Positions 1-64,000 of a stretch of DNA of 64,000 nt are shown piece after piece. Source of the DNA: Streptomyces cynarae (lineage in GTDB: Bacteria; Actinomycetota; Actinomycetes; Streptomycetales; Streptomycetaceae); NCBI RefSeq assembly GCF_025642135.1, contig NZ_CP106793.1, positions 3,972,001 through 4,036,000 on the forward strand, given 5' to 3'. Each line of letters opens with the position of its first letter. The stretch's first letter is position 1. The position numbers and the translations under genes were made by a program. Under the pieces are notes generated by a model. It was not told where the DNA came from. It worked only from the letters and a program-made list of their open reading frames with translations, and ran no database searches.

Positions 1-536
1 CCGACGAGCAGGCCGAACGGTGCGGAGCGCACGGCGGCCTCGGGCCCCTGATCGCCCGGATTCTTCGGCGCGTCCAGCGTGCCCATCGTGTCGTCGCCGA
101 GGCCGAGCAGACAGGCCCGGGCCGGCGAGCGCCGGGCGTACAGCCACTCCTCGCGGGCCAGCCAGCCGTCCTCCTTGCGCCGCTCGTCGGGACCCCAGTC
201 CCGCTGGGTGGCCGCCCAGCGCAGATACGCCCGGTGCAGATCGGTCGGCGGATGCCAGGCGCCCGTGTCACGGCGGACCTGGGCGCGAATGAGCCCGTCC
301 ACGGAGAACAGGGTGAGCTGCGTGTGGTGCGTGATCGCGCCACGCCGGCCGTGCCCGAACGCCAGGTCCGTCAGCCCCTGTGGCCCGTGGGCCTGCCGGA
401 TCTCCTCCAGGGTGAGCCCGTCGACCGGCGCGCCCAGGGCGTCGGCGACGGCCACGCCGAGCAGCGTGCCGCGCACCCGGCTGCGGAAGTCCTGCTGCTC
501 GGCGCGCCCCCAGACGGCACCGGCTGTCGCACTCAC
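1..536 (-). CDS. ADP-ribosylglycohydrolase family protein (partial)
   Basis: About 178 N-terminal residues are visible; the gene runs off the left edge of the window. The N-terminus carries GTLLGVAVADALGAPVDGLT, the opening helix typical of DraG/ADP-ribosylglycohydrolase proteins, whose acidic residues further on bind two metal ions and remove ADP-ribose from proteins or small molecules. The start is a GTG at 536 preceded by a GAGGAGG ribosome-binding site about six bases away, which settles the start. The usual DGD metal motif is not in the visible part, so activity cannot be judged. It points away from the DUF2165 gene and shares a 159-base intergenic region with it. Confidence 0.7.
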   Translation of the reverse strand, partial: MSATAGAVWGRAEQQDFRSRVRGTLLGVAVADALGAPVDGLTLEEIRQAHGPQGLTDLAFGHGRRGAITHHTQLTLFSVDGLIRAQVRRDTGAWHPPTDLHRAYLRWAATQRDWGPDERRKEDGWLAREEWLYARRSPARACLLGLGDDTMGTLDAPKNPGDQGPEAAVRSAPFGLLV

Positions 537-695
537 CCCAGGCCTCCTCACGGCACCGCACGCACCTCAGACGCGCAGCACTGTAATCGAGCGGGGGCGT
601 CCGGCTCAGAGCTGCGGAACGTCATGCACACCACACTTCCGTGACCGCCCGAAAATCCTCTGTGAGCGGCCGAAAGCCGTCTCCATAGTTGGATC

Positions 696-1208
696 ATGGC
701 CGAAACAACGAGAAGCCCCCACGCCCGGACCGCGCTGCCCCTCGCCGCGACCCTCCTCACCGGTACGGTCGCCCTCCACATCGCGCTCGTCGCGTTCGGG
801 AACATCACCGACTTCGGCACCAACCAGCAGTTCGTCCGGCACGTCCTCGCGATGGACACCACCTTCAAGGACGACGACCTGATGTGGCGCGCCATCACCT
901 CGCACACCTGGGAGGACGCCGCGTATGTGGCGATCATCGTCTGGGAGACGGCCGCCGCACTGATCCTGATCGCCGCGACCTACCTGTGGGCCCGCCACCA
1001 CCCGCGCGCCAGGTGGTTCTCGGACACCGGCCTGCTGATGCTCCTGCTGCTCTTCGGCGCCGGGTTCGTCGCGATAGGCGGCGAGTGGTTCGCGATGTGG
1101 CAGTCCAAGACCTGGAACGGCCTGGACGCGGCGATCCGGGTCATCGTCCTGACCGGGGTGGTGCTGCTGGTGACGCACCTGCCGGGGGCGACTCGGGACG
1201 AGCGCTGA
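696..1208 (+). CDS. DUF2165-like small integral membrane protein
   Basis: A 170-residue protein with about four hydrophobic segments: near residues 15-35, around 75-95 (AYVAIIVWETAAALILIAAT), 108-128 (LLMLLLLFGAGFVAIGG) and 145-162. The spacing and the conserved tryptophans in the loops resemble the DUF2165 predicted membrane protein family. Its function is unknown. It stands alone between a leftward hydrolase and the convergent fbiC gene; the 42-base gap to fbiC contains no strong terminator that I can see. The ribosome-binding site is weak, so the start is chosen by the family-like N-terminus. Confidence 0.7.
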   Translation: MAETTRSPHARTALPLAATLLTGTVALHIALVAFGNITDFGTNQQFVRHVLAMDTTFKDDDLMWRAITSHTWEDAAYVAIIVWETAAALILIAATYLWARHHPRARWFSDTGLLMLLLLFGAGFVAIGGEWFAMWQSKTWNGLDAAIRVIVLTGVVLLVTHLPGATRDER

Positions 1209-1250
1209 GGGTCGTCGGCGAAGCCCCCGGCAGGTGACGTGCCGGGGCGC

Positions 1251-3839
1251 TCAGTTCTCCAGCACCGGCAGCAACTCCGGCAGGTGCCCGTCCGATGCCG
1301 CCGCCGCCCGCTGTCGCTCCTCCGGGACCTCGCCGTAGACCGTCGTGCGCGGCCTGGCCGGGCGGCCCGCCGCCTCCGCGACCGCGATCAGTTCCCTGAT
1401 CGACTTGTACGAGCCGTAGGACGAGCCCGCCATGCGGGAGATCGTCTCCTCCATCAGGGTGCCGCCCAGGTCGTTCGCGCCCGAGCGGAGCATCTCGGCC
1501 GCACCTTCCGTACCCAATTTCACCCAGCTTGTCTGGATATTGGGGATGTGCGGGTGCAGCAGGAGGCGCGCCATCGCCGTGACCGCGCGGTTGTCCCGCA
1601 TCGTCGGGCCGGGGCGAGAGATGCCCGCCAGGTACACCGGGGCGTTGGTGTGGATGAAGGGCAGGGTGACGAACTCCGTGAAGCCGCCCGTCCGCTGCTG
1701 GATGCCGGCGAGGGTGCGCAGATGGCCCAGCCAGTGGCGGGGCTGGTCGACGTGGCCGTACATCATCGTCGACGAGGAGCGGATGCCCAGTTCGTGCGCC
1801 GTCGTGACGACCTCGATCCAGGTCGCCGTGGGCAGCTTGCCCTTCGTCAGGACCCACCGGACCTCGTCGTCCAGGATCTCCGCCGCCGTGCCGGGGATCG
1901 TGTCCAGGCCGGCTTCCTTCGCCGCCGTCAGCCACTCGCGGATCGACATGCCGGTGCGGGTCGCCCCGTTGACCACCTCCATCGGGGAGAAGGCGTGCAC
2001 ATGCATGCCGGGGACGCGGGACTTCACGGCCTTCGCGATGTCGAAGTACGCCGTCCCGGGCAGGTCCGGGTGGATGCCGCCCTGCATGCACACCTCGACC
2101 GCGCCCACGTCCCAGGCCTGCTGGGCACGGTCCGCGACCTGCTCCAGGGAGAGCGTGTAGGCGTCCGCGTCCGTGCGGCGCTGCGCGAACGCGCAGAAAC
2201 GGCAGCCGGTGTAGCAGACGTTCGTGAAGTTGATGTTCCGGGTGACGATGTACGTCACGTCGTCGCCGACCGCCGACTTGCGCACGTCGTCCGCGATGCG
2301 GGTGAGCGCGTCCAGCGCCGGGCCGTCCGCGTGCAGCAGCGCCAGCGCCTCGTCGTCCGTGAGTCGCGTCGGGTCGTCGGCGGCCGTGCGCAGCGCCGCC
2401 CGTACGTCGGCGTCGATGCGCTGCGGTGCCATACCGGGCGCCGCCGCCTCCCGCAGCGCCTCCCAGTCGCCGTACACCTCGTCGAAGTCGTCCCGCCGGT
2501 CGCCCGTACGGCCGTCGCTGTCGATCGTGCGGTGCAGGTCGGTGCGTCCAGCCGCGACGAACACCTCCTCGGGCTCCTGCCAGGGGTGCCCCTCGACCAC
2601 GGCGTCCTCACGCGCCAGGCCCGTCTCCGGGTCCGCCAGCGCCGCCACGTGGGGGCGCAGCCGCGGGTCCAGCCAGGGCTCCCCGCGCCGGACGAACTCC
2701 GGGTACACGCACAGGCGTTCCCGCAGGGCGAAGCCCGCCGCCGCGGAACGCTCCCGCAGCCGCTCGATCTGCGGCCAGGGCCGCTCGGGGTTCACATGGT
2801 CGATGGTCAGCGGCGACACCCCGCCCCAGTCGTCGATGCCGGCGCCGATGAGCCGCTCGTACTCCCCGTCGACCAGGTTCGGCGGTGCCTGCAGACAGGC
2901 GGAGGGGCCCATGATGTGCCGGGCCACGGCCACCGCGGCGACCAGCTCGTCCAGTTCCGCGTCCGGCATCCCGCGCATCGCCGTGTCCGGCTTGGCGCGG
3001 AAGTTCTGGATGATCAGCTCCTGGATGCCGTGGTAGGCGCGGGACACCTTCCGCAGCGCGAACAGCGACTCGGCGCGCTCCTCGTACGTCTCGCCGATGC
3101 CGATGAGGAGGCCGGAGGTGAAGGGGACGGAGGAGCGGCCGGCGTCCTCCAGCACCCGCAGGCGGACCGCCGGTTCCTTGTCGGGGGAGCCGTAGTGGGG
3201 GCCGCCCGGCTCCGACCACAGCCGGGTCGCCGTCGTCTCCAGCATCATGCCCATCGACGGGGCGACCGGCTTGAGCCGCTGGAAGTCGGTCCAGGACATC
3301 ACACCGGGGTTGAGGTGCGGCAGCAGGCCCGTCTCCTCCAGGATCCGGATCGAGATGGCCCGTACGTAGGCGATCGTGTCGTCGTAGCCGTGCGCGTCCA
3401 GCCACTCGCGCGCCTCGGGCCAGCGGTCCTCCGGCTTGTCGCCGAGGGTGATCAGGGCCTCCTTGCAGCCCAGGGCGGCGCCCTTGCGGGCGATGTCGAG
3501 GACCTCGTCCGGAGACATGAACATCCCGTGCCCGGCGCGGCGCAGCTTGCCCGGCACGGTGACGAAGGTGCAGTAGTGGCACTTGTCGCGGCACAGGCGG
3601 GTGAGGGGGATGAAGACGCTCTTCGAGTACGTGATGACGCCGGGCCGGCCGGCGGCCTCGAGGCCCGCGTCGCGCACCCGGGCGGCGGACGCGGCGAGGT
3701 CGTCGAGGTGCGCGCCGCGAGCCTGGAGCAGCACCGCGGCTTCGGTGACGTCGAGCGCGACACCTTCTCGGGCGCGTTTGAGGGCGCGACGCATGGAGTT
3801 CTCGGTGGGGCCGGTTCCGGAGGTCGCGGAAGTCGTCAT
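1251..3839 (-). CDS. fbiC: bifunctional FO synthase FbiC (CofG/CofH)
   Basis: An 862-residue fusion that makes 7,8-didemethyl-8-hydroxy-5-deazariboflavin (FO), the chromophore of cofactor F420, from tyrosine and 5-amino-6-ribitylamino-uracil. Two radical-SAM modules are visible. The CofG half has the cluster motif CRDKCHYC (C83, C87, C90); the CofH half has [10 protein letters not shown] around residues 540-550. Both [4Fe-4S] motifs are complete. Length matches actinobacterial FbiC. The start lies just downstream of a palindrome (3847-3858) and its GAGGG abuts the ATG, so spacing is unusual. Supplying F420 fits the several luciferase-like and deazaflavin-type oxidoreductases nearby. Confidence 0.95.
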
Positions 3840-3846
3840 CCCTCGA

Positions 3847-3858
3847 GCATACGTATGC
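3847..3858. promoter_or_regulatory. perfect 12-bp palindrome upstream of fbiC
   Basis: GCATACGTATGC is a perfect inverted repeat 7 bases upstream of the fbiC start, in an AT-richer island (CATACG...GATCAGGTCATACAGGACGTACGTGCG). It may be an operator or part of the promoter; no matching second copy was seen in the window. Confidence 0.3.
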
Positions 3859-4061
3859 GTTGATCAGGTCATACAGGACGTACGTGCGTCGGTGGGGCGG
3901 TTCACCCGCCACAGGGCGTCACCGTCGCCGCGGCCATCCGCTGTTATGCCGGCACCTGGCTGCCGATCGGCTTCCCGTGCACCGGAGTTCACGGGTGGAC
4001 ACCACAGTGGTGTGTGCATCCCTGCACCACCCCTGTCATCCGACACACCGGGAGCAGCAGC

Positions 4062-5588
4062 ATGTGCGAGGACGACCACGGCACCGGCATGGGAAGACGC
4101 GCGCTGTTCGTGACGGGTGCGGCCGCCGCGCTTACGTTGGGAACCGTGAGCTTCTCCGAGGGCCCCACCGCCGAGGCGGCCGACAACCAGGAGACGAGGA
4201 CGGTGCGCGGCACGCTGCCCACCGGCTCCCCCGACTTCGTGTACCTGCCCGTCGACGTCCCCGAGGGCGTCCGTGAGATCCACGTCGCCTACACCTACGA
4301 CAGGCCGTCCGTCCCGGCCGGCACCCCGGGCAACGCCCTGGACATCGGCATCTTCGACGAGCGCGGCACCGAGCTGGGCGGCAAGGGCTTCCGCGGCTGG
4401 TCCGGCGGCGCGCGCAGCGAGTTCTTCCTCCGCGCGGACGACGCGACCCCCGGCTACATCCCGGGCCGCATCCGCCCCGGCACCTGGCACATCGCGCTGG
4501 GCCCGTACACGGTGGCGCCGCAGGGCCTGACGTACGAGGTCACGATCACGCTCACCCACGGCGCGCAGAGCGAGACCCCGAAGCCCGTGTACCCGCCGTC
4601 CCGGGCCGTGGGCCGGGGCCGCGCCTGGTACCGCGGGGACTGCCATCTGCACTCCTGGTACTCCGACGGCCGCCGCACGCCCGCCGAGATCGCGGCGCTG
4701 GCCCGGGCGGCCGGTCTGGACTTCATCAACAGCTCCGACCACAACACGCACTCCTCGCACGCCCACTGGGCCGACCAGGCGGGCGACGACCTGCTGATCA
4801 TGACGGGCGAGGAGGTGACGACCCGCAACGGCCACGTGGTGGCGCTGGGCACCGACCCGGGCACGTTCATCGACTGGCGCTACCGGGCCCGCGACAACCG
4901 CTGGGCCCGCTTCGCCCAGCAGATCCGCCGCGCGGGCGGTCTGGTCGTCCCGGCGCATCCGCACGCCACCTGCGTCGGCTGCGGCTGGAAGTTCGGCTTC
5001 GGCGAGGCGGACGCGGTGGAGGTGTGGAACGGCCCCTACACCCCGGACGACGAGGTGACGCTCGCGGAGTGGGACAACACGCTGGTGGCGTCGGTCCGGG
5101 AGGGCCACGGCCGGTGGCTGCCTGCGATGGGCAACAGCGACGCGCACCGCGACCCGGACGCGGTGGGCAGCCCTCAGACGGTGGTCCTCGCCGACGACCT
5201 GACCCGCGAGGCGGTCCAGGAGGGCCTCCGCGCGGGCCGCTCGTACGTCGCCGAGTCGAAGAACGTCTCCCTGGCCTTCACCGCTTCGGGCAGCCGCGGC
5301 GAGCACGCGGGCATCGGCGAACGGCTGCGGGTGGACCGCGACACCCCGGTCACGGTCCGCCTGGAGGTGCGGGGCGCACCGCGCTGCACGGTCCGCTTCA
5401 TCACCGACCAGGGCGTGCTGTTCACGAGCGACCCGCTGCCGGTGACCGGCTCGGGCACGGCCGAATGGCGTACGACACCGGCCTACGCGGCCTACGTCCG
5501 CGCCGAGCTGCGGCACGAGGCGGCTGCGGGCCCGGTGCCGGGTGCGCTGGCCGCGTTCACCAACCCGATCTTCCTGGGCGGGGCGTAA
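4062..5588 (+). CDS. Tat-exported PHP-domain metallohydrolase (CehA/McbA-like)
   Basis: A 508-residue protein. A twin-arginine signal (GRRALFVTGAAAALTLG, arginines near 12-13, AEAAD cleavage region) predicts export. An N-terminal beta-sandwich of about 150 residues precedes a PHP phosphoesterase domain with its metal-binding motifs: HLHSWYSDG near 193-201, SDHNTH, TGEEVTTRNGHVVALG, HPHATC and NSDAHRD. PHP proteins of the CehA/McbA type hydrolyse carbamates, amides or phosphoesters using two or three metals; the substrate here cannot be read from the sequence. The ATG at 4062 has GGGAG seven bases upstream; a GTG at 4014 in the same frame is less likely. It reads rightward, divergent from fbiC. 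Confidence 0.8.
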   Translation: MCEDDHGTGMGRRALFVTGAAAALTLGTVSFSEGPTAEAADNQETRTVRGTLPTGSPDFVYLPVDVPEGVREIHVAYTYDRPSVPAGTPGNALDIGIFDERGTELGGKGFRGWSGGARSEFFLRADDATPGYIPGRIRPGTWHIALGPYTVAPQGLTYEVTITLTHGAQSETPKPVYPPSRAVGRGRAWYRGDCHLHSWYSDGRRTPAEIAALARAAGLDFINSSDHNTHSSHAHWADQAGDDLLIMTGEEVTTRNGHVVALGTDPGTFIDWRYRARDNRWARFAQQIRRAGGLVVPAHPHATCVGCGWKFGFGEADAVEVWNGPYTPDDEVTLAEWDNTLVASVREGHGRWLPAMGNSDAHRDPDAVGSPQTVVLADDLTREAVQEGLRAGRSYVAESKNVSLAFTASGSRGEHAGIGERLRVDRDTPVTVRLEVRGAPRCTVRFITDQGVLFTSDPLPVTGSGTAEWRTTPAYAAYVRAELRHEAAAGPVPGALAAFTNPIFLGGA

Positions 5589-5694
5589 ACGCATCCGCGG
5601 GGCGCGCGGCTGTTCTCCGCGCGCCCCGGTCCCCGGTCTGCGAGACTGCGCGGAGTGGCCAGCAGTGTCCCGCCGTCGAGGAGAGCGAGGGACG

Positions 5695-6087
5695 ATGTCG
5701 GACTTCGTCGACCGCAAGTACCGTGCCGTCACGGCGTTCCAGCGCCGGATGAACCCGGTGCTGCGCCGCCTGCCCCTCCAGACGGTGCTGGAGACGACGG
5801 GCCGCGTGTCCGGGCTGCCGCGCCAGACCCCGGTGGGCGGCCGCCGCGTCGGGAACTCCTTCTGGCTGGTATCGGAATACGGCGAGAGGTCCCAGTACGT
5901 CCGCAACATCCAGGCGAATCCACGCGTCCAGGTGCGCATCCTGGGCCGCTGGCACACGGGCACGGCCCACCTGCTCCCGGACGACGACCCCCGGGCCCGC
6001 CTGAAGCAACTGCCGCGCATGAACGGCATGGCGGTACGGGCCCTCGGGGCGCAGCTGCTCACGGTACGGGTGGACCTGGACGGCTAG
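5695..6087 (+). CDS. nitroreductase-family deazaflavin-dependent oxidoreductase
   Basis: A 130-residue protein of the Ddn/split-barrel family. It has LETTGRVSGLPRQTPV, the usual T-G-R-x-S-G-x-x-R-x-T-P signature, then YVRNIQANPRVQVRI and the GTAHLLPDDDP end. Members bind F420H2 and reduce quinones, enones or nitro compounds; some are only cofactor-binding. The ATG at 5695 follows a GAGGAGAGCGAGGG purine tract. It lies 107 bases after the PHP gene on the same strand and is convergent with the aldehyde dehydrogenase. fbiC, 2 kb away, would provide the cofactor. Substrate unknown. Confidence 0.8.
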   Translation: MSDFVDRKYRAVTAFQRRMNPVLRRLPLQTVLETTGRVSGLPRQTPVGGRRVGNSFWLVSEYGERSQYVRNIQANPRVQVRILGRWHTGTAHLLPDDDPRARLKQLPRMNGMAVRALGAQLLTVRVDLDG

Positions 6088-6102
6088 GGTCTTTCGTCCG
6101 GA

Positions 6103-7554
6103 TCAACCCGGCCACACGACGGCCTGCAACTCGCTGTAGGCGTGCAGGGCGTAGGAGCCCACGTCGCGGCCCACGCCGCTCTTCTTGAAGCCGCCGAACG
6201 GCGCCTCCATGTTGCGGCCGACCGTGTTCACACCGACGCCGCCCGTGCGCAGCCGGCGCGCCACGCGGAAGGCGCGGGCCACGTCGCCCGACCAGACGTA
6301 GTCGATCAGGCCGTAGTCGGAGGCGTTGGCCAGGTCGATGCCCTCCTCCTCCGCGTCGAAGGGGACCACCACGACCACCGGGCCGAAGATCTCCTCCCGG
6401 ACCACCCGCATGTCGGGCGTGCAGTCCGCGAGGAGGGTGGGCGCGACGTAGAAGCCGCGGTCGTGCGGAGGCCGTTCGCCGCCGGTGACCAGCCGTGCGC
6501 CCTCCTTGCGGCCCAGTTCGACGTACGCCTCCACACGGTCCCGGTGCGCCGCCGAGATCAGCGGACCCACCACCGTGTCCCGCTCACGCGGATCACCGAC
6601 CTTCAAGTGGCGGGCGTACGCCGCCAGTCGGTCGACCAGCCGGTCGTACACGCCCCGCTGCGCGAGCACCCGTGTCGGTGCCGTGCAGATCTGTCCGCTG
6701 TAGAAGGAGAACGTGGTGCCGATTCCGGCCACCGCCGCGTCCAGGTCCGCGTCGTCGAAGACGAGCGCCGCGCCCTTGCCGCCCAGCTCCATCAGCTGCC
6801 GCTTCACGGACCGGCCGCACACCTCGGCGATGCGCTGCCCCACGGCCGTCGAGCCGGTGAAGCTCACCATGTCGACGTCCGGGCAGTCCACGGCCGCCTC
6901 GCCCACCTCGGGGCGCGCCCCGCCGACCACGTTCACCACGCCCGGCGGCGCGCCCGCCTCCTGAAGTGCCTCCGCCATGCGGTACACCGACAGCGGGTCC
7001 TGCGGGGCCGGCTTCACGACCACCGTGTTGCCCATCGCGAGCGCGGGCGCGACCTTGCCGGCCGGGTTCGCCCAGGGGTTGTTGTACGAGGTGACGCAGG
7101 CGACCACGCCAACGGGCTGGCGCACGGCCAGGGCGCCCATGACGGTCGCCGGGCCGAACGGCCCCGCCTCGTTGATCTGCGGCGGCAGCGGCTGCTCCAC
7201 CGGTTCCACCCGCGCGTACCGTCGGAAACGCGCCACCGCGACCCCGACCTGCATCCCGCGCGCCGTCCCGGTCGTCGCGCCGCTCTCCGCCTGCGCCAGC
7301 TCGGCGTACGGCCCCAGGCGGCCCTGGATCAGGTCGGCCGTCCGCGCCAGCACCGCCGCCCGCTCCTCTGGCGGCGTCCTCGACCACGGCCCGAACGCCT
7401 CGCGGGCCGCGGCGCAGGCCGCCCGCACCTGCTCCCGCGAGGCCTCCGGCGCCCACCCGACGATCCCCTCGGTCGCCGGGTCGGTCACCCGGTAGTGGCC
7501 GTCGTCCGGCTCCACCCAGGCCCCGCCGATCAACAGCCGCTGCCGCTCGGTCAC
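6103..7554 (-). CDS. NAD(P)-dependent aldehyde dehydrogenase
   Basis: A 483-residue aldehyde dehydrogenase that oxidises an aldehyde to an acid. Visible are the cofactor loop FTGSTAVGQRIAE, the general-base motif LMELGGK (Glu near 255) and the nucleophile motif GQICTAPTR (Cys near 288), so the catalytic apparatus is complete. The start is the GTG at 7554, whose GTGA overlaps the stop of the upstream amidohydrolase gene, which implies translational coupling. Substrate is unknown; the operon also holds a D-aminoacylase-like hydrolase and lies downstream of a luciferase-like monooxygenase gene. Confidence 0.9.
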   Translation of the reverse strand: MTERQRLLIGGAWVEPDDGHYRVTDPATEGIVGWAPEASREQVRAACAAAREAFGPWSRTPPEERAAVLARTADLIQGRLGPYAELAQAESGATTGTARGMQVGVAVARFRRYARVEPVEQPLPPQINEAGPFGPATVMGALAVRQPVGVVACVTSYNNPWANPAGKVAPALAMGNTVVVKPAPQDPLSVYRMAEALQEAGAPPGVVNVVGGARPEVGEAAVDCPDVDMVSFTGSTAVGQRIAEVCGRSVKRQLMELGGKGAALVFDDADLDAAVAGIGTTFSFYSGQICTAPTRVLAQRGVYDRLVDRLAAYARHLKVGDPRERDTVVGPLISAAHRDRVEAYVELGRKEGARLVTGGERPPHDRGFYVAPTLLADCTPDMRVVREEIFGPVVVVVPFDAEEEGIDLANASDYGLIDYVWSGDVARAFRVARRLRTGGVGVNTVGRNMEAPFGGFKKSGVGRDVGSYALHAYSELQAVVWPG

Positions 7555-9281
7555 GTGGTGCTCACCGTCCTGGTGTCCCGCCCGGAGCGCAGCACCTTCC
7601 CCGGTACGGCCCCGGTCACCACGTCGTCCCGGATCGCCTCGACGCCGTTGACCCACACGGCCCGGATCCCGATCGCCCGCGAGTCCAGGCGCGGGCTGTC
7701 ACCCGGCAGGTCGTGCACCAGGGTGGCCTGCCCGGCGTCGATCCGCTCCGGGTCGAAGAGGACCAGGTCGGCATGGAAGCCCTCCCGCACCCGACCGCGC
7801 TCCCGGAGCCCGAACAGCTGCGCGGGGTCGTCCGTCAGCATTTTCACGGCCTGCTCCAGCGGCACCAGCTTCCGGCCGCGCAGACAGTCCCCGAGGAACC
7901 GGGTCGTGTACGGCGCCCCGCACATGCGGTCCAGGTGGGCGCCCGCGTCGGAGCCGCCGAGCAGGACGTCCTCGTGCCGCCAGGTCTCGGCCCTCAGGGC
8001 CCAGGAGCCGGGGTCGTTGTCGGTGGGCATGGGCCACAGGACCGTGCGCAGCTCGTCGTTCGCGCAGATCTCGACCAGGCATGCGAAGGGGTCCTGGCCG
8101 CGCTCGGCCGCGATGTCCTTCACGACGCGTCCGGTCAGGCCTTCGTTGCGCGGGCTGTAGGTGTCGCCGATGACGTACCGCCCGAAGTCGGTGAGACGGC
8201 GGAAGACACCGGCCTCCTTGGAGTGGGCGCGGCGCAGCATCTGCGCCCGGACCCCGGGGTCGCGCAGCTTCGCGGTCCGCTCGGGCACGGGCAGACCCAG
8301 GATCGGTCCCCAGCCGGGGATCAGGTTGAGGGCGCAGAAGGTGCCCAGGGACATGTTCATCGGCGTGAGGATGGGCATGGTGAGGGCCACCACCCGGCCG
8401 CCCGCCTTCCGGGCCCGCTCGCTCGCGGAGAGCTGACGCGGCACGCGTTCGGGGACGGCCGCGTCGATGGTGAGGACGTTCCAGTTCAGGGGCCGTCCGG
8501 CCGCCGCGCTCATCTCCGCCAGGAGGTCGATCTCCGGATCGCTGAACTGGTCCAGGCAGCCCGCGACGATCGCCTCGATCTGTGTGCCCTCGTGCTCGCC
8601 GACCGCCTTGGCGAGTGCCAGAAGCTCCTCCGGCCGTGCGTGCCGGGAGGCGACCGGCTGCCCGTCACCGTCGGAGTGGGTGGAGGACTGCGTGGTCGAG
8701 AGCCCCCAGGCGCCCGCGTCCATGGCCTCGTGGAACAGCCGCAGCATGGCGTCCAGCTGCTCGTCCGTCGGCTGCCCGCCGACCGCGTCCGGGCCCATCA
8801 CGTACCGTCGCAGCGCGCAGTGCCCCGCCATGAAACCGGCGTTGACCGCGATCCGCCCTTCGAGGGCGTCCAGGTACTCCCCGAAGGAGTGCCATGTCCA
8901 GGGCGCCCCCTCCTCCAGGGCGACCAGGGACATGCCCTCCACCTTCGACATCATCCGCCGGGTGTAGTCGGCGTCCTCGGGCCGCGCCGGGTTCAGCGGG
9001 GCGAGGGTGAAGCCGCAGTTGCCGGCCGCGACCGTGGTGACCCCGTGGTTCAGGGACGGGGTCGCGTACGGGTCCCAGAACAGCTGGGCGTCGTAGTGGG
9101 TGTGCGGGTCGACGAAGCCGGGGGCGAGGACGAGACCGGTGGCGTCCTCGCCGCTCCCGGCCTCCTCGGTGATCGCGCCGACGGCCACGATACGGCCGTT
9201 TCGTATCCCCACGTCGGCCGTGTACGCGGGGGCGCCGGTCCCGTCCACGACGGTCGCGCCCTTGATGACGTGGTCGAGCAC
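7551..9281 (-). CDS. amidohydrolase, N-acyl-D-amino-acid deacylase type
   Basis: A 576-residue metal-dependent amidohydrolase. The N-terminus has the beta-sandwich entry ATVVDGTGAPAYTADVGIRNG followed by the metal motif PGFVDPHTHYDAQLFWDP; further on are MAGHCALRRYVMG, a DAGAHLDRMC motif and the C-terminal DLVLFDPERID. This layout matches D-aminoacylases and related cyclic-amide or acyl-amide hydrolases. It overlaps the aldehyde dehydrogenase start by four bases. A 110-base gap carrying a dispersed repeat separates it from the luciferase-like gene upstream, so they may or may not share a transcript. Real substrate unknown. Confidence 0.85.
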   Translation of the reverse strand: MLDHVIKGATVVDGTGAPAYTADVGIRNGRIVAVGAITEEAGSGEDATGLVLAPGFVDPHTHYDAQLFWDPYATPSLNHGVTTVAAGNCGFTLAPLNPARPEDADYTRRMMSKVEGMSLVALEEGAPWTWHSFGEYLDALEGRIAVNAGFMAGHCALRRYVMGPDAVGGQPTDEQLDAMLRLFHEAMDAGAWGLSTTQSSTHSDGDGQPVASRHARPEELLALAKAVGEHEGTQIEAIVAGCLDQFSDPEIDLLAEMSAAAGRPLNWNVLTIDAAVPERVPRQLSASERARKAGGRVVALTMPILTPMNMSLGTFCALNLIPGWGPILGLPVPERTAKLRDPGVRAQMLRRAHSKEAGVFRRLTDFGRYVIGDTYSPRNEGLTGRVVKDIAAERGQDPFACLVEICANDELRTVLWPMPTDNDPGSWALRAETWRHEDVLLGGSDAGAHLDRMCGAPYTTRFLGDCLRGRKLVPLEQAVKMLTDDPAQLFGLRERGRVREGFHADLVLFDPERIDAGQATLVHDLPGDSPRLDSRAIGIRAVWVNGVEAIRDDVVTGAVPGKVLRSGRDTRTVSTT

Positions 9282-9322
9282 GACGGCTCGCCTCCTTCAA
9301 CTCCGGTGGGGCGCCCTGAAGT

Positions 9323-9369
9323 GGCGCGGGGAACTGCGCGACCAGCCACATCGGGCCCGCAGCCGCCGG
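9323..9369 (+). repeat. dispersed 47-bp intergenic repeat, copy 1
   Basis: This stretch begins GGCGCGGGGAACTGCGCGAC and continues through CCAGCCAC to CAGCCGCCGG. A second copy with about six mismatches lies at 51240-51286 in the same orientation. From memory, very similar intergenic sequences are common across Streptomyces genomes. It sits in the gap between the luciferase-like gene and the amidohydrolase gene. Function unknown. Confidence 0.65.
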
Positions 9370-9391
9370 ACGGCCCGCGGCCCGACGGCGA

Positions 9392-10528
9392 TCAGGCGCT
9401 CTGCCGGAACCGCGTAGTCCGGTGAACCGGATCCGTGTCGATCTTCGGGATCACGTGCTCGCCGATCAGCCGGATCGTCTGGAGCGTCTCCTCCTTCGGT
9501 ATCCCGACCGGCAGCCCGAAGCTGAGCTGGTCGGCGCCCGCCTGCTCCCACCTCTTGCACTGCCGCAGCACCTCGTCCGGGTCGCCGCAGATGAGCAGTT
9601 CCTCCTCGATGAGCAGTTCGAGGAATTCCTCGGTGTACTCGGGGAGCGTCTCCGGCCACACGGGGAAGCCCTCGGGGCGCGGGAAGGTGTCGTGGTAGCG
9701 GAAGACGAGGGACGGCAGGTAGTGCAGTTGGCCGTTCACCGCGATGCGGATCGCCTCCTCGTGCGTAGGCGCGCAGATCGCGGTGCTCGTCACCATCACG
9801 TTGTCGTTGACGAAGTCCCCGACGGGCTCGGCGTCCACGATCGCAGTCTTGTACTGCTCCAGCACCCACTCCATGTCGGAGACCTTCTGCACGCTGAAGC
9901 CGAGCACCCCGAGGCCCTTCTTCGCGGCCATGGCGTACGAGGACGGGGACCCGGCGGCGTACCACATCGCGGGGTGCGACTTCCCGTACGGCTTGGGCAG
10001 CACCTTGCGGGGCGGTAGCGACCAGTGCTTGCCCCGGAAGCCCTCGTACTCGTCCTGGAGCCACATCTTCGGGAACTCGGCGACGGTCTCCTCCCAGATC
10101 TCCTTGGTGAAGTTCATGTCGGTGATGCCGGGCAGGAAGCCGAGGATCTCGTGGGAGCCGGCACCGCGTCCGCTGCCGAACTCGAAGCGGTTGCCGCTGA
10201 GGTGGTCGAGCATGGCGACCTTCTCGGCGACCTTCACCGGGTGGTTGACCTGGGCCAGCGGGTTGAAGATCCCGGAGCCGAGGTGGATGCGCTCGGTGGC
10301 GTGGGCGAGGTAGCCGAGGAAGACGTCGTTGGCGGAGAGGTGCGAGTACTCCTCCAGGAAGTGGTGCTCGGACGCCCAGGCGTACTTGAAGCCGGACCTG
10401 TCCGCCTGGATGACGTACCCGGTCTCCTCCATCAGCGCCTTGTGCTCCGCGAGCGGGTCGGTCTCGGCCCGCTTGCCGACGTATCCCTGTACGAAGAGCC
10501 CGAATTCCACGGAGGTCACCGTCCCCAC
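9392..10528 (-). CDS. LLM-class flavin-dependent oxidoreductase
   Basis: A 378-residue bacterial-luciferase-like (LLM) TIM-barrel enzyme. Typical elements are the N-terminal strand VEFGLFVQGYVG, WASEHHFLEEY, ERIHLGSGIFNPL and LDHLSGNRFEFGSGRG. LLM enzymes use FMNH2 or F420 to oxygenate or dehydrogenate substrates; cofactor and substrate cannot be told here. Starts are ambiguous: GTG codons lie at 10528, 10519 and 10510, and none has a clean ribosome-binding site. A perfect CTGACG-N3-CGTCAG operator ends eleven bases upstream of 10528 and a second, weaker one lies 60 bases further out, so the gene looks repressor-controlled. Confidence 0.85.
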   Translation of the reverse strand: MGTVTSVEFGLFVQGYVGKRAETDPLAEHKALMEETGYVIQADRSGFKYAWASEHHFLEEYSHLSANDVFLGYLAHATERIHLGSGIFNPLAQVNHPVKVAEKVAMLDHLSGNRFEFGSGRGAGSHEILGFLPGITDMNFTKEIWEETVAEFPKMWLQDEYEGFRGKHWSLPPRKVLPKPYGKSHPAMWYAAGSPSSYAMAAKKGLGVLGFSVQKVSDMEWVLEQYKTAIVDAEPVGDFVNDNVMVTSTAICAPTHEEAIRIAVNGQLHYLPSLVFRYHDTFPRPEGFPVWPETLPEYTEEFLELLIEEELLICGDPDEVLRQCKRWEQAGADQLSFGLPVGIPKEETLQTIRLIGEHVIPKIDTDPVHRTTRFRQSA

Positions 10529-10538
10529 GAGTGTCTAC

Positions 10539-10553
10539 CTGACGTATCGTCAG
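10539..10553. promoter_or_regulatory. CTGACG-N3-CGTCAG operator, site 1
   Basis: CTGACGTATCGTCAG has perfect six-base arms. It lies just upstream of the leftward LLM gene. This is the model site for the palindrome family found in front of the catabolic operons here; TetR-family repressors commonly bind sites of this size. Confidence 0.75.
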
Positions 10554-10600
10554 ATTGGCTTGCCGCCGACTGTCGCACCGCCCCGTTGGACCGTCAATAG

Positions 10601-10615
10601 CTGACGGTAGGTCAG
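10601..10615. promoter_or_regulatory. CTGACG-type operator, site 2
   Basis: CTGACGGTAGGTCAG has one arm mismatch. It lies 62 bases (centre to centre) from site 1, about six helical turns, in the gap between the SDR stop and the LLM start, so both sites probably serve the LLM promoter. Confidence 0.6.
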
Positions 10616-10631
10616 ATCATTGGGTGGACCC

Positions 10632-11408
10632 TCAGACGACCGAGACCCCGGCCAGCCACCCGCCGTCGATCACGAACGGCTGCCCGGTGATGTACGAGGA
10701 GTCGTCCGAGGTCAGGAAGAGCGCGAGCCGCGCCACCTCCTCGGCCCTGCCGACCCGGCCGAGCGGTACGAGCCGGCGGTACAGCCCGTCCAGGGCGCGG
10801 GACGTCTCCTGCGGGTCCGCCTCGGGGTCCAGTCGGGCCGGATTGGACATCGGGGTGTCGATGGCCCCCGGGCACACGGCGTTGACCCGTATCCCCCGCG
10901 GCGCCAGCTCGATCGCGGCGACCCTGGTGAGGCCGAGGACGGCGTGCTTGGTCGCCGCGTACGTGCCCACGGCCGCCATCCCGGTCATCGCGGTGTAGGA
11001 GGCGGTGTTGACGATGGTGCCGCCCCCGGACGCCGCGATCTCGGGAGCGACGGCCCGGATGCCGAGGAAGCAGCCGACCTGGTTGACCTGGACGACGCTC
11101 ATGAACTCGTCCAGGGGCGTGTCGAGAAGCGCGTTGAACCGCAGGATGCCCGCGTTGTTGACCAGCCCGTCGATATGCCCGTACGCCCCTTTCGCGACGG
11201 CCACGGCGGCGGCCCAGTCGGCCTCGCGGGCCACGTCGAGGTGCACGTACGACTGCCCCAGCTCCTTGGCGAGCGCCTCCCCCTGGTCGTCGAGCACGTC
11301 GGCGAGGACGACCCGGGCGCCCTCCGCCGCGAACAGCCGCGCCTCCTGCTCGCCCTGCCCGCGCGCCGCCCCGGTGACGATGACGACGCGCCCGTCCAGC
11401 TTGCCCAT
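10632..11408 (-). CDS. SDR-family NAD(P)-dependent dehydrogenase
   Basis: A 258-residue classical short-chain dehydrogenase. It has the cofactor motif TGAARGQGEQEA, NNAG (LVNNAGILRF), the catalytic YAATK with the upstream serine in NTASYTAM, and the PG motif NAVCPGAIDTPM. The family includes hydroxysteroid and 3-hydroxyacyl dehydrogenases. It follows the LLM gene at 11422 by 13 bases and is the last gene of the amidohydrolase-LLM-SDR operon started at 13613. It probably interconverts an alcohol and a ketone in that pathway. Confidence 0.88.
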   Translation of the reverse strand: MGKLDGRVVIVTGAARGQGEQEARLFAAEGARVVLADVLDDQGEALAKELGQSYVHLDVAREADWAAAVAVAKGAYGHIDGLVNNAGILRFNALLDTPLDEFMSVVQVNQVGCFLGIRAVAPEIAASGGGTIVNTASYTAMTGMAAVGTYAATKHAVLGLTRVAAIELAPRGIRVNAVCPGAIDTPMSNPARLDPEADPQETSRALDGLYRRLVPLGRVGRAEEVARLALFLTSDDSSYITGQPFVIDGGWLAGVSVV

Positions 11409-11421
11409 GGAGCCTTCCTCC

Positions 11422-12366
11422 TCAGTTCAGGCGGGGCGCGACCTCGACCCCGAACGCCGTGATCTGGTCGGTGAGTTCGGCGCGGCTCCGGCTGCGGAAC
11501 CGCACCTGGATCTGGTCCACGCCCATCGCGCGGTAGGCCCGCAGGGACTCGGCGATCGCCTCCGGGGCGCCGGCGACAGTGCGCCGGCCGACGTCCCAGT
11601 GGACCTGACCGATGTAGAGGGGCTCGGTGATGGCGCCCGCGGTGAAGGGGCCGTCCAGCCCGGCCTGTTCGCGCAGTCGCCCTATCCGGGCGATCTGCGC
11701 GGGCAGCCGGTGGCGCGGATCCCCCTGCGGCAGCCAGCCGTCCCCCTTGAGCGCGGCCCGGCGAACGGCGGCGGGCGAGGAGCCGCCCACCCAGAAGGGG
11801 ATGTGCGGCTGAGCGGGCCGGGGCCGCTGCCCGAGCCCTTCGAAGTCGTACGCCTTCCCGTGGTGGACCGGGAACTCCTCGGGCCCGAGGGCTACACGCA
11901 GCGCGTCGATCGCCTCGTCGAGCAGGGGCCCGCGCCGCCCGAAGTCCACCCCCAGCGCCTCGAACTCCTCGCGCACGTGCCCTGCTCCCACCCCGAGGAC
12001 GAGCCGCCCGCCGGAGAGGCGGTCGAGGGTCGCGTACTGCTTGGCGGTGACGAGCGGATGCCGCAGCCCGACGACCGCGACATGGCTGAGCAGCCGCACC
12101 CGCTCGGTGACGGCGGCCAGGTGCGCGAGCGTGGCCACCGGGTCGTACCAGACCGTGCCCATGGCGGAGGCGAGCCGGCGCGGGACGGCGACGTGGTCGC
12201 AGCAGGCGACGTAGTCGAACCCGGCGGCGTCCGCGGCCCGGGCGACCGCGACGAGGTCGCCCGGACCGGCCCCGGCTTCCCAGGACTCGGCGTAGAGCGT
12301 GGACTGCGACTGGACGGGAAGCTGCATCCCGTACCGGAGCGTCCTGTCCCGCAGGGGCCCGTTCAA
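11422..12366 (-). CDS. LLM-class F420-dependent-type oxidoreductase
   Basis: About 314 residues of the luciferase-like superfamily: LRYGMQLPVQSQS, ACCDHVAVPRRL, YDPVATLAHLAAVTERVRL, YATLDRLSGGRLVLGVGAGH and PFWVGGSS. These match the actinobacterial subgroup usually named LLM class F420-dependent oxidoreductase, though cofactor use is inferred. The start chosen is the TTG at 12366, which overlaps the upstream amidohydrolase stop as TTGA and has GGCAGG upstream; an ATG at 12327 is the alternative and would drop 13 residues. It sits between an amidohydrolase and an SDR in one operon. Confidence 0.85.
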   Translation of the reverse strand: MNGPLRDRTLRYGMQLPVQSQSTLYAESWEAGAGPGDLVAVARAADAAGFDYVACCDHVAVPRRLASAMGTVWYDPVATLAHLAAVTERVRLLSHVAVVGLRHPLVTAKQYATLDRLSGGRLVLGVGAGHVREEFEALGVDFGRRGPLLDEAIDALRVALGPEEFPVHHGKAYDFEGLGQRPRPAQPHIPFWVGGSSPAAVRRAALKGDGWLPQGDPRHRLPAQIARIGRLREQAGLDGPFTAGAITEPLYIGQVHWDVGRRTVAGAPEAIAESLRAYRAMGVDQIQVRFRSRSRAELTDQITAFGVEVAPRLN

Positions 12367-13613
12367 CGCCTGCCGCCCGGCCACAGACCGTCCTCCGTGA
12401 GCCCCAGCAGCTCGATGGCGTTGCGCCGGACGATCCGCTCGACGACGTCCGGCTCCAGATGCCCCATCTGCGCCTCGCCGACCTCGCGCGACTTGGGCCA
12501 GGTGGAGTCGGAGTGGGGATAGTCGGTTTCGTACAGGACGTTGCCCACCCCGACGGCGTCCAGGTTCCGCAGGCCGAAGGCGTCGTCGAAGAAGCAGCCG
12601 TGGACGTGCTCGGCGAACAGCTCGGACGGCGGGCGGTGGACCTTGTCGGCGACGCCGCCCCAGCCGCGGTTCTCCTCCCAGACGACGTCCGCGCGCTCGA
12701 GGATGTACGGGATCCAGCCGATCTGCCCCTCCGCGTACATCACCCTGAGGTTCGGGAACCGCTCGAACTTGCCGCTCATCAGCCAGTCGACCATCGAGAA
12801 GCAGCAGTTGGCGAAGGTGATCGTGGAGCCGACGGCGGGCGGGGCGTCGGCGGACGTGGACGGCATCCTGCTGCTCGACCCGATGTGCATCGCGATGACC
12901 GTCCCGGTCTCGTCGCAGGCGGCGAGGAAGGGGTCCCAGTCGTCGGTGTGGACGGAGGGCAGGCCGAGGCGCGGTGGGATCTCGGAGAACGCGACGGCGC
13001 GGACGCCGCGTTCGGCGTTGCGGCGCACTTCGGCGGCGGCGAGTCCGGCGTCCCAGAGGGGGATGAGGGTGAGGGGTATGAGGCGTCCGTGCGCCTCGGG
13101 CCCGCACCACTCCTCCACCATCCAGTCGTTGTACGCCCTGATGGACAGCAGTCCGAGCTCGCGGTCCTTGGCCTCGGTGAAGGTCTGTCCGCAAAAGCGC
13201 GGGAAGGTGGGGAAGCAGAGGGCGGACTGGACGTGGTTGACGTCCATGTCGGCGAGGCGCTGCGGGACGTCGTACGAGCCCGGGCGCATCTGCTCGTAGG
13301 TGATCACCTCGAGCCTGATCTCGTCCCTGCTGTAGCCGACGGCGGTGTCGAGGCGGGTGAGGGGCCGGTGCAGGTCCTCGTACACCCACCAGTCGCCGAG
13401 CGGGCCCTCGTCGCCGGGGGAGCCCATGGCCGGGGCGAACCTGCCGCCCAGGAACGTCATTTCCTTCAGGGGCGCGCGGACGATACGCGGACCGATGCCC
13501 CGGTACTTCGCCGGGAGGCGGTCCTGCCAGACGTCCGGTGGCTCCACGGTGTGGTCGTCGACGGAGATGATCTTCGGGAAGGCGGCGCCGGTGCCGGTCG
13601 CTGAGGTCTCCAT
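12363..13613 (-). CDS. amidohydrolase family protein (ACMSD/decarboxylase-like), paralogue A
   Basis: A 416-residue amidohydrolase-2 TIM-barrel protein. Visible are SVDDHTVEPPDVW at the N-terminus, CFPTFPRFCGQTF, ETGTVIAMHIGSSS, GWIPYILERAD and the C-terminal ETDYPHSDSTWP. The family covers metal-dependent decarboxylases and hydrolases acting on carboxylated rings, and members recur in actinobacterial CoA-catabolic clusters. It is clearly paralogous to the protein at 56806-58002, sharing these motifs in order. It opens a three-gene operon, with a perfect operator 22 bases upstream. The exact reaction is unknown. Confidence 0.85.
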   Translation of the reverse strand: METSATGTGAAFPKIISVDDHTVEPPDVWQDRLPAKYRGIGPRIVRAPLKEMTFLGGRFAPAMGSPGDEGPLGDWWVYEDLHRPLTRLDTAVGYSRDEIRLEVITYEQMRPGSYDVPQRLADMDVNHVQSALCFPTFPRFCGQTFTEAKDRELGLLSIRAYNDWMVEEWCGPEAHGRLIPLTLIPLWDAGLAAAEVRRNAERGVRAVAFSEIPPRLGLPSVHTDDWDPFLAACDETGTVIAMHIGSSSRMPSTSADAPPAVGSTITFANCCFSMVDWLMSGKFERFPNLRVMYAEGQIGWIPYILERADVVWEENRGWGGVADKVHRPPSELFAEHVHGCFFDDAFGLRNLDAVGVGNVLYETDYPHSDSTWPKSREVGEAQMGHLEPDVVERIVRRNAIELLGLTEDGLWPGGRR

Positions 13614-13634
13614 GCCGGTGAAGGTAGCGCTTAT

Positions 13635-13649
13635 CTGACGATCCGTCAG
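13635..13649. promoter_or_regulatory. CTGACG-N3-CGTCAG operator, site 3
   Basis: CTGACGATCCGTCAG has perfect arms and lies 22 bases upstream of the amidohydrolase start at 13613. It shares the intergenic region with the afsR promoter, whose start is nearly 200 bases away. Confidence 0.75.
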
Positions 13650-13842
13650 CTACTGCGGGCCGGGGCTGCTCGGAACAGGGGCAGACGGGGCGCTCCGGAT
13701 ATGCGAAGAGCGTGTGCGAACCTTGTGACGCACCGCACAGTGGCCTGTGATCGCCGTCTCCCACGGCTGACGCATCCGCCATGAACAAGGCAAACTGGCC
13801 TCTTGGTTGTGGACGGTTCGGCAGGGGGGCCAGGGGGCGACG

Positions 13843-16785
13843 ATGGACGGTGTGCCGCGAGTACCTGAGCAGCAGGGTCCCGAGGATTCGGCGACACTGC
13901 GCTTCGGTGTGCTCGGACCGGTGCGCGCCTGGCGCGGGGAGGAGCTGCTGGCCACCGGCTCACCGCAGCAGCGCGCCCTGCTGGCCGCCTTGCTGATGCG
14001 CGAGGGCCGCACGGCGACGGCGTCCGAACTGATCGACGCGCTGTGGGGCGACGACCCGCCCCCACGGGCGCTGGCGGCGGTCCGCACCTACGCCTCCCGT
14101 CTGCGCAAGGTGCTCTCACCGGGTGTCCTGCTCAGCGAGTCGGGCGGCTACGCGGTGCGGCTGGGCGAACCGCGCTCCCTGGATCTGGCCGCCGCCCAGG
14201 AGCTGGCCGCGGAGGCGGAGAAGGCGAAGAACTCCGGGGACCTGTGCCATGCCCGGCACGTCCTGAACGAGGCGCTCGCGCTGTGGGACGGGGAACCGCT
14301 GGCCGGGGTGCCCGGCCCGTACGCGGAGGCGCAGCGGGCCCGTCTGGAGGAATGGCGCCTGCAACTCCTCGAGTCCCGCCTCGACATGGACCTGGAGCAG
14401 GGCTGCCACGCCGAGGCGGTCTCCGAGCTCACGGCCCTGACGGCGGCGCACCCCCTGCGCGAGCGCCTGCGGGAGCTGCTGATGCTGGCGCTGTACCGCT
14501 CCGGCCGCCAGGCCGAGGCCCTGGCGGTCTACGCGGACACGCGCCGCCTGCTGGCCGACGAACTCGGGGTGGACCCCCGCCCCGGCCTGAAGGAACTCCA
14601 GCAGCGCATCCTCCAGGCGGACCCGACCCTGGCGGAACCGTCGGCACCGGCACCCGAGCCCTCGGCCACCCCCGTACGCCCGGCGCAGCTCCCGGCCACC
14701 GTCCCGGACTTCACGGGCCGTGCCGCCTTCGTCGCCGAACTCAGCGAGGTGCTGGCGTCGGCGGAGGGCCGGGTGATGGCGGTGTCGGCGCTGGCGGGCA
14801 TCGGAGGCGTGGGCAAGACGACGCTGGCGGTGCACGTGGCCCACCAGGCCCGGTCGGCCTTCCCGGACGGTCAGCTGTACGTGGACCTGCAGGGCGCGGG
14901 CCCGCGCGCGGCGGAACCGGAGACGGTCCTCGGCTCCTTCCTGCGCGCCCTTGGCACCGCGGACTCGGCGATCCCCGACTCGCTGGAGGAACGCTCGGCC
15001 CTGTACCGCTCGGTACTGGACGGCCGCCGTGTGCTGGTCCTGCTGGACAACGCGCGCGACGCCGCCCAGGTACGCCCGCTCCTGCCCGGTACGGAGGGCT
15101 GCGCGGCGCTGGTGACGTCACGGGTCCGCATGGTCGACCTGGCGGGCGCGCACCTGGTGGACCTGGACGTGATGTCGCCCGACGAGGCCTTGTCCTTGTT
15201 CACGAAGATCGTGAGCGAGGAAAGGGTGGCCTCGGAACGGGAGGCGGCGCTGGACGTGGTGGCGGCGTGCGGCTTCCTGCCGCTGGCGATCCGCATCGCC
15301 GCGTCCCGCCTGGCGGCGCGCCGCACCTGGACGGTCTCGGTCCTGGCCGCGAAGCTCGCGGACGAGCGACGCCGCCTGGACGAACTCCAGGCGGGCGACC
15401 TGGCGGTGAAGGCCACCTTCGAACTGGGCTACGGCCAACTGGAGCCGGCCCAGGCCCGCGCCTTCCGCCTCCTCGGCCTGGCGGACGGCCCTGACATCTC
15501 CCTGGCGGCCGCCGCGGCGGTCCTGGACCTCCCGCTGGAGGAGACGGAGGACCTGCTGGAGTCCCTCGTCGACACCTCTCTGCTGGAGTCGGCGGCACCC
15601 GGCCGCTACCGCTACCACGACCTGGTCCGCCTCTACGCGCGTGCGTGCGCGGAACGGGACGAACACCCGCCGAGCGAGCGGGACGCGGCGATGTCGCGGC
15701 TGCTGGACTTCTACCTGGCCACGGCGGCGGGGGTGTACGCGATCGAGCGGCCGGGGGATCGGCTGGTGGATCACCTGGAGAAGACCCGGACGGCCGGCCT
15801 GGTCTTTCCGGACCGGCGTGCGGCCCAGGACTGGCTCTACTCGGAAGCCGTCTCGCTGCTCGCCTGTGTCCGCCAGTCGTCCGACGGCGCCCGGCTCAGG
15901 CGCGCGGTCGACCTGTTGTGGGCAGCGGTGGACCTGGCGGAGTCCGGGGCGAACTTCAAGGAGTACGAGGCGGCAGCCACCGCCCTGCGTGACGCCGCGC
16001 GTGCGGCATCGGACGGCCGTTCGGAGGGCCGGGCCAACCTCGTCCTGGCCAACGCCCGCCACTGGTCCGGTTACTTCGATCAGGCGGATCAGGAGGCGCG
16101 GGAGGCACTGAGACTGTCCGAGGCCGCAGGGGATCCGCTGCCCTGCTGCTGGGCGGCCAACATCCTCGGGGCCTTCGCCTTCTACCAGAGCCGCTACGGG
16201 GACGCCGAGGACTACCTCGAGCGGGCCATCAAGGACTTTCGCGCCTGCGGTGACCTGCCGGGCACGGCGACCGCCCTGTGCAACCTCTCCCGCTTGCACC
16301 TGGCGACAGATCGTGCCGACAGCGCGATCAGCCTCGCTCGGCAGGGCACTGAGATGTACGAGGAGCTCGGACACACGCTCAAGGCCGCGAACGGTCACTA
16401 CGCACTCGGCCTGGCCTTGAGCAAGAACGGCCAGCAGTCCGACGCCTCCGACCGCCTCATGCAAGCCCTCCAGGTCTTCCGCGCCAGTCGCCAGCGACTG
16501 TGGGAGGGCATGACCCTGTTCCGTCTCGCCGAGGTGGATCTCCTGGCCCAGCGCCCCGCGCAGGCCGCCGCCAACGCCGAGATGGCCCTCGCCATGCTCA
16601 GGGGGATCGGTGGGGAATGGCGCCGGGGAAACGTGCTCACCGTCCTCGGCAAAGCACTGACCCGGCTGGGACAGTCCGGACGGGCGCAAGTCTGCTGGCG
16701 GGAGGCCCTCGAAATCTACGAGGGCCTGGACTCCCCGGAGGCCGCCGAGGTGCAGGCGTTGTTGGCTCCCGCGGCAGCCGCGTGA
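13843..16785 (+). CDS. afsR: AfsR, SARP-family pleiotropic regulator
   Basis: A 980-residue protein, close to the 993 of S. coelicolor AfsR. An OmpR-like DNA-binding domain (FGVLGPVRAWRGEELLATGS) and a BTAD domain fill about residues 15-265. An NB-ARC ATPase follows with the P-loop AGIGGVGKTTLA near 320-331 and LVLLDNARDA. A TPR-rich C-terminal third ends the protein. AfsR is phosphorylated by AfsK and other Ser/Thr kinases and then activates afsS, raising antibiotic production. The ATG at 13843 has GGGGG seven bases upstream; an in-frame GTG at 13807 is less likely. The afsS gene follows in the same direction. Confidence 0.93.
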   Translation: MDGVPRVPEQQGPEDSATLRFGVLGPVRAWRGEELLATGSPQQRALLAALLMREGRTATASELIDALWGDDPPPRALAAVRTYASRLRKVLSPGVLLSESGGYAVRLGEPRSLDLAAAQELAAEAEKAKNSGDLCHARHVLNEALALWDGEPLAGVPGPYAEAQRARLEEWRLQLLESRLDMDLEQGCHAEAVSELTALTAAHPLRERLRELLMLALYRSGRQAEALAVYADTRRLLADELGVDPRPGLKELQQRILQADPTLAEPSAPAPEPSATPVRPAQLPATVPDFTGRAAFVAELSEVLASAEGRVMAVSALAGIGGVGKTTLAVHVAHQARSAFPDGQLYVDLQGAGPRAAEPETVLGSFLRALGTADSAIPDSLEERSALYRSVLDGRRVLVLLDNARDAAQVRPLLPGTEGCAALVTSRVRMVDLAGAHLVDLDVMSPDEALSLFTKIVSEERVASEREAALDVVAACGFLPLAIRIAASRLAARRTWTVSVLAAKLADERRRLDELQAGDLAVKATFELGYGQLEPAQARAFRLLGLADGPDISLAAAAAVLDLPLEETEDLLESLVDTSLLESAAPGRYRYHDLVRLYARACAERDEHPPSERDAAMSRLLDFYLATAAGVYAIERPGDRLVDHLEKTRTAGLVFPDRRAAQDWLYSEAVSLLACVRQSSDGARLRRAVDLLWAAVDLAESGANFKEYEAAATALRDAARAASDGRSEGRANLVLANARHWSGYFDQADQEAREALRLSEAAGDPLPCCWAANILGAFAFYQSRYGDAEDYLERAIKDFRACGDLPGTATALCNLSRLHLATDRADSAISLARQGTEMYEELGHTLKAANGHYALGLALSKNGQQSDASDRLMQALQVFRASRQRLWEGMTLFRLAEVDLLAQRPAQAAANAEMALAMLRGIGGEWRRGNVLTVLGKALTRLGQSGRAQVCWREALEIYEGLDSPEAAEVQALLAPAAAA

Positions 16786-16799
16786 CGCACGACACGGAC

Positions 16800-16821
16800 G
16801 TTCATCGTTCGTTTATCGCCG
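16800..16821 (+). promoter_or_regulatory. direct repeat upstream of afsS, candidate AfsR/PhoP site
   Basis: Two 11-base units, GTTCATCGTTC and GTTTATCGCCG, lie end to end just after the afsR stop. SARP proteins bind 11-bp-spaced direct repeats, and PhoP binds GTTCACC-type repeats. In S. coelicolor both regulators act on the afsS promoter. The repeat here is about 80 bases upstream of the best -10-like element, so its exact role is inferred. Confidence 0.5.
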
Positions 16822-16898
16822 CCAGGCACTCTCTTGTTTGTCGATCCGTCGCGTCGGGGGGCAGACGGACCGCCGGTGAGGTCGCCTGACTCGCAGTC

Positions 16899-16904
16899 TA
16901 GGGT
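16899..16904 (+). promoter_or_regulatory. candidate -10 element for afsS
   Basis: TAGGGT fits the loose Streptomyces -10 consensus and lies 93 bases before the afsS start. No good -35 element is visible, as expected for an activator-dependent promoter. If used, the hairpin at 16917-16956 lies within the afsS leader. Confidence 0.3.
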
Positions 16905-16916
16905 GGGCGACTTGAT

Positions 16917-16956
16917 GGCCCGTCCGGCCACCCTCGGGGGAGTGGCCGGACGGGCC
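16917..16956 (+). terminator. perfect 15-bp stem-loop between afsR and afsS
   Basis: GGCCCGTCCGGCCAC (16917-16931) pairs perfectly with 16942-16956 across a ten-base loop. There is no T-run. It could end afsR transcription, or act as a leader structure of afsS, depending on where the afsS promoter is. Confidence 0.6.
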
Positions 16957-16996
16957 GACGACAGTCCGACAGCAACAACCAAGGGGAGGCACCACC

Positions 16997-17161
16997 ATGA
17001 GCGACACCACCAAGGACGAGCCGGTCGTCAAGCCGGACAACACGCACATCACCGACGCCGAGGCCGGCACCGAGGTTCAGCCGCTCAACACGCACATCAC
17101 CGATGTCAACGACGGCGAAGCCACCCCGGACAACACGCACATCACGTCGGACCCCAGCTAG
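16997..17161 (+). CDS. afsS: AfsS (AfsR2), sigma-factor-like small regulator
   Basis: A 54-residue acidic peptide starting at an ATG with a near-ideal AAGGGGAGG eight bases upstream. The sequence holds three copies of NTHIT (residues 15-19, 31-35 and 46-50), each preceded by P-D or P-L, at a spacing of 15-16 residues. AfsS proteins are short repeat peptides (63 residues in S. coelicolor) coded just downstream of afsR, activated by phospho-AfsR, and needed for AfsR to stimulate antibiotic regulators. Identification rests on position, size and repeat structure. The repeat unit and length differ from the S. coelicolor version as I remember it. Confidence 0.8.
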   Translation: MSDTTKDEPVVKPDNTHITDAEAGTEVQPLNTHITDVNDGEATPDNTHITSDPS

Positions 17162-17180
17162 ACCTTCTCCCACACGGGGA

Positions 17181-17219
17181 TCGGCCGCGGCGGCGCGGAG
17201 GGGGAGCCGTCGCGGCCGA
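17181..17219. terminator. stem-loop downstream of afsS
   Basis: A 13-bp stem, TCGGCCGCGGCGG with its complement at 17207-17219 and one G-T pair, lies 20 bases after the afsS stop and also beyond the convergent questin-oxidase-like gene. It probably works in both directions. Confidence 0.6.
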
Positions 17220-17247
17220 AGTCTGTCCGGCGCTCGACTCCAGCGCC

Positions 17248-18306
17248 TCACAACTCCTCGATCAGCCCCGCCGCGCGGATCACCGCGGCCAGCGCGTCAC
17301 CGTTGCCCGTGCGTCGGTGGACCTCCAGGGAGGTGTCGGCGAGTTTGATGACGTGTTCGTCGCCGTGGTGGACGGCCAGGGCGAAGACCTCCTCCGCCGA
17401 TTCGGGGGCCGTGGGGAGGCTGTGCCGGGGTGCGGGTGCGGCGGGGGTGTAGGCCGCGGTCACTGCGGCGCTCGCCGCCCACGCCGCGTGCAGGCTCGTC
17501 GCCCACTGGGACCGCGGCACGGCGGGCAGGGTGCGCAAGACGGCCATGGGGGCGGTCGCGGCGTGGACCAGCATGACGGCCGAGCCGTGGGCGTTGGCGA
17601 GGTAGTGCACGGCCGCGGCGGTCGTCAGGTCGGCCAGGCGGTCCCGGGCCTGGTCGGCTTCGGTGGCGGGTCGCAGTGCGGCCAGCGCGGTGGGCCAGTC
17701 GGGCAGGTCGGTGAGCTGCTCGAGGCGGTGGTTGATGCCCGCGGTCTGGTCGGGCACACGGGGAACGCCGGCCAGCGCGGATGCCGGGTCGGCGGTTCCG
17801 GCGGGGGTGGTGAGCGGGACCGGTTGCCAGCGGGCCGCCCAGTAGCCGAGGGCTTGGCCCAGTTCGGCCAGGCGCGGTCCGTCCTCGTGGTCCAGCAGGG
17901 CGTGGACCGCGTGCCCGGTGCGGATCACGCCGTGGGTGGCGCCGGCCGCGATGCCCGGGAGCAGCCTCGGCCACCATGTCGCCAGCACCGTACGCCAGGG
18001 TTGTTCCGTCACCTCACGGCCGAAGAACGCCAGCCAGTCGCCGAGACGACGCGGGTCTCCGAGCGCCGTGCGCCAGTCGTCGGCCGTGATGGGAGTGGTG
18101 CCGCGCGGCAGATCGTCCAACCGGCGCGTGTAGAGGTCCAGCCAGCGGTGCACCTGGGGCGCGTGGCCGTGCCTGACCATGGCTTCCACCGCCATGGGAC
18201 CGTGGTTGCTCAGCCAGCCGTCGAACTCCGGCCCCGTCCGGTGCAGCCGTTCGTACGCCTCGTCGAGTGTGCCGTCGATGTCCATGAGACCCGACGGTAG
18301 GCGCAC
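17248..18306 (-). CDS. questin oxidase-like protein (DUF4243)
   Basis: A 352-residue protein with the questin-oxidase family opening DEAYERLHRTGPEFDGWLSN, then GPMAVEAMVRHGH and WLDLYTRRL, and a mid-region GATHGVIRTGHAV. Questin oxidase cleaves an anthraquinone ring by Baeyer-Villiger-like chemistry in fungi; bacterial relatives are mostly uncharacterised. The GTG at 18306 has GGAAGG five bases upstream; an ATG at 18285 is the alternative. It converges on afsS. In S. coelicolor a single gene separates afsS from afsK, and this may be its counterpart. Confidence 0.7.
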   Translation of the reverse strand: MRLPSGLMDIDGTLDEAYERLHRTGPEFDGWLSNHGPMAVEAMVRHGHAPQVHRWLDLYTRRLDDLPRGTTPITADDWRTALGDPRRLGDWLAFFGREVTEQPWRTVLATWWPRLLPGIAAGATHGVIRTGHAVHALLDHEDGPRLAELGQALGYWAARWQPVPLTTPAGTADPASALAGVPRVPDQTAGINHRLEQLTDLPDWPTALAALRPATEADQARDRLADLTTAAAVHYLANAHGSAVMLVHAATAPMAVLRTLPAVPRSQWATSLHAAWAASAAVTAAYTPAAPAPRHSLPTAPESAEEVFALAVHHGDEHVIKLADTSLEVHRRTGNGDALAAVIRAAGLIEEL

Positions 18307-18371
18307 GCCGGCCTTCCATCATCGGGCTGCGGATCGAGACGCACCCCTTCTTCGGCACCCCTCCATCGGGC

Positions 18372-19994
18372 CTACGTCGTCCCCAGGCCCGGTCGCGTGC
18401 GGCGGCGCAACTGCCCCTTCACCACCTTCCCGCTCGCGTTCCTCAGAAGGGACTCGACGAACTCCACCTCCCTCGGGACCTTGTAGTTCGCCATCTCGCG
18501 GCGGGACCACGCGATCAGGTCGTCGGACGTCAGCACCGCCCCCGGCCTGCGCACCACGTACGCCTTCCCCACCTCCCCCAGCCGCGCGTCCGGCACGCCG
18601 ATCACCGCCGCCTCCGCCACATCCGGGTGCAGGGCCAGCAGTTGCTCTATCTCCGCCGGGTACGCGTTGAAGCCGCCCACGACGAACATGTCCTTGATGC
18701 GGTCCGTGATGCGGAGGTTGCCCGCCGGGTCCAGTACCCCGACGTCTCCCGTGCGGAGCCAGCCGTCCGGGGTGAGGGTCTCCACCGTGGCCGCCTCGTC
18801 CTCGAAGTAGCCCCGCATGACGTTGAATCCCCGGACCAGGACCTCACCGGGAAGCCCCGCGCCGAGCGGTTCTCCCTGCGCGTCCACCACCCGTACCTCC
18901 ACTCCCGGGATCGGGCGGCCCGACGTCGTCGCGATCACCTCCGGCGGATCGCTCCTGCGGCACATCGTCACGAAACCGCTCGCTTCCGACAGGCCGTACG
19001 CCGTCAGGACCGTCGCGACGCCGAGTTCGTCCCGCAGCCGTTCCACCAGGCGCAGCGGCACCACCGCCGCCCCCGTCACGACCAGGCGCAGGGCGGAGAG
19101 GTCGTAGGAGGCCCGCGACGGGTGGTCCAGCAGTGCCTGGTGCAGGGTCGGCGGGCCCGGCAGGACGGTCACCCGCTCCGCCGCCGTGTTCGCCAGTGCC
19201 GTGTCCACGGTGAACACCGGCTGCGGGATCATCGTCGCGCCCCGCATCAGGCAGGCCAGCACCCCGGCCTTGTAACCGAACGTGTGGAAGAAGGGGTTGA
19301 CGATCAGGTAGCGGTCGCCCTGTCGCAGACCCGTCAGGTCCGCCCAGGTCTCGTAGGCCCTCAGCGTCTGCGCGTGCGTGATCACCGCGCCCTTGGGGCG
19401 GCCTGTCGTGCCCGAGGTGAAGACGATGTCCGAGGGGCGGTCGCCCGTCACGACCGACGACCTGCGCCGCACCTCCGGCTCGCCCACCCCCTCCCCGCTC
19501 GCGAGGAAGTCCTTCCAGGTGCGGAAGTCCGCCGGGGCGTCGTCCGCCAGGACCACCACCTGCTCCAGGTGCGGCAGGCCCGGCAACGGACCGTCCCCGG
19601 GCCCCTCCCCCGCCGCCCTCCGCAGCGACGCCACGTACGACGTCCCGAGGAACGCACCCGTCACGAACAGCAGTTTCGCCCGGCTCCGGTGCAGGACGTA
19701 GGCCGCCTCCGAGCCCTTGAAGCGGGTGTTGAGCGGCACCAGGACCGCGCCCGCCGACACAGCGCCCAGAGAGGACACGATCCAGTCGAGCGTGTTCGGC
19801 GCCCAGATGCCGACGCGGTCGCCGACGCCGACGCCGTTCGCGATGCAGGCCGCCGCCGCGCGTTCGACGCGGGCAGCCAGTTCGGCGTACGAGATCCGTG
19901 TACGGCCCTCGACGACCGCCTCCGTGTCGTCGTAGCGACGGGCCGCGCTCCGCACCAGCTCCGGAATGCCGCCCCACTCCAGGTCACCGCGCAC
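18372..19994 (-). CDS. acyl-CoA synthetase, FadD type
   Basis: A 540-residue ANL-superfamily ligase that adenylates a carboxylic acid and transfers it to CoA. Motifs are intact: the ATP loop VFTSGTTGRPKGAV, TAYGLSEAS, GWLRTGDVGVLD, and the C-terminal catalytic lysine context LLRNASGKVVKGQLRR. It resembles FadD3-type ligases for ring-bearing propionates, but substrate cannot be assigned. The GTG at 19994 has GGGGAGG five bases upstream and is preferred over the ATG at 20024, which has no ribosome-binding site. It is divergent from the Ltp-DUF35-crotonase operon, with two operators in between. Confidence 0.88.
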   Translation of the reverse strand: MRGDLEWGGIPELVRSAARRYDDTEAVVEGRTRISYAELAARVERAAAACIANGVGVGDRVGIWAPNTLDWIVSSLGAVSAGAVLVPLNTRFKGSEAAYVLHRSRAKLLFVTGAFLGTSYVASLRRAAGEGPGDGPLPGLPHLEQVVVLADDAPADFRTWKDFLASGEGVGEPEVRRRSSVVTGDRPSDIVFTSGTTGRPKGAVITHAQTLRAYETWADLTGLRQGDRYLIVNPFFHTFGYKAGVLACLMRGATMIPQPVFTVDTALANTAAERVTVLPGPPTLHQALLDHPSRASYDLSALRLVVTGAAVVPLRLVERLRDELGVATVLTAYGLSEASGFVTMCRRSDPPEVIATTSGRPIPGVEVRVVDAQGEPLGAGLPGEVLVRGFNVMRGYFEDEAATVETLTPDGWLRTGDVGVLDPAGNLRITDRIKDMFVVGGFNAYPAEIEQLLALHPDVAEAAVIGVPDARLGEVGKAYVVRRPGAVLTSDDLIAWSRREMANYKVPREVEFVESLLRNASGKVVKGQLRRRTRPGLGTT

Positions 19995-20032
19995 GGCGTC
20001 CTCCCCACGGTACGCACAGCCCATCGCCGTAG

Positions 20033-20047
20033 CTGACTAACCGTCAG
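20033..20047. promoter_or_regulatory. CTGACG-type operator, site 4
   Basis: CTGACTAACCGTCAG has one arm mismatch and lies 38 bases upstream of the preferred FadD start, in the divergent gap. Confidence 0.6.
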
Positions 20048-20059
20048 ATTAGCTGTAAC

Positions 20060-20074
20060 CTGACGGGCTGTCAG
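20060..20074. promoter_or_regulatory. CTGACG-type operator, site 5
   Basis: CTGACGGGCTGTCAG has one arm mismatch and lies 26 bases upstream of the Ltp start. With site 4 it is placed to control both divergent operons. Confidence 0.65.
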
Positions 20075-20100
20075 CCGACGTACCCCGCGGAGGTGCCCCC

Positions 20101-21249
20101 ATGGCAGGGTTCAAGGACGCGACCGCCGTCGTCGGCATCGGACAGACCGACTTCGCCAAGCGGCTCCCGGAGTCCGAGAAGGCCCTGGCCTGCCGTGCCG
20201 TCCTCGCCGCCCTCGACGACGCCGGGATCGCGCCCGGCGAGGTCGACGCGCTCGCCTCGTACACCATGGAGGAGACCGACGAGGTGGAGGTCGCCAAGGC
20301 CCTCGGTCTCGGGGACCTCACCTTCTTCAGCAAGGTCGGGTACGGGGGCGGCGGCTCCTGCGCGACCGTCGCCCATCTCGCCGCCGCCGTCGCCACCGGG
20401 CAGGCCACCGTCGGCGTCGCCTGGCGTTCCCGCAAGCGCGGCAGCGGGCCCCGGCCATGGAAGAACACGGCGGTGCAGCTTCCCACTCCCGCCCAGTGGA
20501 CCCGGCCCTTCGGGCTCCTCAGGCCCGTCGACGAGATCGGGATGCTCGCACGCCGGTACATGCACCAGTACGGGGCGAGTAGGGATCACCTCTTCAACGT
20601 CGCCCTCGCCTGCCGGAACAGGGCCAATCAGAACCCCGCCGCGATCATGTACGAGCGGCCCCTGACCAGAGACATGTACATGAGCTCGCGGTGGATCAGC
20701 GAGCCGCTCTGCCTCTTCGACAACTGCCTGGAGACGGACGGCGCGTTGGCCTGCGTGGTCGTCTCCCGCGAGCGCGCCCGTGACTGCCGGCAGCGGCCCG
20801 TCTACGTCCACGCCGCCGCCCAGGGGCTGCCCGCCCAGCACCACGGCATGGTCAACTACTGGAACGACGACCCGCTCACCGGCCCCGCCTGGACCGCCGC
20901 CCGCCACCTGTGGAAGCACGCCGACCTCGCCCCCGACGACGTCGACGTCGCCCAGATCTACGACGCGTTCACACCCCTGATCCTCCTCTCCCTGGAGGGC
21001 TACGGCTTCTGCGGCCGGGGAGAGGGCGGGGCGTTCACCGAGGGCGGGGCGCTGGAGACCGGTGGACGGCTGCCCGTCAACACGGGGGGCGGCGGGCTCT
21101 CCGAGGCGTACGTCCACGGGTTCAACCTGATCAATGAGGGCGTGAAGCAGCTGCGCGGGACCAGCACCGCCCAGGTTCCGGGCGCCTCCACCTGTCTCGT
21201 CACCGCCGGCGAGGGCGTCCCGACCTCCGCCCTTCTGCTGAGGAACTGA
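20101..21249 (+). CDS. thiolase-superfamily lipid-transfer protein (Ltp), copy 1
   Basis: A 382-residue thiolase-fold protein of the Ltp/SCP-x group. It has AVVGIGQTDFAKR at the N-terminus, QIYDAFTPLILLSLEGYGFCGRGEGG, and the C-terminal VNTGGGGLSEAYVHG. Characterised relatives such as Ltp2 are retro-aldolases that release propionyl-CoA from beta-hydroxyacyl-CoA thioesters and need a DUF35 partner. The next gene is exactly such a DUF35 protein, 12 bases on. GCGGAGG precedes the ATG. An aldolase role is therefore likely but inferred; the substrate is unknown. A second Ltp gene lies at 28714. Confidence 0.85.
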   Translation: MAGFKDATAVVGIGQTDFAKRLPESEKALACRAVLAALDDAGIAPGEVDALASYTMEETDEVEVAKALGLGDLTFFSKVGYGGGGSCATVAHLAAAVATGQATVGVAWRSRKRGSGPRPWKNTAVQLPTPAQWTRPFGLLRPVDEIGMLARRYMHQYGASRDHLFNVALACRNRANQNPAAIMYERPLTRDMYMSSRWISEPLCLFDNCLETDGALACVVVSRERARDCRQRPVYVHAAAQGLPAQHHGMVNYWNDDPLTGPAWTAARHLWKHADLAPDDVDVAQIYDAFTPLILLSLEGYGFCGRGEGGAFTEGGALETGGRLPVNTGGGGLSEAYVHGFNLINEGVKQLRGTSTAQVPGASTCLVTAGEGVPTSALLLRN

Positions 21250-21261
21250 AGGAGCCGCACC

Positions 21262-21702
21262 GTGTCCCCCGAGACCCTCCCCGCCCTCCTGTCCCCCGTC
21301 CCCGACGAGGACGGCGCCCCCTTCTGGGAGTACGCCGCCCGGGGCGAACTGCGCGTCCAGGCCTGCTCAGACTGCGGCGAGCCGCGCTTCCCGCCGAGGC
21401 CCTGCTGCCCGCACTGCCGGTCCTTCGCGGGCCAGTGGCGGCGGATGAGCGGGAAGGGCAGGATCTGGTCGTACGTCGTCCCGCACCCGCCGCTGCTCCC
21501 GGCGTACGCGGCGCATGCCCCGTACAACGTGATCCTGGTCGAGCTGGCCGAGGCGCCGCGCATCCGCCTGGTCGGGAACCTCGTCGCCGGGCCCGGCGCG
21601 CCCCTGGACTCCGTGCCGCCCGAGCGGGTCCGGATCGGTGCGAGAGTGGAGGCCGTCTTCGGCGGGGACGGGTTGCCCCGGTGGGTGCTGGAGCGGTCGT
21701 GA
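21262..21702 (+). CDS. Zn-ribbon/OB-fold DUF35 protein, Ltp partner
   Basis: A 146-residue protein with a rubredoxin-like zinc ribbon (CSDC ... CPHC, about residues 35-54) followed by an OB fold (IWSYVVPHPPLLPAY ... RIGARVEAVF). In steroid side-chain degradation, DUF35 domains bind Ltp retro-aldolases and are required for their activity, bringing in the acyl-CoA. Gene order Ltp-DUF35 supports the same complex here. The start is a GTG at 21262; its stop overlaps the crotonase start as GTGA. Confidence 0.82.
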   Translation: MSPETLPALLSPVPDEDGAPFWEYAARGELRVQACSDCGEPRFPPRPCCPHCRSFAGQWRRMSGKGRIWSYVVPHPPLLPAYAAHAPYNVILVELAEAPRIRLVGNLVAGPGAPLDSVPPERVRIGARVEAVFGGDGLPRWVLERS

Positions 21703-22478
21703 GCGAAGGGCTGCGGATCAGCGCCGACAAGGACACGGGGGTCGCGGTCGTCACCCTGGACCGCCCGGGGAGGCTGAACGCCGTCGACCTCGCCACGGCC
21801 GAGGAACTGGCCGCCTGCTGGCGCGCGTTCAGGTACGACGACTCCGTGCGGGCCGTCGTCCTCACCGGCGCCGGGGAGCGGGCCTTCTGCACCGGGCTCG
21901 ACCGGGACGCGGACGTTCCGCAGCCCACATCGCCGTACATGCTGGACGATCCGCTGCTGCGGATCGGCCCGAAGGCGAACGACCTGTGGAAGCCGGTGAT
22001 CGCCGCGGTGCGTGGCATGGCATGCGGCGGGGCGTTCTATCTGCTCGGCGAGAGCGAGTTCGTCGTCGCGGACGAGACGGCCTCGTTCTTCGACCCGCAC
22101 ACCACCTACGGCATGGTCAGCGCGTACGAGGCGGTGTACATGGCGCACCGGATGCCGTACGGGGAGGCCGCCCGGATGGCGCTGATGGGGACCGCCGAGC
22201 GGATCTCGGCGCGGCGGGCGTACGAGATCGGGTTCGTGTCCGAACTGACCCCGCCCGGCGGCGACTTGGAGGCCGCGGTGCGCTGCGCCGCCGTCGTCGC
22301 CGCCTGTCCGCCGGAGGGCGTGCAGGGCACCGTGCGGGCGCTGTGGGCGGCGAAGGAGGCGGCACGGGCGCAGGCCCTGGCGCAGGCACCGGCGCTGATC
22401 GCGCTCGGGAACCTGCCGCCGGAGCAGCAGGCGGAGCTGTTCGCGGGGCGACAGAGGGATGGGTTCCGGGTGCGGTGA
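21699..22478 (+). CDS. enoyl-CoA hydratase/isomerase family protein, copy 1
   Basis: A 259-residue crotonase. GVAVVTLDRPGRLNAVD, VLTGAGERAFCTGLDRD and the oxyanion-hole region AAVRGMACGGAFYLL are visible; the second active-site region reads SFFDPHTTYGMVSAYE, unlike hydratases with a glutamate there, so it may be a variant hydratase, isomerase or hydrolase. The GTG at 21699 overlaps the DUF35 stop by four bases. It is the last gene of the Ltp operon and probably prepares or processes the CoA thioester handled by the ligase and aldolase. Confidence 0.82.
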   Translation: MSEGLRISADKDTGVAVVTLDRPGRLNAVDLATAEELAACWRAFRYDDSVRAVVLTGAGERAFCTGLDRDADVPQPTSPYMLDDPLLRIGPKANDLWKPVIAAVRGMACGGAFYLLGESEFVVADETASFFDPHTTYGMVSAYEAVYMAHRMPYGEAARMALMGTAERISARRAYEIGFVSELTPPGGDLEAAVRCAAVVAACPPEGVQGTVRALWAAKEAARAQALAQAPALIALGNLPPEQQAELFAGRQRDGFRVR

Positions 22479-22621
22479 GGCCCCGCTCGGTCCCCCCTCC
22501 GGGTCGCCACGGTATGGCACATCCCGACCACAGCACGTAGCGTCAGGGGTGACGGCCGCCGTCCCGAGCCCCTTCCGTCCGGTCCGGTACGACGGCCGTC
22601 TCCCCCACCTCGCCTTGTGGC

Positions 22622-24988
22622 TCAGGACGTTCGGGACGTCCCGGTGCCCTTCTCCGCGTCCAGTGCGTACACGCAGCGGTCCTTGCTGCACGCGTACACC
22701 ACGCCGTCCTTCACCACCGGGGCGCCGGTGATCTCGCCGCCGGTGGCCAGCTTCCAGCGCAGGCGGCCGTCGTCGGCCTTCAGCGTGTACAGCAGGTGGT
22801 CCGTGGAGCCGAAGTGGATGCGGCCCTCCGCGACCGCCGGGGAGCCCACGATGTCGCCGCCCGCCTGGAAGCGCCACTTGGGGGTGCCGGTGACCGCGTC
22901 GAGGGTGTACAGGCCCTTGCCGCTGCCCACGTGGACGTGCCCGGCGGCCACCAGCACCGGGTCGATCGCCGCCCGGGACTCGGTGGCGATGCGCCAGCGG
23001 TCGCGGCCGTCCGCCGGGTCGAGGGCGTACACCGTGCCGAGGTAGTCCGCGAGGTAGACGCCGCCGCCCGTCACCGCCGGGCCCGGTGCGAAGGCGGGCG
23101 GGCTCAGGAAGACCGCCGGCGCCTCGAAGTGCCAGCGCGGCATGCCGCTCGCCACCTCCAGGGCCAGGACCCGGGTGCCGGCACAGACGTACACACAGCC
23201 GTCACTCGCGTGGGTGAGGCGTACGGGGACCCCGCCGCAGGAGGCCGCGTCGCCGATGGGGTACGACCAGCGCTCCTCGCCGCTGCGGGCGTCCAGGGCG
23301 CGCAGCCGGGCGTCCTGCCACACGTACACCGTGCCGTCGTGGAGCGCGGGGCCCGCCTCCGGGGTCTCGAACTCGGTCTGCGCGCCGGTGAGCTCCCACA
23401 GCTTCCGGCCGCCGGACGCCTCCCACGCCTGGACGCCGCCGCCACGGGTGGCGGTGACGACCGTGCCGCGGTCGGACTTGAGGGAGTACACCCAGCCGTC
23501 CATCTGCAGCCGCCACAGATCGGTGCCCTCGCGGGCGTCCAGGGCGAACAGGGTGGGCCCGTCGGAGGCGTGGACACGGCCGTCCGCGACCGACATCGAC
23601 CAGGCGACGTCGCGGGTCTTGAAGCGGCGGCGGCCGGTCGCCACGTCCAGGGCGTGCACCTCGAAGGAGGTGACGTAGACCAGGTCGTCGGCGACCGCGG
23701 GCGTGCCCCACACGTCGTTCGACATGCGGAAGCGCCACGGGCGCCAGCCGGAGGCGGCCTCCGCGGGCGCGGGCGGCGCGGGGACCGCGGGCGCCGCTCC
23801 GGGCGCGCCGTTGACCCCGGCCCCCGGACGGGACCAGGACGCGGCGAGCGCGGCGTGAGGCGGCGGCGCCTTCAGCGCGGCGGCCCGGGCGTCGGCGACC
23901 CGCGGCCCGGGGCCGATCGGCACGGAGGCGCCCGCGAGCCGCACCGGCCCGGAGTCGGGCGCACCGACCGGCATCGGCACCGGGTCGTGGGACGGCGTAG
24001 GCGGCACCGGGTCGTGGGAGGGCGGGGGCGGCACCGCGGGGCGCGCGCCGCCCCCGCTGCGGTTGCCGGAGGTGGAGGGCTTGGTGGCAGGGCGCCCGCC
24101 CCGGCGGGCCTCGATCAGGGTGACCGCCCTCTCGGGCAGCCACGCCGACGCCGTACCGCTGTCGTCGGAGCCGGAGCCGAACAGGTGCGGGGCGAGCTGC
24201 GCCTGGAGGTCGGCCGGGTTGGGGCGGGCGGTGGGGTCCATCTGCATGCAGGACTCGATGAGCGGACGCAGCTCGTCCGGCAGCCCGGACAGGTCCGGGC
24301 CCTCGCGCAGCAGCATGAAGACGGTCTCGACGGGGTTGGCGCCGTGGAAGGGGGGATGCCCGGTGGCCGCGAAGACGAGCATCGAACCCAGCGAGAACAC
24401 ATCGCTGGCACCGGTGACGCTGCGTGAGTCCTTGGCCTGTTCGGGGGACATGTAGGCGGGCGTGCCGACGGCCACGTTGGTCATGGTCAGACGGGTGTTC
24501 GATACACCGGAAGCGATCCCGAAGTCGATCACCCGGGGGCCGTCCTCCACGACGAGGACGTTCGACGGCTTCAGGTCCCGGTGGACCAGGCCCGCCCCGT
24601 GGATGGACTGCAGGGCCTCGGCCACGCCCGCCGCGAGCCAGCGCACCGCCTGGGCCGGCAGCGGGCCGCACTCGGTCACTATCTCCTCGAGGGAGGGCGC
24701 GGGCACGTACGCGGTGGCGAGCCACGGCACGGCCGCGCGGGGGTCGGCGTCGACCACGGCGGCGGTGTAGAAACCGGAGACCGCCCGGGCGGCCTCCACC
24801 TCGCGGGTGAAACGCACCCGGAACAGCTGGTCCTCGGCCAGTTCGGTGCGCACCGTCTTGATCGCCACGCGCCGGCCGGACGCCGAGCGCGCGAGATAGA
24901 CCAGCCCCATGCCGCCGGCACCCAGCCGTCCCAGCACCTCGAACGGCCCGATCCGCCGCGGATCGTGCTGCGTCAGCTGATCCACCAC
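22622..24988 (-). CDS. afsK: AfsK, Ser/Thr protein kinase with beta-propeller
   Basis: A 788-residue Hanks-type kinase. The kinase domain fills residues 13-275: glycine loop GRLGAGGMG, Lys44 (VAIKT), HRDLKPSN (Asp138), DFG at 155-157, and an activation loop with Thr168, the position reported as the autophosphorylation site in S. coelicolor AfsK. A proline-rich linker leads to a C-terminal PQQ-like propeller with repeats such as [15 protein letters not shown] and [15 protein letters not shown]. AfsK phosphorylates AfsR and affects hyphal branching. The GTG at 24988 has GGGGAGG ten bases upstream and gives the Thr168 numbering. It lies about 5.5 kb from afsS. Confidence 0.93.
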
Positions 24989-25228
24989 TTGCCTGCCACC
25001 TCCCCGTACGGGTCGCGTCATGCGCCTTGTGCACGCGACCCCGTGCAGCGTCTCACCACCGCACCGCCGTGGCGGCACGCACCCCGATTCTTCCTGTCCG
25101 GGCGTGTGGAAGCTAACCCGAGGGCGGAACGGGGTGTCTCAGGACAAAAGCATGGCGCACGCGGGTACGGGAAGCGGGCGCCCGCATGGTGGAACAAGGG
25201 CCTGCGGACAGGGGCCCGCGGGGCCGCG

Positions 25229-25966
25229 TCAGCGCTGGAGAAGCGCGAAGCTCGCCCCCTGGTCGTCGCTGACCACCGCCACCCGTCCGTACGAGGTGTC
25301 GAACGCCGGTACCTGTACGCGCCCGCCCAGCCGGGCCACCGCACCGAGCGCCGCCGCGCCGTCCCGGACGCCGAAGTGGACGAGGAAGTGCGGCGGCATC
25401 TCGGCGGGGAAGACGTCCTCCAGCGGAGCCCGCCCGAAGTCGGGGACGGCGCCGGGGCCGAACAGGGCGTCGTGGAAGAGGCCCGTGTAGAACGTGTTCG
25501 CGGAGGCGGTGTCCCGCGTGTACAGCTCGGCCCAGGTGAAGGAGCCGGGTTCGTGCCGCTTGCCGAAGCCCGCGTGCGCCCCGGCCTGCCAGAGCCCGAA
25601 CACGGCGCCCTCGGGGTCGGCGGCCAGCGCCGCGGTGCCGAGCCCGTCCACGGGCTCGGGCAGGGCGACGACCTGGCCGCCGGCCGCCATGATCCGCCGG
25701 GCCAGCGCGGTGGCGTCGGGGGTGGCGAAGTACACCGTCCAGACGGTGGGCATCCGCCCGTCGACCTTGCGGTTCAGCGCAGCCACCGGTTCGCCGCGGA
25801 GGTGCGCCCACACGGACGAGCCGGGCGCCTCCTCGAAGCTCCACCCGAAGAGCTCACCGTAGAACCGCTTGCCCGCCTCGACGTCGGGCAACTGCGCGTC
25901 GATCCAGCACGGGACGCCCTCGGGGAAGGGGCCGTCGTGCGAAGACGATGGCGGATTTTCGGCCAT
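25229..25966 (-). CDS. kbpA: two-domain VOC (glyoxalase-fold) protein, probable KbpA
   Basis: A 245-residue protein with two glyoxalase/VOC units, the first from PCWIDAQLPDVEAGKRFYGELFGW and the second from FTWAELYTRDTASANTFYTGLF. In S. coelicolor the gene next to afsK encodes KbpA, about 252 residues, which binds AfsK and inhibits its autophosphorylation. Size, strand and position match, so the name is given on synteny; the VOC fold itself would otherwise suggest a small-molecule enzyme or binding protein. It lies 240 bases upstream of afsK in the same direction and is divergent from the TetR gene. Confidence 0.65.
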   Translation of the reverse strand: MAENPPSSSHDGPFPEGVPCWIDAQLPDVEAGKRFYGELFGWSFEEAPGSSVWAHLRGEPVAALNRKVDGRMPTVWTVYFATPDATALARRIMAAGGQVVALPEPVDGLGTAALAADPEGAVFGLWQAGAHAGFGKRHEPGSFTWAELYTRDTASANTFYTGLFHDALFGPGAVPDFGRAPLEDVFPAEMPPHFLVHFGVRDGAAALGAVARLGGRVQVPAFDTSYGRVAVVSDDQGASFALLQR

Positions 25967-26101
25967 GCTGCCAAGCTAACGTGCACGACCCGTGGAGCGC
26001 TCGCGGGCGTACTCCCTTTTCACCGCCCCCGAAGCGGGTGCAGGCCCCTGTACTCCCCATTTGCAGTCGGCCGAATCGCGCTTCGATCACCCCTCGGTAA
26101 G

Positions 26102-26116
26102 CTGACGGCATGACAG
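26102..26116. promoter_or_regulatory. degenerate CTGACG-type site over the TetR start
   Basis: CTGACGGCATGACAG matches the operator consensus at ten of twelve arm positions and includes the ATG of the TetR gene. It may be an autoregulatory site or chance. Confidence 0.3.
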
Positions 26117-26757
26117 GACAAGTGCGTACCGTCGACGGCCGCGTGGCCGGTCGACGCGGGCAGGCGACGCGGCAGAAGCTGCTCGACTGCCTCAGCGAGA
26201 TGCTCAGCTCCTCGCCTTACCGCGACGTCAAAGTCATTGATGTCGCCCGGAAGGCGGGGACGTCACCGGCGACCTTCTACCAGTACTTCCCGGACGTCGA
26301 GGGCGCCGTCCTCGAGATCGCGGACCAAATGGCCGCGGAGGGTGCCGGGTTGACCCAGCTGCTGGAAGGCCGCTCCTGGGCCGGGAAGGCCGGCTGGCAG
26401 ACCGCGCAGGAACTCGTGGAGGGTTTCCTGGAGTTCTGGCGCAAACACGACGCCATCCTGCGCGTGGTGGACCTCGGCGCGGCCGAGGGCGACAAGCGCT
26501 TCTACAAGATCCGCATGAAGATCCTGAACTCGGTGAACAACTCACTCGCGGACTCGATCTCCGAGCTCCAGTCCAAGGGCAGGGTCGACAAGGACGTGAA
26601 CCCGGCGGCCGTGGCGGGCGCGCTCGTGGCGATGCTGGCGTCCGTGTCCTCCCACCAGAAGGGCTTCACGTCCTGGGGCGTCAAGCAGGCCGAACTGAAG
26701 CCGAACCTCGCGTTGTTGGTGTACCTGGGCGTCACGGGCAGGAAGCCGACGAAGTAG
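26110..26757 (+). CDS. TetR-family transcriptional regulator
   Basis: A 215-residue TetR-type repressor. The helix-turn-helix lies at about residues 20-63: GQATRQKLLDCLSEMLS, then VIDVARKAGTSPATFYQYFP, the usual recognition-helix pattern. The ligand domain (SWAGKAGWQTAQELVEGFLEFWRKHD onward) is large and aromatic. It is the only TetR gene in the window and sits amid operons carrying the CTGACG palindrome, so it is a candidate for that regulon. It could equally be the conserved TetR neighbour of the afs locus with another role. It is divergent from the kbpA-like gene. Confidence 0.9.
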   Translation: MTGQVRTVDGRVAGRRGQATRQKLLDCLSEMLSSSPYRDVKVIDVARKAGTSPATFYQYFPDVEGAVLEIADQMAAEGAGLTQLLEGRSWAGKAGWQTAQELVEGFLEFWRKHDAILRVVDLGAAEGDKRFYKIRMKILNSVNNSLADSISELQSKGRVDKDVNPAAVAGALVAMLASVSSHQKGFTSWGVKQAELKPNLALLVYLGVTGRKPTK

Positions 26758-26884
26758 CCCCCTGCCACGGCACTCGCCGCGACGGCGCCAAGTCCTGTCA
26801 CCGAGGCGGCGGTTCACCCGAGTGGACCGCCGCCTGTCGCGCCGTCCGGCCCACCGTGCCAGTGCCCCGTGTCCAGGAGTGCGG

Positions 26885-27358
26885 TCACCGCGGCAGGACC
26901 CGGAACAGCCGGATCTCCCGCTCCACCCGCTCCTGGTACGTGGCGTACGGCGGCCAGAACGCCAGCACCGCCTTCCAGGCGGCGTCCCGCTCCCGGCCCC
27001 GCAGCAGATGGGCCGTGACCGGGATGTCCTCGCCCCTCCAGTTGATCTCCGCGTCGGGGTGGGCGAGGAGGTTGTGGGTCCAGGCCGGATGGCCGGGCCG
27101 CCCGAAGTTGGAGCCGATCAGGAGCCAGCTGCCGCCCTCCTCCGGCATGCACGCGAGCGGCGTACGGCGTGCGAGGCCGCTTCTCGCGCCGGTGGACGTG
27201 AGGATCACGCCTGGCAGCATCTGCGCGCTGAGCAGCACCTTTCCACCGGTCAACCGGTGCACCGCGCGGTCCAGGGCGGGCACGACGTGCGGCGCGGCCC
27301 TGGCGAAGGCCCGCGTGGAGGACACCTTCTGCACGATCCGTACACCGAGGGCCGTCAC
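26885..27358 (-). CDS. nitroreductase-family deazaflavin-dependent oxidoreductase, copy 2
   Basis: A 157-residue Ddn-family protein: LTSTGARSGLARRTPLACM, LLIGSNFGRPGHPAWTHNLLAHP and the ending ATYQERVEREIRLFRVLPR are all standard. F420H2-dependent reduction of an enone or quinone is the family activity. The GTG at 27358 overlaps the upstream acyl-CoA dehydrogenase stop as GTGA, so the two are coupled and controlled from the operator region at 28635. Together with fbiC and the LLM genes it suggests F420 chemistry in the pathway. Substrate unknown. Confidence 0.87.
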   Translation of the reverse strand: MTALGVRIVQKVSSTRAFARAAPHVVPALDRAVHRLTGGKVLLSAQMLPGVILTSTGARSGLARRTPLACMPEEGGSWLLIGSNFGRPGHPAWTHNLLAHPDAEINWRGEDIPVTAHLLRGRERDAAWKAVLAFWPPYATYQERVEREIRLFRVLPR

Positions 27359-28614
27359 ACCGCCACCTCCCCGCGCTCGAAGAGCCCCGCCGCGTCCGCC
27401 GCGTGCGCCCGCAGCCGGTGCACGGGCCCGAACAGCAGCTCGTCGCCGGCGGCCCGTTTGAAGTAGAGATGCGCCGCGCCCTCCCAGGTGAAACCGATGC
27501 CGCCGTGCAACTGGATCCCCTCGGCCGCGGCGGTCCGCAGCGCCTGAAGGGCCTGGGCGAGCGCGAGCCCGCCGACCTGCCCGTCCGTCTCCCGACACGG
27601 CCCTTCCAAGGAGCCTCCCCCGGCGCTCAACGCCTGGGGGCACCCCCGTCGCGCCGCACCCCCTGATTCCTTCCCACCGGCCCACGCCGCGTAGTACGCC
27701 GCCGAGCGCGCCGCGCGTACCCGCACGTACACGTCGGCCAGCCGGTGCTTCACGGCCTGGAAGGACCCGATGGGCCGCCCGAACTGCTCCCGCTGCCCGA
27801 CGTACTCGACAGTTCGCTCCAGCACCCGGTCGGCGGCGCCCACGGCCTCGCAGGCGAGCACGGCGGCGGCACGGTCCCCGACCGAGGCGAGCGCCACCGC
27901 CACATCGGCACCGTCCTCACCGAGCAATTCCGCCTCCACGTCGCGCAGTTGGATCCGGGCGCAGGGCCGCGTCCCGTCCAGGGCGGTCTGCCGCGTACGG
28001 ACGGCACCGTCCCGTACGAGGAACAGCAGCGTCCGCGACCGCGCGAACCCACCGGCGTGCGCGGCCACGACCAGCAGCCCGGCGCTGTGCCCGTGGAGGA
28101 CCTGGGCCGCCTCCCCGTACAGCCGCCAGGTGCCGGCCGCCCGCCGCGCCTGGACGCCACCGGCGCGTCCGCCGCCCGCCCAGTCGCCCCGGTTGTCCCC
28201 GGCGAGGGCGAGGGCGGTGGCGAGGGCGGCGCCCGGGACGGCGAGGGTGGCGGTCAACTCTCCGGCGGCGATCCGGGGCAGCAGTGCGGCGCGCTGGGCG
28301 TCGGTGCCCAGAGCGAGCAGCAGGGGCGCGGCGAGGACCGCGGTGGCGAGCAGCGGGGAGGGGGCGAGGGTCCGGCCCACCTCCTCGCAGGCGAGAGCGA
28401 GGTCGGTCGTGCCGCAGCCCGCACCGCCGTACGCCTCGGGGAGCGCCAGCCCGGGCAGACCGAGCTGCCCGCCGAGGGTGGCCCACAGGGCCGGGTCGTA
28501 CCCGGCGGCGGTCGAGGCGGCGGCGCGCACGTCCTCGGGTCCGCAGCGCTTGGCCAGCACCTCGCGCACCGTACGGCGGATCTCGTTCTGTTCGGCGGTG
28601 AAGCTGGTGTCCAT
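27355..28614 (-). CDS. acyl-CoA dehydrogenase with repeat-derived insertion
   Basis: A 419-residue acyl-CoA dehydrogenase. The FAD-contacting GQREQFGRPIGSFQAVKHRLAD and the helix LHGGIGFTWEGAAHLYFKRA are clear; the canonical YEGTSEIQ end is missing, as in the smaller subunits of heteromeric steroid-type dehydrogenases. Between AAYYAAWAG and LALAQALQALR, about residues 310-350, lies a glycine-rich stretch of some 35-40 residues that breaks an alpha-helical region. It is encoded by a GC-rich palindromic element (27614-27647) and looks like an in-frame insertion. Whether the enzyme still folds is uncertain. It opens an operon with the Ddn-like gene. Confidence 0.8.
   Translation of the reverse strand: MDTSFTAEQNEIRRTVREVLAKRCGPEDVRAAASTAAGYDPALWATLGGQLGLPGLALPEAYGGAGCGTTDLALACEEVGRTLAPSPLLATAVLAAPLLLALGTDAQRAALLPRIAAGELTATLAVPGAALATALALAGDNRGDWAGGGRAGGVQARRAAGTWRLYGEAAQVLHGHSAGLLVVAAHAGGFARSRTLLFLVRDGAVRTRQTALDGTRPCARIQLRDVEAELLGEDGADVAVALASVGDRAAAVLACEAVGAADRVLERTVEYVGQREQFGRPIGSFQAVKHRLADVYVRVRAARSAAYYAAWAGGKESGGAARRGCPQALSAGGGSLEGPCRETDGQVGGLALAQALQALRTAAAEGIQLHGGIGFTWEGAAHLYFKRAAGDELLFGPVHRLRAHAADAAGLFERGEVAV
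27614..27647. repeat. palindromic element inside an acyl-CoA dehydrogenase gene
   Basis: The core is CCCCCGGCG-CTCAA-CGCCTGGGGG followed by a GGGGGCACCCCC hairpin. Such G/C-run palindromes are common as intergenic elements in Streptomyces, but here one lies in a coding frame without stopping it. Confidence 0.55.
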
Positions 28615-28634
28615 GTGCGACCGCCCTTCACTAT

Positions 28635-28649
28635 CTGATGGGCCGTCAT
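28635..28649. promoter_or_regulatory. CTGACG-type operator, site 6 (weak)
   Basis: CTGATGGGCCGTCAT differs at two arm positions. It lies 20 bases upstream of the acyl-CoA dehydrogenase start. Confidence 0.45.
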
Positions 28650-28694
28650 GTTAGGCGGGCGGTCTTCGCGCGCACAGGGCCGGCGCCACCAGAT

Positions 28695-28709
28695 CTGATG
28701 TACCGTCAG
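28695..28709. promoter_or_regulatory. CTGACG-type operator, site 7
   Basis: CTGATGTACCGTCAG has one mismatch and ends four bases before the Ltp ATG at 28714. With so little room for a ribosome-binding site, the Ltp transcript may be leaderless and the operator would cover its -10 region. Confidence 0.65.
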
Positions 28710-28713
28710 ATTC

Positions 28714-29889
28714 ATGACTCCCAGGTCCGGTCAACGCGCCGCGGTCGTCGGCGTGGCGCTCTCCGACTGCGGACGGGTGGACGACACGACCCCGTACGCC
28801 CTGCACGCCCAGGCCGCCCGCCGCGCCCTGGCCGACGCGGGCCTGGATCGTGCGGTGATCGACGGCTTCGCCTCCGCCGGGCTCGGCACACTGGCCCCGG
28901 CGGAGGTTGCCGAGTACCTCGGGCTGCGGCCCACCTGGGTCGATTCCACCTCCGTCGGCGGCTCCACCTGGGAGGTCATGGCGGCCCACGCGGCGGACGC
29001 GATCTCGTCGGGCCGCGCCAGAGCGGTGCTGCTGGTCTACGGTTCCACGGCCCGCGCGGACATCAAGGCGGGCCGCCGCACGGGCACCCTGTCCTTCGGC
29101 GCCCGCGGCCCTCTGCAGTTCGAGGCGCCGTACGGCCACACTCTGATCGCCAAGTACGCGATGGCGGCCCGCCGCCACATGCACGCCCACGGCACGACCA
29201 TCGAGCAGCTGGCCGAGGTGGCGGTGCAGGCCCGGGCCAACGCGGCGGCCAACCCGGAGGCCATGTTCCGGGACCCGATCACGGTCGAGGACGTCCTGGC
29301 GGGTCCGGTGATCGCGGACCCCTTCACCAAGCTGCACTGCTGCATACGCTCCGACGGCGGGGCGGCGGTCCTGCTGGTGGCCGAGGAGCTGGTACGGGAC
29401 TGCCGTACGCGCCCGGTGTGGGTGCTGGGGGCCGGAGAGCACGTCTCGCACACGACGATGTCCGAGTGGCCGGACTTCACGGTGTCCCCGGCCGCGGTGA
29501 GCGGCCGCCTCGCCTTCGAGCGGGCCGGGGTGCGCCCCGAGGAGGTCGACTTCGCGGAGATCTACGACGCCTTCACCTACATGACGCTGGTGACACTGGA
29601 GGACCTCGGCTTCTGCGGGAAGGGCGAGGGCGGGGCGTTCGTGGAGAAGGGGCGGCTGCTGGTGGCGGGCGGGGAGCTGCCGGTGAACACGGACGGGGGC
29701 GGGCTGTCCGCCCAGCACCCGGGGATGCGGGGGCTGTTCCTGCTCGTGGAGGCGGTACGGCAACTGCGGGGCGAGGCCGGGGCAGGGCAGGTCCGCAAGG
29801 CGGGCGGACGGCTGCCGGAACTGGCGGTGGCGTCGGGGACGGGGGGCTGGTTCTGTTCATCGGGGACGGTGGTGCTGGGGCGGGAGTGA
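28714..29889 (+). CDS. thiolase-superfamily lipid-transfer protein (Ltp), copy 2
   Basis: A 391-residue Ltp/thiolase-fold protein with AAVVGVALSDCGRVDD, the EIYDAFTYMTLVTLEDLGFCGKGEGG segment and VNTDGGGLSAQHPGMRG near the C-terminus. It parallels copy 1 at 20101 but lacks an adjacent DUF35 gene; the closest DUF35 protein is at 32159. A retro-aldolase or thiolase-like role in CoA catabolism is inferred. No ribosome-binding site precedes the ATG, and a palindromic operator ends four bases upstream. It is divergent from the acyl-CoA dehydrogenase operon. Confidence 0.85.
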   Translation: MTPRSGQRAAVVGVALSDCGRVDDTTPYALHAQAARRALADAGLDRAVIDGFASAGLGTLAPAEVAEYLGLRPTWVDSTSVGGSTWEVMAAHAADAISSGRARAVLLVYGSTARADIKAGRRTGTLSFGARGPLQFEAPYGHTLIAKYAMAARRHMHAHGTTIEQLAEVAVQARANAAANPEAMFRDPITVEDVLAGPVIADPFTKLHCCIRSDGGAAVLLVAEELVRDCRTRPVWVLGAGEHVSHTTMSEWPDFTVSPAAVSGRLAFERAGVRPEEVDFAEIYDAFTYMTLVTLEDLGFCGKGEGGAFVEKGRLLVAGGELPVNTDGGGLSAQHPGMRGLFLLVEAVRQLRGEAGAGQVRKAGGRLPELAVASGTGGWFCSSGTVVLGRE

Positions 29890-29930
29890 GGGCGGCAGGA
29901 CGACGTTCCCCGGTGACGGATACTCGGGGC

Positions 29931-30596
29931 ATGGCAACGGATCTTCGCGAGCTGCTCAGGTCCCTGCGGGTGTGGGACCCGGAGACCACCGAGCTGCCCG
30001 CCTTCGACCCGGCGGCGGCGCCCGGGGAGCCGCTCACGCTGTTCACGGAGTGGTTCGCGCAGGCGGTGGCGGCGGGGCAGACCGAGCCGCACACCATGTC
30101 GCTGGCGACGGCGGACGCGGACGGCACACCCGACGTGCGGATCGTGATGCTGCACGGCGCGGACGCGGACGGCTGGTCGTTCGCGACGCACTCGGGCAGC
30201 CGCAAGGGCCGGCAGCTGGCGAACCGGCCGTATGCCGCCCTCGGCTTCTACTGGCCCGTGCAGGGCCGCCAGATCCGGGTCCGCGGCCCGGTCACGGCCG
30301 CGCCGTCGCAGGAGGGGCAGGCGGATCTGCACGCCCGCTCGACCGGGGCGCTGGCGGCGGCACTCACGGGCCGCCAGAGCGAAGTACTGGGCTCCACCGA
30401 GGAATTGGCACGGGCGTCGGAGCAGGCATGGGAGCAGGCGCAGCGCGAGCCGGACGCCCCGGTCCCGTCCTGGACGCTGTACCGCCTCCGGCCCGAGGAG
30501 GTGGAGTTCTTCCAGGGGGACGCGAGGCGCCGGCACGTGCGGCTCCGCTACCTCCGTACGGAGGAAGGCTGGGCGACGGAACTGCTGTGGCCGTGA
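29931..30596 (+). CDS. pyridoxamine 5'-phosphate oxidase family protein (PdxH-like)
   Basis: A 221-residue FMN-binding split-barrel protein. It has TMSLATADADGTPDVRIVMLHG, FATHSGSRKGRQLANRPYAALGFYWP and IRVRGPV, and the C-terminal DPxPSW-like PVPSWTLYRLRPEEVEFFQG with RHVRLRY, following PdxH order. PdxH oxidises pyridoxamine or pyridoxine phosphate to PLP. Several residues differ from classical PdxH, so it may be a relative with another substrate. It lies 41 bases after the Ltp gene on the same strand and may be cotranscribed. Confidence 0.75.
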   Translation: MATDLRELLRSLRVWDPETTELPAFDPAAAPGEPLTLFTEWFAQAVAAGQTEPHTMSLATADADGTPDVRIVMLHGADADGWSFATHSGSRKGRQLANRPYAALGFYWPVQGRQIRVRGPVTAAPSQEGQADLHARSTGALAAALTGRQSEVLGSTEELARASEQAWEQAQREPDAPVPSWTLYRLRPEEVEFFQGDARRRHVRLRYLRTEEGWATELLWP

Positions 30597-30603
30597 GGAA
30601 GCG

Positions 30604-31472
30604 TCACGCGTCCCCGAACTCGTACACCGCGAAATCCGCCACCGCCCGGTAGCCGAGACGCTGATAGAGGCCGTTGCTCGTGGGGTTCGCTAGGTCGGTG
30701 AAGAGCAACACCTCCTTGGCGCCCGCGTCCAGCGCGGCCCGGCTCACCGCGGCGGTGGCGGCGCCTGCGTGGCCGCGGCCGCGCAACGGGGCGGGGTGTA
30801 GACGGTGGCGACGCGGACCTGCCCGGCGACCTCGGGGGTGACGCTCGCCATCGAGACGGGCGTACCGTCGGGGAGCTCCCAGAGCGTCACGCCACCGTGT
30901 GCGAGCCTTCCCTCGGCCCATCGGTCGGGATCCTGCACCGTCTCCCCGACGTCCGCGCCGAACCCGGCGTACCACCGCGCGACCAGCTCGTGGTCGTCCG
31001 CCCCGGCGACGCGGGCGCGACCGGACGGCGCGGGGTCGGGCGGGGTGAGGGTGCCGAGACGGTAGAGCCGTTGACGCATGCCGAGGCGGGCGGGTGCACC
31101 GGTGCGGCGCGCCCAGGCGGTGACGAACGCGGCTACCGCATCCGCCGGCCCCATGACGGACGGCACCGCTCGTCCGTCCTCGGCCAGCCGTGCCGCCAGC
31201 GCCTCGGCGGCCCCCTCGGTGAGCGGCGTCAGGTTGAGCGGGTAGGGCGGTGTCCGGAAGACGGTGGCCCGTACGGCGCCGTCGCCGTCCACGAGTCGGC
31301 CGAAGTACGGCGCCTCCTCGCCGAACGAGGCGGTTCCTTCCGTCCGGAGCCTGTCGGTGACCGTCAGCTGGACGGTGTGCAGCGCGGGCTCGGACAACAG
31401 GAACGCCCCGGCCCGGTCGAGGAACTCCTCGAGATCATCGGTGAACTGCCAGTCGTACGCGTCTGATGCCAT
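30604..31472 (-). pseudogene. GNAT N-acetyltransferase, frameshifted
   Basis: Two frames together encode one GNAT protein of about 288 residues. The first (from ATG 31472) covers the N-terminal region to VATVYTP; the second continues PLRGRGHAGAATAAVSRAAL, the acetyl-CoA loop, and ends TSNGLYQRLGYRAVADFAVYEF. The frames meet in the G-rich run 30788-30796, and restoring one base joins them cleanly. The break may be a sequencing or assembly loss. It is convergent with the PdxH-like gene. Substrate unknown. Confidence 0.75.
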
Positions 31473-31511
31473 GGGCCACGATCTCGTGAACCACCGTGCC
31501 GTGCATGCGAT

Positions 31512-32126
31512 TTACGCCTCCTGGCCGGGCCCCGGCGGCTCCGGGTCGCTCGCGATCCTGGCGTGCAGATGCACGTCCCGGAACGCGTCGTGCCGTCCGG
31601 CTGCGAACATCGCGTCGCGCAGCGTCCCCTCGTACCGGAAGCCGCACCGCTCGGCGATACGGCAGGACGCCTCGTGGCCGAGGGCGTGGCCCAGTTCCAG
31701 GCGGTGCAGGCCGAGGTCGGTGAGGGCCCAGTGGGCGGCGAGCGCGAGCGCTCGGGTCGCGACGCCGTGACCACGGGCCTCGGGGAGCACCCAGTAGCCG
31801 ACGCGGGCCAGGCTCAGGACACGGTCGATCTCGTTGACGCCGATGTGCCCCAGTGTCGTACCGCTCGCCGCGTCCGCGATCCGGAACGACACGCTGCTCC
31901 CCCTCGCCGTGCCCTCCGCCTTCGACCGCAGCGACTCAGCCGCGTCGGCCCTGTTCCGCACGATCTTCAGCGGAGTGTTCCACTGTGTGAAATCCGGGTC
32001 GGTCAGCCCCCGGAACCATGCCTCGAGGTGGGCGTCGGACTCCGGGTCCCAGAAACTCAACCGCAGGCCGTGGCCCTGGGGTTCGGGAACGGGGCGGCTG
32101 AGGGACCTCTCGCGTATGTCGGCCAT
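31512..32126 (-). CDS. GNAT-family acetyltransferase, RimJ/RimL-like
   Basis: A 204-residue N-acetyltransferase with the acetyl-CoA motif GYWVLPEARGHGVATRALALAAHWAL and the RimJ-type end LELGHALGHEASCRIAERCGFRYEGTLRDA. Such proteins acetylate ribosomal-protein N-termini, antibiotics or small amines. The ATG at 32126 is preferred over an in-frame TTG at 32138. It is a standalone gene between the frameshifted GNAT and the DUF35 gene and carries no regulon operator. Confidence 0.82.
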   Translation of the reverse strand: MADIRERSLSRPVPEPQGHGLRLSFWDPESDAHLEAWFRGLTDPDFTQWNTPLKIVRNRADAAESLRSKAEGTARGSSVSFRIADAASGTTLGHIGVNEIDRVLSLARVGYWVLPEARGHGVATRALALAAHWALTDLGLHRLELGHALGHEASCRIAERCGFRYEGTLRDAMFAAGRHDAFRDVHLHARIASDPEPPGPGQEA

Positions 32127-32158
32127 CCGACCATTCAATCAATCCGGGCCGGACGCGA

Positions 32159-32557
32159 TCACCGGTTTTCCCGCGGCCGGAACACGGGCACGCCCTCCCT
32201 GAAGGCCACCTCCAGTGCCATGCCGACCCGCAGCCCGGACGGTCCGCACCCCACCACCTCGGTCATCATCCGCGGCCCCTCCGTGAGGTCGACCACGGCG
32301 GCGACGTACGGTGTGCGCCCGTCGAAGGGCGGCAGGTCGTTCCGGTGGACGACGGACCAGGTGTAGAGGGTCGCCCGGCCGCTCGCCGGCTCCCAGGCCA
32401 CGTCGTCGCTCCAGCAGAACGGGCAGAACTCGCGCGGGTAGTGGTGGGCGCGCCCGCAGGCCGAGCAGCGGCGGACCAGCAGCCGTCCCCGCGCCGCCGC
32501 GTCCCAGTAGGGGCGCGTGAAGGCGTCCACGTCGGGGACGTCGAAGCGCCCGCTCAC
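32159..32557 (-). CDS. Zn-ribbon/OB-fold DUF35 protein, copy 2
   Basis: A 132-residue DUF35 protein with a complete zinc ribbon (CSAC ... CPFC, about residues 28-47) and the OB-fold segment TLYTWSVVHRNDLPPF. By analogy with ChsH2-DUF35 it should help an Ltp aldolase or thiolase bind its acyl-CoA, and Ltp copy 2 at 28714 is the nearest candidate. The GTG at 32557 overlaps the DoxX stop as GTGA. The two-gene operon has a palindromic operator upstream at 33031. Confidence 0.83.
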   Translation of the reverse strand: MSGRFDVPDVDAFTRPYWDAAARGRLLVRRCSACGRAHHYPREFCPFCWSDDVAWEPASGRATLYTWSVVHRNDLPPFDGRTPYVAAVVDLTEGPRMMTEVVGCGPSGLRVGMALEVAFREGVPVFRPRENR

Positions 32558-33006
32558 CGGAACAGCCCCAGCGCGCCGTCCACCGACCAGGCCTGCCACG
32601 ACATCCCGAACAGCGCCACCACCGAGATCAGCGCCATCATCGAGTTCTGCCCCTGTTCGGCCCAGTCGTGGATCATGAGGACGAAGTAGAGGACGTTGAG
32701 CACGAGCCCGCCGATCAGGGCGATCGGCGTGAGGAAGCCGGTGACCAGCCCGAGCCCGAGCGCGAGTTCCGCGTACGCCACCACGTACGCCATCGCCTTG
32801 GGCCGGGGCGCGACCACCGCGTCGAAGCCGCTGCGCACCGCCGTCCAGCGGTGCTCGGCTGCGATCCCCGCGGCCCACGCGATCCCGGCGCCCCGCTGGA
32901 ACCACGCCTTCTTGTCCTTGTGCCGCCAGCTCTCCAGCCACCACAGCCCGAGCCCGATACGCAGCACGGCGAGCCATTCCCCGCCGCTGAGCCAGATCGT
33001 GTCCAT
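32554..33006 (-). CDS. DoxX-family membrane protein
   Basis: A 150-residue membrane protein with about four hydrophobic helices: LAVLRIGLGLWWLES at the N-terminus, then AYVVAYAELALGLGLVTGFL, PIALIGGLVLNVLYFVLM and SMMALISVVALFGM. The DoxX/SURF4 fold is found in quinone-linked or redox-stress membrane proteins; its activity here is unknown. It is cotranscribed with DUF35 copy 2, whose start it overlaps, and follows an operator, so it appears to be part of the catabolic regulon. Confidence 0.8.
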   Translation of the reverse strand: MDTIWLSGGEWLAVLRIGLGLWWLESWRHKDKKAWFQRGAGIAWAAGIAAEHRWTAVRSGFDAVVAPRPKAMAYVVAYAELALGLGLVTGFLTPIALIGGLVLNVLYFVLMIHDWAEQGQNSMMALISVVALFGMSWQAWSVDGALGLFR

Positions 33007-33030
33007 GGGCTCTCCTGCCGCCGAGTAGAT

Positions 33031-33045
33031 CTGACGGTATGTCAG
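33031..33045. promoter_or_regulatory. CTGACG-type operator, site 8
   Basis: CTGACGGTATGTCAG has one arm mismatch and lies 24 bases upstream of the DoxX start, in the gap shared with the FAD monooxygenase. Confidence 0.65.
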
Positions 33046-33213
33046 TTCAGCTCAAGCAGGACACACATGCAAGAGGGCGGTCCACCGTTCCGCCACAACC
33101 GGTCCGCCTGCGCCACCGGGCCAACCCACTCCCCCTACAGCCGTGATCAATTCGCAACCGATTCCGGTCTTGACCGAGACCCATCAACGCTGCGCGTGGT
33201 TACGCTCCCGCTC

Positions 33214-34413
33214 ATGGCCGACTCGTCTTCCGCTTCACCGCGTGCCGTGGTGCCCGCCCACGAGGACCGACCGGTGTACGTCGTAGGCGGCGGCCCGGGC
33301 GGTCTCGCCGCCGCGTACGCGTTGCGCGCCCGGGGCGTACGGGCCGTCGTACTGGAGAAGTCCGACCGGGTCGGAGCGTCCTGGCGGCGTCACTACGACC
33401 GGCTGCACCTGCACACCACGCGGCGCCTGTCCGCCCTGCCCGGGCTGCCGATGCCGCGGTCCTTCGGGCGGTGGGTGTCCCGCGACAACGTGGTGCGCTA
33501 CCTCGAGAAGTACGCCGAGCACCACCAGCTGGAGATCGTCACCGGCGTCGAGGTCTCCCGCATCGACCCCGCCCCCGACGGCACCGGCTGGCTGTTGCAC
33601 GCCACCGGCGGCCGTGAGCTGACCGGCAGCGCGGTCGTCGTCGCCACCGGCTACAACCACACCCCGCGCGTGCCCGACTGGCCCGGCCGCGACGCCTTCA
33701 CCGGCGAGCTCCTGCACGCCGGCGAGTACCGCGACGCGAAGCCCTACGCCGGCCGCGACGTCCTCGTCGTCGGTACCGGCAACACCGGCGCCGAGATCGC
33801 CGTCGACCTGGCGGAGGGCGGCGCCTCGCGGGTGCGGTTGTCGGTACGGACGGCGCCCCACATCCTGCGGCGCTCGACCGCCGGGTGGGCCACCCAGTAC
33901 ACGGGCGTGCTCGTACGGCGGCTGCCGGTGGGGCTCGTCGACCGGCTGGCCCGGCCGGTGGCGCGGCTGAGCGTGCCGGACCTGTCGGCGTACGGGCTGC
34001 CCCGGCCCGGCACCGGGCTGTACAGCAGGGTCAAGGACGGCTCGATCCCCGTGCAGGACGTCGGGCTCATCGACGCCGTGCGCAAGGGGCGGGTCGAGGT
34101 GGTGGCGGCCGTCGAGGGTTTCGAGGGCGGCAAGGTCGTCCTCGCCGACGACAGCCGGATCGAGCCGGACGCCGTGATCGCCGCGACCGGGTACGTCCGC
34201 GCCCTGGAAGGCCTCGTCGGGCACCTCGGCGTGCTCGACGCCCGCGGCAGACCGGTCGTCCACGGCGCCCGCACCCCGGGCACCGCCCCCGGCCTGTACT
34301 TCACCGGCTTCACCAATCCGATCAGCGGCATGCTCCGCGAACTGGCCATCGACGCACAGAAGATCGCGAAGGCCGTCGCCCGCCAGGCGGAGCGGACGCG
34401 CGCCGCAGGCTGA
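33214..34413 (+). CDS. FAD-dependent flavin monooxygenase (YUCCA/FMO-like)
   Basis: A 399-residue flavoprotein with two Rossmann sites, FAD-binding GGGPGGLAAAYALRARG near residue 22 and NADPH-binding VVGTGNTGAEIAVDLAE near 190. VVVATGYNHTPRVPDWPG and the late YFTGFTNPISGMLREL complete the flavin-monooxygenase pattern. Such enzymes oxygenate soft nucleophiles or ketones. The ATG at 33214 lacks a ribosome-binding site, so leaderless translation is possible. The gene is divergent from DoxX and about 170 bases from operator site 8, so membership in the regulon is unclear. Confidence 0.85.
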   Translation: MADSSSASPRAVVPAHEDRPVYVVGGGPGGLAAAYALRARGVRAVVLEKSDRVGASWRRHYDRLHLHTTRRLSALPGLPMPRSFGRWVSRDNVVRYLEKYAEHHQLEIVTGVEVSRIDPAPDGTGWLLHATGGRELTGSAVVVATGYNHTPRVPDWPGRDAFTGELLHAGEYRDAKPYAGRDVLVVGTGNTGAEIAVDLAEGGASRVRLSVRTAPHILRRSTAGWATQYTGVLVRRLPVGLVDRLARPVARLSVPDLSAYGLPRPGTGLYSRVKDGSIPVQDVGLIDAVRKGRVEVVAAVEGFEGGKVVLADDSRIEPDAVIAATGYVRALEGLVGHLGVLDARGRPVVHGARTPGTAPGLYFTGFTNPISGMLRELAIDAQKIAKAVARQAERTRAAG

Positions 34414-34800
34414 CACCGACCGGGCGGGTCCGGCGCGACGGCCGCCGACCCGAGACCGGCGACCGACCCGGTGCCTCCGACACGGTCGACCGACCACCGG
34501 CGACCGACCCGGCGCCTCCGACACGGTCGACCGACCACCGGCGACCGACCCGGCGTGTCCGGCACGACGGTTGCCGGTCCGGTGGGTCGGGCACGGCGGT
34601 CCCCGACCCGGCCACCGACTGCGGGTGACCGCCCCGGTGACTCGGCACCGCGGTCGCCGACCCGGCCACCCGCGTCGCCGAGCACCTCCTCCCGCAACCT
34701 CCCGCGTCCTCGCGCGCCCCATCTCTTCCTGACCTCGCGCCGGTTCAGTAATCTGACAGAGCGTCAGTTACTGAGCCGTCACACGGAAGCGGGCGGAGCG
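34414..34800. repeat. non-coding region with 41-bp tandem repeat
   Basis: This 387-base gap holds a tandem repeat of period 41, starting at 34455, 34496 and 34537 (two full units and part of a third), with core ACCGGCGACCGACCCGG. Degenerate CCGACCCGGCCACC units follow to about 34680. The end of the gap carries operator site 9. Open frames crossing the region are low-complexity and not credible as genes. Confidence 0.7.
34753..34767. promoter_or_regulatory. CTGACG-type operator, site 9
   Basis: CTGACAGAGCGTCAG has one arm mismatch and lies 33 bases upstream of the acetate-CoA-ligase-like gene. Confidence 0.65.
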
Positions 34801-37026
34801 ATGCTTGGATCGACCCACGGCACCCTGACCACCGACTCCCGCCGGGCCCGCGTCGCCGCCTGCGGGGAACCGCCTTCGCCCGTGGTGCGGGGCCGGGCCG
34901 CCGACGCCGGTGACCTCGATGTCAGCGGGCGGCCGCTGCATGCCGACGTGCCCGACCTGGACCGGTTCTTCCGGCCCGAGTCCGTCGCCGTCGTCGGCGC
35001 CTCCGACGCCGAGGGGCGCCCCCACACCGGCATCACCCGGCAGCTGCTCGCCTGGGCCGAGCGGGTCGGCGCCCGGCTGCACCCCGTGCATCCCACCCGT
35101 CAGTCCGTCTTCGGCATGCCCTGCTCTCCTTCCGTCGCGGACCTGCCCGAACAGGTCGACCTCGCCGTGCTCCTCGTCTCCGACCCGCTTCCCGTGCTGG
35201 AGGAACTGGGAGCGGCCAAGGTGAAGTTCGCCGTCGTCTTCGCCTCCGGATTCGCCGAGACCGGCCAGGAGGGAGCCGCCGCCCAAACGGTGCTCGCCTC
35301 CGCAGCCCGGCGGGCCGGGGTGCGGCTGCTCGGGCCGAACACCAACCTCAACGCCTTCGAGCGGTTCCGGGACGACCTCGACGGGCCGGCCATCGCGCTC
35401 ATCACCCAGTCCGGACACCAGGGGCGGCCCGTCTTCGCCCTGCAGGAGCTCGGCATACGGCTCTCCCACTGGGCCCCCACCGGCAACGAGGCCGACCTGG
35501 AGACCGCCGACTTCCTCTCCTACTTCGTCGAGCAGCCCGAGGTCGGCGCCATCGCCTGCTACATCGAGGGTCTGAAGGACGGCCGCGCCTTCCTGCTGGC
35601 CGCCGACCGGGCCGCCCGGCGCGGTGTGCCGGTCGTCGCGGTCAAGGTCGGCCGCACCGAGGCCGGCGCCCGCACCGCCGCCTCCCACACCGGCAAGCTG
35701 ACCGGCGCGGACGACGTGATCGACGCGGCGATGAGGCAGTACGGGGTCATCCGCGTGGACGGGCTGGACGAACTCCAGGACACCGCCACCCTGTTGGCCC
35801 GGGCCCGCACCCCGCGCGCCGACGGTGTCGTCGTCTATTCGATCTCGGGCGGCACGGGCGCGCACGTCGCGGACCTGGCGGCCGGGGCGGGGCTGCGGCT
35901 GCCGGTGCTGTCCGAGGCCAAGCGGGCCGAGCTGCGCCAGTGGATCCCCGAGTACCTGAGCGTCGCCAACCCCGTCGACAGCGGCGGTCACCCGGTGGGT
36001 GACCAGCGCGGGCGGAAGATCATCGACGCACTCCTGGACGACCCGGAGGTGGGCGTGCTCATCTGCCCGATCACCGGGCCCTTCCCTCCGCTGAGCGACA
36101 AGCTGGTGCGGGACCTGGTGGACGCGGCGGAGCACACGGACAAGCTGGTGTGCGTGGTGTGGGGGTCGCCGGTCGGCACGGAGGCCGCCTACCGCGAGAC
36201 GCTGCTGGGCTCCTCGCGCGTGGTCACCTTCCGCACGGTCGCGAACTGCGTCTCGGCCGTCCGCGCCCACCTCGACCACCGACGCTTCGCGCGCGGCTAC
36301 CGCTCCCCCTTCGACGAGGCACCCCGCACCCCCTCGCCCTCCTTCCGTAAGGCGCAGGCCCTGATGCGGCCCGGGCAGCAGCTGAGCGAGCACGCGGCGA
36401 AGCAGCTGCTGCGGGCGTACGGCATCCGCGTACCGCGCGAACAGCTGGTGACCAGCGCGGCGGCGGCGGTGCGCGCGGCGGGGCTCGTGGGCTACCCGGT
36501 GGTGATGAAGGCGTCCGGCGCCCAGATCGCCCACAAGACAGAGCTGGGACTTGTGAAGATCGGGCTGACCTCCGCCAGCCAGGTCCGGGAGGCCTACCGG
36601 GAGCTGACCGACATCGCGCGCTACGAGGGGATCAAGCTCGACGGTGTCCTCGTGTGCCAGATGGTCGAGCGGGGTGTCGAGATGGTCGTCGGCGTCTCGC
36701 ACGACCGGCTCTTCGGGCCCACGGTGACCGTGGGACTCGGCGGCGTGCTGGTCGAGGTACTGCGGGACGCGGCCGTGCGCGTGCCGCCCTTCGGCGAGGA
36801 ACAGGCCCGGGACATGCTCTTGGAGCTGCGCGGGCGGGCCCTGCTGGACGGGGTGCGCGGGCGCCCCGCGGCCGACCTCGACGCGCTCGTCGAGGTGGTG
36901 CTCCGCGTCCAGCGCATGGCGCTCGAACTCGGGGACCGGATCGCGGAGCTGGACATCAATCCGCTGATGGTGCTGCCCAGGGGGCAGGGAGCCGTGGCGC
37001 TGGACGCGCTGGCGGTGTGCCGCTGA
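34801..37026 (+). CDS. acetate--CoA ligase (ADP-forming)-like, CoA-binding/ATP-grasp protein
   Basis: A 741-residue fusion of a CoA-binding Rossmann domain (RFFRPESVAVVGASDAEG near 60-80), a succinyl-CoA-ligase-like domain with the phospho-histidine region ALITQSGHQGRPVF, and a C-terminal ATP-grasp domain (YPVVMKASGAQIAHKTELGLV; ELDINPLMVLP). ADP-forming acyl-CoA synthetases interconvert acyl-CoA and acid with ATP; some relatives instead acylate proteins. GGCGGAG precedes the ATG. A crotonase gene follows 31 bases on. Substrate unknown; propionate or another pathway end-product is plausible. Confidence 0.85.
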   Translation: MLGSTHGTLTTDSRRARVAACGEPPSPVVRGRAADAGDLDVSGRPLHADVPDLDRFFRPESVAVVGASDAEGRPHTGITRQLLAWAERVGARLHPVHPTRQSVFGMPCSPSVADLPEQVDLAVLLVSDPLPVLEELGAAKVKFAVVFASGFAETGQEGAAAQTVLASAARRAGVRLLGPNTNLNAFERFRDDLDGPAIALITQSGHQGRPVFALQELGIRLSHWAPTGNEADLETADFLSYFVEQPEVGAIACYIEGLKDGRAFLLAADRAARRGVPVVAVKVGRTEAGARTAASHTGKLTGADDVIDAAMRQYGVIRVDGLDELQDTATLLARARTPRADGVVVYSISGGTGAHVADLAAGAGLRLPVLSEAKRAELRQWIPEYLSVANPVDSGGHPVGDQRGRKIIDALLDDPEVGVLICPITGPFPPLSDKLVRDLVDAAEHTDKLVCVVWGSPVGTEAAYRETLLGSSRVVTFRTVANCVSAVRAHLDHRRFARGYRSPFDEAPRTPSPSFRKAQALMRPGQQLSEHAAKQLLRAYGIRVPREQLVTSAAAAVRAAGLVGYPVVMKASGAQIAHKTELGLVKIGLTSASQVREAYRELTDIARYEGIKLDGVLVCQMVERGVEMVVGVSHDRLFGPTVTVGLGGVLVEVLRDAAVRVPPFGEEQARDMLLELRGRALLDGVRGRPAADLDALVEVVLRVQRMALELGDRIAELDINPLMVLPRGQGAVALDALAVCR

Positions 37027-37057
37027 GGCCCGGATCAGCCGACTCACGAAACGGAAC

Positions 37058-37891
37058 ATGATGACGTCCTCCCCCGAAGACTCCGTGGACACCGAAGATC
37101 CCGTCGAGTCATTGGTACTGCACACCACTGACAATCACGTCGCGCACCTCACCCTCAACCGCCCCGACTTCCTCAACGCCATCACCCCCCACCTGCGCGA
37201 ACTCCTCATCCAAGAACTTCAGGACGCCTCCGCGGACCCCGCCGTGCGCGTCGTGGTCCTCACGGGCGCCGGACGCGGATTCTGTGCCGGCGCCGACCTG
37301 CGCGGCGGGGCGGGGTCCGCTGAGCGGATCGCCGGTGACGTCGCACGGACCATCCGCCGGGGCGCCCAGCGGCTGATCTCCGCGGTCCTCGACTGCGAGA
37401 AGCCGGTGATCGCCGCGGTGAACGGCACCGCCGCCGGACTCGGCGCCCACCTCGCCCTCGCCTGCGACCTGGTCCTCGCGGCCGAGTCGGCGAAGTTCAT
37501 CGAGGTGTTCGTGCGCCGCGGCCTGGTCCCGGACGGCGGCGGGGCGTATCTGCTGCCCCGGCTGGTCGGCCCGCAACGCGCGAAGGAACTGATGTTCTTC
37601 GGCGAAGCCCTGCCGGCCACGGAGGCGGAACGCCTGGGCTTGGTCAACCGTGTCGTACCGGGGCACGCCCTGGAGAAGACCGCCCGCGAGTGGGCCGCCC
37701 GCCTGGCCGCCGGCCCCACCCGCGCCCTGGCCCTCACCAAGCAACTGGTCAACGCCTCCCTGGACACCGACCGCGCCACCGCCTTCGCGGCCGAGGCCAC
37801 GGCCCAGGAGATCAACATGACGACGACGGACGCCCGGGAGGGCGTGGCGAGTTTCGTGGAACGGCGGGAGCCCCGCTACCACGGCCGCTGA
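37058..37891 (+). CDS. enoyl-CoA hydratase/isomerase family protein, copy 2
   Basis: A 277-residue crotonase with HLTLNRPDFLNAITP, VVLTGAGRGFCAGADLRGG, the oxyanion region AAVNGTAAGLGAHLALACDLVLA and RRGLVPDGGGAYLLPRLVG. The aspartate in GLVPDGGG instead of glutamate resembles isomerase-type crotonases such as PaaG relatives. It is probably cotranscribed with the CoA-ligase-like gene and hydrates or isomerises an enoyl-CoA in the pathway. An alternative start one codon later is possible because the gene begins ATG ATG. Confidence 0.87.
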   Translation: MMTSSPEDSVDTEDPVESLVLHTTDNHVAHLTLNRPDFLNAITPHLRELLIQELQDASADPAVRVVVLTGAGRGFCAGADLRGGAGSAERIAGDVARTIRRGAQRLISAVLDCEKPVIAAVNGTAAGLGAHLALACDLVLAAESAKFIEVFVRRGLVPDGGGAYLLPRLVGPQRAKELMFFGEALPATEAERLGLVNRVVPGHALEKTAREWAARLAAGPTRALALTKQLVNASLDTDRATAFAAEATAQEINMTTTDAREGVASFVERREPRYHGR

Positions 37892-37936
37892 GGACCGTGC
37901 GGACCTTCGCTTCCGATGTCACTTCCGACTTCACTT

Positions 37937-37951
37937 CTGACGTACCGTCAG
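37937..37951. promoter_or_regulatory. CTGACG-N3-CGTCAG operator, site 10
   Basis: CTGACGTACCGTCAG has perfect arms and ends five bases before the first possible ATG of the flavin reductase gene, again suggesting a leaderless or downstream start. Confidence 0.75.
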
Positions 37952-37956
37952 TTTCA

Positions 37957-38574
37957 ATGGGTGGCGTGATGGGACACGCAGGGATGGCCGCCACCGCCGT
38001 CCGTTACCTCAGGTCCATCGGGGCGCGCACGGCCGCGGGGCCCGTCGAAGCGTTGCCGCGCCCGGAGTTGCGGGCCGTGCGGGAGGATGAGCGGGCGCCC
38101 GTCGACTCGGCCGAGTTCCGGAGCGTGCTGGGAAACTTCGCCACCGGTGTCACCGTTGTCACTGCGCCGGCGGCGGACGGTGAGGTGAGCCCCGCCGGCT
38201 TCGCCTGTCAGTCGTTCTCGTCGCTTTCCCTGAAACCGCCGTTGGTCGTGTTCATGGTCGGCCGGTCCTCGAGCACCTGGCCGCGGATCGCCCGCGCCGG
38301 GGTGTTCTGCGTGAACGTGCTCGCCGCCGACCAGGCCGCGCTGTGCCGAGGCTTCGCGGTGAGCGGCGGGGACAAGTTCGCCGGGGTCCGGCACGAGGCG
38401 GCACCCTTCTCCGGCGCCCCGCGCCTCATCGGCGCCACGGCGTGGATCGACTGCGCGATCCACGCCGTGCACACCGGCGGCGACCATCTCATCGTGGTGG
38501 GCCGGGTGGAGGCCCTGGGTACCGGCGACGGGGACGACAGGCCGCTGCTGTTCCACAAGGGGCGGTTCCTCTAG
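37957..38574 (+). CDS. flavin reductase family protein (HpaC/HsaB-like)
   Basis: About 205 residues; the conserved split-barrel begins at FRSVLGNFATGVTVVTA and continues SFSSLSLKPPLVVFMVG, FCVNVLAADQ and GGDHLIVVGRVEAL. Members supply reduced flavin to two-component monooxygenases, HsaB being the steroid example. No HsaA-type oxygenase is adjacent; the LLM enzymes may be the partners. Starts at 37957, 37969 and 37984 are all possible and none has a ribosome-binding site. A perfect operator lies directly upstream. It is convergent with the MFS gene. Confidence 0.83.
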   Translation: MGGVMGHAGMAATAVRYLRSIGARTAAGPVEALPRPELRAVREDERAPVDSAEFRSVLGNFATGVTVVTAPAADGEVSPAGFACQSFSSLSLKPPLVVFMVGRSSSTWPRIARAGVFCVNVLAADQAALCRGFAVSGGDKFAGVRHEAAPFSGAPRLIGATAWIDCAIHAVHTGGDHLIVVGRVEALGTGDGDDRPLLFHKGRFL

Positions 38575-38604
38575 GGCCATGCCCCGGAGGAACCGCCGGC
38601 CGGG

Positions 38605-39909
38605 TCACGCCGGTGCCGGTGCTCCCGCCGGGCGGCGCCGGATCACCAGGGCCATCAGGGCCGCCGCCGCGCACAGCGCCCCGGCCGCGTACCAGACCAC
38701 GTCGTACGAGCCGAAGGTGTCCCGTGCCACGCCGCCGAGGAAGGCGACCAGGGCCGCGCCGACCTGGTGGGAGGCCAGCACCCAGCCGAAGACGATGGCG
38801 CTGTCCTCGCCGTACTGCTCCCGGCACAGCGCCAGCGTGGGCGGGACCGTGGCGACCCAGTCCAGGCCGTAGAAGACGATGAAGAAGATCATCGGCGGAT
38901 GGACGGACGGGGCCAGCAGCATGGGCAGGAACAGCAGCGAGGTGCCGCGCAGGGCGTAGTACACGGCGAGCAGGCGGCGCGGCTCGAAGCGGTCCGTGAA
39001 CCAGCCGGAGGCGATCGTGCCCACCACGTCGAAGACACCGACGACCGCGAGCAGCGAGGCCGCCGCCGTGATCGGCATGCCGTGGTCGTGGGCCGCCGGG
39101 ACGAAGTGGGTCTGGATCAGGCCGTTGGTGGAGGCGCCGCAGATCGCGAAGGTGCCGGCCAGCAGCCAGAACGGGCCCGTGCGCACCGCCGAGAACAGCA
39201 CGGTGACGGCGCGGCGGGCGGCGCCCCGTGCGGGTTCCGGCTTCGGTACGAACTCCTCGGCGCCGTACGGCTTCTGACCCGCGTCCGCCGGGTGGTCGCG
39301 CAGCAGCAGCCAGACGAAGGGGACGACCGCGAGGGCGGCGAGGGCCACCGTCACCGCGGCCGGGCGCCAGCCGTGGCGCTCCACCATCCAGGACAGCAGG
39401 GGCAGGAAGATCAGCTGCCCAGAGGCCGAGCCCGCGGTGAGGATGCCGCTCACCAGGCCGCGCCGCGTGGTGAACCAGCGGTTGGTGACCGTCGCCGCGA
39501 AGGCCAGCGCCATCGAACCGGAGCCCAGGCCCACCAGCAGGCCCCAGCACAGCAGGAGCTGCCAAGGCGCCGTCATCCACACGGTCGCGCCCGAGCCGAG
39601 TGCGATCACCACGAGGGCCACGGCGACCACCCTGCGGATGCCGAAGCGGTCCATCAGGGCGGCGGCGAAGGGGGCGGTCAGGCCGTACAGCGCGAGGTTG
39701 ATCGACACCGCCGCGCCGATCGTGCCGCGCGACCAGTGGAACTCCTGGTGCAGCGGGTCGATCAGCAGGCCCGGCAGCGAACGGAAGGCCGCGGCGCCGA
39801 TGATCGTCACGAAGGTGACGGCGGCGACGAACCAGGCGCGGTGGATGCGGGTCGTCCGGGTCGGTTGTGGTTCCTCGACAGTGGGTGCGGTGGCGGTTGT
39901 CTGGGTCAC
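38605..39909 (-). CDS. MFS transporter
   Basis: A 434-residue transporter with about twelve predicted membrane helices: RAWFVAAVTFVTIIGAAAF, then LYGLTAPFAAALMDRFGIRR (the loop 2-3 signature), a long central loop (RDHPADAGQKPYGAEEF) and DVVGTIASGWFTDRFEPRR in the second half. It resembles the monocarboxylate/oxalate-formate branch of MFS. It may import the acid degraded by nearby genes, but it has no CTGACG operator. The GTG at 39909 has GGAAG upstream. It is divergent from the GlxA-type regulator, which may control it. Confidence 0.87.
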   Translation of the reverse strand: MTQTTATAPTVEEPQPTRTTRIHRAWFVAAVTFVTIIGAAAFRSLPGLLIDPLHQEFHWSRGTIGAAVSINLALYGLTAPFAAALMDRFGIRRVVAVALVVIALGSGATVWMTAPWQLLLCWGLLVGLGSGSMALAFAATVTNRWFTTRRGLVSGILTAGSASGQLIFLPLLSWMVERHGWRPAAVTVALAALAVVPFVWLLLRDHPADAGQKPYGAEEFVPKPEPARGAARRAVTVLFSAVRTGPFWLLAGTFAICGASTNGLIQTHFVPAAHDHGMPITAAASLLAVVGVFDVVGTIASGWFTDRFEPRRLLAVYYALRGTSLLFLPMLLAPSVHPPMIFFIVFYGLDWVATVPPTLALCREQYGEDSAIVFGWVLASHQVGAALVAFLGGVARDTFGSYDVVWYAAGALCAAAALMALVIRRRPAGAPAPA

Positions 39910-39981
39910 GTCATAGATCTTCCGGCTTGGGCGCCTTCCGCATCGAGTGGCCCGAGGGACAGCATTCGTTAGGATCGGGCC

Positions 39982-40992
39982 ATGACCCGTGAGTCCACGT
40001 TCCGGCCGCACCGCGTCGTCGTCCTCGCCCTCGACGGGCTGCTCCCCTTCGAACTGGGCATCCCGCACCGGATCTTCGGGCGTCCCAAGGACGCCGAGGG
40101 CCGGCACCTGTACGAGGTCGTCACCTGCTCGGTCCGGCCACCGGGCCCGGTCGAGACGGACGCCGACTTCTCCATCCACGTCGAGAACGGCCCGGAGGCC
40201 CTGGCCACCGCCGACACCGTGATCGTCCCGGCGTCCTACGAGATGGGTCCGGTCTTCGACGAGGGGGTGCTGACCGACGAGCTGGCCGCCGCGCTCGCCC
40301 GTATCCGGCCCGGCACCCGGCTCGCCTCCATCTGCACCGGCGTCTACGTCTTCGCAGCCGCCGGCCTTCTCGACGGGCGTCCCGCCACCACGCACTGGGC
40401 CGAGGCCGCGCACTTGCAGCGGCTCTTCCCCCGGATCAAGGTCGATCCGGACGTCCTGTTCATCGACGACGGCGACATCCTGACCTCCGCGGGCGTCGCG
40501 GCCGGGATCGACCTGTGCCTGCACATGGTGCGCCGCGACCACGGCAGCGCCGTCGCCAACGAGGTGGCCCGCCGCACGGTCGTCCCGCCGCACCGCGACG
40601 GCGGCCAGGCGCAGTACATCCACCGCCCGGTACCCGAGCCGCAGCTGGCGACCACCACCACCGCCCGCGCCTGGGCGCTCGGCCGCCTCCACGAACCGAT
40701 CCAGCTGCGCGACATGGCGGAGCAGGAAGCCATGTCCGTACGCACCTTCACACGCCGTTTCCGCGAGGAGGTCGGCATGAGCCCGGGCCAGTGGCTCACC
40801 CAGCAGCGCGTCGAGCGGGCCCGCCATCTGCTGGAGTCCACCGACCTGTCGATGGACCAGGTGGCGCGGGACGCCGGTTTCGGCACCGCCCAGTCGATGC
40901 GCCAGCACCTCCAGGCGGCCCTCGGCGTCACGCCCACCACGTACCGGCGGACCTTCCGCACGGGAGCCGCCGACCCGGTCGTCACCTCCTAG
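39982..40992 (+). CDS. GlxA-family transcriptional regulator (DJ-1/PfpI plus AraC HTH)
   Basis: A 336-residue regulator. The N-terminal DJ-1/PfpI-like domain has the nucleophile-elbow-type segment ASICTGVYVFAAAGLLDGRPATTHW; the C-terminal AraC domain carries two helix-turn-helices, with MSVRTFTRRFREEVGMSPGQWL and the late VARDAGFGTAQSMRQHLQAALGVTPTTYRR. GlxA-type proteins activate nearby catabolic or transport genes in response to small molecules. It lies 72 bases from and divergent to the MFS gene, its likely target. Confidence 0.9.
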   Translation: MTRESTFRPHRVVVLALDGLLPFELGIPHRIFGRPKDAEGRHLYEVVTCSVRPPGPVETDADFSIHVENGPEALATADTVIVPASYEMGPVFDEGVLTDELAAALARIRPGTRLASICTGVYVFAAAGLLDGRPATTHWAEAAHLQRLFPRIKVDPDVLFIDDGDILTSAGVAAGIDLCLHMVRRDHGSAVANEVARRTVVPPHRDGGQAQYIHRPVPEPQLATTTTARAWALGRLHEPIQLRDMAEQEAMSVRTFTRRFREEVGMSPGQWLTQQRVERARHLLESTDLSMDQVARDAGFGTAQSMRQHLQAALGVTPTTYRRTFRTGAADPVVTS

Positions 40993-41082
40993 GGCGTTCC
41001 GCAGCCGCGGCAGCCCGTTCCTGGCCATGAGGCCACCGTCGGGCGAAGGCCCGATCTCCCGGCCGGCCGTCGCTCGCGATGG

Positions 41083-41913
41083 TCAGCAGTAGGGGGGCTG
41101 GTTGGTCAGGGACGCTGCCACTCGCATCCACACGCCGAACAGCCGATAGAGGCCGGGGACAGTTCCCTGCGCCTGGACGGTCCGGGTATCTGCCAAGGTG
41201 ACGCCTGGAATTCCCAGGAGCGTCGAGGCCACTGAAGCCGACTGCCACCGGACCGTGAGGGTGGCCGGGGCCGCCGCGACAACTGGGACCTTCGGCGGTG
41301 CGGAGAGACTGGCGGCGACCGCATTCTCGATTGCCGCACGTGCTTCTTCCGCCGGTCGTAGATCTGCCGTGAACCGGTCCCGCGCATACTTCACGGCCAC
41401 GGTCGTCACCGAGGCGTCCCATTCCGTCATCTCTGTGCAGGCACAGTCGTCACCGGTGAGGACCGTCACCGGCACGCCGATGGCGGCCGCGGTGGCATGG
41501 GCCAGACCTATCTCACCCACAGCCCGGCCGTCCAGCCACATGTCTTCGATCTCGTGCCCCATGAAGCTGTGGCTCAGTACGCCGAGCGCACCGGCCCGTG
41601 AGTGGTAGCCGACGAAGACCGCGGCGTCGTGCTCGGGAGCGAGTCCTTCGAGCATGAGCATCTGCTTGGGCTTGCCCCGGATGAGGCGCGCCGCCGGGTG
41701 CAGCGACTCGGGCAGGAGGTTGCGCATCGGGCCGTGCGCGTCATTGACGGTGATTTCGGTGGCACCCGCTGCGACGGCGCCGCGGATGGCGGCGTTGACG
41801 TCCTCGGCCATCATCAGCCGTCCACGCTCGTAGTCTCGGCCGCCGGGCTGGACATCGTCGGCATCCACCAGCCCGGTGACGCCCTCCATGTCCACACTGA
41901 TGTAGATCCGCAC
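41083..41913 (-). CDS. M55-family D-aminopeptidase (DppA-like)
   Basis: A 276-residue zinc peptidase of the DppA family, which removes N-terminal D-amino acids from peptides. The metal ligands fall at the DppA positions: Asp8 and Glu10 (SVDMEG), His60 (NDAHGP) and His104 (GYHSRAG). The start is a GTG at 41913 with GAGGAG eight bases upstream, but that ribosome-binding site forms one arm of a perfect hairpin, so translation may be controlled. It is convergent with the GlxA gene and stands alone. Confidence 0.88.
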   Translation of the reverse strand: MRIYISVDMEGVTGLVDADDVQPGGRDYERGRLMMAEDVNAAIRGAVAAGATEITVNDAHGPMRNLLPESLHPAARLIRGKPKQMLMLEGLAPEHDAAVFVGYHSRAGALGVLSHSFMGHEIEDMWLDGRAVGEIGLAHATAAAIGVPVTVLTGDDCACTEMTEWDASVTTVAVKYARDRFTADLRPAEEARAAIENAVAASLSAPPKVPVVAAAPATLTVRWQSASVASTLLGIPGVTLADTRTVQAQGTVPGLYRLFGVWMRVAASLTNQPPYC

Positions 41914-41920
41914 TGCGCAG

Positions 41921-41948
41921 TCTCCTCAAGCTTGATCATTTGAGGAGA
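41921..41948 (-). promoter_or_regulatory. perfect hairpin masking the M55 ribosome-binding site
   Basis: In the leader of the M55 gene, TCTCCTCAA (41948-41940) can pair with TTGAGGAGA (41929-41921) over a ten-base loop. The 3' arm contains the GAGGAG Shine-Dalgarno sequence, so the 5' arm is a full anti-Shine-Dalgarno. It could also be a DNA operator. Confidence 0.55.
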
Positions 41949-42333
41949 CGCCCGCCGCTCTTGCTCTGGTTCCTTCACCAGCTCACGATCAACCAGTTCC
42001 CGCCTGGACCAGGGCGCTCGTCAGCTCAACTGGACCAAGGAACTGATCGCGCAGGCCGCCCGCACGCAATTCGCCTTGGGTGACTTGGCGTTGGAGATCG
42101 AACCCAGGACGGCTGTGGACGGCATCAGCCCGGATTCGCCCCAGGCCGATGCTGTCGTCGCGGCCCTCACCGCCTACTGCACGCGGGCCCACGGCCGCCG
42201 CGATGATGCCGAGCTGCACCGGCGGTGGCTGCTGCACCGTCTGCAAGCCCCGAGCGATCCGCACAGGGACCGGTACTTCCGGCTGCTCGCACTGATCAAC
42301 GACTGGCCGACACCGGAATGCCTCGCCCAGTGA
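41944..42333 (+). pseudogene. fragment of an unrecognised gene
   Basis: An open frame of 129 codons with no convincing start; the first usable codon is a TTG at 42076, giving 85 residues ending LALINDWPTPECLAQ. The segment LNWTKELIAQAARTQFALGDLALEIEP and the C-terminal RRWLLHRLQAPSDPHRDRYF look like real protein rather than frame noise. No family was recognised. It is probably the 3' remnant of a regulator-type gene whose front was lost. Confidence 0.3.
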
Positions 42334-42373
42334 TCGACTGGTCCGTCACAGCTCTGCGGATTCGGGCAGCCCG

Positions 42374-43006
42374 ATGACGCAAGCCGCACAGTCACACCTA
42401 GCGCTGAATGCCGCAGCGACCACATACTCTCGGCCGATGGACGAGATCGCTGCACGACTGAAGGCAGACGCCACACCGTCAACCCCCGCTCTCATACTGC
42501 GTTCCTGGAGCCCGTTGGACGCTGCCGACCTGGTCGAGCTGTATCGGGATGCCGCGCTGCGCCGATGGACGAGCTCAGCCGTGAACGACGAGGCGAGCGC
42601 GGCACGGTGGATTCAGGACCAGCAATGGGGGTGGGAGAGGGGAGACCGCTTTGCATTTGCCGTCATCGAATCCCAAACCGCAGGGACTGATGGTCGCTTG
42701 GCGGGCCACGTGGTCCTCAAGATCGTCGCACCGGGCACTTCGTCCGCCGAGGTCGGCTACTGGACCGCGGCGCATGCGCGCGGCCGGGGAGTGGCGCCCC
42801 GAGCACTGCAGGCGCTGACGGACTGGGCCTTCACCGCCTTCCCCGGTGAGGAACTGACACGCCTCGAACTCCTGCACCAAGTGGACAACGCAGCGTCATG
42901 CCGCGTCGCGCAGAAGAGCCGGTACGCCCTGACCAGGCTCCTACCGGCGGCACCACCCGCCTACCCCCTTGCCGGTCACCTCCACGTACGGACGCGCCAC
43001 CTCTGA
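42374..43006 (+). CDS. GNAT-family acetyltransferase
   Basis: A 210-residue GNAT protein with LRSWSPLDAADLVELYRD, AEVGYWTAAHARGRGVAPRALQAL (acetyl-CoA loop) and LELLHQVDNAASCRVAQKSRY. The end, PPAYPLAGHLHVRTRHL, is typical of Streptomyces relatives. Starts at 42374 and 42437 are both possible, and the second gives the more usual N-terminus. Function unknown. It is convergent with the response-regulator gene. Confidence 0.78.
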   Translation: MTQAAQSHLALNAAATTYSRPMDEIAARLKADATPSTPALILRSWSPLDAADLVELYRDAALRRWTSSAVNDEASAARWIQDQQWGWERGDRFAFAVIESQTAGTDGRLAGHVVLKIVAPGTSSAEVGYWTAAHARGRGVAPRALQALTDWAFTAFPGEELTRLELLHQVDNAASCRVAQKSRYALTRLLPAAPPAYPLAGHLHVRTRHL

Positions 43007-43120
43007 CCCGGCCGGGTACCGACCCTCGCACTGCTGCTGAGGGCTCCGCCATGGGCAACCCGTCAAAGGGGCGAACTCAGGAATAGGCGCGGTTACGATC
43101 GCTGCGGAATCCAGCGGTAT

Positions 43121-43828
43121 TTACGGTGCGGGACGGCCCGACGCCCGGGCGTCCGGTTGTACGATCCCGGTCTCGTATGCGAGGACGACCGCCTGGACCC
43201 GGTCGCGCAGCTGAAGCTTGGTCAGGAGTCGCGCCACGTGCGTCTTCACCGTCGCCTCGCTGAGCGTCAACGAGGCGGCGATCTCGGCGTTGCTCAGGCC
43301 ACGCGCGACCAGGCCGAGCACCTCGTGCTCTCGCGGCGTGAGAGCGGACAGGTCCCGTCCTCTCGCCCGGGCGCCACTCGCAGCGGTCGGGACCGCCCCG
43401 GGGCGCGCCGCGTAGCGATGGACCAGGCGGCGGGTGATCGACGGCGCCAGCAGCGCGTCACCGGCGCGGACGAGCTGGACCGAGGCGACCAGTTGCTCGG
43501 GGGAGATGTCCTTGAGCAGGAACCCGCTGGCCCCGGCGGCCAGGGCCTCGTAGACGTACTCGTCCAGGTCGAACGTGGTCAGGATGATGATCCGCACTCC
43601 GTCGGGCCCGCCCGCGCCGTCCGCCAGGATGCGGCGAGTGGCCTCGATCCCGTCCACTTCGGGCATGCGGATGTCCATCAGCGCCACGTCCGGCCGATGC
43701 TCGGCGACGGCCGCGACCGCCTCCGCTCCGTCGGCCGCCTCCGCCACGACGTCGATTCCCGCCTCCCGCAGGATCAGCCGGAACCCGCCGCGGACCAGCG
43801 CCTGATCATCGGCGATGACGACCTTCAT
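43121..43828 (-). CDS. NarL/LuxR-family response regulator
   Basis: A 235-residue response regulator. The receiver domain has the acidic pair in VVIADDQALVRGG, phospho-acceptor Asp52 (ALMDIRMPEVDG) and Lys in GFLLKDISPE. The C-terminal LuxR-type helix-turn-helix reads LTPREHEVLGLVARGLSNAEIAASL and ATVKTHVARLLTKL. The ATG at 43828 overlaps the histidine-kinase stop as ATGA. It probably controls the divergent ABC/FtsX exporter operon at 45141. Confidence 0.93.
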   Translation of the reverse strand: MKVVIADDQALVRGGFRLILREAGIDVVAEAADGAEAVAAVAEHRPDVALMDIRMPEVDGIEATRRILADGAGGPDGVRIIILTTFDLDEYVYEALAAGASGFLLKDISPEQLVASVQLVRAGDALLAPSITRRLVHRYAARPGAVPTAASGARARGRDLSALTPREHEVLGLVARGLSNAEIAASLTLSEATVKTHVARLLTKLQLRDRVQAVVLAYETGIVQPDARASGRPAP

Positions 43829-44988
43829 GTCGGCAGGACCGCCCGCACCCACCAGCCGCCTTCCGCGCGCGGCCCCGCCTCGAACTCTCCGCCGTACAGC
43901 GCCAGCCGCTCCCGCAGCCCGAGCAGCCCCCGGCCCCAGTTGCCACCGGTGCCCGGGCCGTTGTCGCTGACCGTGATCAGGAGTTCGTCTCCCCAGTGGA
44001 TCGACACGGCGGTGGCCGCCTTCGCGGTATGTCGCAGAACGTTCGTCAAGGCTTCCTGAACCACCCGGTAGGCGGCGAGGTCCGCGCCCGGTGGCAGCGG
44101 CCGAGGGGGGCCGCTGACATCCAGCTTGACCGGAAGCCCCGCGGCGGACACCCGCTCGATCAGGGCAGGCAACTCGTGCAGACCCGGTTGCGGGTGCAGA
44201 GCGGCGCTCTCCCCGTCCCGCTGCGCCGGGCTGAGCAGCCCCAGCAGGTTCCGCAGCTCGGCCATGGCGACCCGGCCGCTGGCCTCCGCGGCCAGCAGCG
44301 CCTCCTCGGCCTCGCCCGGTGAGGTGTTCAGCATCTTGCGTGCCGCGCCGGTCTGGATCACCATCACGCTGACATTGTGCGTCACCACGTCGTGCAGCTC
44401 GGCCGAGATCCGGGCCCGCTCGGTCTCGATCGCCTGCAGTGTGGCGGTCTCCTGCTCGTCCGCGGCGCGCCGTAGCCGCGCGGCGGAATCGTTGAGCCTC
44501 CGCCGCAGTTCGCGAATACCGAGCCCGGCGATCACCGTGGGCGCGATGGTCAGCACCGCGGTGAGCCGGCCGGGGAACCTGGGCAGGGGGGAGTACGCGG
44601 TGGCGGCCAGCGTGACGACCACCACGCAGGCAATGGCCAGGTTCCGGTACTTGCTGTGGGCGATGGCGCTGTAGGCGGCGAACACCGCCGCACCGAGGGC
44701 CACTGGCGGCACCGTCGTCTGCTGTACGACCACGATGGCGGCGATGACCACCAGCCATGCGGAGATGGGGAACACCCGCCGCAGCGCGAGCGGCAGCGCG
44801 GTCAGCGCCACGAGGCCCAGAACCGGCCCATGGCTGGTGGTCTGTGCTGCTTCGAACACAGCGGCGGCGGCCGCCCCCACCGCGATCGCTCCATCCAGCG
44901 CGATCCCCCAGCCGGACGGGGCGGTGCGAGGCTCGGCCTGCCGAAAGAAGGCGAGCAGCGCCTTCATAAGAGCCGCCATGGGAATCAT
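43825..44988 (-). CDS. two-component sensor histidine kinase (HisKA_3)
   Basis: A 387-residue membrane kinase. Four to five hydrophobic segments fill residues 25-150. A HisKA_3 dimerisation domain follows, with the phospho-acceptor in ERARISAELHDVVTHNVSVM, then an HATPase domain with VVQEALTNVLRHT, DNGPGTGG and GLLGLRERL. The ATG at 44988 with GGGGAGG eight bases upstream is strongly preferred over in-frame starts further out. It pairs with the overlapping response-regulator gene and is divergent from the ABC operon, an arrangement usual for antimicrobial or envelope-stress sensing. Confidence 0.92.
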   Translation of the reverse strand: MIPMAALMKALLAFFRQAEPRTAPSGWGIALDGAIAVGAAAAAVFEAAQTTSHGPVLGLVALTALPLALRRVFPISAWLVVIAAIVVVQQTTVPPVALGAAVFAAYSAIAHSKYRNLAIACVVVVTLAATAYSPLPRFPGRLTAVLTIAPTVIAGLGIRELRRRLNDSAARLRRAADEQETATLQAIETERARISAELHDVVTHNVSVMVIQTGAARKMLNTSPGEAEEALLAAEASGRVAMAELRNLLGLLSPAQRDGESAALHPQPGLHELPALIERVSAAGLPVKLDVSGPPRPLPPGADLAAYRVVQEALTNVLRHTAKAATAVSIHWGDELLITVSDNGPGTGGNWGRGLLGLRERLALYGGEFEAGPRAEGGWWVRAVLPT

Positions 44989-45140
44989 TGTCGCCGCCTC
45001 CCCACCGCCGGGCATCATCCAGCAGGGGTACTTGCTTACATCCAGGGGATGACAGCGGCCCATGGTCAGCCGATTACGGTAGGCGATTTGGCCATGGCGA
45101 GCGACGCGTGAAGCGGCCTCGGCGATCCATCGTGCTGGTC

Positions 45141-45863
45141 ATGGAGACGCTCGTTCACCTGCAGAACGTATCGAAGCAGTACAACGGGGCCGCAACGCCT
45201 GCGGTGACAGGAGTGAACCTGGCAATCGCGCAGGGCGAAGCGGTCGCGATCATGGGCCCGTCCGGGAGCGGCAAGTCGACGCTGCTCAACTTGATTGCGG
45301 CGATGGACCGGCCGACCACCGGCACGGTGCAGGTCGGCCGGGACCGCGTGGACAAGATGAACGAGACCACCGCCGCCAAGTACCGGCGGCGCCAGGTCGG
45401 CATGATCTTCCAGTTCTTCAACCTGCTCGACGACATGACCGTCTTGGACAACATCCTGCTGCCCGCCCAGCTCGCCGGTGGCCGGTCGGACGCCGCGCGG
45501 CAGCGGGCCGACGAGCTGCTGGACAGGCTCCGGCTGAACCACCGCCGCGACGCCTACCCGGCGCGGCTGTCCGGCGGTGAGCGGCAGCGTGTGGCGATCG
45601 CCCGCGCCCTGATCAACCGGCCCGCGCTGCTGCTCGCCGACGAGCCGACCGGTGCGGTGGACACCAGGGCCGGAGAGGAGATCGGCGCACTGCTGCTGGA
45701 TCTGAACTCGACGGGGCAGACGCTGATCCTGGTCACCCACAACCCGGAGCTGGCCGCCAGGTACGCGAGCCGGGTGATCTCTGTCGCCGACGGCCGGATC
45801 AGGTCGGACTCGGCCAACCCGGCAGGTTCCGCGGGTGCGCCCGGCATGGGGGCCCAGCGATGA
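45141..45863 (+). CDS. ABC transporter ATP-binding protein (MacB/LolD type)
   Basis: A 240-residue ATPase with Walker A GPSGSGKST, Q-loop QFFNLLDDMTVLDN, signature LSGGERQRVAIARAL, Walker B ALLLADEPTGAVD and the switch histidine in LILVTHNPE. This is the MacB/LolD-like subfamily that partners FtsX permeases to export peptides or act as mechanotransducers. The start is the ATG at 45141 or a GTG at 45132; neither has a strong ribosome-binding site. The FtsX gene follows with an ATGA overlap. Confidence 0.9.
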   Translation: METLVHLQNVSKQYNGAATPAVTGVNLAIAQGEAVAIMGPSGSGKSTLLNLIAAMDRPTTGTVQVGRDRVDKMNETTAAKYRRRQVGMIFQFFNLLDDMTVLDNILLPAQLAGGRSDAARQRADELLDRLRLNHRRDAYPARLSGGERQRVAIARALINRPALLLADEPTGAVDTRAGEEIGALLLDLNSTGQTLILVTHNPELAARYASRVISVADGRIRSDSANPAGSAGAPGMGAQR

Positions 45864-48185
45864 CCGCGGTCCTCCGAGCGGCCCTGAGCGGCCTGCGCGG
45901 ACGCCGCCTGCAGGGCCTGATCATCGGCGTGGTCATGCTGTCGGCCACCGCAACCTCGACGGTCGCCCTGGGTCTGCTCGCAGGCGCCCATGGCGCGTTC
46001 GACCGTGCGTTCGCGAAACAGAACGGCGCCCACGTTGTCGTCACCGTGAACACCTCGGGCGCCGACGTCGGCCAACTGGCCGCGACGTCCCGGCTTTCCG
46101 GCGTGACGGCCGCGTCCGGCCCGTTCGGCGAGGTCGAGGTGACCGCGCGCGTCAAGGTTCCCGGAGTACCCGGCACGTCGACGACACCGCTCCGGATCGT
46201 CGGCCGGTCCACACCTGACGGCTCGGTGGACAACCTCACGCTGCTCGACGGCCACTGGCCGAACCGCGACGGGCAGATCGTGGTCGACCGAGGCAACGGG
46301 GTGTTCACCGGGTCGACTCTCACCATCGGCTCGCAGACGCTGACCGTGGTCGGTACCGCGAACTCGATCACCCACACCGCCGCCGGCTGGGTGACGCCGT
46401 CCCAGATCGCCTCGCTCCGGAGCGTGGTGGGAACCGGGGAGGCTCAGATGCTCTACCGGTTCACCCACGCCGAGTCGCAGTCCGCGATCGCCGCCGACAT
46501 CGCCTCGGTGCGGTCGGCGCTGCCGAGCGGCGCGGTGCTCGGCAGTACGTCCTATCTGGACGTTCGGCAAGCGGAACAGGGCGGGATCCAGCCTTGGGTG
46601 CCGTTCATCATCGCGTTCGGCGTGATCGCGCTGGTGATCTCGGTGCTGATCGTGGTGAACGTGGTGGCCGGTGCGGTGATCGCCGGAACCACCCGGATCG
46701 GTGTGCTCAAGGCGATCGGTTTCAGCCCGGTGCAGGTCGTCGTCTCGTACACGCTGCTGGTGCTGATTCCCGCGCTGGTCGGCTGCGCCGTCGGTGTCGT
46801 GGTCGGGAACCTGCTGGCGATTCCCATGCTCGAGGTGAACGCGCACGTCTTCCAGGTGGGGACGCTGAGCGTTCCGCTGTGGGTCGACGTCCTGGTTCCG
46901 CTGGCGGCACTCGCACTGACCGCGGTCGGCGGGGTCCTTCCCGCGCTGCGGGCGGGCCGGATGAGCGCCATCCAGGCGATCGCCACCGGCCGTGCCCCCG
47001 GCCGGTCCACGGCTTCTTCGCGCACCGGGCCGCGGCGCGCTGCGGTCACTCCCCCGCTCGATCACGCTCGGCCTGGCCGCGCCGGCCGCCCGGCCTGCCC
47101 GGACGGTGACGACCTGGGTGGTCATCGTGTTCGGCGCCGCGGCTGTGACGTTCGGCATCGGGTTGGGGTCGACGCTGAACCGGGTCGGCGACGACTCGCC
47201 CTACTCGCGTATGGCCGTGCAGGTGTCGGGCGGCACAGGCGGCAAGGCCCCGTCCCTGAGCGACGCGCAGCAGCGCGCGGTCGAGTCGGTGCTGAAAGCA
47301 CAGGACGGAACGCGGTACTACGTGACCGAGACCGACGCCCAGTTCAGCGTGCCCGGCGCGGTGCAGAAGGCAACCGCCACCGCCTACGGCGACACCCCGT
47401 CCCTGAGCGGGATTCCGCTGATCTCCGGCCGCTGGTACTCCGCCTCCCCAGGAGCCGCGGAGGTGGACGTGAACACCCTGTTCCTCACCGACACCGGCAC
47501 CTCGGTCGGGTCGACGTACACACTGATCTCCGGCCGACACCGGCTGACGGTCCACATCGTGGGCGAGGTGTTCAGGACGGGCAGTCAGCCCGCCATGTAC
47601 CTGAGCCGGGCCACGCTCTCCCGTATCGACCCGGGTGCGCAGCCGCAGTACTTCGACGTGGCCCTCCAGCCCGGCACCAGCGCGCAGGCGTACACCAACA
47701 ACGTGTCCGCGGCACTCGGCCACTCTTACCGGGCCACCTCCTCCCAGGCTTCGACCACGCAGTTCCTCGCCGTACTCACCTTGATCACGATGCTCACGGT
47801 CCTGATCACCGTGGTCGCCGGCCTCGGCGTGCTGAACACCGTGGCGCTGCAGATCCGCGAGCGAGCCCACGACATCGGCGTGTACAAGGCGATCGGCATG
47901 ACGCCGCGCCAGACCCTCCTCATGGCGGTGTGCTCGGTCGCCGGCGTCGGCCTGGTCGCCGGAATCGTCGGAGTCCCCGCCGGAGTCTTCCTGCACCATG
48001 CCGTGGTGCCGCTGATGGCGCACGCCGCGAACTCCGGATACCCGCAGTCCCTGCTGTCCGTGTACTCCACGCGCGAGCTGATCCTGCTGGGACTCGCCGG
48101 GCCGGTCATCGCAACCGTCGGCGCCCTCGGCCCGGCCGGCTGGGCGGCGCAGGCCGGAACGGCAAACGCCCTGCGCGCCGAATAG
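45860..48185 (+). pseudogene. FtsX-like ABC transporter permease, frameshifted
   Basis: Three frames together encode one permease of about 775 residues. The N-terminal half starts LRGRRLQGLIIGVVMLSATATS, includes a periplasmic domain and the FtsX helices VPFIIAFGVIALVISVLIVVN. A short middle part (HGFFAHRAAAR) and the C-terminal half (SITLGLAAPAARPARTV ... ALQIRERAHDIGVYKAIGMTP) lie in the other two frames. The breaks fall at about 46991-47010 and 47036-47056; each is repaired by one extra base in a C-rich run. Both breaks are minus-one, so sequencing error is plausible. It pairs with the ABC ATPase. Confidence 0.8.
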
Positions 48186-48245
48186 AGGGCCGGGGGCGGG
48201 CGCGTGCCGGCCCCAGGGCGCCCGTCCCCACCCTTGAACCGAACA

Positions 48246-48410
48246 CATGAGCCGGATGAAGAGGGTGGAGTGGCTCAGACATGGCCATCAGCACCCGGCG
48301 GGCGCCGGTGTACGGCCGACGCCCGTGGCCGACCAGCACGTTGTCGATCAGCAGCAGGTCGCCAGCGCGCCGGTCCGCATCGAGGGCGGAGGCGAGGCCC
48401 CGGCCCACGC
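48246..48410 (-). pseudogene. TauD/TfdA-family dioxygenase, C-terminal remnant
   Basis: About 55 residues of a 2-oxoglutarate/Fe(II) dioxygenase survive: [20 protein letters not shown] followed by [11 protein letters not shown], the segment with the distal metal histidine and the 2-oxoglutarate-binding arginine. The N-terminal part is replaced by an IS630 fragment and no natural stop is seen. Related enzymes hydroxylate amino acids in peptide biosynthesis clusters, so this may mark a lost cluster. Confidence 0.7.
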
Positions 48411-48463
48411 TGGGTCGCGTACTCGCCCGGTCGGACCCCAGAGGGCGCGGACGGTGCTCGGAA

Positions 48464-48752
48464 GGGTTGTGAGCAGTCCAGGGCCTGGATCTGCGACTTC
48501 TCGTCCACGCAGAACACCAACGCGCCCTCGGGCGGGCCCAGATACAGACCGACGACGTCGTGGACCTTGTCGACGATGTACGGGTCCGTCGACAGCTTGA
48601 AGGTCTCCGAGCGGTGCGGCTGCAGGCCGAACGCCCGCCAGATCCGCGACGCGCCGCACCCACCCCTCCAGCGCAGCCCGTTCCTCATCCGACAGGATCA
48701 ACTCGGCCTTGGAATCGCCCAGTACGCGCCCACCCCGCAACCTGCACATCTG
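48464..48752 (-). pseudogene. IS630-family transposase remnant
   Basis: Two pieces of an IS630-type transposase lie in different frames: [21 protein letters not shown] (start region), then [20 protein letters not shown] continuing through [20 protein letters not shown] to [14 protein letters not shown]. The DNA between the first helix and SRIWRAF is deleted and the C-terminal catalytic part is absent. No inverted-repeat ends were found. It abuts the dioxygenase remnant, so insertion and deletion probably destroyed that gene. Confidence 0.8.
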
Positions 48753-48815
48753 AACAGAATTCCTGACTCGGAAGACCAGGGCCGCGGCACTGGGCTCATC
48801 GGGCGGCGGACCGGG

Positions 48816-49865
48816 TCAGAACGTCAGTACCGCCCTCGCCACCCGCCCCGCGTGCGCGTCCGCCGCCGCCTTCTCGTAGTCCTCCACCGGGTAGGTCGCC
48901 GTCACCAACTCGTCCAGCAGCAGGCGGCCTTCGCGGTACATCCGGGCGTAGAGCGCGATGTCCCGCTGGGGACGGGAGGAGCCGTAGCGGCAGCCCAGGA
49001 CGGCCTTGTCCAGGTACATCGACGAGACCAGGAACGACGCCTCGGCCGTCGCCGGCGGGACGCCGAGGAGCACCGCCTGGCCGTGGCGGTCCAGGGCGTC
49101 GATGGCCGCGCGGATCAGCTCCACCCGGCCCACGCACTCGAACGCGTGGTCGGCGCCGGTGGGGAGGACGTCCTTCACGTCGTCCGTCGAGGTCAGGAAG
49201 TCGGTCGCACCGAACCGGCGGGCCACCGCCTCCTTCGCCGGGTTGGCGTCCACCGCCACGATCCGCGAGGCGCCTGCGATCCGCGCGCCCTGGAGGACGT
49301 TGAGACCGATTCCGCCCGTTCCGATGACGAGGACCGTGTCGCCCTGGTCCACCCGGGCGCGGTTCAGTACGGCGCCCACGCCGGTCAGGACCCCGCAGCC
49401 GATCAGGGCCGCCGACGGCAGCGGGATGTCCCTGGGGATGCGGACCGCCTGGACGGCCTTGACGACCGTCCGTTCTGCGAAGGCGGAGGTGGAGGCGAAC
49501 TGGTACACCGGCCCGCCGCGCCGCGTGAACGGGCGGCCGGGGCGGCCGATCGCCTGCCGGCACATCGTCGGGCGACCGCGGTCGCAGTCCGCGCACGTCC
49601 CGCAGTTGGCCAGGGTGGAGAGCGCCACGTGGTCGCCGGGTGCGACATGGGTGACGCCCGCGCCGACCGCTTCCACCACACCGGCGCCCTCATGGCCGAG
49701 CACCACGGGAACGGGGAAGGGGATGGTCCCGTCGACCACGGAGAGGTCGCTGTGGCACAGCCCCGCCGCGCAGATCGCCACGTGGAGCTCGCCGGGCCCC
49801 GGGTCCCGGACCTCCAGGTCGTCCACGATCCGGCTCTGGGTGCCGTCGTAGAGCACGCCTCGCAT
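48816..49865 (-). CDS. zinc-dependent alcohol dehydrogenase (MDR family)
   Basis: A 349-residue medium-chain dehydrogenase. The catalytic-zinc motifs GLCHSD and GHEGAGVVEAVG, the structural-zinc cluster CGTCADCDRGRPTMC, and the NAD loop VIGTGGIGLNVLQGA are all present. It resembles the class-III/aryl-alcohol type that oxidises primary alcohols to aldehydes. It lies ten bases after the acyl-CoA dehydrogenase on the same strand. The aldehyde dehydrogenase at 6103 could take its product, though it is far away. Confidence 0.9.
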   Translation of the reverse strand: MRGVLYDGTQSRIVDDLEVRDPGPGELHVAICAAGLCHSDLSVVDGTIPFPVPVVLGHEGAGVVEAVGAGVTHVAPGDHVALSTLANCGTCADCDRGRPTMCRQAIGRPGRPFTRRGGPVYQFASTSAFAERTVVKAVQAVRIPRDIPLPSAALIGCGVLTGVGAVLNRARVDQGDTVLVIGTGGIGLNVLQGARIAGASRIVAVDANPAKEAVARRFGATDFLTSTDDVKDVLPTGADHAFECVGRVELIRAAIDALDRHGQAVLLGVPPATAEASFLVSSMYLDKAVLGCRYGSSRPQRDIALYARMYREGRLLLDELVTATYPVEDYEKAAADAHAGRVARAVLTF

Positions 49866-49875
49866 CGCAACCCCC

Positions 49876-51030
49876 TCAGCCCTTGGTTCCCCTGGGTTCC
49901 TTCGGCAGGCCGAGCACGCGCTCGGCGATGATCGTGCGCTGGATCTCGTCGGAGCCGCCGTAAATGGTGTCGGCCCGGCTGAACAGGAACAGGTGCTGGA
50001 GCGGGTCCAGCGCGTACGGTTCCGTGGGCGACCAGTCGGCGGGGCCTGCCGCGCCTGCCGCGCCCCTGACCTGCATCGCGAGTTCGCCCAGGCGCTGGTG
50101 CCAGTGCGCCCACAGCAGTTTGGCCACGCTGGGCGCGGCCGGGTCCGTCGTGTCGCCGAGGGTGCGCAGGGCGTTCCAGCGCATCGTCCGCAGTTCGGCC
50201 CACTGGGTGACGAGGCGGTCGCGCAGGACGGGGTCGTCCGCCGCGCCGGTGGCCAGGGCCGTGCGGACGACCTCGGCGAGTTCGTTCGCGAAGCCGATCT
50301 GCTGGGCGAGGGTGGAGACGCCGCGTTCGAAGCCGAGCAGGCTCATCGCCACGCGCCAGCCGTTGCCCTCGCCGCCGACGACGTGTTCGGCGCGGGCCGC
50401 CGCCCCGTCGAAGAACACCTCGTTGAACTCGCTGGTCCCGGTGAGCTGGCGGATGGGGCGGACCTCGATACGGCCGGGCTGGTCCATCGGGACGAGGAGG
50501 AAGGTCAGGCCGTGGTGGCGGTGGGAGGTGGGGTCTGTACGGGCGAGGACGAAGCACCAGTCCGCCTCGTGGGCGAGGGAGGTCCAGGTCTTCTGGCCGG
50601 TGACGCGGTACGAGGTGGGGGTGTCGCGCACGGCGGCGGTGCGCAGGCCCGCCAGGTCGGAGCCGGCGCCGGGTTCGCTGTAGCCCTGGCACCAGAGTTC
50701 CTCGCCCCGGGCTATGGGCGGCAGGAAGCGGGACTTCTGGGCCTGGGTGCCGTGGGTGAGGAGGGTGGGGGCGAGGAGGTTCTCCCCTATGTGGCCGGAG
50801 CGGGGTGGTGCCTGGGAGCGGGCGTACTCCTCCGCCCAGACGACCTGTTGGGTGAGAGGGGCGCGGCGGTTGCCGTAGCCGTCCTCGGGCCAGGACAGGC
50901 CGATCCAGCCGGCTCGGCCGAGGGTGCGTTCCCAGGATCGGCGGGTGTGGGGGGTGCCGAGGTGGGCTTCCAGCCAGGTGCGGACCTGCGCACGGAACAC
51001 CTCGTCTTGCGGGTCTGGCTCGAAGTTCAT
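49876..51030 (-). CDS. acyl-CoA dehydrogenase, steroid-type large subunit
   Basis: A 384-residue acyl-CoA dehydrogenase with GEELWCQGYSEPGAGSDLAG, VTGQKTWTSLAHEADWC and the C-terminal IYGGSDEIQRTIIAERVLGLP. At the position of the usual catalytic glutamate (YEGTSEIQ) there is glycine, as in subunits of alpha2-beta2 steroid-type dehydrogenases that carry the base elsewhere or on a partner. It is followed by the alcohol dehydrogenase gene. A 420-base repeat-rich gap separates it from the upstream SDR gene; shared transcription is possible. Confidence 0.88.
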   Translation of the reverse strand: MNFEPDPQDEVFRAQVRTWLEAHLGTPHTRRSWERTLGRAGWIGLSWPEDGYGNRRAPLTQQVVWAEEYARSQAPPRSGHIGENLLAPTLLTHGTQAQKSRFLPPIARGEELWCQGYSEPGAGSDLAGLRTAAVRDTPTSYRVTGQKTWTSLAHEADWCFVLARTDPTSHRHHGLTFLLVPMDQPGRIEVRPIRQLTGTSEFNEVFFDGAAARAEHVVGGEGNGWRVAMSLLGFERGVSTLAQQIGFANELAEVVRTALATGAADDPVLRDRLVTQWAELRTMRWNALRTLGDTTDPAAPSVAKLLWAHWHQRLGELAMQVRGAAGAAGPADWSPTEPYALDPLQHLFLFSRADTIYGGSDEIQRTIIAERVLGLPKEPRGTKG

Positions 51031-51335
51031 GGTTTCCGCCTTGTGTCGTCCGCCGGCGCTGCGTGGTGGCGGCCGGAGGGTTTCTCGCCCCCGCCGCCCC
51101 TACCCGTCCCGTCCCTGGGGGCTGCGCCCCCAGACCCCCGCTTCGGCCTGACGGCCTCGTCCTCGAACTCCCCCAAACTCTTCGAGCAGGGGGACCCCCA
51201 GACGGACTCGATATGGCGGGGCAGCCCCCCGCCATCAGGGGCGCGAGGAACTGCGCGACCAGCCACAACGAACCCGTAGCCGCCGACACACCCGCAGCCC
51301 CGAGCTCTACCGCGCCCCGCGCAGGCCCGGCGCGA
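51031..51335. repeat. repeat-rich intergenic region
   Basis: No gene is visible. The gap holds a perfect hairpin at 51115-51133 (CTGGGGG-CTGCG-CCCCCAG), G/C-run elements at 51171-51236 and copy 2 of the dispersed 47-bp repeat at 51240-51286. All three kinds are typical of Streptomyces intergenic repeats. The hairpin could weaken transcription from the SDR gene into the acyl-CoA dehydrogenase gene. Confidence 0.6.
51240..51286 (+). repeat. dispersed 47-bp intergenic repeat, copy 2
   Basis: It begins GGCGCGAGGAACTGCGCGAC and differs from copy 1 (9323-9369) at about six positions, with the first 28 bases differing at one. Confidence 0.65.
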
Positions 51336-51448
51336 GCGGCACCACGCAAGCCCAGCCCGCACGGCACCACGCAAGCCCAGCCCGCACGGCACCACACAAA
51401 CCCAGCCCGCACGGCACCGCACAAACCCAGCCCGCACGGCACCGCAAA
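51336..51448. repeat. 25-bp tandem repeat array
   Basis: About 4.5 copies of a 25-base unit (core CACGGCACCACGCAAGCCCA plus GCCCG) directly abut the SDR stop codon. Units drift from CACGCAAG to CGCACAAA across the array. There are no unique spacers, so it is not a CRISPR. Confidence 0.8.
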
Positions 51449-51450
51449 GC

Positions 51451-52350
51451 TCAGCGGCCGCGGCGTGCCGCCCTCTCCATCGCCTCCACCTGCTCCAGCA
51501 GCGGCATCGGGTCCGTCCCCACCGTTCCCGGCAGGAAGTCCGCGATCCTCTCCGGGGTCCACGCGCCCTCCGCGTACGCCGCTCTCAGCTCCCTCGGCTG
51601 TGCCCAGACCGCCAGTTTCGGGCCCGCGATCGTGTACACCTGGCCCGTGACGCCCTCCTCCTTCGCGCGGTCGGACAGGAGGTAGACCACCAGCGCCGCC
51701 ACGTCCTCGGGGTCGCCGATCTCCTTCAGTTCCATGGGGACGTTCGCCGACATGCGGGTCCGGGCCACGGGGGCCACCGCGTTCGCCGTCACCCCGTACT
51801 TGTGCAGACCCAGGGCCGCGCTGCGGACAAGGGAGATGATTCCGCCTTTTGCCGCGCTGTAGTTGGCCTGCGACACGGAGCCCTGGTGGTTGCCGCTCGT
51901 GAAACCGATCAGCGTGCCCGAGCGCTGCTCCCGCATCACCGCCGACGCCGCGCGGAACACCGTGAACGTGCCCTTGAGGTGTGTGGCGAGCACCGGGTCC
52001 CACTCGTGCTCGGTCATGTTGAACAGCATCCGTTCGCGCAGGATGCCCGCCACGCACACCACCCCGTCCAGGCGGCCGTACGCCGCGAGCGCCCGGTCCA
52101 CCACCCGCTGCCCGCCCGCCATGGTCGAGATGTCGTCGGCGACCGCGACGGCCTCCCCGCCCGCCGCCTCGATCTCCTTGACCACGGCGTCGGCGATCTC
52201 GCTCGTGGGCGAGGCGCCGTCCACCAGGACCCCGTAGTCGTTGACGACGACCCGCGCCCCCTCCGCCGCCGCGGCCAGCGCCACCGCCCGCCCGATGCCT
52301 CGGCCCGCGCCCGTCACCGCGACGACCTTGCCCGCCAGGAAGTTCGCCAT
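51451..52350 (-). CDS. SDR-family oxidoreductase (hydroxyacyl-CoA dehydrogenase-like)
   Basis: A 299-residue short-chain dehydrogenase. The cofactor motif TGAGRGIGRAVALAAAAEG, then VVNDYGV, VCVAGIL (in place of NNAG) and the catalytic SQANYSAAKGG are visible. The VNDYGV...A-x-x-V-V-x-E-I-x-A-A-G-G-E-A pattern matches the dehydrogenase part of peroxisomal multifunctional enzyme 2, which oxidises 3-hydroxyacyl-CoA. It ends in a tandem repeat array and is divergent from the cyclase gene with two weak operators between. Confidence 0.87.
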   Translation of the reverse strand: MANFLAGKVVAVTGAGRGIGRAVALAAAAEGARVVVNDYGVLVDGASPTSEIADAVVKEIEAAGGEAVAVADDISTMAGGQRVVDRALAAYGRLDGVVCVAGILRERMLFNMTEHEWDPVLATHLKGTFTVFRAASAVMREQRSGTLIGFTSGNHQGSVSQANYSAAKGGIISLVRSAALGLHKYGVTANAVAPVARTRMSANVPMELKEIGDPEDVAALVVYLLSDRAKEEGVTGQVYTIAGPKLAVWAQPRELRAAYAEGAWTPERIADFLPGTVGTDPMPLLEQVEAMERAARRGR

Positions 52351-52382
52351 GCTCAGCCCCTCCCCTTGCCCTTCCGGAGTTT

Positions 52383-52397
52383 CTGACCGTCCGTTAG
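52383..52397. promoter_or_regulatory. CTGACG-type operator, site 11 (weak)
   Basis: CTGACCGTCCGTTAG has two arm mismatches; it lies 32 bases upstream of the SDR start. Confidence 0.45.
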
Positions 52398-52415
52398 ATT
52401 CTCTCGCAGTCGGAT

Positions 52416-52430
52416 TTTACGGGTCGTCAG
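52416..52430. promoter_or_regulatory. CTGACG-type operator, site 12 (half-conserved)
   Basis: TTTACGGGTCGTCAG keeps one perfect half; it lies 30 bases upstream of the cyclase start and 33 bases from site 11. Confidence 0.35.
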
Positions 52431-52460
52431 ATACTCCGAGGCAAGCCCCCGGGAGGGCCG

Positions 52461-53387
52461 ATGCCACTGCCCGGCGAGTTCCACGAGATCGCGAAGCGCG
52501 TGAACAACTGGGGGCGCTGGGGCCCGGAGGACGAGATCGGGACGCTGAACCTCGTCACCGACCAGGTGGTGCGCGAGGCCGCGGCCTGTGTGCGCAGTGG
52601 GCGGCGCATACCGCTCGCCCTGCCGCTCCGACAGGACGGAGTGCAGACCGGCGTCATCCCGGGGCGGGTCAATCCGTTGCACGTGATGGTGCAGATCAAC
52701 CAGGAGATCTTCGGCCCGGGCACCGTGGCGTGCAGCGACGACGCCGTGACCATGGGCCTCCAGGCGGCCACGCACTGGGACGCGCTCCCGCACGTATCGC
52801 ACTCCGGGAAGCTCTACAACGGCCGTCCGGCCGGCACGGTGACAGCGCACGGCGGCGCCGCGTTCAGCGGGATCGACAAGCCGCGGCACATCGTCTCCCG
52901 GGGGGTGCTCCTCGACATCCCCCGGGCGCTCGGCCGGGAGCGGCTCGAGGGTTCGTACGCGGTCACGCCGCAGGATCTGGACGCGGCCGAGGAGTTCGCC
53001 GGTACGCGGGTTCGGGCGGGTGACATCGTCCTCGTACGGACCGGGCAGATCCGCACCTATCTCTCGGGCGGCAAAGAGGCCTACGGGTATCCCTCGCCGG
53101 GGCTGTCGGTGCGGACCCCGGAGTGGTTCCACGCGCGCGATGTGGCGGCCGTCGCCAACGACACGCTCACCTTCGAGGTCTTTCCCCCCGAGATCGAGGA
53201 TCTGTGGCTGCCCGTGCACGCCCTCCACCTCGTGGAGATGGGGATGCCACAGGGGCAGAACTGGAACCTCGAGGAGTTGTCCACAGCCTGTGGAGAAGAG
53301 GGGCGCTACGCCTTCCTGCTGTCCGCGACACCCGAGCCGTTCGTCGGCGGCACCGGAAGCCCCGTGGCACCCGTGGCCGTCCTGTGA
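52461..53387 (+). CDS. cyclase family protein (kynurenine formamidase-like)
   Basis: A 308-residue metal-dependent hydrolase of the cyclase/KynB fold. The metal motif TH-x-D-x-x-x-H appears as ATHWDALPHVSHSG, and PRHIVSRGVLLDIP, GDIVLVRTGQ and PVHALHLVEMGMPQGQNW follow. Members hydrolyse amides, lactones or cyclic ketone derivatives. The gene is divergent from the SDR gene and followed by a strong terminator, so it forms a single-gene transcript. Ring opening in the catabolic route is a reasonable inference, but the substrate is unknown. Confidence 0.85.
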   Translation: MPLPGEFHEIAKRVNNWGRWGPEDEIGTLNLVTDQVVREAAACVRSGRRIPLALPLRQDGVQTGVIPGRVNPLHVMVQINQEIFGPGTVACSDDAVTMGLQAATHWDALPHVSHSGKLYNGRPAGTVTAHGGAAFSGIDKPRHIVSRGVLLDIPRALGRERLEGSYAVTPQDLDAAEEFAGTRVRAGDIVLVRTGQIRTYLSGGKEAYGYPSPGLSVRTPEWFHARDVAAVANDTLTFEVFPPEIEDLWLPVHALHLVEMGMPQGQNWNLEELSTACGEEGRYAFLLSATPEPFVGGTGSPVAPVAVL

Positions 53388-53390
53388 GCC

Positions 53391-53440
53391 GGAGATGCCG
53401 AACCGGCCGACGGTGCGCCGTCGGCCGGTTCGACATCTCC
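53391..53440 (+). terminator. strong extended stem-loop after the cyclase gene
   Basis: A perfect 14-bp stem (GAACCGGCCGACGG with its complement, loop TGCG) is flanked by a second paired segment, GGAGATG/CATCTCC. It starts four bases after the stop codon. No T-run follows, as usual in Streptomyces. Confidence 0.8.
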
Positions 53441-53794
53441 GCCCGTCCCCGGACGGTCCCCCCGGGCCGCCCGCCCCTGCAAGAGCCGGGGCCGAAGCAC
53501 GATCCGCACTCGTCGAGGGCTCCCGTCACCCGAGTCCTCGGCGTCCCCTCACGACGGATCGCCGAACACCAGCGTGATCACACAGACACACGGCGTCAAC
53601 AGGCCCTCGGTGATTCCTCACATATGCCGTTCTTGTGACGGCGCGAACAGAAGCAGACCCCGGCGCACTCGCCCACGATCCACTCCAGGCAGCCATGCCC
53701 GTACGACCGTCGAGCCGCCCGTGCCCAGGCGCATGCACCGGCGCCCCGGGCGACCACCCGGTCCGGTCCGCTCACGCCTCGCCGCAGGGTCCCG
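53441..53794. other. intergenic region without visible features
   Basis: About 350 bases between the cyclase terminator and the HATPase gene. No gene, operator or repeat is evident; crossing open frames have unnatural composition. Confidence 0.5.
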
Positions 53795-54302
53795 TCACAC
53801 CACGCCGTACGCGAACCGAGGCGCCGCCTCCACGCCGCAGGCCGCCGCCTCCACGCCGCACACCGTCGCCCGGTCCTCGGCGGCGCCGCGCAGCGGTCCA
53901 CCTCGCACCAGATGCGCTTGCCCGCACCCTCGGCGTCCCAGCCCCAGCGGTCGGCGAGCCCGTCGACCAGCTCCAGGCCGCGGCCCCCGGTCTCCTCGCC
54001 CCCGCGTGCCGGGGCTGCGGCGGGCGGGCGCTGCGGTCGGCGACCTCCAGACGGACGGTCTCCGCAGGGGCGCCGGAGGGGCCATCACAGGAGCCGGTCA
54101 GCAGCAGGCGCAGCACGGCGGGACAACCGGTGTGCACCACGGCGTTGGTGACCAGTTCCGAGACGAGCAGGATCAGCGTCTCGGCCAGCGGTTCGTCCGC
54201 CGCTATGCCCGACCCGGCAAGACGCGAGCGCGCCCACCGCCGGGCCCGCCCCACTTCCGCGGGGTCGGGCCGGATCTCCAGCTGCACTTGAAGCACCTGC
54301 AC
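53795..54302 (-). pseudogene. HATPase-domain (anti-sigma-like) ATP-binding protein, frameshifted
   Basis: Three frames join into one small histidine-kinase-like ATPase of about 170 residues. From the GTG at 54302: QLEIRPDPAEVGRARRWARS, LVSELVTNAVVHTG (N-box) and VRLEVADRSARPP; then, after a loss in the C-run 53999-54003, GEETGGRGLELVDGLADRWG (G-box); then, after a second loss near 53878-53892, AEDRATVCGVEAAACGVEAA to the stop. The CGVEAA unit is duplicated. Proteins of this kind control sigma factors through anti-sigma kinase activity. Both breaks are minus-one and may be sequencing errors. Confidence 0.78.
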
Positions 54303-54780
54303 CGCTCACACCATCCGAACCGGCGGACACATCGCCTCGCGCCTCGCAAGGGTCACGATCGTGGTCATCGTCTGCATGGCAGGAACCAGGATCACGGACC
54401 GTGATTCCCTTGCACGACAGCATGGTTGACGTACAGTCACCCCAACAAGCGCTTCGGGCATATTCCAGCGCGAAGGAGTACGCGTACGCCATACTGTGCG
54501 ACGCTTGCCACGGTGAGTCGAACAGGCAGGCACGACGGGCCGCCCTGCCTCACGAACGGCACACATCGCCGGATCCGGCGCCGCCTCAGGGGCCGCACCG
54601 TGGTGGATCGGGCTCAGAACCGCTCGCATCCCACACAAGGTACCGGAGCCCTCCCGCGACTCCACCCCGTGACAAGTCACGCGTAGGACACAACCCGGTA
54701 TCAACGCTCCGTGATTCCGGATTGCCACAATCCGCGACATCCAGGTCCGAACGCGGCGAATAAGCCCTGCTCAGGGGCTT
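54303..54780. other. intergenic region, no convincing gene
   Basis: About 480 bases of lower GC than its surroundings. TTGACG at 54424-54429 resembles a -35 element, but no matched -10 is clear. A rightward open frame (54401-54763) has no family features and unusual codon use and is not called. The right end carries the hairpin listed separately. Confidence 0.4.
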
Positions 54781-54783
54781 TTA
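54764..54783. terminator. bidirectional stem-loop with T-run
   Basis: AAGCCC-TGCTCAG-GGGCTTTT forms a short stem followed by T residues, unusual at this GC content. On the minus strand it overlaps the TAA stop of the acyl-CoA dehydrogenase at 54781. Confidence 0.55.
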
Positions 54784-55665
54784 TCTCACCTCTGAGAGCA
54801 GTTCCCCAGCGAGCTTTTCCTCACTCTCCGCACTCGAACCCATACGCTGGGCCCGTACCCACGCTCGCTTCAGGTACAGGTGCACCTCCGCCTCCCAGGT
54901 GAAGCCCATACCGCCGTGCACCTGGAGGCAGTCGCGGGCGCAGCGGACGGCCGCCTCGTCGGCGAGCAGACGGGCCGCGGCGATGTCGAGGGGGTCGGCG
55001 GTGATCGCGGCGGCGTACACCGCGACGCGGGCCGTCTCCACCCGTACCAGGCTCTCTGCGCACAGGTGTTTGACCGCCTGGAAGGCCCCGATCGGTTGAC
55101 CGAACTGCTCCCGGACCCGCGCGTGCTCCGCCGCCAGCTCACAGGTCCGCGCGGCGCCGCCGAGCTGTTCGGCGGCGGTGAGGAGGACCGCGACGGGGTC
55201 CGGCAGGCGGTCTTCGGCGGCCCGGACGACCCGGTGCAGGGGCGTCATCGGGTCCACCGACGTCAGGGGCAGGGCACCGGTCGCGTCACCCCGGACGACG
55301 TCCGCCTCCCCCAGCCATTCCACGAGCCCGCCGTACACGGCCGTGACCACCGTCTGTCCGCTCGCCGCGCCCGGCACCTGGCCCGCCGCGAGGTGGGTGG
55401 CCACCAGCGGGCCGGGCAGCAGCGCCCGGCCGGCTTCCTCGAAGGCCAGGACCGCCTCCGGCAGGCCCAGTCCGACCCCGCCGTCCGCCTCCGGCAGCCG
55501 CAGCGCGAAGAAGCCCGCCTCGCCCAGTTCCCGCCACAGCCCACGGTCGAGCGCACCGGGCCGGTCCACGGCGGCCCGCAGCGCGCCCCGGCCGAAGCGG
55601 CGCTGGAGCAGACCGCGCACGCCTGCCCGCAACGCCCGCTGGTCGTCGGTCGGCTGGAAGCGCAC
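54781..55665 (-). CDS. acyl-CoA dehydrogenase, steroid-type small subunit
   Basis: A 294-residue protein, much shorter than the usual 380. It keeps the start RFQPTDDQRALRAGVRGLL, the FAD-contact helix REQFGQPIGAFQAVKHLCAE and LQVHGGMGFTWEAEVHLYLK, but lacks much of the middle domain and the YEGT end. Short subunits like this pair with a long one in alpha2-beta2 steroid-type dehydrogenases; the long partner is likely the gene seven bases upstream. It ends at a rare TAA inside a hairpin. The GTG start follows a weak ribosome-binding site. Confidence 0.87.
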   Translation of the reverse strand: MRFQPTDDQRALRAGVRGLLQRRFGRGALRAAVDRPGALDRGLWRELGEAGFFALRLPEADGGVGLGLPEAVLAFEEAGRALLPGPLVATHLAAGQVPGAASGQTVVTAVYGGLVEWLGEADVVRGDATGALPLTSVDPMTPLHRVVRAAEDRLPDPVAVLLTAAEQLGGAARTCELAAEHARVREQFGQPIGAFQAVKHLCAESLVRVETARVAVYAAAITADPLDIAAARLLADEAAVRCARDCLQVHGGMGFTWEAEVHLYLKRAWVRAQRMGSSAESEEKLAGELLSEVR

Positions 55666-55672
55666 GGCCGCG

Positions 55673-56806
55673 TCACCGTCCCTTCGGCAGGCCGAGGATG
55701 CGTTCGGCCACGATGTTCCGCTGGATCTGCGAGGTGCCGGCCGCGATCGTGTACGAGAGGGACGACAGCCGGTCCAGGACCCATGGACGGCCGAGGTCCA
55801 GGGACTCGGGGCCCAGGACCTCGGCGGCTGCGTCGTACAGCTCCTGACGCGCGTGCGAATACCGCAGCTTGAAGACCGAGCCGCCCACGCCCGGGGCCCC
55901 GCCCTTCCGTTCCGCCTCGCTCACGTTCCACTGCGTGAGCCGCCAAAGGGCACGGAACTCGGCGTTCAGTTGCCCCAGCCTCCGCCGCAGCGAGGGGTCG
56001 TCCCAGCGGCCGTTCGCCAGCGCCTGGCGGGCGAGTTCGCCGAGCACGCGACGGCAGGCCACCACCTCCCCCACGAACGCGGTGCCGCGTTCGAAGGACA
56101 GCGTCACCATGGTCACGCGCCAGCCGTCGTTCTCCGCGCCGATCCGGTTGGCGACCGGCACCCGCACCTCGTCGAGGAACACCTCAGCGAACTCCTCGGA
56201 CCCGGCGAGCGTCCGCAGCGACCGTACGGTGACGCCCGGTGCGTCCATGGGCATCGCCAGCCAGGTGATGCCCCGGTGCTTCGGCGCGCCGGGGTCGGTG
56301 CGCACCAGCAGTTCGCACCAGTCGGCGACCTCCGCGTGGGAGGTCCAGATCTTGGATCCGCTCACCACGTAGTCGTCGCCGTCCCGCCACGCGCGCGTGC
56401 GCAGCGCGGCGAGGTCGGACCCGGCGTCCGGCTCGCTGAACCCCTGGCACCACACCTCGTCCCCGCGCAGGATCGGCGGCAGCCAGCGCTCCCGCTGCCC
56501 GGGCGTGCCCTCGGCGGCGATGGTGGGCCCGGCGTGCAGCAGCCCGACGAAGTTGGCCCCCACATAGGGCGCGCCCGCCTTCTCGGCCTCCTCCAGGAAG
56601 ATCAGCCGCACGGTCGGGGAGGCGTCCCAGTGGACGTCGGCGTACCCGGCGTCGTACAGCATGCGCTGCCACCCGAGGTCGTAGGCGCGCCGCCCGGGCC
56701 AGTCGTCCGGGGACGGTTTCGGCGGCAGGGTGGGGAGCACCTCGGCGAGCCACTCCCGCAGCCGGGCCCGGAACTCCTCCTCCTCCGGGGTGCAGGACAG
56801 GTCCAT
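55673..56806 (-). CDS. acyl-CoA dehydrogenase, steroid-type large subunit
   Basis: A 377-residue dehydrogenase with GDEVWCQGFSEPDAGSDLAA, VVSGSKIWTSHAEVADWC and the C-terminal IAAGTSQIQRNIVAERILGLP. Alanine replaces the glutamate of the YEGTSQIQ motif, again as in heteromeric steroid-type subunits. The ATG at 56806 shares its A with the TGA stop of the upstream amidohydrolase (TGATG), so the two are coupled. It probably forms a complex with the 294-residue protein coded just downstream. Confidence 0.9.
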   Translation of the reverse strand: MDLSCTPEEEEFRARLREWLAEVLPTLPPKPSPDDWPGRRAYDLGWQRMLYDAGYADVHWDASPTVRLIFLEEAEKAGAPYVGANFVGLLHAGPTIAAEGTPGQRERWLPPILRGDEVWCQGFSEPDAGSDLAALRTRAWRDGDDYVVSGSKIWTSHAEVADWCELLVRTDPGAPKHRGITWLAMPMDAPGVTVRSLRTLAGSEEFAEVFLDEVRVPVANRIGAENDGWRVTMVTLSFERGTAFVGEVVACRRVLGELARQALANGRWDDPSLRRRLGQLNAEFRALWRLTQWNVSEAERKGGAPGVGGSVFKLRYSHARQELYDAAAEVLGPESLDLGRPWVLDRLSSLSYTIAAGTSQIQRNIVAERILGLPKGR

Positions 56807-58002
56807 CAGCGCTCGAGGTCCAGGTCCAGCATGCGGATCGCGTTGCCCCGCATCAGCTTGTGCACCGTCTCGTCGTCCAGGCCCTTCACATGGTCGAGGG
56901 CGACCTCCTTGGTGTGCGGGAAGGTCGAGTCGACGTGCGGGTAGTCGGTCTCGAAGGTGGCGTTGTCCCGGCCCACCACGTCGAGCGAGGCGACGCCGTG
57001 CTTGTCGCGGAAGAAGCAGCAGAAGATCTGCCGGTAGTAGTACGCCGACGGCGGCTCGGGGATCAGGTCGCGGACCCCGCCCCAGGCGCGGTGCTCCTCC
57101 CAGACGTCGTCGGCGCGTTCCAGCGCGTACGGGATCCAGCCCATCTGCCCCTCGGAGTAGGCGAGCTTGAGGCGCGGGAACTTCACCAGGACCCCGCTGA
57201 AGAGGTAGTCCATCATCGAGGCCATCGCGTTGTTGAAGCTGAGCGAGGCCTGCACGGCGGGAGGCGCGTCGGGCGAGGCGGCGGGCATCTGCGAGCTGCT
57301 GCCGATGTGCATGTTGACCACCGTCCCGGTCTCCTGGCAGACGGCGAAGAACGGGTCCCAGTAGCCGGAGTGGATGGAGGGCAGGCCGAGGTGGGTGGGG
57401 ATCTCGGAGAAGGTGACGGCCCGCACCCCCCGCCCGGCGTTGCGCCGGATCTCGGCGACCGCGAGGTCGATGTCCCACAGGGGGATCAGGCAGAGCGGGA
57501 TGAGCCGGCCGCCGCTGTCGCCGCACCACTCCTCGACCATCCAGTCGTTGTAGGCGCGTACGCAGGCCAGGGCGACCTCCTTGTCGTGCGCCTCGGCGAA
57601 GGTCTGACCGCAGAAGCGCGGGAAGGTGGGGAAGCAGAGACTGGCCTCGACGTGGTTGAGGTCCATGTCCTCCAGGCGGGCCCTGGGGTCCCAGCACCCC
57701 CGCCGCATCTGCTCCCTGGTGATCCCCTCCAGGGTCATCTCGTCCCGGTCGAAGCCGACGGCGGCGATGTTCCGCTTGTAGGGGAACTTCAGGTCCTCGT
57801 AGATCCACCAGTCCGTCGGCGGCCCCTCCGGGTCCATGGTGATCTGGTATTTCCCGCCGACGTAGGCCAGTTCGCCGATCCCGGCGGTCAGCGGCTGCGG
57901 GCCCCGGTCCCGGTACTTGGCGGGCAGCCAGGTCTCGAAGAGGTGCGCGGGCTCGATCACGTGGTCGTCGACGCTGATGATGCGGGGCAGTTCACTCGCC
58001 AT
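56806..58002 (-). CDS. amidohydrolase family protein (ACMSD/decarboxylase-like), paralogue B
   Basis: A 398-residue amidohydrolase-2 protein, paralogous to the one at 12363-13613. It shares SVDDHVIEPAHLFETWLPAKY, CFPTFPRFCGQTFAEAHDKE, RAYNDWMVEEWCG, NMHIGSSSQMP, GWIPYALERADDVWEEHRAW and ETDYPHVDSTFP. The metal-binding DDH at the N-terminus replaces the more common HxH. It opens an operon with two acyl-CoA dehydrogenase genes and has a palindromic operator 28 bases upstream. Reaction unknown. Confidence 0.86.
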   Translation of the reverse strand: MASELPRIISVDDHVIEPAHLFETWLPAKYRDRGPQPLTAGIGELAYVGGKYQITMDPEGPPTDWWIYEDLKFPYKRNIAAVGFDRDEMTLEGITREQMRRGCWDPRARLEDMDLNHVEASLCFPTFPRFCGQTFAEAHDKEVALACVRAYNDWMVEEWCGDSGGRLIPLCLIPLWDIDLAVAEIRRNAGRGVRAVTFSEIPTHLGLPSIHSGYWDPFFAVCQETGTVVNMHIGSSSQMPAASPDAPPAVQASLSFNNAMASMMDYLFSGVLVKFPRLKLAYSEGQMGWIPYALERADDVWEEHRAWGGVRDLIPEPPSAYYYRQIFCCFFRDKHGVASLDVVGRDNATFETDYPHVDSTFPHTKEVALDHVKGLDDETVHKLMRGNAIRMLDLDLER

Positions 58003-58030
58003 GGTTCCCCTCCGCCGGACCGGCTCTCAT

Positions 58031-58045
58031 CTGATGGCTCGTCAG
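58031..58045. promoter_or_regulatory. CTGACG-type operator, site 13
   Basis: CTGATGGCTCGTCAG has one arm mismatch and faces the amidohydrolase operon. Confidence 0.65.
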
Positions 58046-58057
58046 ATAGCATGTCAC

Positions 58058-58072
58058 CTGACGGATCGTCAG
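58058..58072. promoter_or_regulatory. CTGACG-N3-CGTCAG operator, site 14
   Basis: CTGACGGATCGTCAG has perfect arms and lies 19 bases upstream of the CoA-ligase start. Sites 13 and 14 are 27 bases apart, the same spacing as sites 4 and 5. Confidence 0.75.
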
Positions 58073-58091
58073 CCAAGCAGAGGGGCCGGCC

Positions 58092-59636
58092 GTGAACGAG
58101 ACCCCGCACGTCCTGAGTTCCGCCCGTACGCTGTGGGAGCTGGTCGACCGCCGCGCCGACCTCACTCCCGACCGTCCGGTCCTGCTCCAGGAGGACCGGG
58201 TTCTCACCTTCGGCGATCTGCGCACCCGCGCCGAGCGCGTGGCGGCCGGCCTGTACGGCATGGGCGTACGCCCCGGCACGGTGGTCGCCTGGCAGCTGCC
58301 CACCCGCATCGAGACCGCCCTGCTGTCCTTCGCGCTGGCCCGCCTGGGCGCCGTCCAGTCCCCGGTGATCCCCTACTACCGGGACCGCGAGGTCGGCTTC
58401 GCGCTGCGCGCGTCGAAGGCGGAGTTCTTCGCGGTACCCGGCGTCTGGCGCGGGTACGACCACACGGACATGGCCCGCCGGCTGGGCGCGAAAGGCGTCT
58501 TCGAGGCGTACGACGACCTGCCGGACGGCGACCCGTCGACGCTCCCCGCCCCGCCCGCCGACGGCACCTCGGTCCGCTGGGTCTACTGGACCTCGGGCAC
58601 CACCTCCGACCCCAAGGGCGTCCTGCACACCGACCGCTCCCTGATCGCGGGCGGCTCCTGCCTGGCCCACGCCCTGCGCCTGACCCCGGACGACGTCGGC
58701 TCTATGGCCTTCCCCTACGCCCACATAGCGGGCCCCGACTACACGGTGATGCTCCTGCTCCACGGCTTCCCGGCCGTGATGTTCGAGCACTTCGCACTCC
58801 CCCAGGCGCTGGCGGAGTACCGGCGGCACGGGGTGACGGTCGCGGGCGGCTCGACGGCGTTCTACTCGATGTTCCTGGCCGAGCAGCGCAGACAGCCGGG
58901 CGAGAAGCTGATCCGCTCGCTCCGGCTCCTCGCGGGCGGCGGCGCCCCCAAGCCGCCCGAGCTGTACCACTGCGTGGTCCGCGAGATGGGCGTCCGGCTG
59001 ACCCACGGCTACGGCATGACCGAGGTCCCGATGATCACCATGGGGGACCCCGAGGACACTCCCGGGAACCTGGCGACGACGGAGGGGAGGCCGCCCGAGG
59101 GGATGGAGATACGCATCGTCGACGGGGAGGTACGGCTGCGGGGAGAGGCCGTCTGCCAGGGGTATCTGGATCCGGTGCAGACGGCGGAGGCCTTCGACGA
59201 GGACGGTTTCCTGCGCACCGGCGACCTCGGGTACCTGACCGACAGCGGCCATCTGGTGCTGACGGGGCGCCGCAAGGACGTCATCATCCGCAAGGGGGAG
59301 AACATCTCCGCCAGGGAGATCGAGGACCTGCTGCACACGCACCCCGCGGTGCAGGACGTGGCGGTGATCGGACTGCCGGACGAGGTGCGCGGGGAGCGGG
59401 TGTGCGCGGTGGTCGAACAGCCGCCCGGCGCCGAGGAACTGACGCTCCCCGCGGTCACGTCGTACCTGCGGGCGGCAGGGCTGTCCGTGCACAAGCTGCC
59501 GGAGCAGCTGGAGGTGGTGGAGGCCCTTCCGCGGGGGGAGACCCTGCGGAAGGTGCTCAAGTACAAGCTTCGGGAGCGCTATTCGGACCCTGAGATTTCG
59601 GGCTCCGAGGCTTCGGGGACTACTCCGGGACCGTGA
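58092..59636 (+). CDS. AMP-dependent CoA ligase
   Basis: A 514-residue ANL-family ligase with YWTSGTTSDPKGVLHTDRS, THGYGMTEVPM, DGFLRTGDLGYL, RRKDVIIRKGENISAREIED and the C-terminal catalytic-lysine region LPRGETLRKVLKYKLRER. It resembles cyclohexanecarboxylate- and medium-chain-type ligases, so a cyclic or branched acid is a fair guess. It begins at a GTG with GAGGGG upstream and is divergent from the amidohydrolase operon with two operators in the gap. Its 3' end overlaps the EF-hand gene by 17 bases. Confidence 0.88.
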   Translation: MNETPHVLSSARTLWELVDRRADLTPDRPVLLQEDRVLTFGDLRTRAERVAAGLYGMGVRPGTVVAWQLPTRIETALLSFALARLGAVQSPVIPYYRDREVGFALRASKAEFFAVPGVWRGYDHTDMARRLGAKGVFEAYDDLPDGDPSTLPAPPADGTSVRWVYWTSGTTSDPKGVLHTDRSLIAGGSCLAHALRLTPDDVGSMAFPYAHIAGPDYTVMLLLHGFPAVMFEHFALPQALAEYRRHGVTVAGGSTAFYSMFLAEQRRQPGEKLIRSLRLLAGGGAPKPPELYHCVVREMGVRLTHGYGMTEVPMITMGDPEDTPGNLATTEGRPPEGMEIRIVDGEVRLRGEAVCQGYLDPVQTAEAFDEDGFLRTGDLGYLTDSGHLVLTGRRKDVIIRKGENISAREIEDLLHTHPAVQDVAVIGLPDEVRGERVCAVVEQPPGAEELTLPAVTSYLRAAGLSVHKLPEQLEVVEALPRGETLRKVLKYKLRERYSDPEISGSEASGTTPGP

Positions 59637-60132
59637 AGTAGCGGGCGAACGCGGACACGATCTCGCTCTCGCCGACCTTGCCGTCCCCGTCCGTGTCGAG
59701 CGTCGTCGCCGCCGCCCGGGCCACGTCCTCCGGTGCGCCGAGGGCCTTCAGGGCGCGGGCGGTCTCCGCGACCGTGGCGGCGCCGTCGCGGTCGCCGTCC
59801 GCCACGGCGAGCGCCGCGTGCAGGAACGGACGGGCGATCTCCGCGAACCGCTCGGGGTTGTCCCGCAGCCGCTTCACCGCGCCGCCCACGAACTCCTCGC
59901 GGGTGATGCGCTGGTCGCCGTCCCGGTCCGCTATCCCGGCCATGCCCTGCCAGAACGCCTCAGCCCCGGCGTACAGGGCCTGCCCCTGCTCGGACCTGGC
60001 CGCGGTGCCGAACTCGGTGAGGACCGCCTTGGCCGCCGCGCTGAAGTCCGCGCGGTCGATGTAGCCGTTGCCGTCCTGGTCGAAGCCGGCGAACCGGGCG
60101 GCGATCCTGCGCTCGTACTCGGTGCTGACCAT
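59620..60132 (-). CDS. EF-hand calcium-binding protein (calerythrin-like)
   Basis: A 170-residue protein with four EF-hand loops: DQDGNGYIDRADF (about residues 18-30), DRDGDQRITREEF (68-80), a third degenerate loop DGDRDGAATVAE and DTDGDGKVGESEI (146-158). Length and loop order match calerythrin/CalD-type calcium proteins of Streptomyces, which bind Ca2+ in the cytoplasm and are thought to buffer or sense it. It overlaps the 3' end of the convergent CoA-ligase gene. Its 263-base upstream gap to the STAS gene shows no clear promoter. Confidence 0.9.
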   Translation of the reverse strand: MVSTEYERRIAARFAGFDQDGNGYIDRADFSAAAKAVLTEFGTAARSEQGQALYAGAEAFWQGMAGIADRDGDQRITREEFVGGAVKRLRDNPERFAEIARPFLHAALAVADGDRDGAATVAETARALKALGAPEDVARAAATTLDTDGDGKVGESEIVSAFARYFTVPE

Positions 60133-60395
60133 GGTGTTTCGGGCCGCCTTACGTCACATCGGGGGTGTTTCTGGCAGGGAGCGTACGACGCGGGGAGCTT
60201 GCGGGGAGCCGGAAAACGGCCGTTGTACCAAGACCGCAGGAATTCCGGGACAACAGTGTGGCCGTCCTGCGACGTTCCGTTGACCCTGGTGTGCCGGCGC
60301 TCACACCGGGGAGGGGTGCCGTGGCGTCGGACCGGGCGGTGGCGTGCGGTCGGGACGTTCGGTTGGCTGCGGCCGGTCGTGCGGTAGGCCTGCGG

Positions 60396-60812
60396 TCAGG
60401 CCGACAGGGGCCGTGAGGTGTCGTCGGTGGCCGAGCCGAGGTCCGGGTGCACGTCGAAGAGGCGGCGGACGCCGAGGGCGGCGAGGACACGGTTGACGTG
60501 TGTGCCCTCGGGCGCGCCGTGCCCGGGCAGGATGAGGCGGAGCCGGCCCCGGCAGGAGCGGATCAGTCTGCGTGCGGCGACGAGCACGCCGACGCCGCTG
60601 GAGTCGCAGAAGACCACCTGGGAGAGGTCGAGTACGAGGCAGTGGCGGCCGTCCGCCACCGCGTCGTGCACCCGCTGGCGCAGCACCGGTGACGTCATCA
60701 GGTCCAGTTCGCCCGCCACTTGGAGCACGGTCCACTCGCCGCGCTTTTCGCCGGTCACTGTGAGCGTCACCGCCATGCCTCCCGCCTGCCCGCGCCTGCC
60801 CGCGCCGTCCAT
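60396..60812 (-). CDS. STAS-domain anti-sigma factor antagonist
   Basis: A protein of up to 138 residues with the STAS fold: TVLQVAGELDLMTSPVLRQ, VLDLSQVVFCDSSGVGVLV with the phosphorylatable serine in DSSG, and GRLRLILPG. Such antagonists bind anti-sigma kinases when unphosphorylated and so free sigma factors of the SigB type. The start may be ATG 60812 or ATG 60776 (MAVTLTVTGEKRG); the latter has GGGAGG too close, so the choice is open. It is divergent from the ECF sigma gene. Confidence 0.9.
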   Translation of the reverse strand: MDGAGRRGQAGGMAVTLTVTGEKRGEWTVLQVAGELDLMTSPVLRQRVHDAVADGRHCLVLDLSQVVFCDSSGVGVLVAARRLIRSCRGRLRLILPGHGAPEGTHVNRVLAALGVRRLFDVHPDLGSATDDTSRPLSA

Positions 60813-61147
60813 GAAACGGAAGCGGTCCCTTCGCTTCCTTTGGAGCGCGGCTGCCCGAACGCTCTTCTATGAAACACCGAACCGCCGATCGAAACTGGGT
60901 ATTAGATGAGCCAATTCAATCGGTAACGGTCTTGTTCGTTCAGCCCTGATCCGTAGTCGGTTGGGTAGGCGCTCGCGTCCGGCACGGTCCCGCGCGGGAC
61001 CGCCTCTACCATCCGCGGCTCGCCGAGGGGCGCACATTGCCACAAAGGGGCGTGCGTTGTCCGATGTGCCGACTACATTCGAAGGCGTGGGGGGCGCACG
61101 CTGAACCGGGACAGGGCGCAGGGCACGTCCGGGGACGAGGGGGCCGC
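60813..61147. other. divergent promoter region, STAS and sigma genes
   Basis: About 335 bases that include an AT-richer core (60880-60940), where the STAS promoter probably lies, and a perfect 16-base palindrome at 60986-61001 (GGTCCCGCGCGGGACC). No further gene is seen. No confident sigma-specific promoter could be assigned. Confidence 0.45.
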
Positions 61148-61729
61148 ATGGCGAAGAAGGACGCACCGCCCCGGTGGGACCGCAGGATGCAGCAGCGGCT
61201 CGCCCGGGGTGAGGCCGCCGCGCTCGGAGAGTGCTACGACCGGTTCGCCTCCCTGGTGCACGGCCTCGCCCACCGGGTGCTCGGGGACGAGGAGGAGGCG
61301 GACGCCGTCACTCGCGAGGTGTTCGCGCACGTCTGGGAGAACCCCGAGTCCTACGACCCCAGGCGGGAGCCGCTGCGGACCTGGGTCGCCACACTGACCC
61401 ACCGGCTCGCCGTCCAGCGGCTGCGCGCCACCGAGACCGCCGCACTGGCACGGGACGGCCGGGGCACGGCGGAGGACCTGGAGCGCAGGGTGCGCCAGGC
61501 CTCGGTCGCGGCCCGCGCGGACTACATCGTCACCTCCATGCCGGTGCCGCTGCGCGCCGCTCTGGAACGGGCCTACTTCCAGCGCCGGGACTACCGCCAG
61601 ACCGCCGCCGACCTCGGTATCACGGAGGACGAGGCGCGCCGCCGGCTCCGCCTCGGCCTCCAGCTCCTCGCCACCGCCCACGAGACGCGGCCCTCGGGCA
61701 CGCCGCCGGAAGCGGGGCGTGTGTGGTGA
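61148..61729 (+). CDS. ECF-type RNA polymerase sigma factor
   Basis: A 193-residue sigma factor. Region 2 is seen in ALGECYDRFASLVHGLAHRVL and ADAVTREVFAHVWENPESYDP with REPLRTWVATLTHRLAVQRLR; region 4 follows at MPVPLRAALERAYFQRRDYRQTA and the helix-turn-helix DLGITEDEARRRLRLGLQ. The ATG at 61148 has GAGGGGG just upstream. The next gene, overlapping as GTGA, has an anti-sigma zinc-finger motif and is presumably its regulator. Confidence 0.9.
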   Translation: MAKKDAPPRWDRRMQQRLARGEAAALGECYDRFASLVHGLAHRVLGDEEEADAVTREVFAHVWENPESYDPRREPLRTWVATLTHRLAVQRLRATETAALARDGRGTAEDLERRVRQASVAARADYIVTSMPVPLRAALERAYFQRRDYRQTAADLGITEDEARRRLRLGLQLLATAHETRPSGTPPEAGRVW

Positions 61730-63002
61730 GCGGGGCGGAGCGTTCCCGGGGGCCCGAGGAGTTCGAGGAGTACGGCGCGTACGGGAGCGACGGGCAGGGC
61801 GCACCCGGGGCCGCCGACGAGCGTGAGGTGTCCGAAGTGGCCCGAGGACCGCTGGCCGGTGGGGCCGCGACGCCCGGGGCCGAGGCGGTCCCGCTCGAGC
61901 ACCGGGTGTTGAAGTCGCTGCTCGGGGCCTGGGCGCTGGCCGCCTGTTCCGCGGAGGAGACCGCCGCCGTGGAGGCGCATCTCGGTGGCTGCGGCCCGTG
62001 CGAGGAGGAGGCGCGGCGGCTGCGGAAGGCCGTCGGGCTGTTGCAGCGGCCCGAGAGCCTGGATCTCGACCCCGCCCTGCGCACCCGTGTCCTGGCGAGT
62101 TGCCTCGACCGGCGCCCGCCGCGCATCCCGGTGCCGGGGTGGGCCGCCCCCTACGACGCGGAGGCCGCGCGCCTGGACGCCCTGCTGCAGGACATCGGCG
62201 AAGCCGAGTGGCACACCCCGGTCAGGCTGCGGTGGTTCGACGGGAAGGCAGCGGCGAGCCGCCGCACCACCGTGGCCGGGGTCATCGCCCATCTGCTCTC
62301 CGTCGACGGCCTGGTCGCGGTGGCGCTCGGGCTGGAGGATCCCCTGGGGGACACCGCCGGGGACGAGGGCAGCCCCGAAGGGCGCACGGAGGCGTACTGG
62401 CGCGCCTCCCACTTCCCTCCGACCCGCTCCATCCGCGTCCCGTGGCGCGACCAGACCCACCAGCTCGTCCGGGCGGTCTCCCTCACCGAAGACACCAGCG
62501 GGGCGGTCCCGGTGTCGTACGGCGCCTTCGGGCTGTCGCTGCACGACGCGATGCTGGATCGGGCCTTCGAGTGCTGGGTGCACGCGGAGGACATCGCGAA
62601 CGCCGTCGACTACCCCTACGACCCGCCGGCGCCGCGCCATCTCCACCAGATGTTCGACCTGGCGGTACGGATACTGCCGCTGACCCTGGCCGCCCGGCGG
62701 CGCGCCGCCTCGCCGCGCCCCCGCGCGGCGGCCGGCACCTCGTTCCGGCGGGAGAGCCCGGGCGCAGTCTGCGCCTGGAGATCGAGGGCCTGGGCGGCGG
62801 CGAGTGGCTGATTCCGCTCGACTCGCCCGGTGCGGTGGCCTCCGCCGAGCACGAGGTGGCGCACGTCGCGCTCGACGGGGTGGAGTTCTGCCGCCTGGCC
62901 GCCGGCCATGTGCCACCGCAGGAGGCGGCCGCGGGGCAGGTCGGCGACCGGGAGGCGATCAGGGACGTGCTCTTCGCGGCGGCGTCCCTGAGCCGGATGT
63001 AG
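61726..63002 (+). pseudogene. zinc-finger (anti-sigma-like) MDMPI-domain protein, frameshifted
   Basis: About 425 residues over two frames. An N-terminal anti-sigma zinc finger (EAHLGGCGPCEEEA, H-x3-C-x2-C) is followed by a maleylpyruvate-isomerase-like (DinB) domain, ARLDALLQDIGEAEWHTPVR and AHLLSVDGLVAVALGL. In the second frame the protein continues VPAGEPGRSLRLEIEGLGG to the end ASLSRM. The break lies between 62700 and 62745 and is repaired by one extra base. It may be a sequencing loss. It overlaps the sigma gene stop and probably holds that sigma factor inactive. Confidence 0.8.
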
Positions 63003-63042
63003 CGGGACCTCGGGGACGGCCTCGGGGGGCCATGGGGAGCCC

Positions 63043-63070
63043 CTAGGGTCTTCCAAACGAGAGGCCCTAG
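63043..63070. terminator. bidirectional stem-loop before purU
   Basis: CTAGGGTCTT (63043-63052) pairs with GAGGCCCTAG (63061-63070) with a G-T pair. It overlaps the purU stop and lies after the zinc-finger gene, between convergent genes. Confidence 0.5.
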
Positions 63071-63948
63071 GCGAAGACCACCGTCCGGCGGCCGTTGAGC
63101 AGGATGCGGCGCTCCGCGTGCCACTTCACCGCGCGTGCCAGCGCCTGGCACTCCACATCCCGCCCCGTCGCCACCAGCTGGTCCGGAGTGACGTCGTGGC
63201 CGACCCGCTCGACCTCCTGCTCGATGATCGGGCCCTCGTCGAGGTCGGCCGTCACGTAGTGCGCGGTCGCGCCGATCAGCTTCACACCGCGCGCGTGGGC
63301 CTGGTGGTAGGGCTTGGCGCCCTTGAAGCTCGGCAGGAAGGAGTGGTGGATGTTGATGATCCTGCCGCTGAGCTGCTTGCACAGGTCGTCCGAGAGCACC
63401 TGCATGTAGCGGGCCAGGACCACCAGCTCGACGTCCAGCTCGCGCACCAGCTCCAGCAGCCGCGCCTCGGACTCGGACTTGGTGTCCTTCGTCACCGGGA
63501 TGTGGTGGAAGGGAATGTTGTACGAGCCCACCAGCTCGGCGAAGTCGGTGTGGTTGGAAACGACGGCCGCGATCTCGACGGGCAGCGCGCCGATCCGGGC
63601 GCGGAAGAGCAGGTCGTTCAGGCAGTGGCCGAACTTGCTGACCATGAGGATGACGCGCATCTTCTCGTCGGCCCGGTGGATCTGCCACTCCATCTGGAAG
63701 GAGTCACCGATCGCCGCGAAGCTCGCGCGCAGCTTGTCCACGGTCACCGGGGCCTCGGCGGAGAAGTGGACCCGCATGAAGAACAGTCCCGTGTCCTGGT
63801 CGCCGAACTGCTGGCTGTCGACGATGTTGCAGCCGGTCATGAACAGGTAGCTCGACACGGCGTGCACGATCCCCTGCTTGTCCGGGCAGGAGAGGGTGAG
63901 GACGTACTGGTCGGCCGGGGCCGAGGCTCGGGTGGACTGCTCGTTCAT
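63067..63948 (-). CDS. purU: formyltetrahydrofolate deformylase
   Basis: A 293-residue enzyme that hydrolyses 10-formyl-tetrahydrofolate to formate and tetrahydrofolate, balancing the one-carbon pool. An N-terminal ACT domain (YVLTLSCPDKQGIVHAVSSYL, residues 15-95) precedes a formyltransferase-fold catalytic domain with KMRVILMVSKFGHCLNDLL, the Asn-His site NIHHSFLPSFKGAKPYHQA and the aspartate in TADLDEGPIIEQ. All catalytic residues are present and length is normal. It stands apart from the catabolic regulon. Confidence 0.95.
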   Translation of the reverse strand: MNEQSTRASAPADQYVLTLSCPDKQGIVHAVSSYLFMTGCNIVDSQQFGDQDTGLFFMRVHFSAEAPVTVDKLRASFAAIGDSFQMEWQIHRADEKMRVILMVSKFGHCLNDLLFRARIGALPVEIAAVVSNHTDFAELVGSYNIPFHHIPVTKDTKSESEARLLELVRELDVELVVLARYMQVLSDDLCKQLSGRIINIHHSFLPSFKGAKPYHQAHARGVKLIGATAHYVTADLDEGPIIEQEVERVGHDVTPDQLVATGRDVECQALARAVKWHAERRILLNGRRTVVFA

Positions 63949-64000
63949 GCACGCCAGGGTCTCATGTCCGCGGGCCCGCGCGGACCGTCGTCCCGCAACC

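Follow-up and report, generated by a model that had tools for sequence, protein, structure and literature searches.

A conserved palindrome marks a candidate TetR-controlled catabolic regulon beside afsK and afsR in Streptomyces cynarae

We found that the palindrome CTGACG-N3-CGTCAG is a real, conserved control site in a 64-kb stretch of the Streptomyces cynarae genome (the window, in which coordinates are given unless in Mb or otherwise noted). We assign a probability of about 0.7 to the reading that its full-length form, ATCTGACG-N3-CGTCAGAT, acts as operator for a single catabolic regulon, which would be repressed by the TetR-family protein encoded at 26110 to 26757 and freed by a pathway intermediate. 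An earlier reading of this DNA as a catabolic regulon with a TetR-type operator (the original prediction) is supported. All 11 of the sites that it listed were found in place with zero or one mismatch, and the three copies that it called weaker have 2 mismatches each. The candidate operators, given without strand, are as follows.

10539 to 10553, exact, 10 bp from the start of the luciferase-like monooxygenase gene 9392 to 10528 (minus strand)
10601 to 10615, 1 mismatch, in the same promoter as the 10539 site
13635 to 13649, exact, 21 bp from the amidohydrolase start and 193 bp from the afsR-like start
20033 to 20047, 1 mismatch, divergent promoter of the FadD3-type ligase and lipid-transfer thiolase genes, kept across the genus
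20060 to 20074, 1 mismatch, second copy in the same intergenic region
28635 to 28649, weaker, 2 mismatches, 20 bp from the acyl-CoA dehydrogenase start
28695 to 28709, 1 mismatch, divergent acyl-CoA dehydrogenase and thiolase promoter
33031 to 33045, 1 mismatch, upstream of the ChsH2-like OB-fold gene (minus strand), with an FMO gene on the opposite side
34753 to 34767, 1 mismatch, upstream of the ATP-grasp acyl-CoA ligase gene (in-frame ATG at 34801)
37937 to 37951, exact, upstream of the flavin reductase gene (in-frame ATG at 37957 or 37969)
52383 to 52397, weaker, 2 mismatches, divergent SDR and cyclase promoter
52416 to 52430, weaker, 2 mismatches, same promoter as 52383
58031 to 58045, 1 mismatch, divergent amidohydrolase and acyl-CoA ligase promoter
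58058 to 58072, exact, second copy in the same promoter as 58031

The 11 sites with zero or one mismatch compare with 0.47 expected, and 100 shuffles of the window gave at most 3. In an unsupervised scan of the window covering all 4,096 half-sites at gaps of 0 to 10, CTGACG-N3 ranked first among 45,056 combinations, and the next ranks went to TCTGAC-N5 and ATCTGA-N7, which are the same motif in shifted register. When up to two mismatches were allowed, we found 21 matches versus 8.3 expected, so the additional matches are mostly chance. A comparison set beforehand, that of the frequency elsewhere, gave 11 sites in 64 kb versus 122 in the remaining 9.3 Mb. From our own gene prediction and in-frame start codons, the distance to the closest predicted start of a catabolic or oxidoreductase gene is 4 to 72 bp for each of the 14 listed sites, the three weaker copies among them; the original prediction had placed every copy upstream of such genes. 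Its claim that no site precedes the afs genes stood in part: the 13635 site is also upstream of the afsR-like gene, but the amidohydrolase start is nearer.

The site is conserved upstream of orthologous operons. In 80 named related loci, it precedes 108 of 108 scored starts of nine catabolic gene types: ligase (22/22), lipid-transfer thiolase (22/22), acyl-CoA dehydrogenase (20/20), thiolase (21/21), ATP-grasp ligase (12/12), ChsH2-like (5/5), and SDR, cyclase, and amidohydrolase (2/2 each). In 21 genomes of the genus, it precedes 78 of 78 orthologous catabolic starts; two genomes are common to both sets, and related genomes are not independent samples. Neighboring genes in the named loci seldom have it (afsK, 1/74; glyoxalase, 0/38; MFS, 0/17; formyltransferase, 0/12), with afsR (3/15) and FMO (6/36) above the usual 0 or 1. 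We rejected FMO as a core target, as the site was present in just 4/9 and 6/36 loci. Six genus genomes, chosen for having zero to three exact sites, have the TetR gene without catabolic genes around it, and their site counts are near chance.

Genome-wide, we found 133 sites with at most one mismatch (25 for a reversed-pattern control; 11 inside the window) and 14 exact sites (2 for the control; 4 inside the window). The 19-bp consensus with up to two mismatches has 22 sites, 10 of them in the window and an eleventh 3.2 kb to its left. A chsH2-chsH1-ltp2-like operon at 4.43 Mb also carries a site, and the predicted regulon extends outside the 48-kb cluster; an NMO gene at 8.20 Mb and a luciferase-like gene at 6.21 Mb are further predicted targets. 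Among 11 comparable off-cluster sites, only three are clearly before genes of regulon type; for five, no predicted start is within reach, and the genes after two others are dissimilar. We set aside a GMC oxidoreductase gene because its site (genome position 2531908) falls within the codons of a twin-arginine signal (the protein begins MTTNLTRRQ). A 1-mismatch site at 2.66 Mb follows the end of a transporter-like gene, called by eye, and precedes the start of a same-strand TetR gene, which is a possible rival regulator. The twin-arginine case and the 8.3 matches expected among 21 fit a GC-rich palindrome that recurs by chance. That explanation is contradicted by the enrichment, the rank, and the conservation in the 21 genus genomes and 80 loci; we consider it vanishingly improbable and rejected it on the strength of the shuffles, the scan of 45,056 combinations, and the conservation.

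The genes behind the sites are as follows.

9392 to 10528, minus, luciferase-like monooxygenase
10632 to 11408, minus, short-chain dehydrogenase
11422 to 12327, minus, luciferase-like monooxygenase
12363 to 13613, minus, amidohydrolase related to DitZ/PtmU3
18372 to 20024, minus, FadD3-family acyl-CoA ligase
20101 to 21249, plus, Ltp2-like lipid-transfer thiolase/aldolase
27355 to 28614, minus, acyl-CoA dehydrogenase
28714 to 29889, plus, thiolase-like protein
32159 to 32977, minus, ChsH2-like zinc ribbon/OB-fold protein
34801 to 37026, plus, ATP-grasp (ADP-forming type) acyl-CoA ligase
37058 to 37891, plus, enoyl-CoA hydratase
37969 to 38574, plus, flavin reductase
49876 to 51030, minus, acyl-CoA dehydrogenase, in the block behind the 52383 and 52416 sites
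51451 to 52350, minus, short-chain dehydrogenase
52461 to 53387, plus, cyclase-family protein (PF04199)
54781 to 55620, minus, acyl-CoA dehydrogenase subunit, Tcur3481-like
55673 to 56806, minus, acyl-CoA dehydrogenase subunit, Tcur3483/4x28-like
56806 to 58002, minus, DitZ-related amidohydrolase
58092 to 59636, plus, AMP-binding acyl-CoA ligase

The relatives of these enzymes (Ltp2/ChsH2, paired acyl-CoA dehydrogenases, and DitZ, for which we found nothing relevant in the literature) suggest catabolism of polycyclic isoprenoids. The regulon enzymes appear closest to those that shorten side chains and open rings of steroids or diterpenoids; the substrate would be of this type, and all blocks would belong to one pathway.

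Ltp, ChsH, and acyl-CoA dehydrogenase genes are among the KstR targets, and FadD3 is a member of the KstR2 regulon. Homologues of KstR-type sterol side-chain genes (Ltp2, ChsH1/H2, and paired acyl-CoA dehydrogenases) are found in the window, and the operon at 4.43 Mb is a full set of the chsH2-chsH1-ltp2 type. In mycobacteria and relatives, the TetR-type protein KstR represses its own gene and a lipid-degradation regulon; its short palindrome overlaps part of the −10 region and recurs 16 and 31 more times in two genomes (PMC1995591). The system here is similar in its TetR-type candidate, short palindrome near the −10 region, and lipid-type degradation genes. In contrast, the KstR box is TnnAACnnGTTnnA and that here is ATCTGACGNNNCGTCAGAT, and the cluster here lies beside afsK/afsR. 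KstR2, also of the TetR type, represses a steroid-ring block and is released by HIP-CoA (PMC6678751); its box, AnCAAGnnCTTGnT, differs as well (PMC3068626). We found zero exact matches to either box in a scan of the window and rejected both as the identity of the palindrome, as the original prediction had anticipated. We found no paper on the operator half-sites in a Streptomyces acyl-CoA context in the open-license literature.

A TetR-type regulator is favored, and a single-copy candidate gene lies inside the cluster. This gene, with its start overlapped by a 2-mismatch site, was absent from the original prediction.

26110 to 26757, plus, TetR-family regulator and candidate repressor, PF19352 (TetR_C_38), SCO4421-like by synteny with afsK
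26102 to 26116, no strand, imperfect candidate operator with 2 mismatches, over the TetR start codon and adjoining a TAAGCT −10-like box

The protein has a TetR_N domain (PF00440, 26.5 bits; cutoff, 24) and an all-helical ligand domain with a TetR fold, and the genome gave no second PF19352 match. Orthologues with 59 to 93% identity occur in 36/36 genus genomes and in 14/14 genomes of f3, a family that probably is the one containing Catenulispora; matches were only weak in the 10 remaining, smaller relatives. Exact-site counts track the gene (genus, 2 to 32; f3, 5 to 20; the other 10, 0 to 2). The stretch GTS.ATFYQYF, the presumed recognition helix, has one variable position in 16 proteins from six families. 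The sequence TA..CTGAC precedes the TetR ATG in 80/80 named loci; the sequence upstream is also fairly conserved, and promoter and coding-start needs may account for part of this. TetR regulators bind short palindromes, usually at their own promoters as well. In Streptomyces, the TetR start has a 2-mismatch site in 30/30 genus loci and one with at most one mismatch in 0/81 named and 0/21 genus loci. Such better sites occur in 6/7 loci of families f14 and f16, 0/4 of f3, and 1/4 of f15. An afsK-like kinase gene lies beside the TetR gene in each of the 20 genus genomes whose loci were retrieved. In 53/80 named loci, the TetR gene is kept with zero or one catabolic gene in the fetched stretch (some stretches were short), and TetR therefore probably has an additional role.

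EthR and EthA are a regulator and neighboring-monooxygenase pair. The EthR fold is the nearest to the candidate among the matches listed, with identity of only ~21%, and an FMO gene is present in many TetR loci. The operator and regulon could thus be real and the regulator encoded elsewhere, with the in-cluster TetR controlling, for example, the often-adjacent FMO gene in the EthR-EthA manner; the genome has at least 120 TetR_N matches. We consider this unlikely, though worth serious attention: the candidate is the sole TetR_N protein in the window among the matches listed, other families have sites where the TetR gene starts, the recognition helix is near invariant, and FMO starts have a site in reach in so few loci. 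Class-wide co-occurrence also argues against it. Outside the genus, at least six exact sites were found in 15/21 genomes with PF19352 (E ≤ 1e-9; 10/16 after subtraction of family f15) versus 1/247 without it. Genomes G072, G081, and G327 have PF19352 and no exact sites; G200, 68% complete, has 10 sites and no TetR match. In family f16, 13/16 exact sites examined, without a random-locus control, precede homologues (28 to 67% identity) of Streptomyces regulon genes. The 26110 to 26757 protein is the best candidate regulator, with binding predicted from sequence.

Genomes of f15 have 109 to 218 exact copies each, many within genes. Of 51 sites with at most one mismatch in 400 kb, 27 are intragenic and just 2 lie in divergent regions, and we rejected f15 as added support for a promoter operator. 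This scatter is not explained by a single-regulon operator. One doubtful, speculative reading is that the TetR family and palindrome form a local catabolic switch in Streptomyces, f3, and f16, and that in f15, where the recognition helix is kept and the ligand domain has diverged, the N3 palindrome came to occupy hundreds of positions, some half of them intragenic, as a repressor-derived genome-wide binding system.

In the mechanism that we favor for S. cynarae, a dimer of the 26110 to 26757 TetR would bind the palindrome and silence the promoters in all nine regions; repression is suggested by the closeness of the sites to gene starts and, for some of them, by an adjoining −10-like box. The repressor would be freed by an intermediate of the pathway, with a CoA thioester the likeliest by analogy with KstR2, and the enzymes would act on steroids or diterpenoids by side-chain shortening and ring opening. 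Sites near starts, with a possible 6-bp stem, could instead serve an activator or form RNA or DNA hairpins, as repression is itself inferred. We consider this very unlikely: the TetR-start site, which either covers the ATG or separates it from a −10-like box, is poorly placed for an activator, many sites are common to divergent genes and are symmetric with a fixed N3 gap, and the candidate regulator is a TetR.

SCO4421, the S. coelicolor TetR gene near afsK that we take as the orthologue by synteny, is reported to be whiA dependent and spore expressed, with no phenotype detected on its deletion; the available part of PMC3878966 gives no operator or regulon and leaves it without a clear function. 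The repressor model provides an operator, a target list, and a testable role for a TetR present in 36/36 genus relatives. It also suggests that Streptomyces has a catabolic regulon of the steroid or terpenoid type that works without the KstR and KstR2 boxes and adjoins afsK and afsR, genes that control antibiotic production. The substrate question is now approachable because the repressor ligand should be a pathway intermediate.

The palindrome CTGACG-N3-CGTCAG was present in the window at all 11 positions listed in the original prediction with zero or one arm mismatch, where shuffled sequences are expected to hold 0.47. At up to two mismatches, we found 21 matches against 8.3 expected; thus, among the extra matches, only those at 28635, 52383, 52416, and 26102 are notable, by position. 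We also scanned the window with all 4,096 half-sites at gaps of 0 to 10. CTGACG-N3 ranked first (11 observed versus 0.34 expected). Next came TCTGAC-N5 and ATCTGA-N7, which are the same palindrome in shifted register, and the best unrelated palindrome scored about one-third as high. The scan suggests that the fuller operator is the 19-bp consensus ATCTGACG-N3-CGTCAGAT. Over 412 oriented, nonidentical sites, the outer A stood at 82% and the outer T at 62%, values that the selection filter on the 19-bp consensus favors. A -10-like TANNNT began 4 bases ahead of the arm in 94 of the 412, a modest excess over the approximately 60 predicted from single-column frequencies.

Gene starts were predicted with a home-made gene finder and in-frame start codons. 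The nearest predicted start lay 4 to 72 bp from a site, and the claim that the sites stand ahead of CoA-catabolic, oxidoreductase, or amidohydrolase genes held.

Genes at the sites in the window
Luciferase-like monooxygenase: two sites ahead
DitZ-like amidohydrolase: one site ahead (13635)
FadD3-type ligase and lipid-transfer thiolase: two sites between
Acyl-CoA dehydrogenase and thiolase: two sites between
ChsH2-like protein and FMO: one site between
ATP-grasp CoA ligase: one site ahead
Flavin reductase: one site ahead
SDR and cyclase: two weaker sites between
Amidohydrolase and acyl-CoA ligase: two sites between

The site at 13635 has the DitZ-like amidohydrolase gene on one side and an afsR-like gene, at a distance of 193 bp, on the other.

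The Streptomyces cynarae genome contains 133 sites with up to one mismatch versus 25 for the reversed pattern and 14 exact sites versus 2. The frequency comparison proposed with the original prediction came out in its favor: the window is 0.7% of the genome yet holds 11 of the 133 sites and 4 of the 14 exact ones. For the 19-bp consensus, we found 78 sites at up to three mismatches (6 reversed) and 22 at up to two, 10 of them in the window, 1 just to its left, and 11 elsewhere. The site to the left, 3.2 kb away, precedes a short-chain dehydrogenase gene. Three of the 11 outlying sites stand ahead of catabolic-type genes (at 4.43, 6.21, and 8.20 Mb), one precedes a peptidase-like gene, one precedes an unassigned 130-aa gene, and five have no predicted gene start in reach. 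We set aside the eleventh, a near-perfect site at a GMC oxidoreductase gene (L328 site 7911; genome 2531908), which falls inside the twin-arginine signal codons (MTTNLTRRQ) and is probably a coding coincidence. Separately, a 1-mismatch site at 2.66 Mb (L050), TTGACGTACCGTCAG, follows the end of a transporter-like gene and precedes the start of another TetR gene, which has the same orientation.

We examined conservation in 20 relatives within the genus plus one further genome (G013), counting sites with up to one mismatch at -300 to +45 of a start. A site was found at every start of the ligase (16/16), lipid-transfer thiolase (16/16), acyl-CoA dehydrogenase (17/17), thiolase (15/15), ChsH2-like (8/8), and ATP-grasp ligase (3/3) genes, at 1/1 each for flavin reductase, SDR, and cyclase, and at 4/9 FMO starts. 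No such site was found for afsK (0/18), glyoxalase (0/20), the F420-type gene (0/10), ECHa (0/8), TetR (0/21), afsR (0/2), or MFS (0/2), nor for ECHb, Zn-alcohol dehydrogenase, or two block-internal acyl-CoA dehydrogenases (0/1 each). A second set comprised 80 named loci, mostly from Streptomycetaceae, with two genomes common to both sets. Here, the predicted conservation upstream of orthologous genes was seen at 108 of 108 starts of nine gene types, which were chosen after the table had been seen. Flavin reductase had a site in 4/9, FMO in 6/36, afsR in 3/15, and afsK in 1/74; none was found for ECHb (0/12), ECHa (0/7), Zn-alcohol dehydrogenase (0/2), glyoxalase (0/38), MFS (0/17), formyltransferase (0/12), F420-type (0/8), or TetR (0/81). 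The three afsR starts were at L217, L231, and L241, and a homologue of the window's amidohydrolase was not found in the stretch searched around each.

The 27 loci with at least two catabolic genes held 113 sites in 524 kb, and the 53 with none or one held 17 in 956 kb. We also aligned 18 stretches picked by a CTGACT-type half-site, 17 covering the intergenic region shared by the ligase and lipid-transfer thiolase genes and one, L203, lying upstream of the acyl-CoA dehydrogenase gene. Conservation was higher in the site, and in the spacer leading to the second one, than in the flanks, although the search itself demanded the first site. Around the TetR gene (60 kb each) of six genus genomes chosen for having 0 to 3 exact sites, afsR, afsK, and TetR were retained, glyoxalase and FMO were present in five each, and no catabolic reference gene turned up. 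Sites with up to one mismatch numbered 5 in 360 kb, about chance level.

The site had been said to differ from the KstR and KstR2 boxes. Consistently with this, neither the KstR box reported in PMC1995591, TnnAACnnGTTnnA, nor the KstR2 box reported in PMC3068626, AnCAAGnnCTTGnT, occurred as an exact match in the 64-kb window. Like KstR, the proposed system would put steroid-type CoA catabolism under a TetR-type regulator; we assign it to neither KstR nor KstR2. Among the papers listed by searches of open-licence literature, none showed an earlier description of a CTGACG-N3-CGTCAG operator.

Outside the genus, all five genomes of family f15 that the analysis covered (G063, G085, G103, G119, and G135; loci L286-L305 and L316-L325) carry 109 to 218 exact copies each (reversed control, 0 to 1). 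In 400 kb of G063, the surplus was confined to gap 3, which gave 11 exact and 40 one-mismatch copies, against 0 to 1 and 1 to 5 at other gaps. Predicted genes contain 27 of these 51 sites, compared with 83% of random positions, and 25 of the 27 are in the frame CTG ACG NNN CGT CAG. Another 8 lie between convergent genes, an excess over the 2.9% of random positions, 14 between codirectional genes (9%), and 2 between divergent genes. With about half inside genes and an excess between convergent genes, we rejected the f15 copies as promoter operators. PF19352 matches were weaker in f15, and three aligned f15 TetR proteins kept the presumed recognition helix and diverged in the C-terminal part. 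Other short palindromes (CTTACT at gap 4, for example) also recur, about 13 times, across the 400 kb of G063 (L286-L305) and are probably a small repeated element.

A PF00440 profile search of the S. cynarae genome gave at least 120 matches (150 of 358 candidates scored). Among the matches listed, a single one falls within the window (26197-26295); it belongs to a gene that the original prediction did not mention and that we propose as regulator:

26110-26757 (+), TetR candidate regulator, 215 aa, PF19352 (TetR_C_38), E 8.9e-73

No other PF19352 match turned up in the genome, and the gene adjoins one for an afsK-like kinase. In S. coelicolor, the TetR gene close to afsK (SCO4423) is SCO4421, described in PMC3878966 as spore expressed and whiA dependent, with a mutant lacking a detected phenotype. 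By synteny only, we regard the window TetR and SCO4421 as orthologous. S. avermitilis SAV3818, which we presume may be the same gene, reportedly stimulates antibiotic production. Two findings count against this TetR as the regulator: it is kept where the stretch examined has no catabolic genes, and its start site is imperfect in the genus. The window TetR probably has a second role. Loci L166-L183 and many of L206-L285 lack the catabolic cluster and still carry TetR, often together with an FMO gene, near afsK, an arrangement that recalls the EthR-EthA pair. In f14 and f16, two families outside the genus (L103, L104, L105, L107, and L119), the operator apparently lies inside the first codons of tetR, so that the sequence bound by the proposed regulator would also be coding sequence.

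The lipid-transfer thiolase matches 6ok1_A (E 3.8e-99), which we take to be T. curvata Ltp2, and the window OB-fold protein matches its ChsH2(DUF35) partner, 6ok1_B (E 1.7e-19). The acyl-CoA dehydrogenase pair matches Tcur3481 and 4x28/Tcur3483, and both amidohydrolases match DitZ and PtmU3. The 4.43-Mb site precedes an operon for a full ChsH2-type hydratase (6ok1_B, E 1.1e-41; 4wnb, E 6.2e-32), a MaoC protein, and an Ltp2 homologue (6ok1_A, E 1.1e-169), with an alpha/beta hydrolase gene on the opposite side. The sites at 8.20 and 6.21 Mb accompany a nitronate-monooxygenase-like gene and a luciferase-like gene (173 bp away), respectively, and homologues of both (50 to 53% identity) are also preceded by exact sites in f16 genomes. 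We examined 16 of the 28 exact-site loci in two f16 genomes, and 13 had a homologue of a Streptomyces regulon gene (28 to 67% identity) starting within 350 bp, a count that has no random-locus control for comparison. We infer that the regulon would serve to break down a polycyclic isoprenoid, for example a steroid or diterpenoid.
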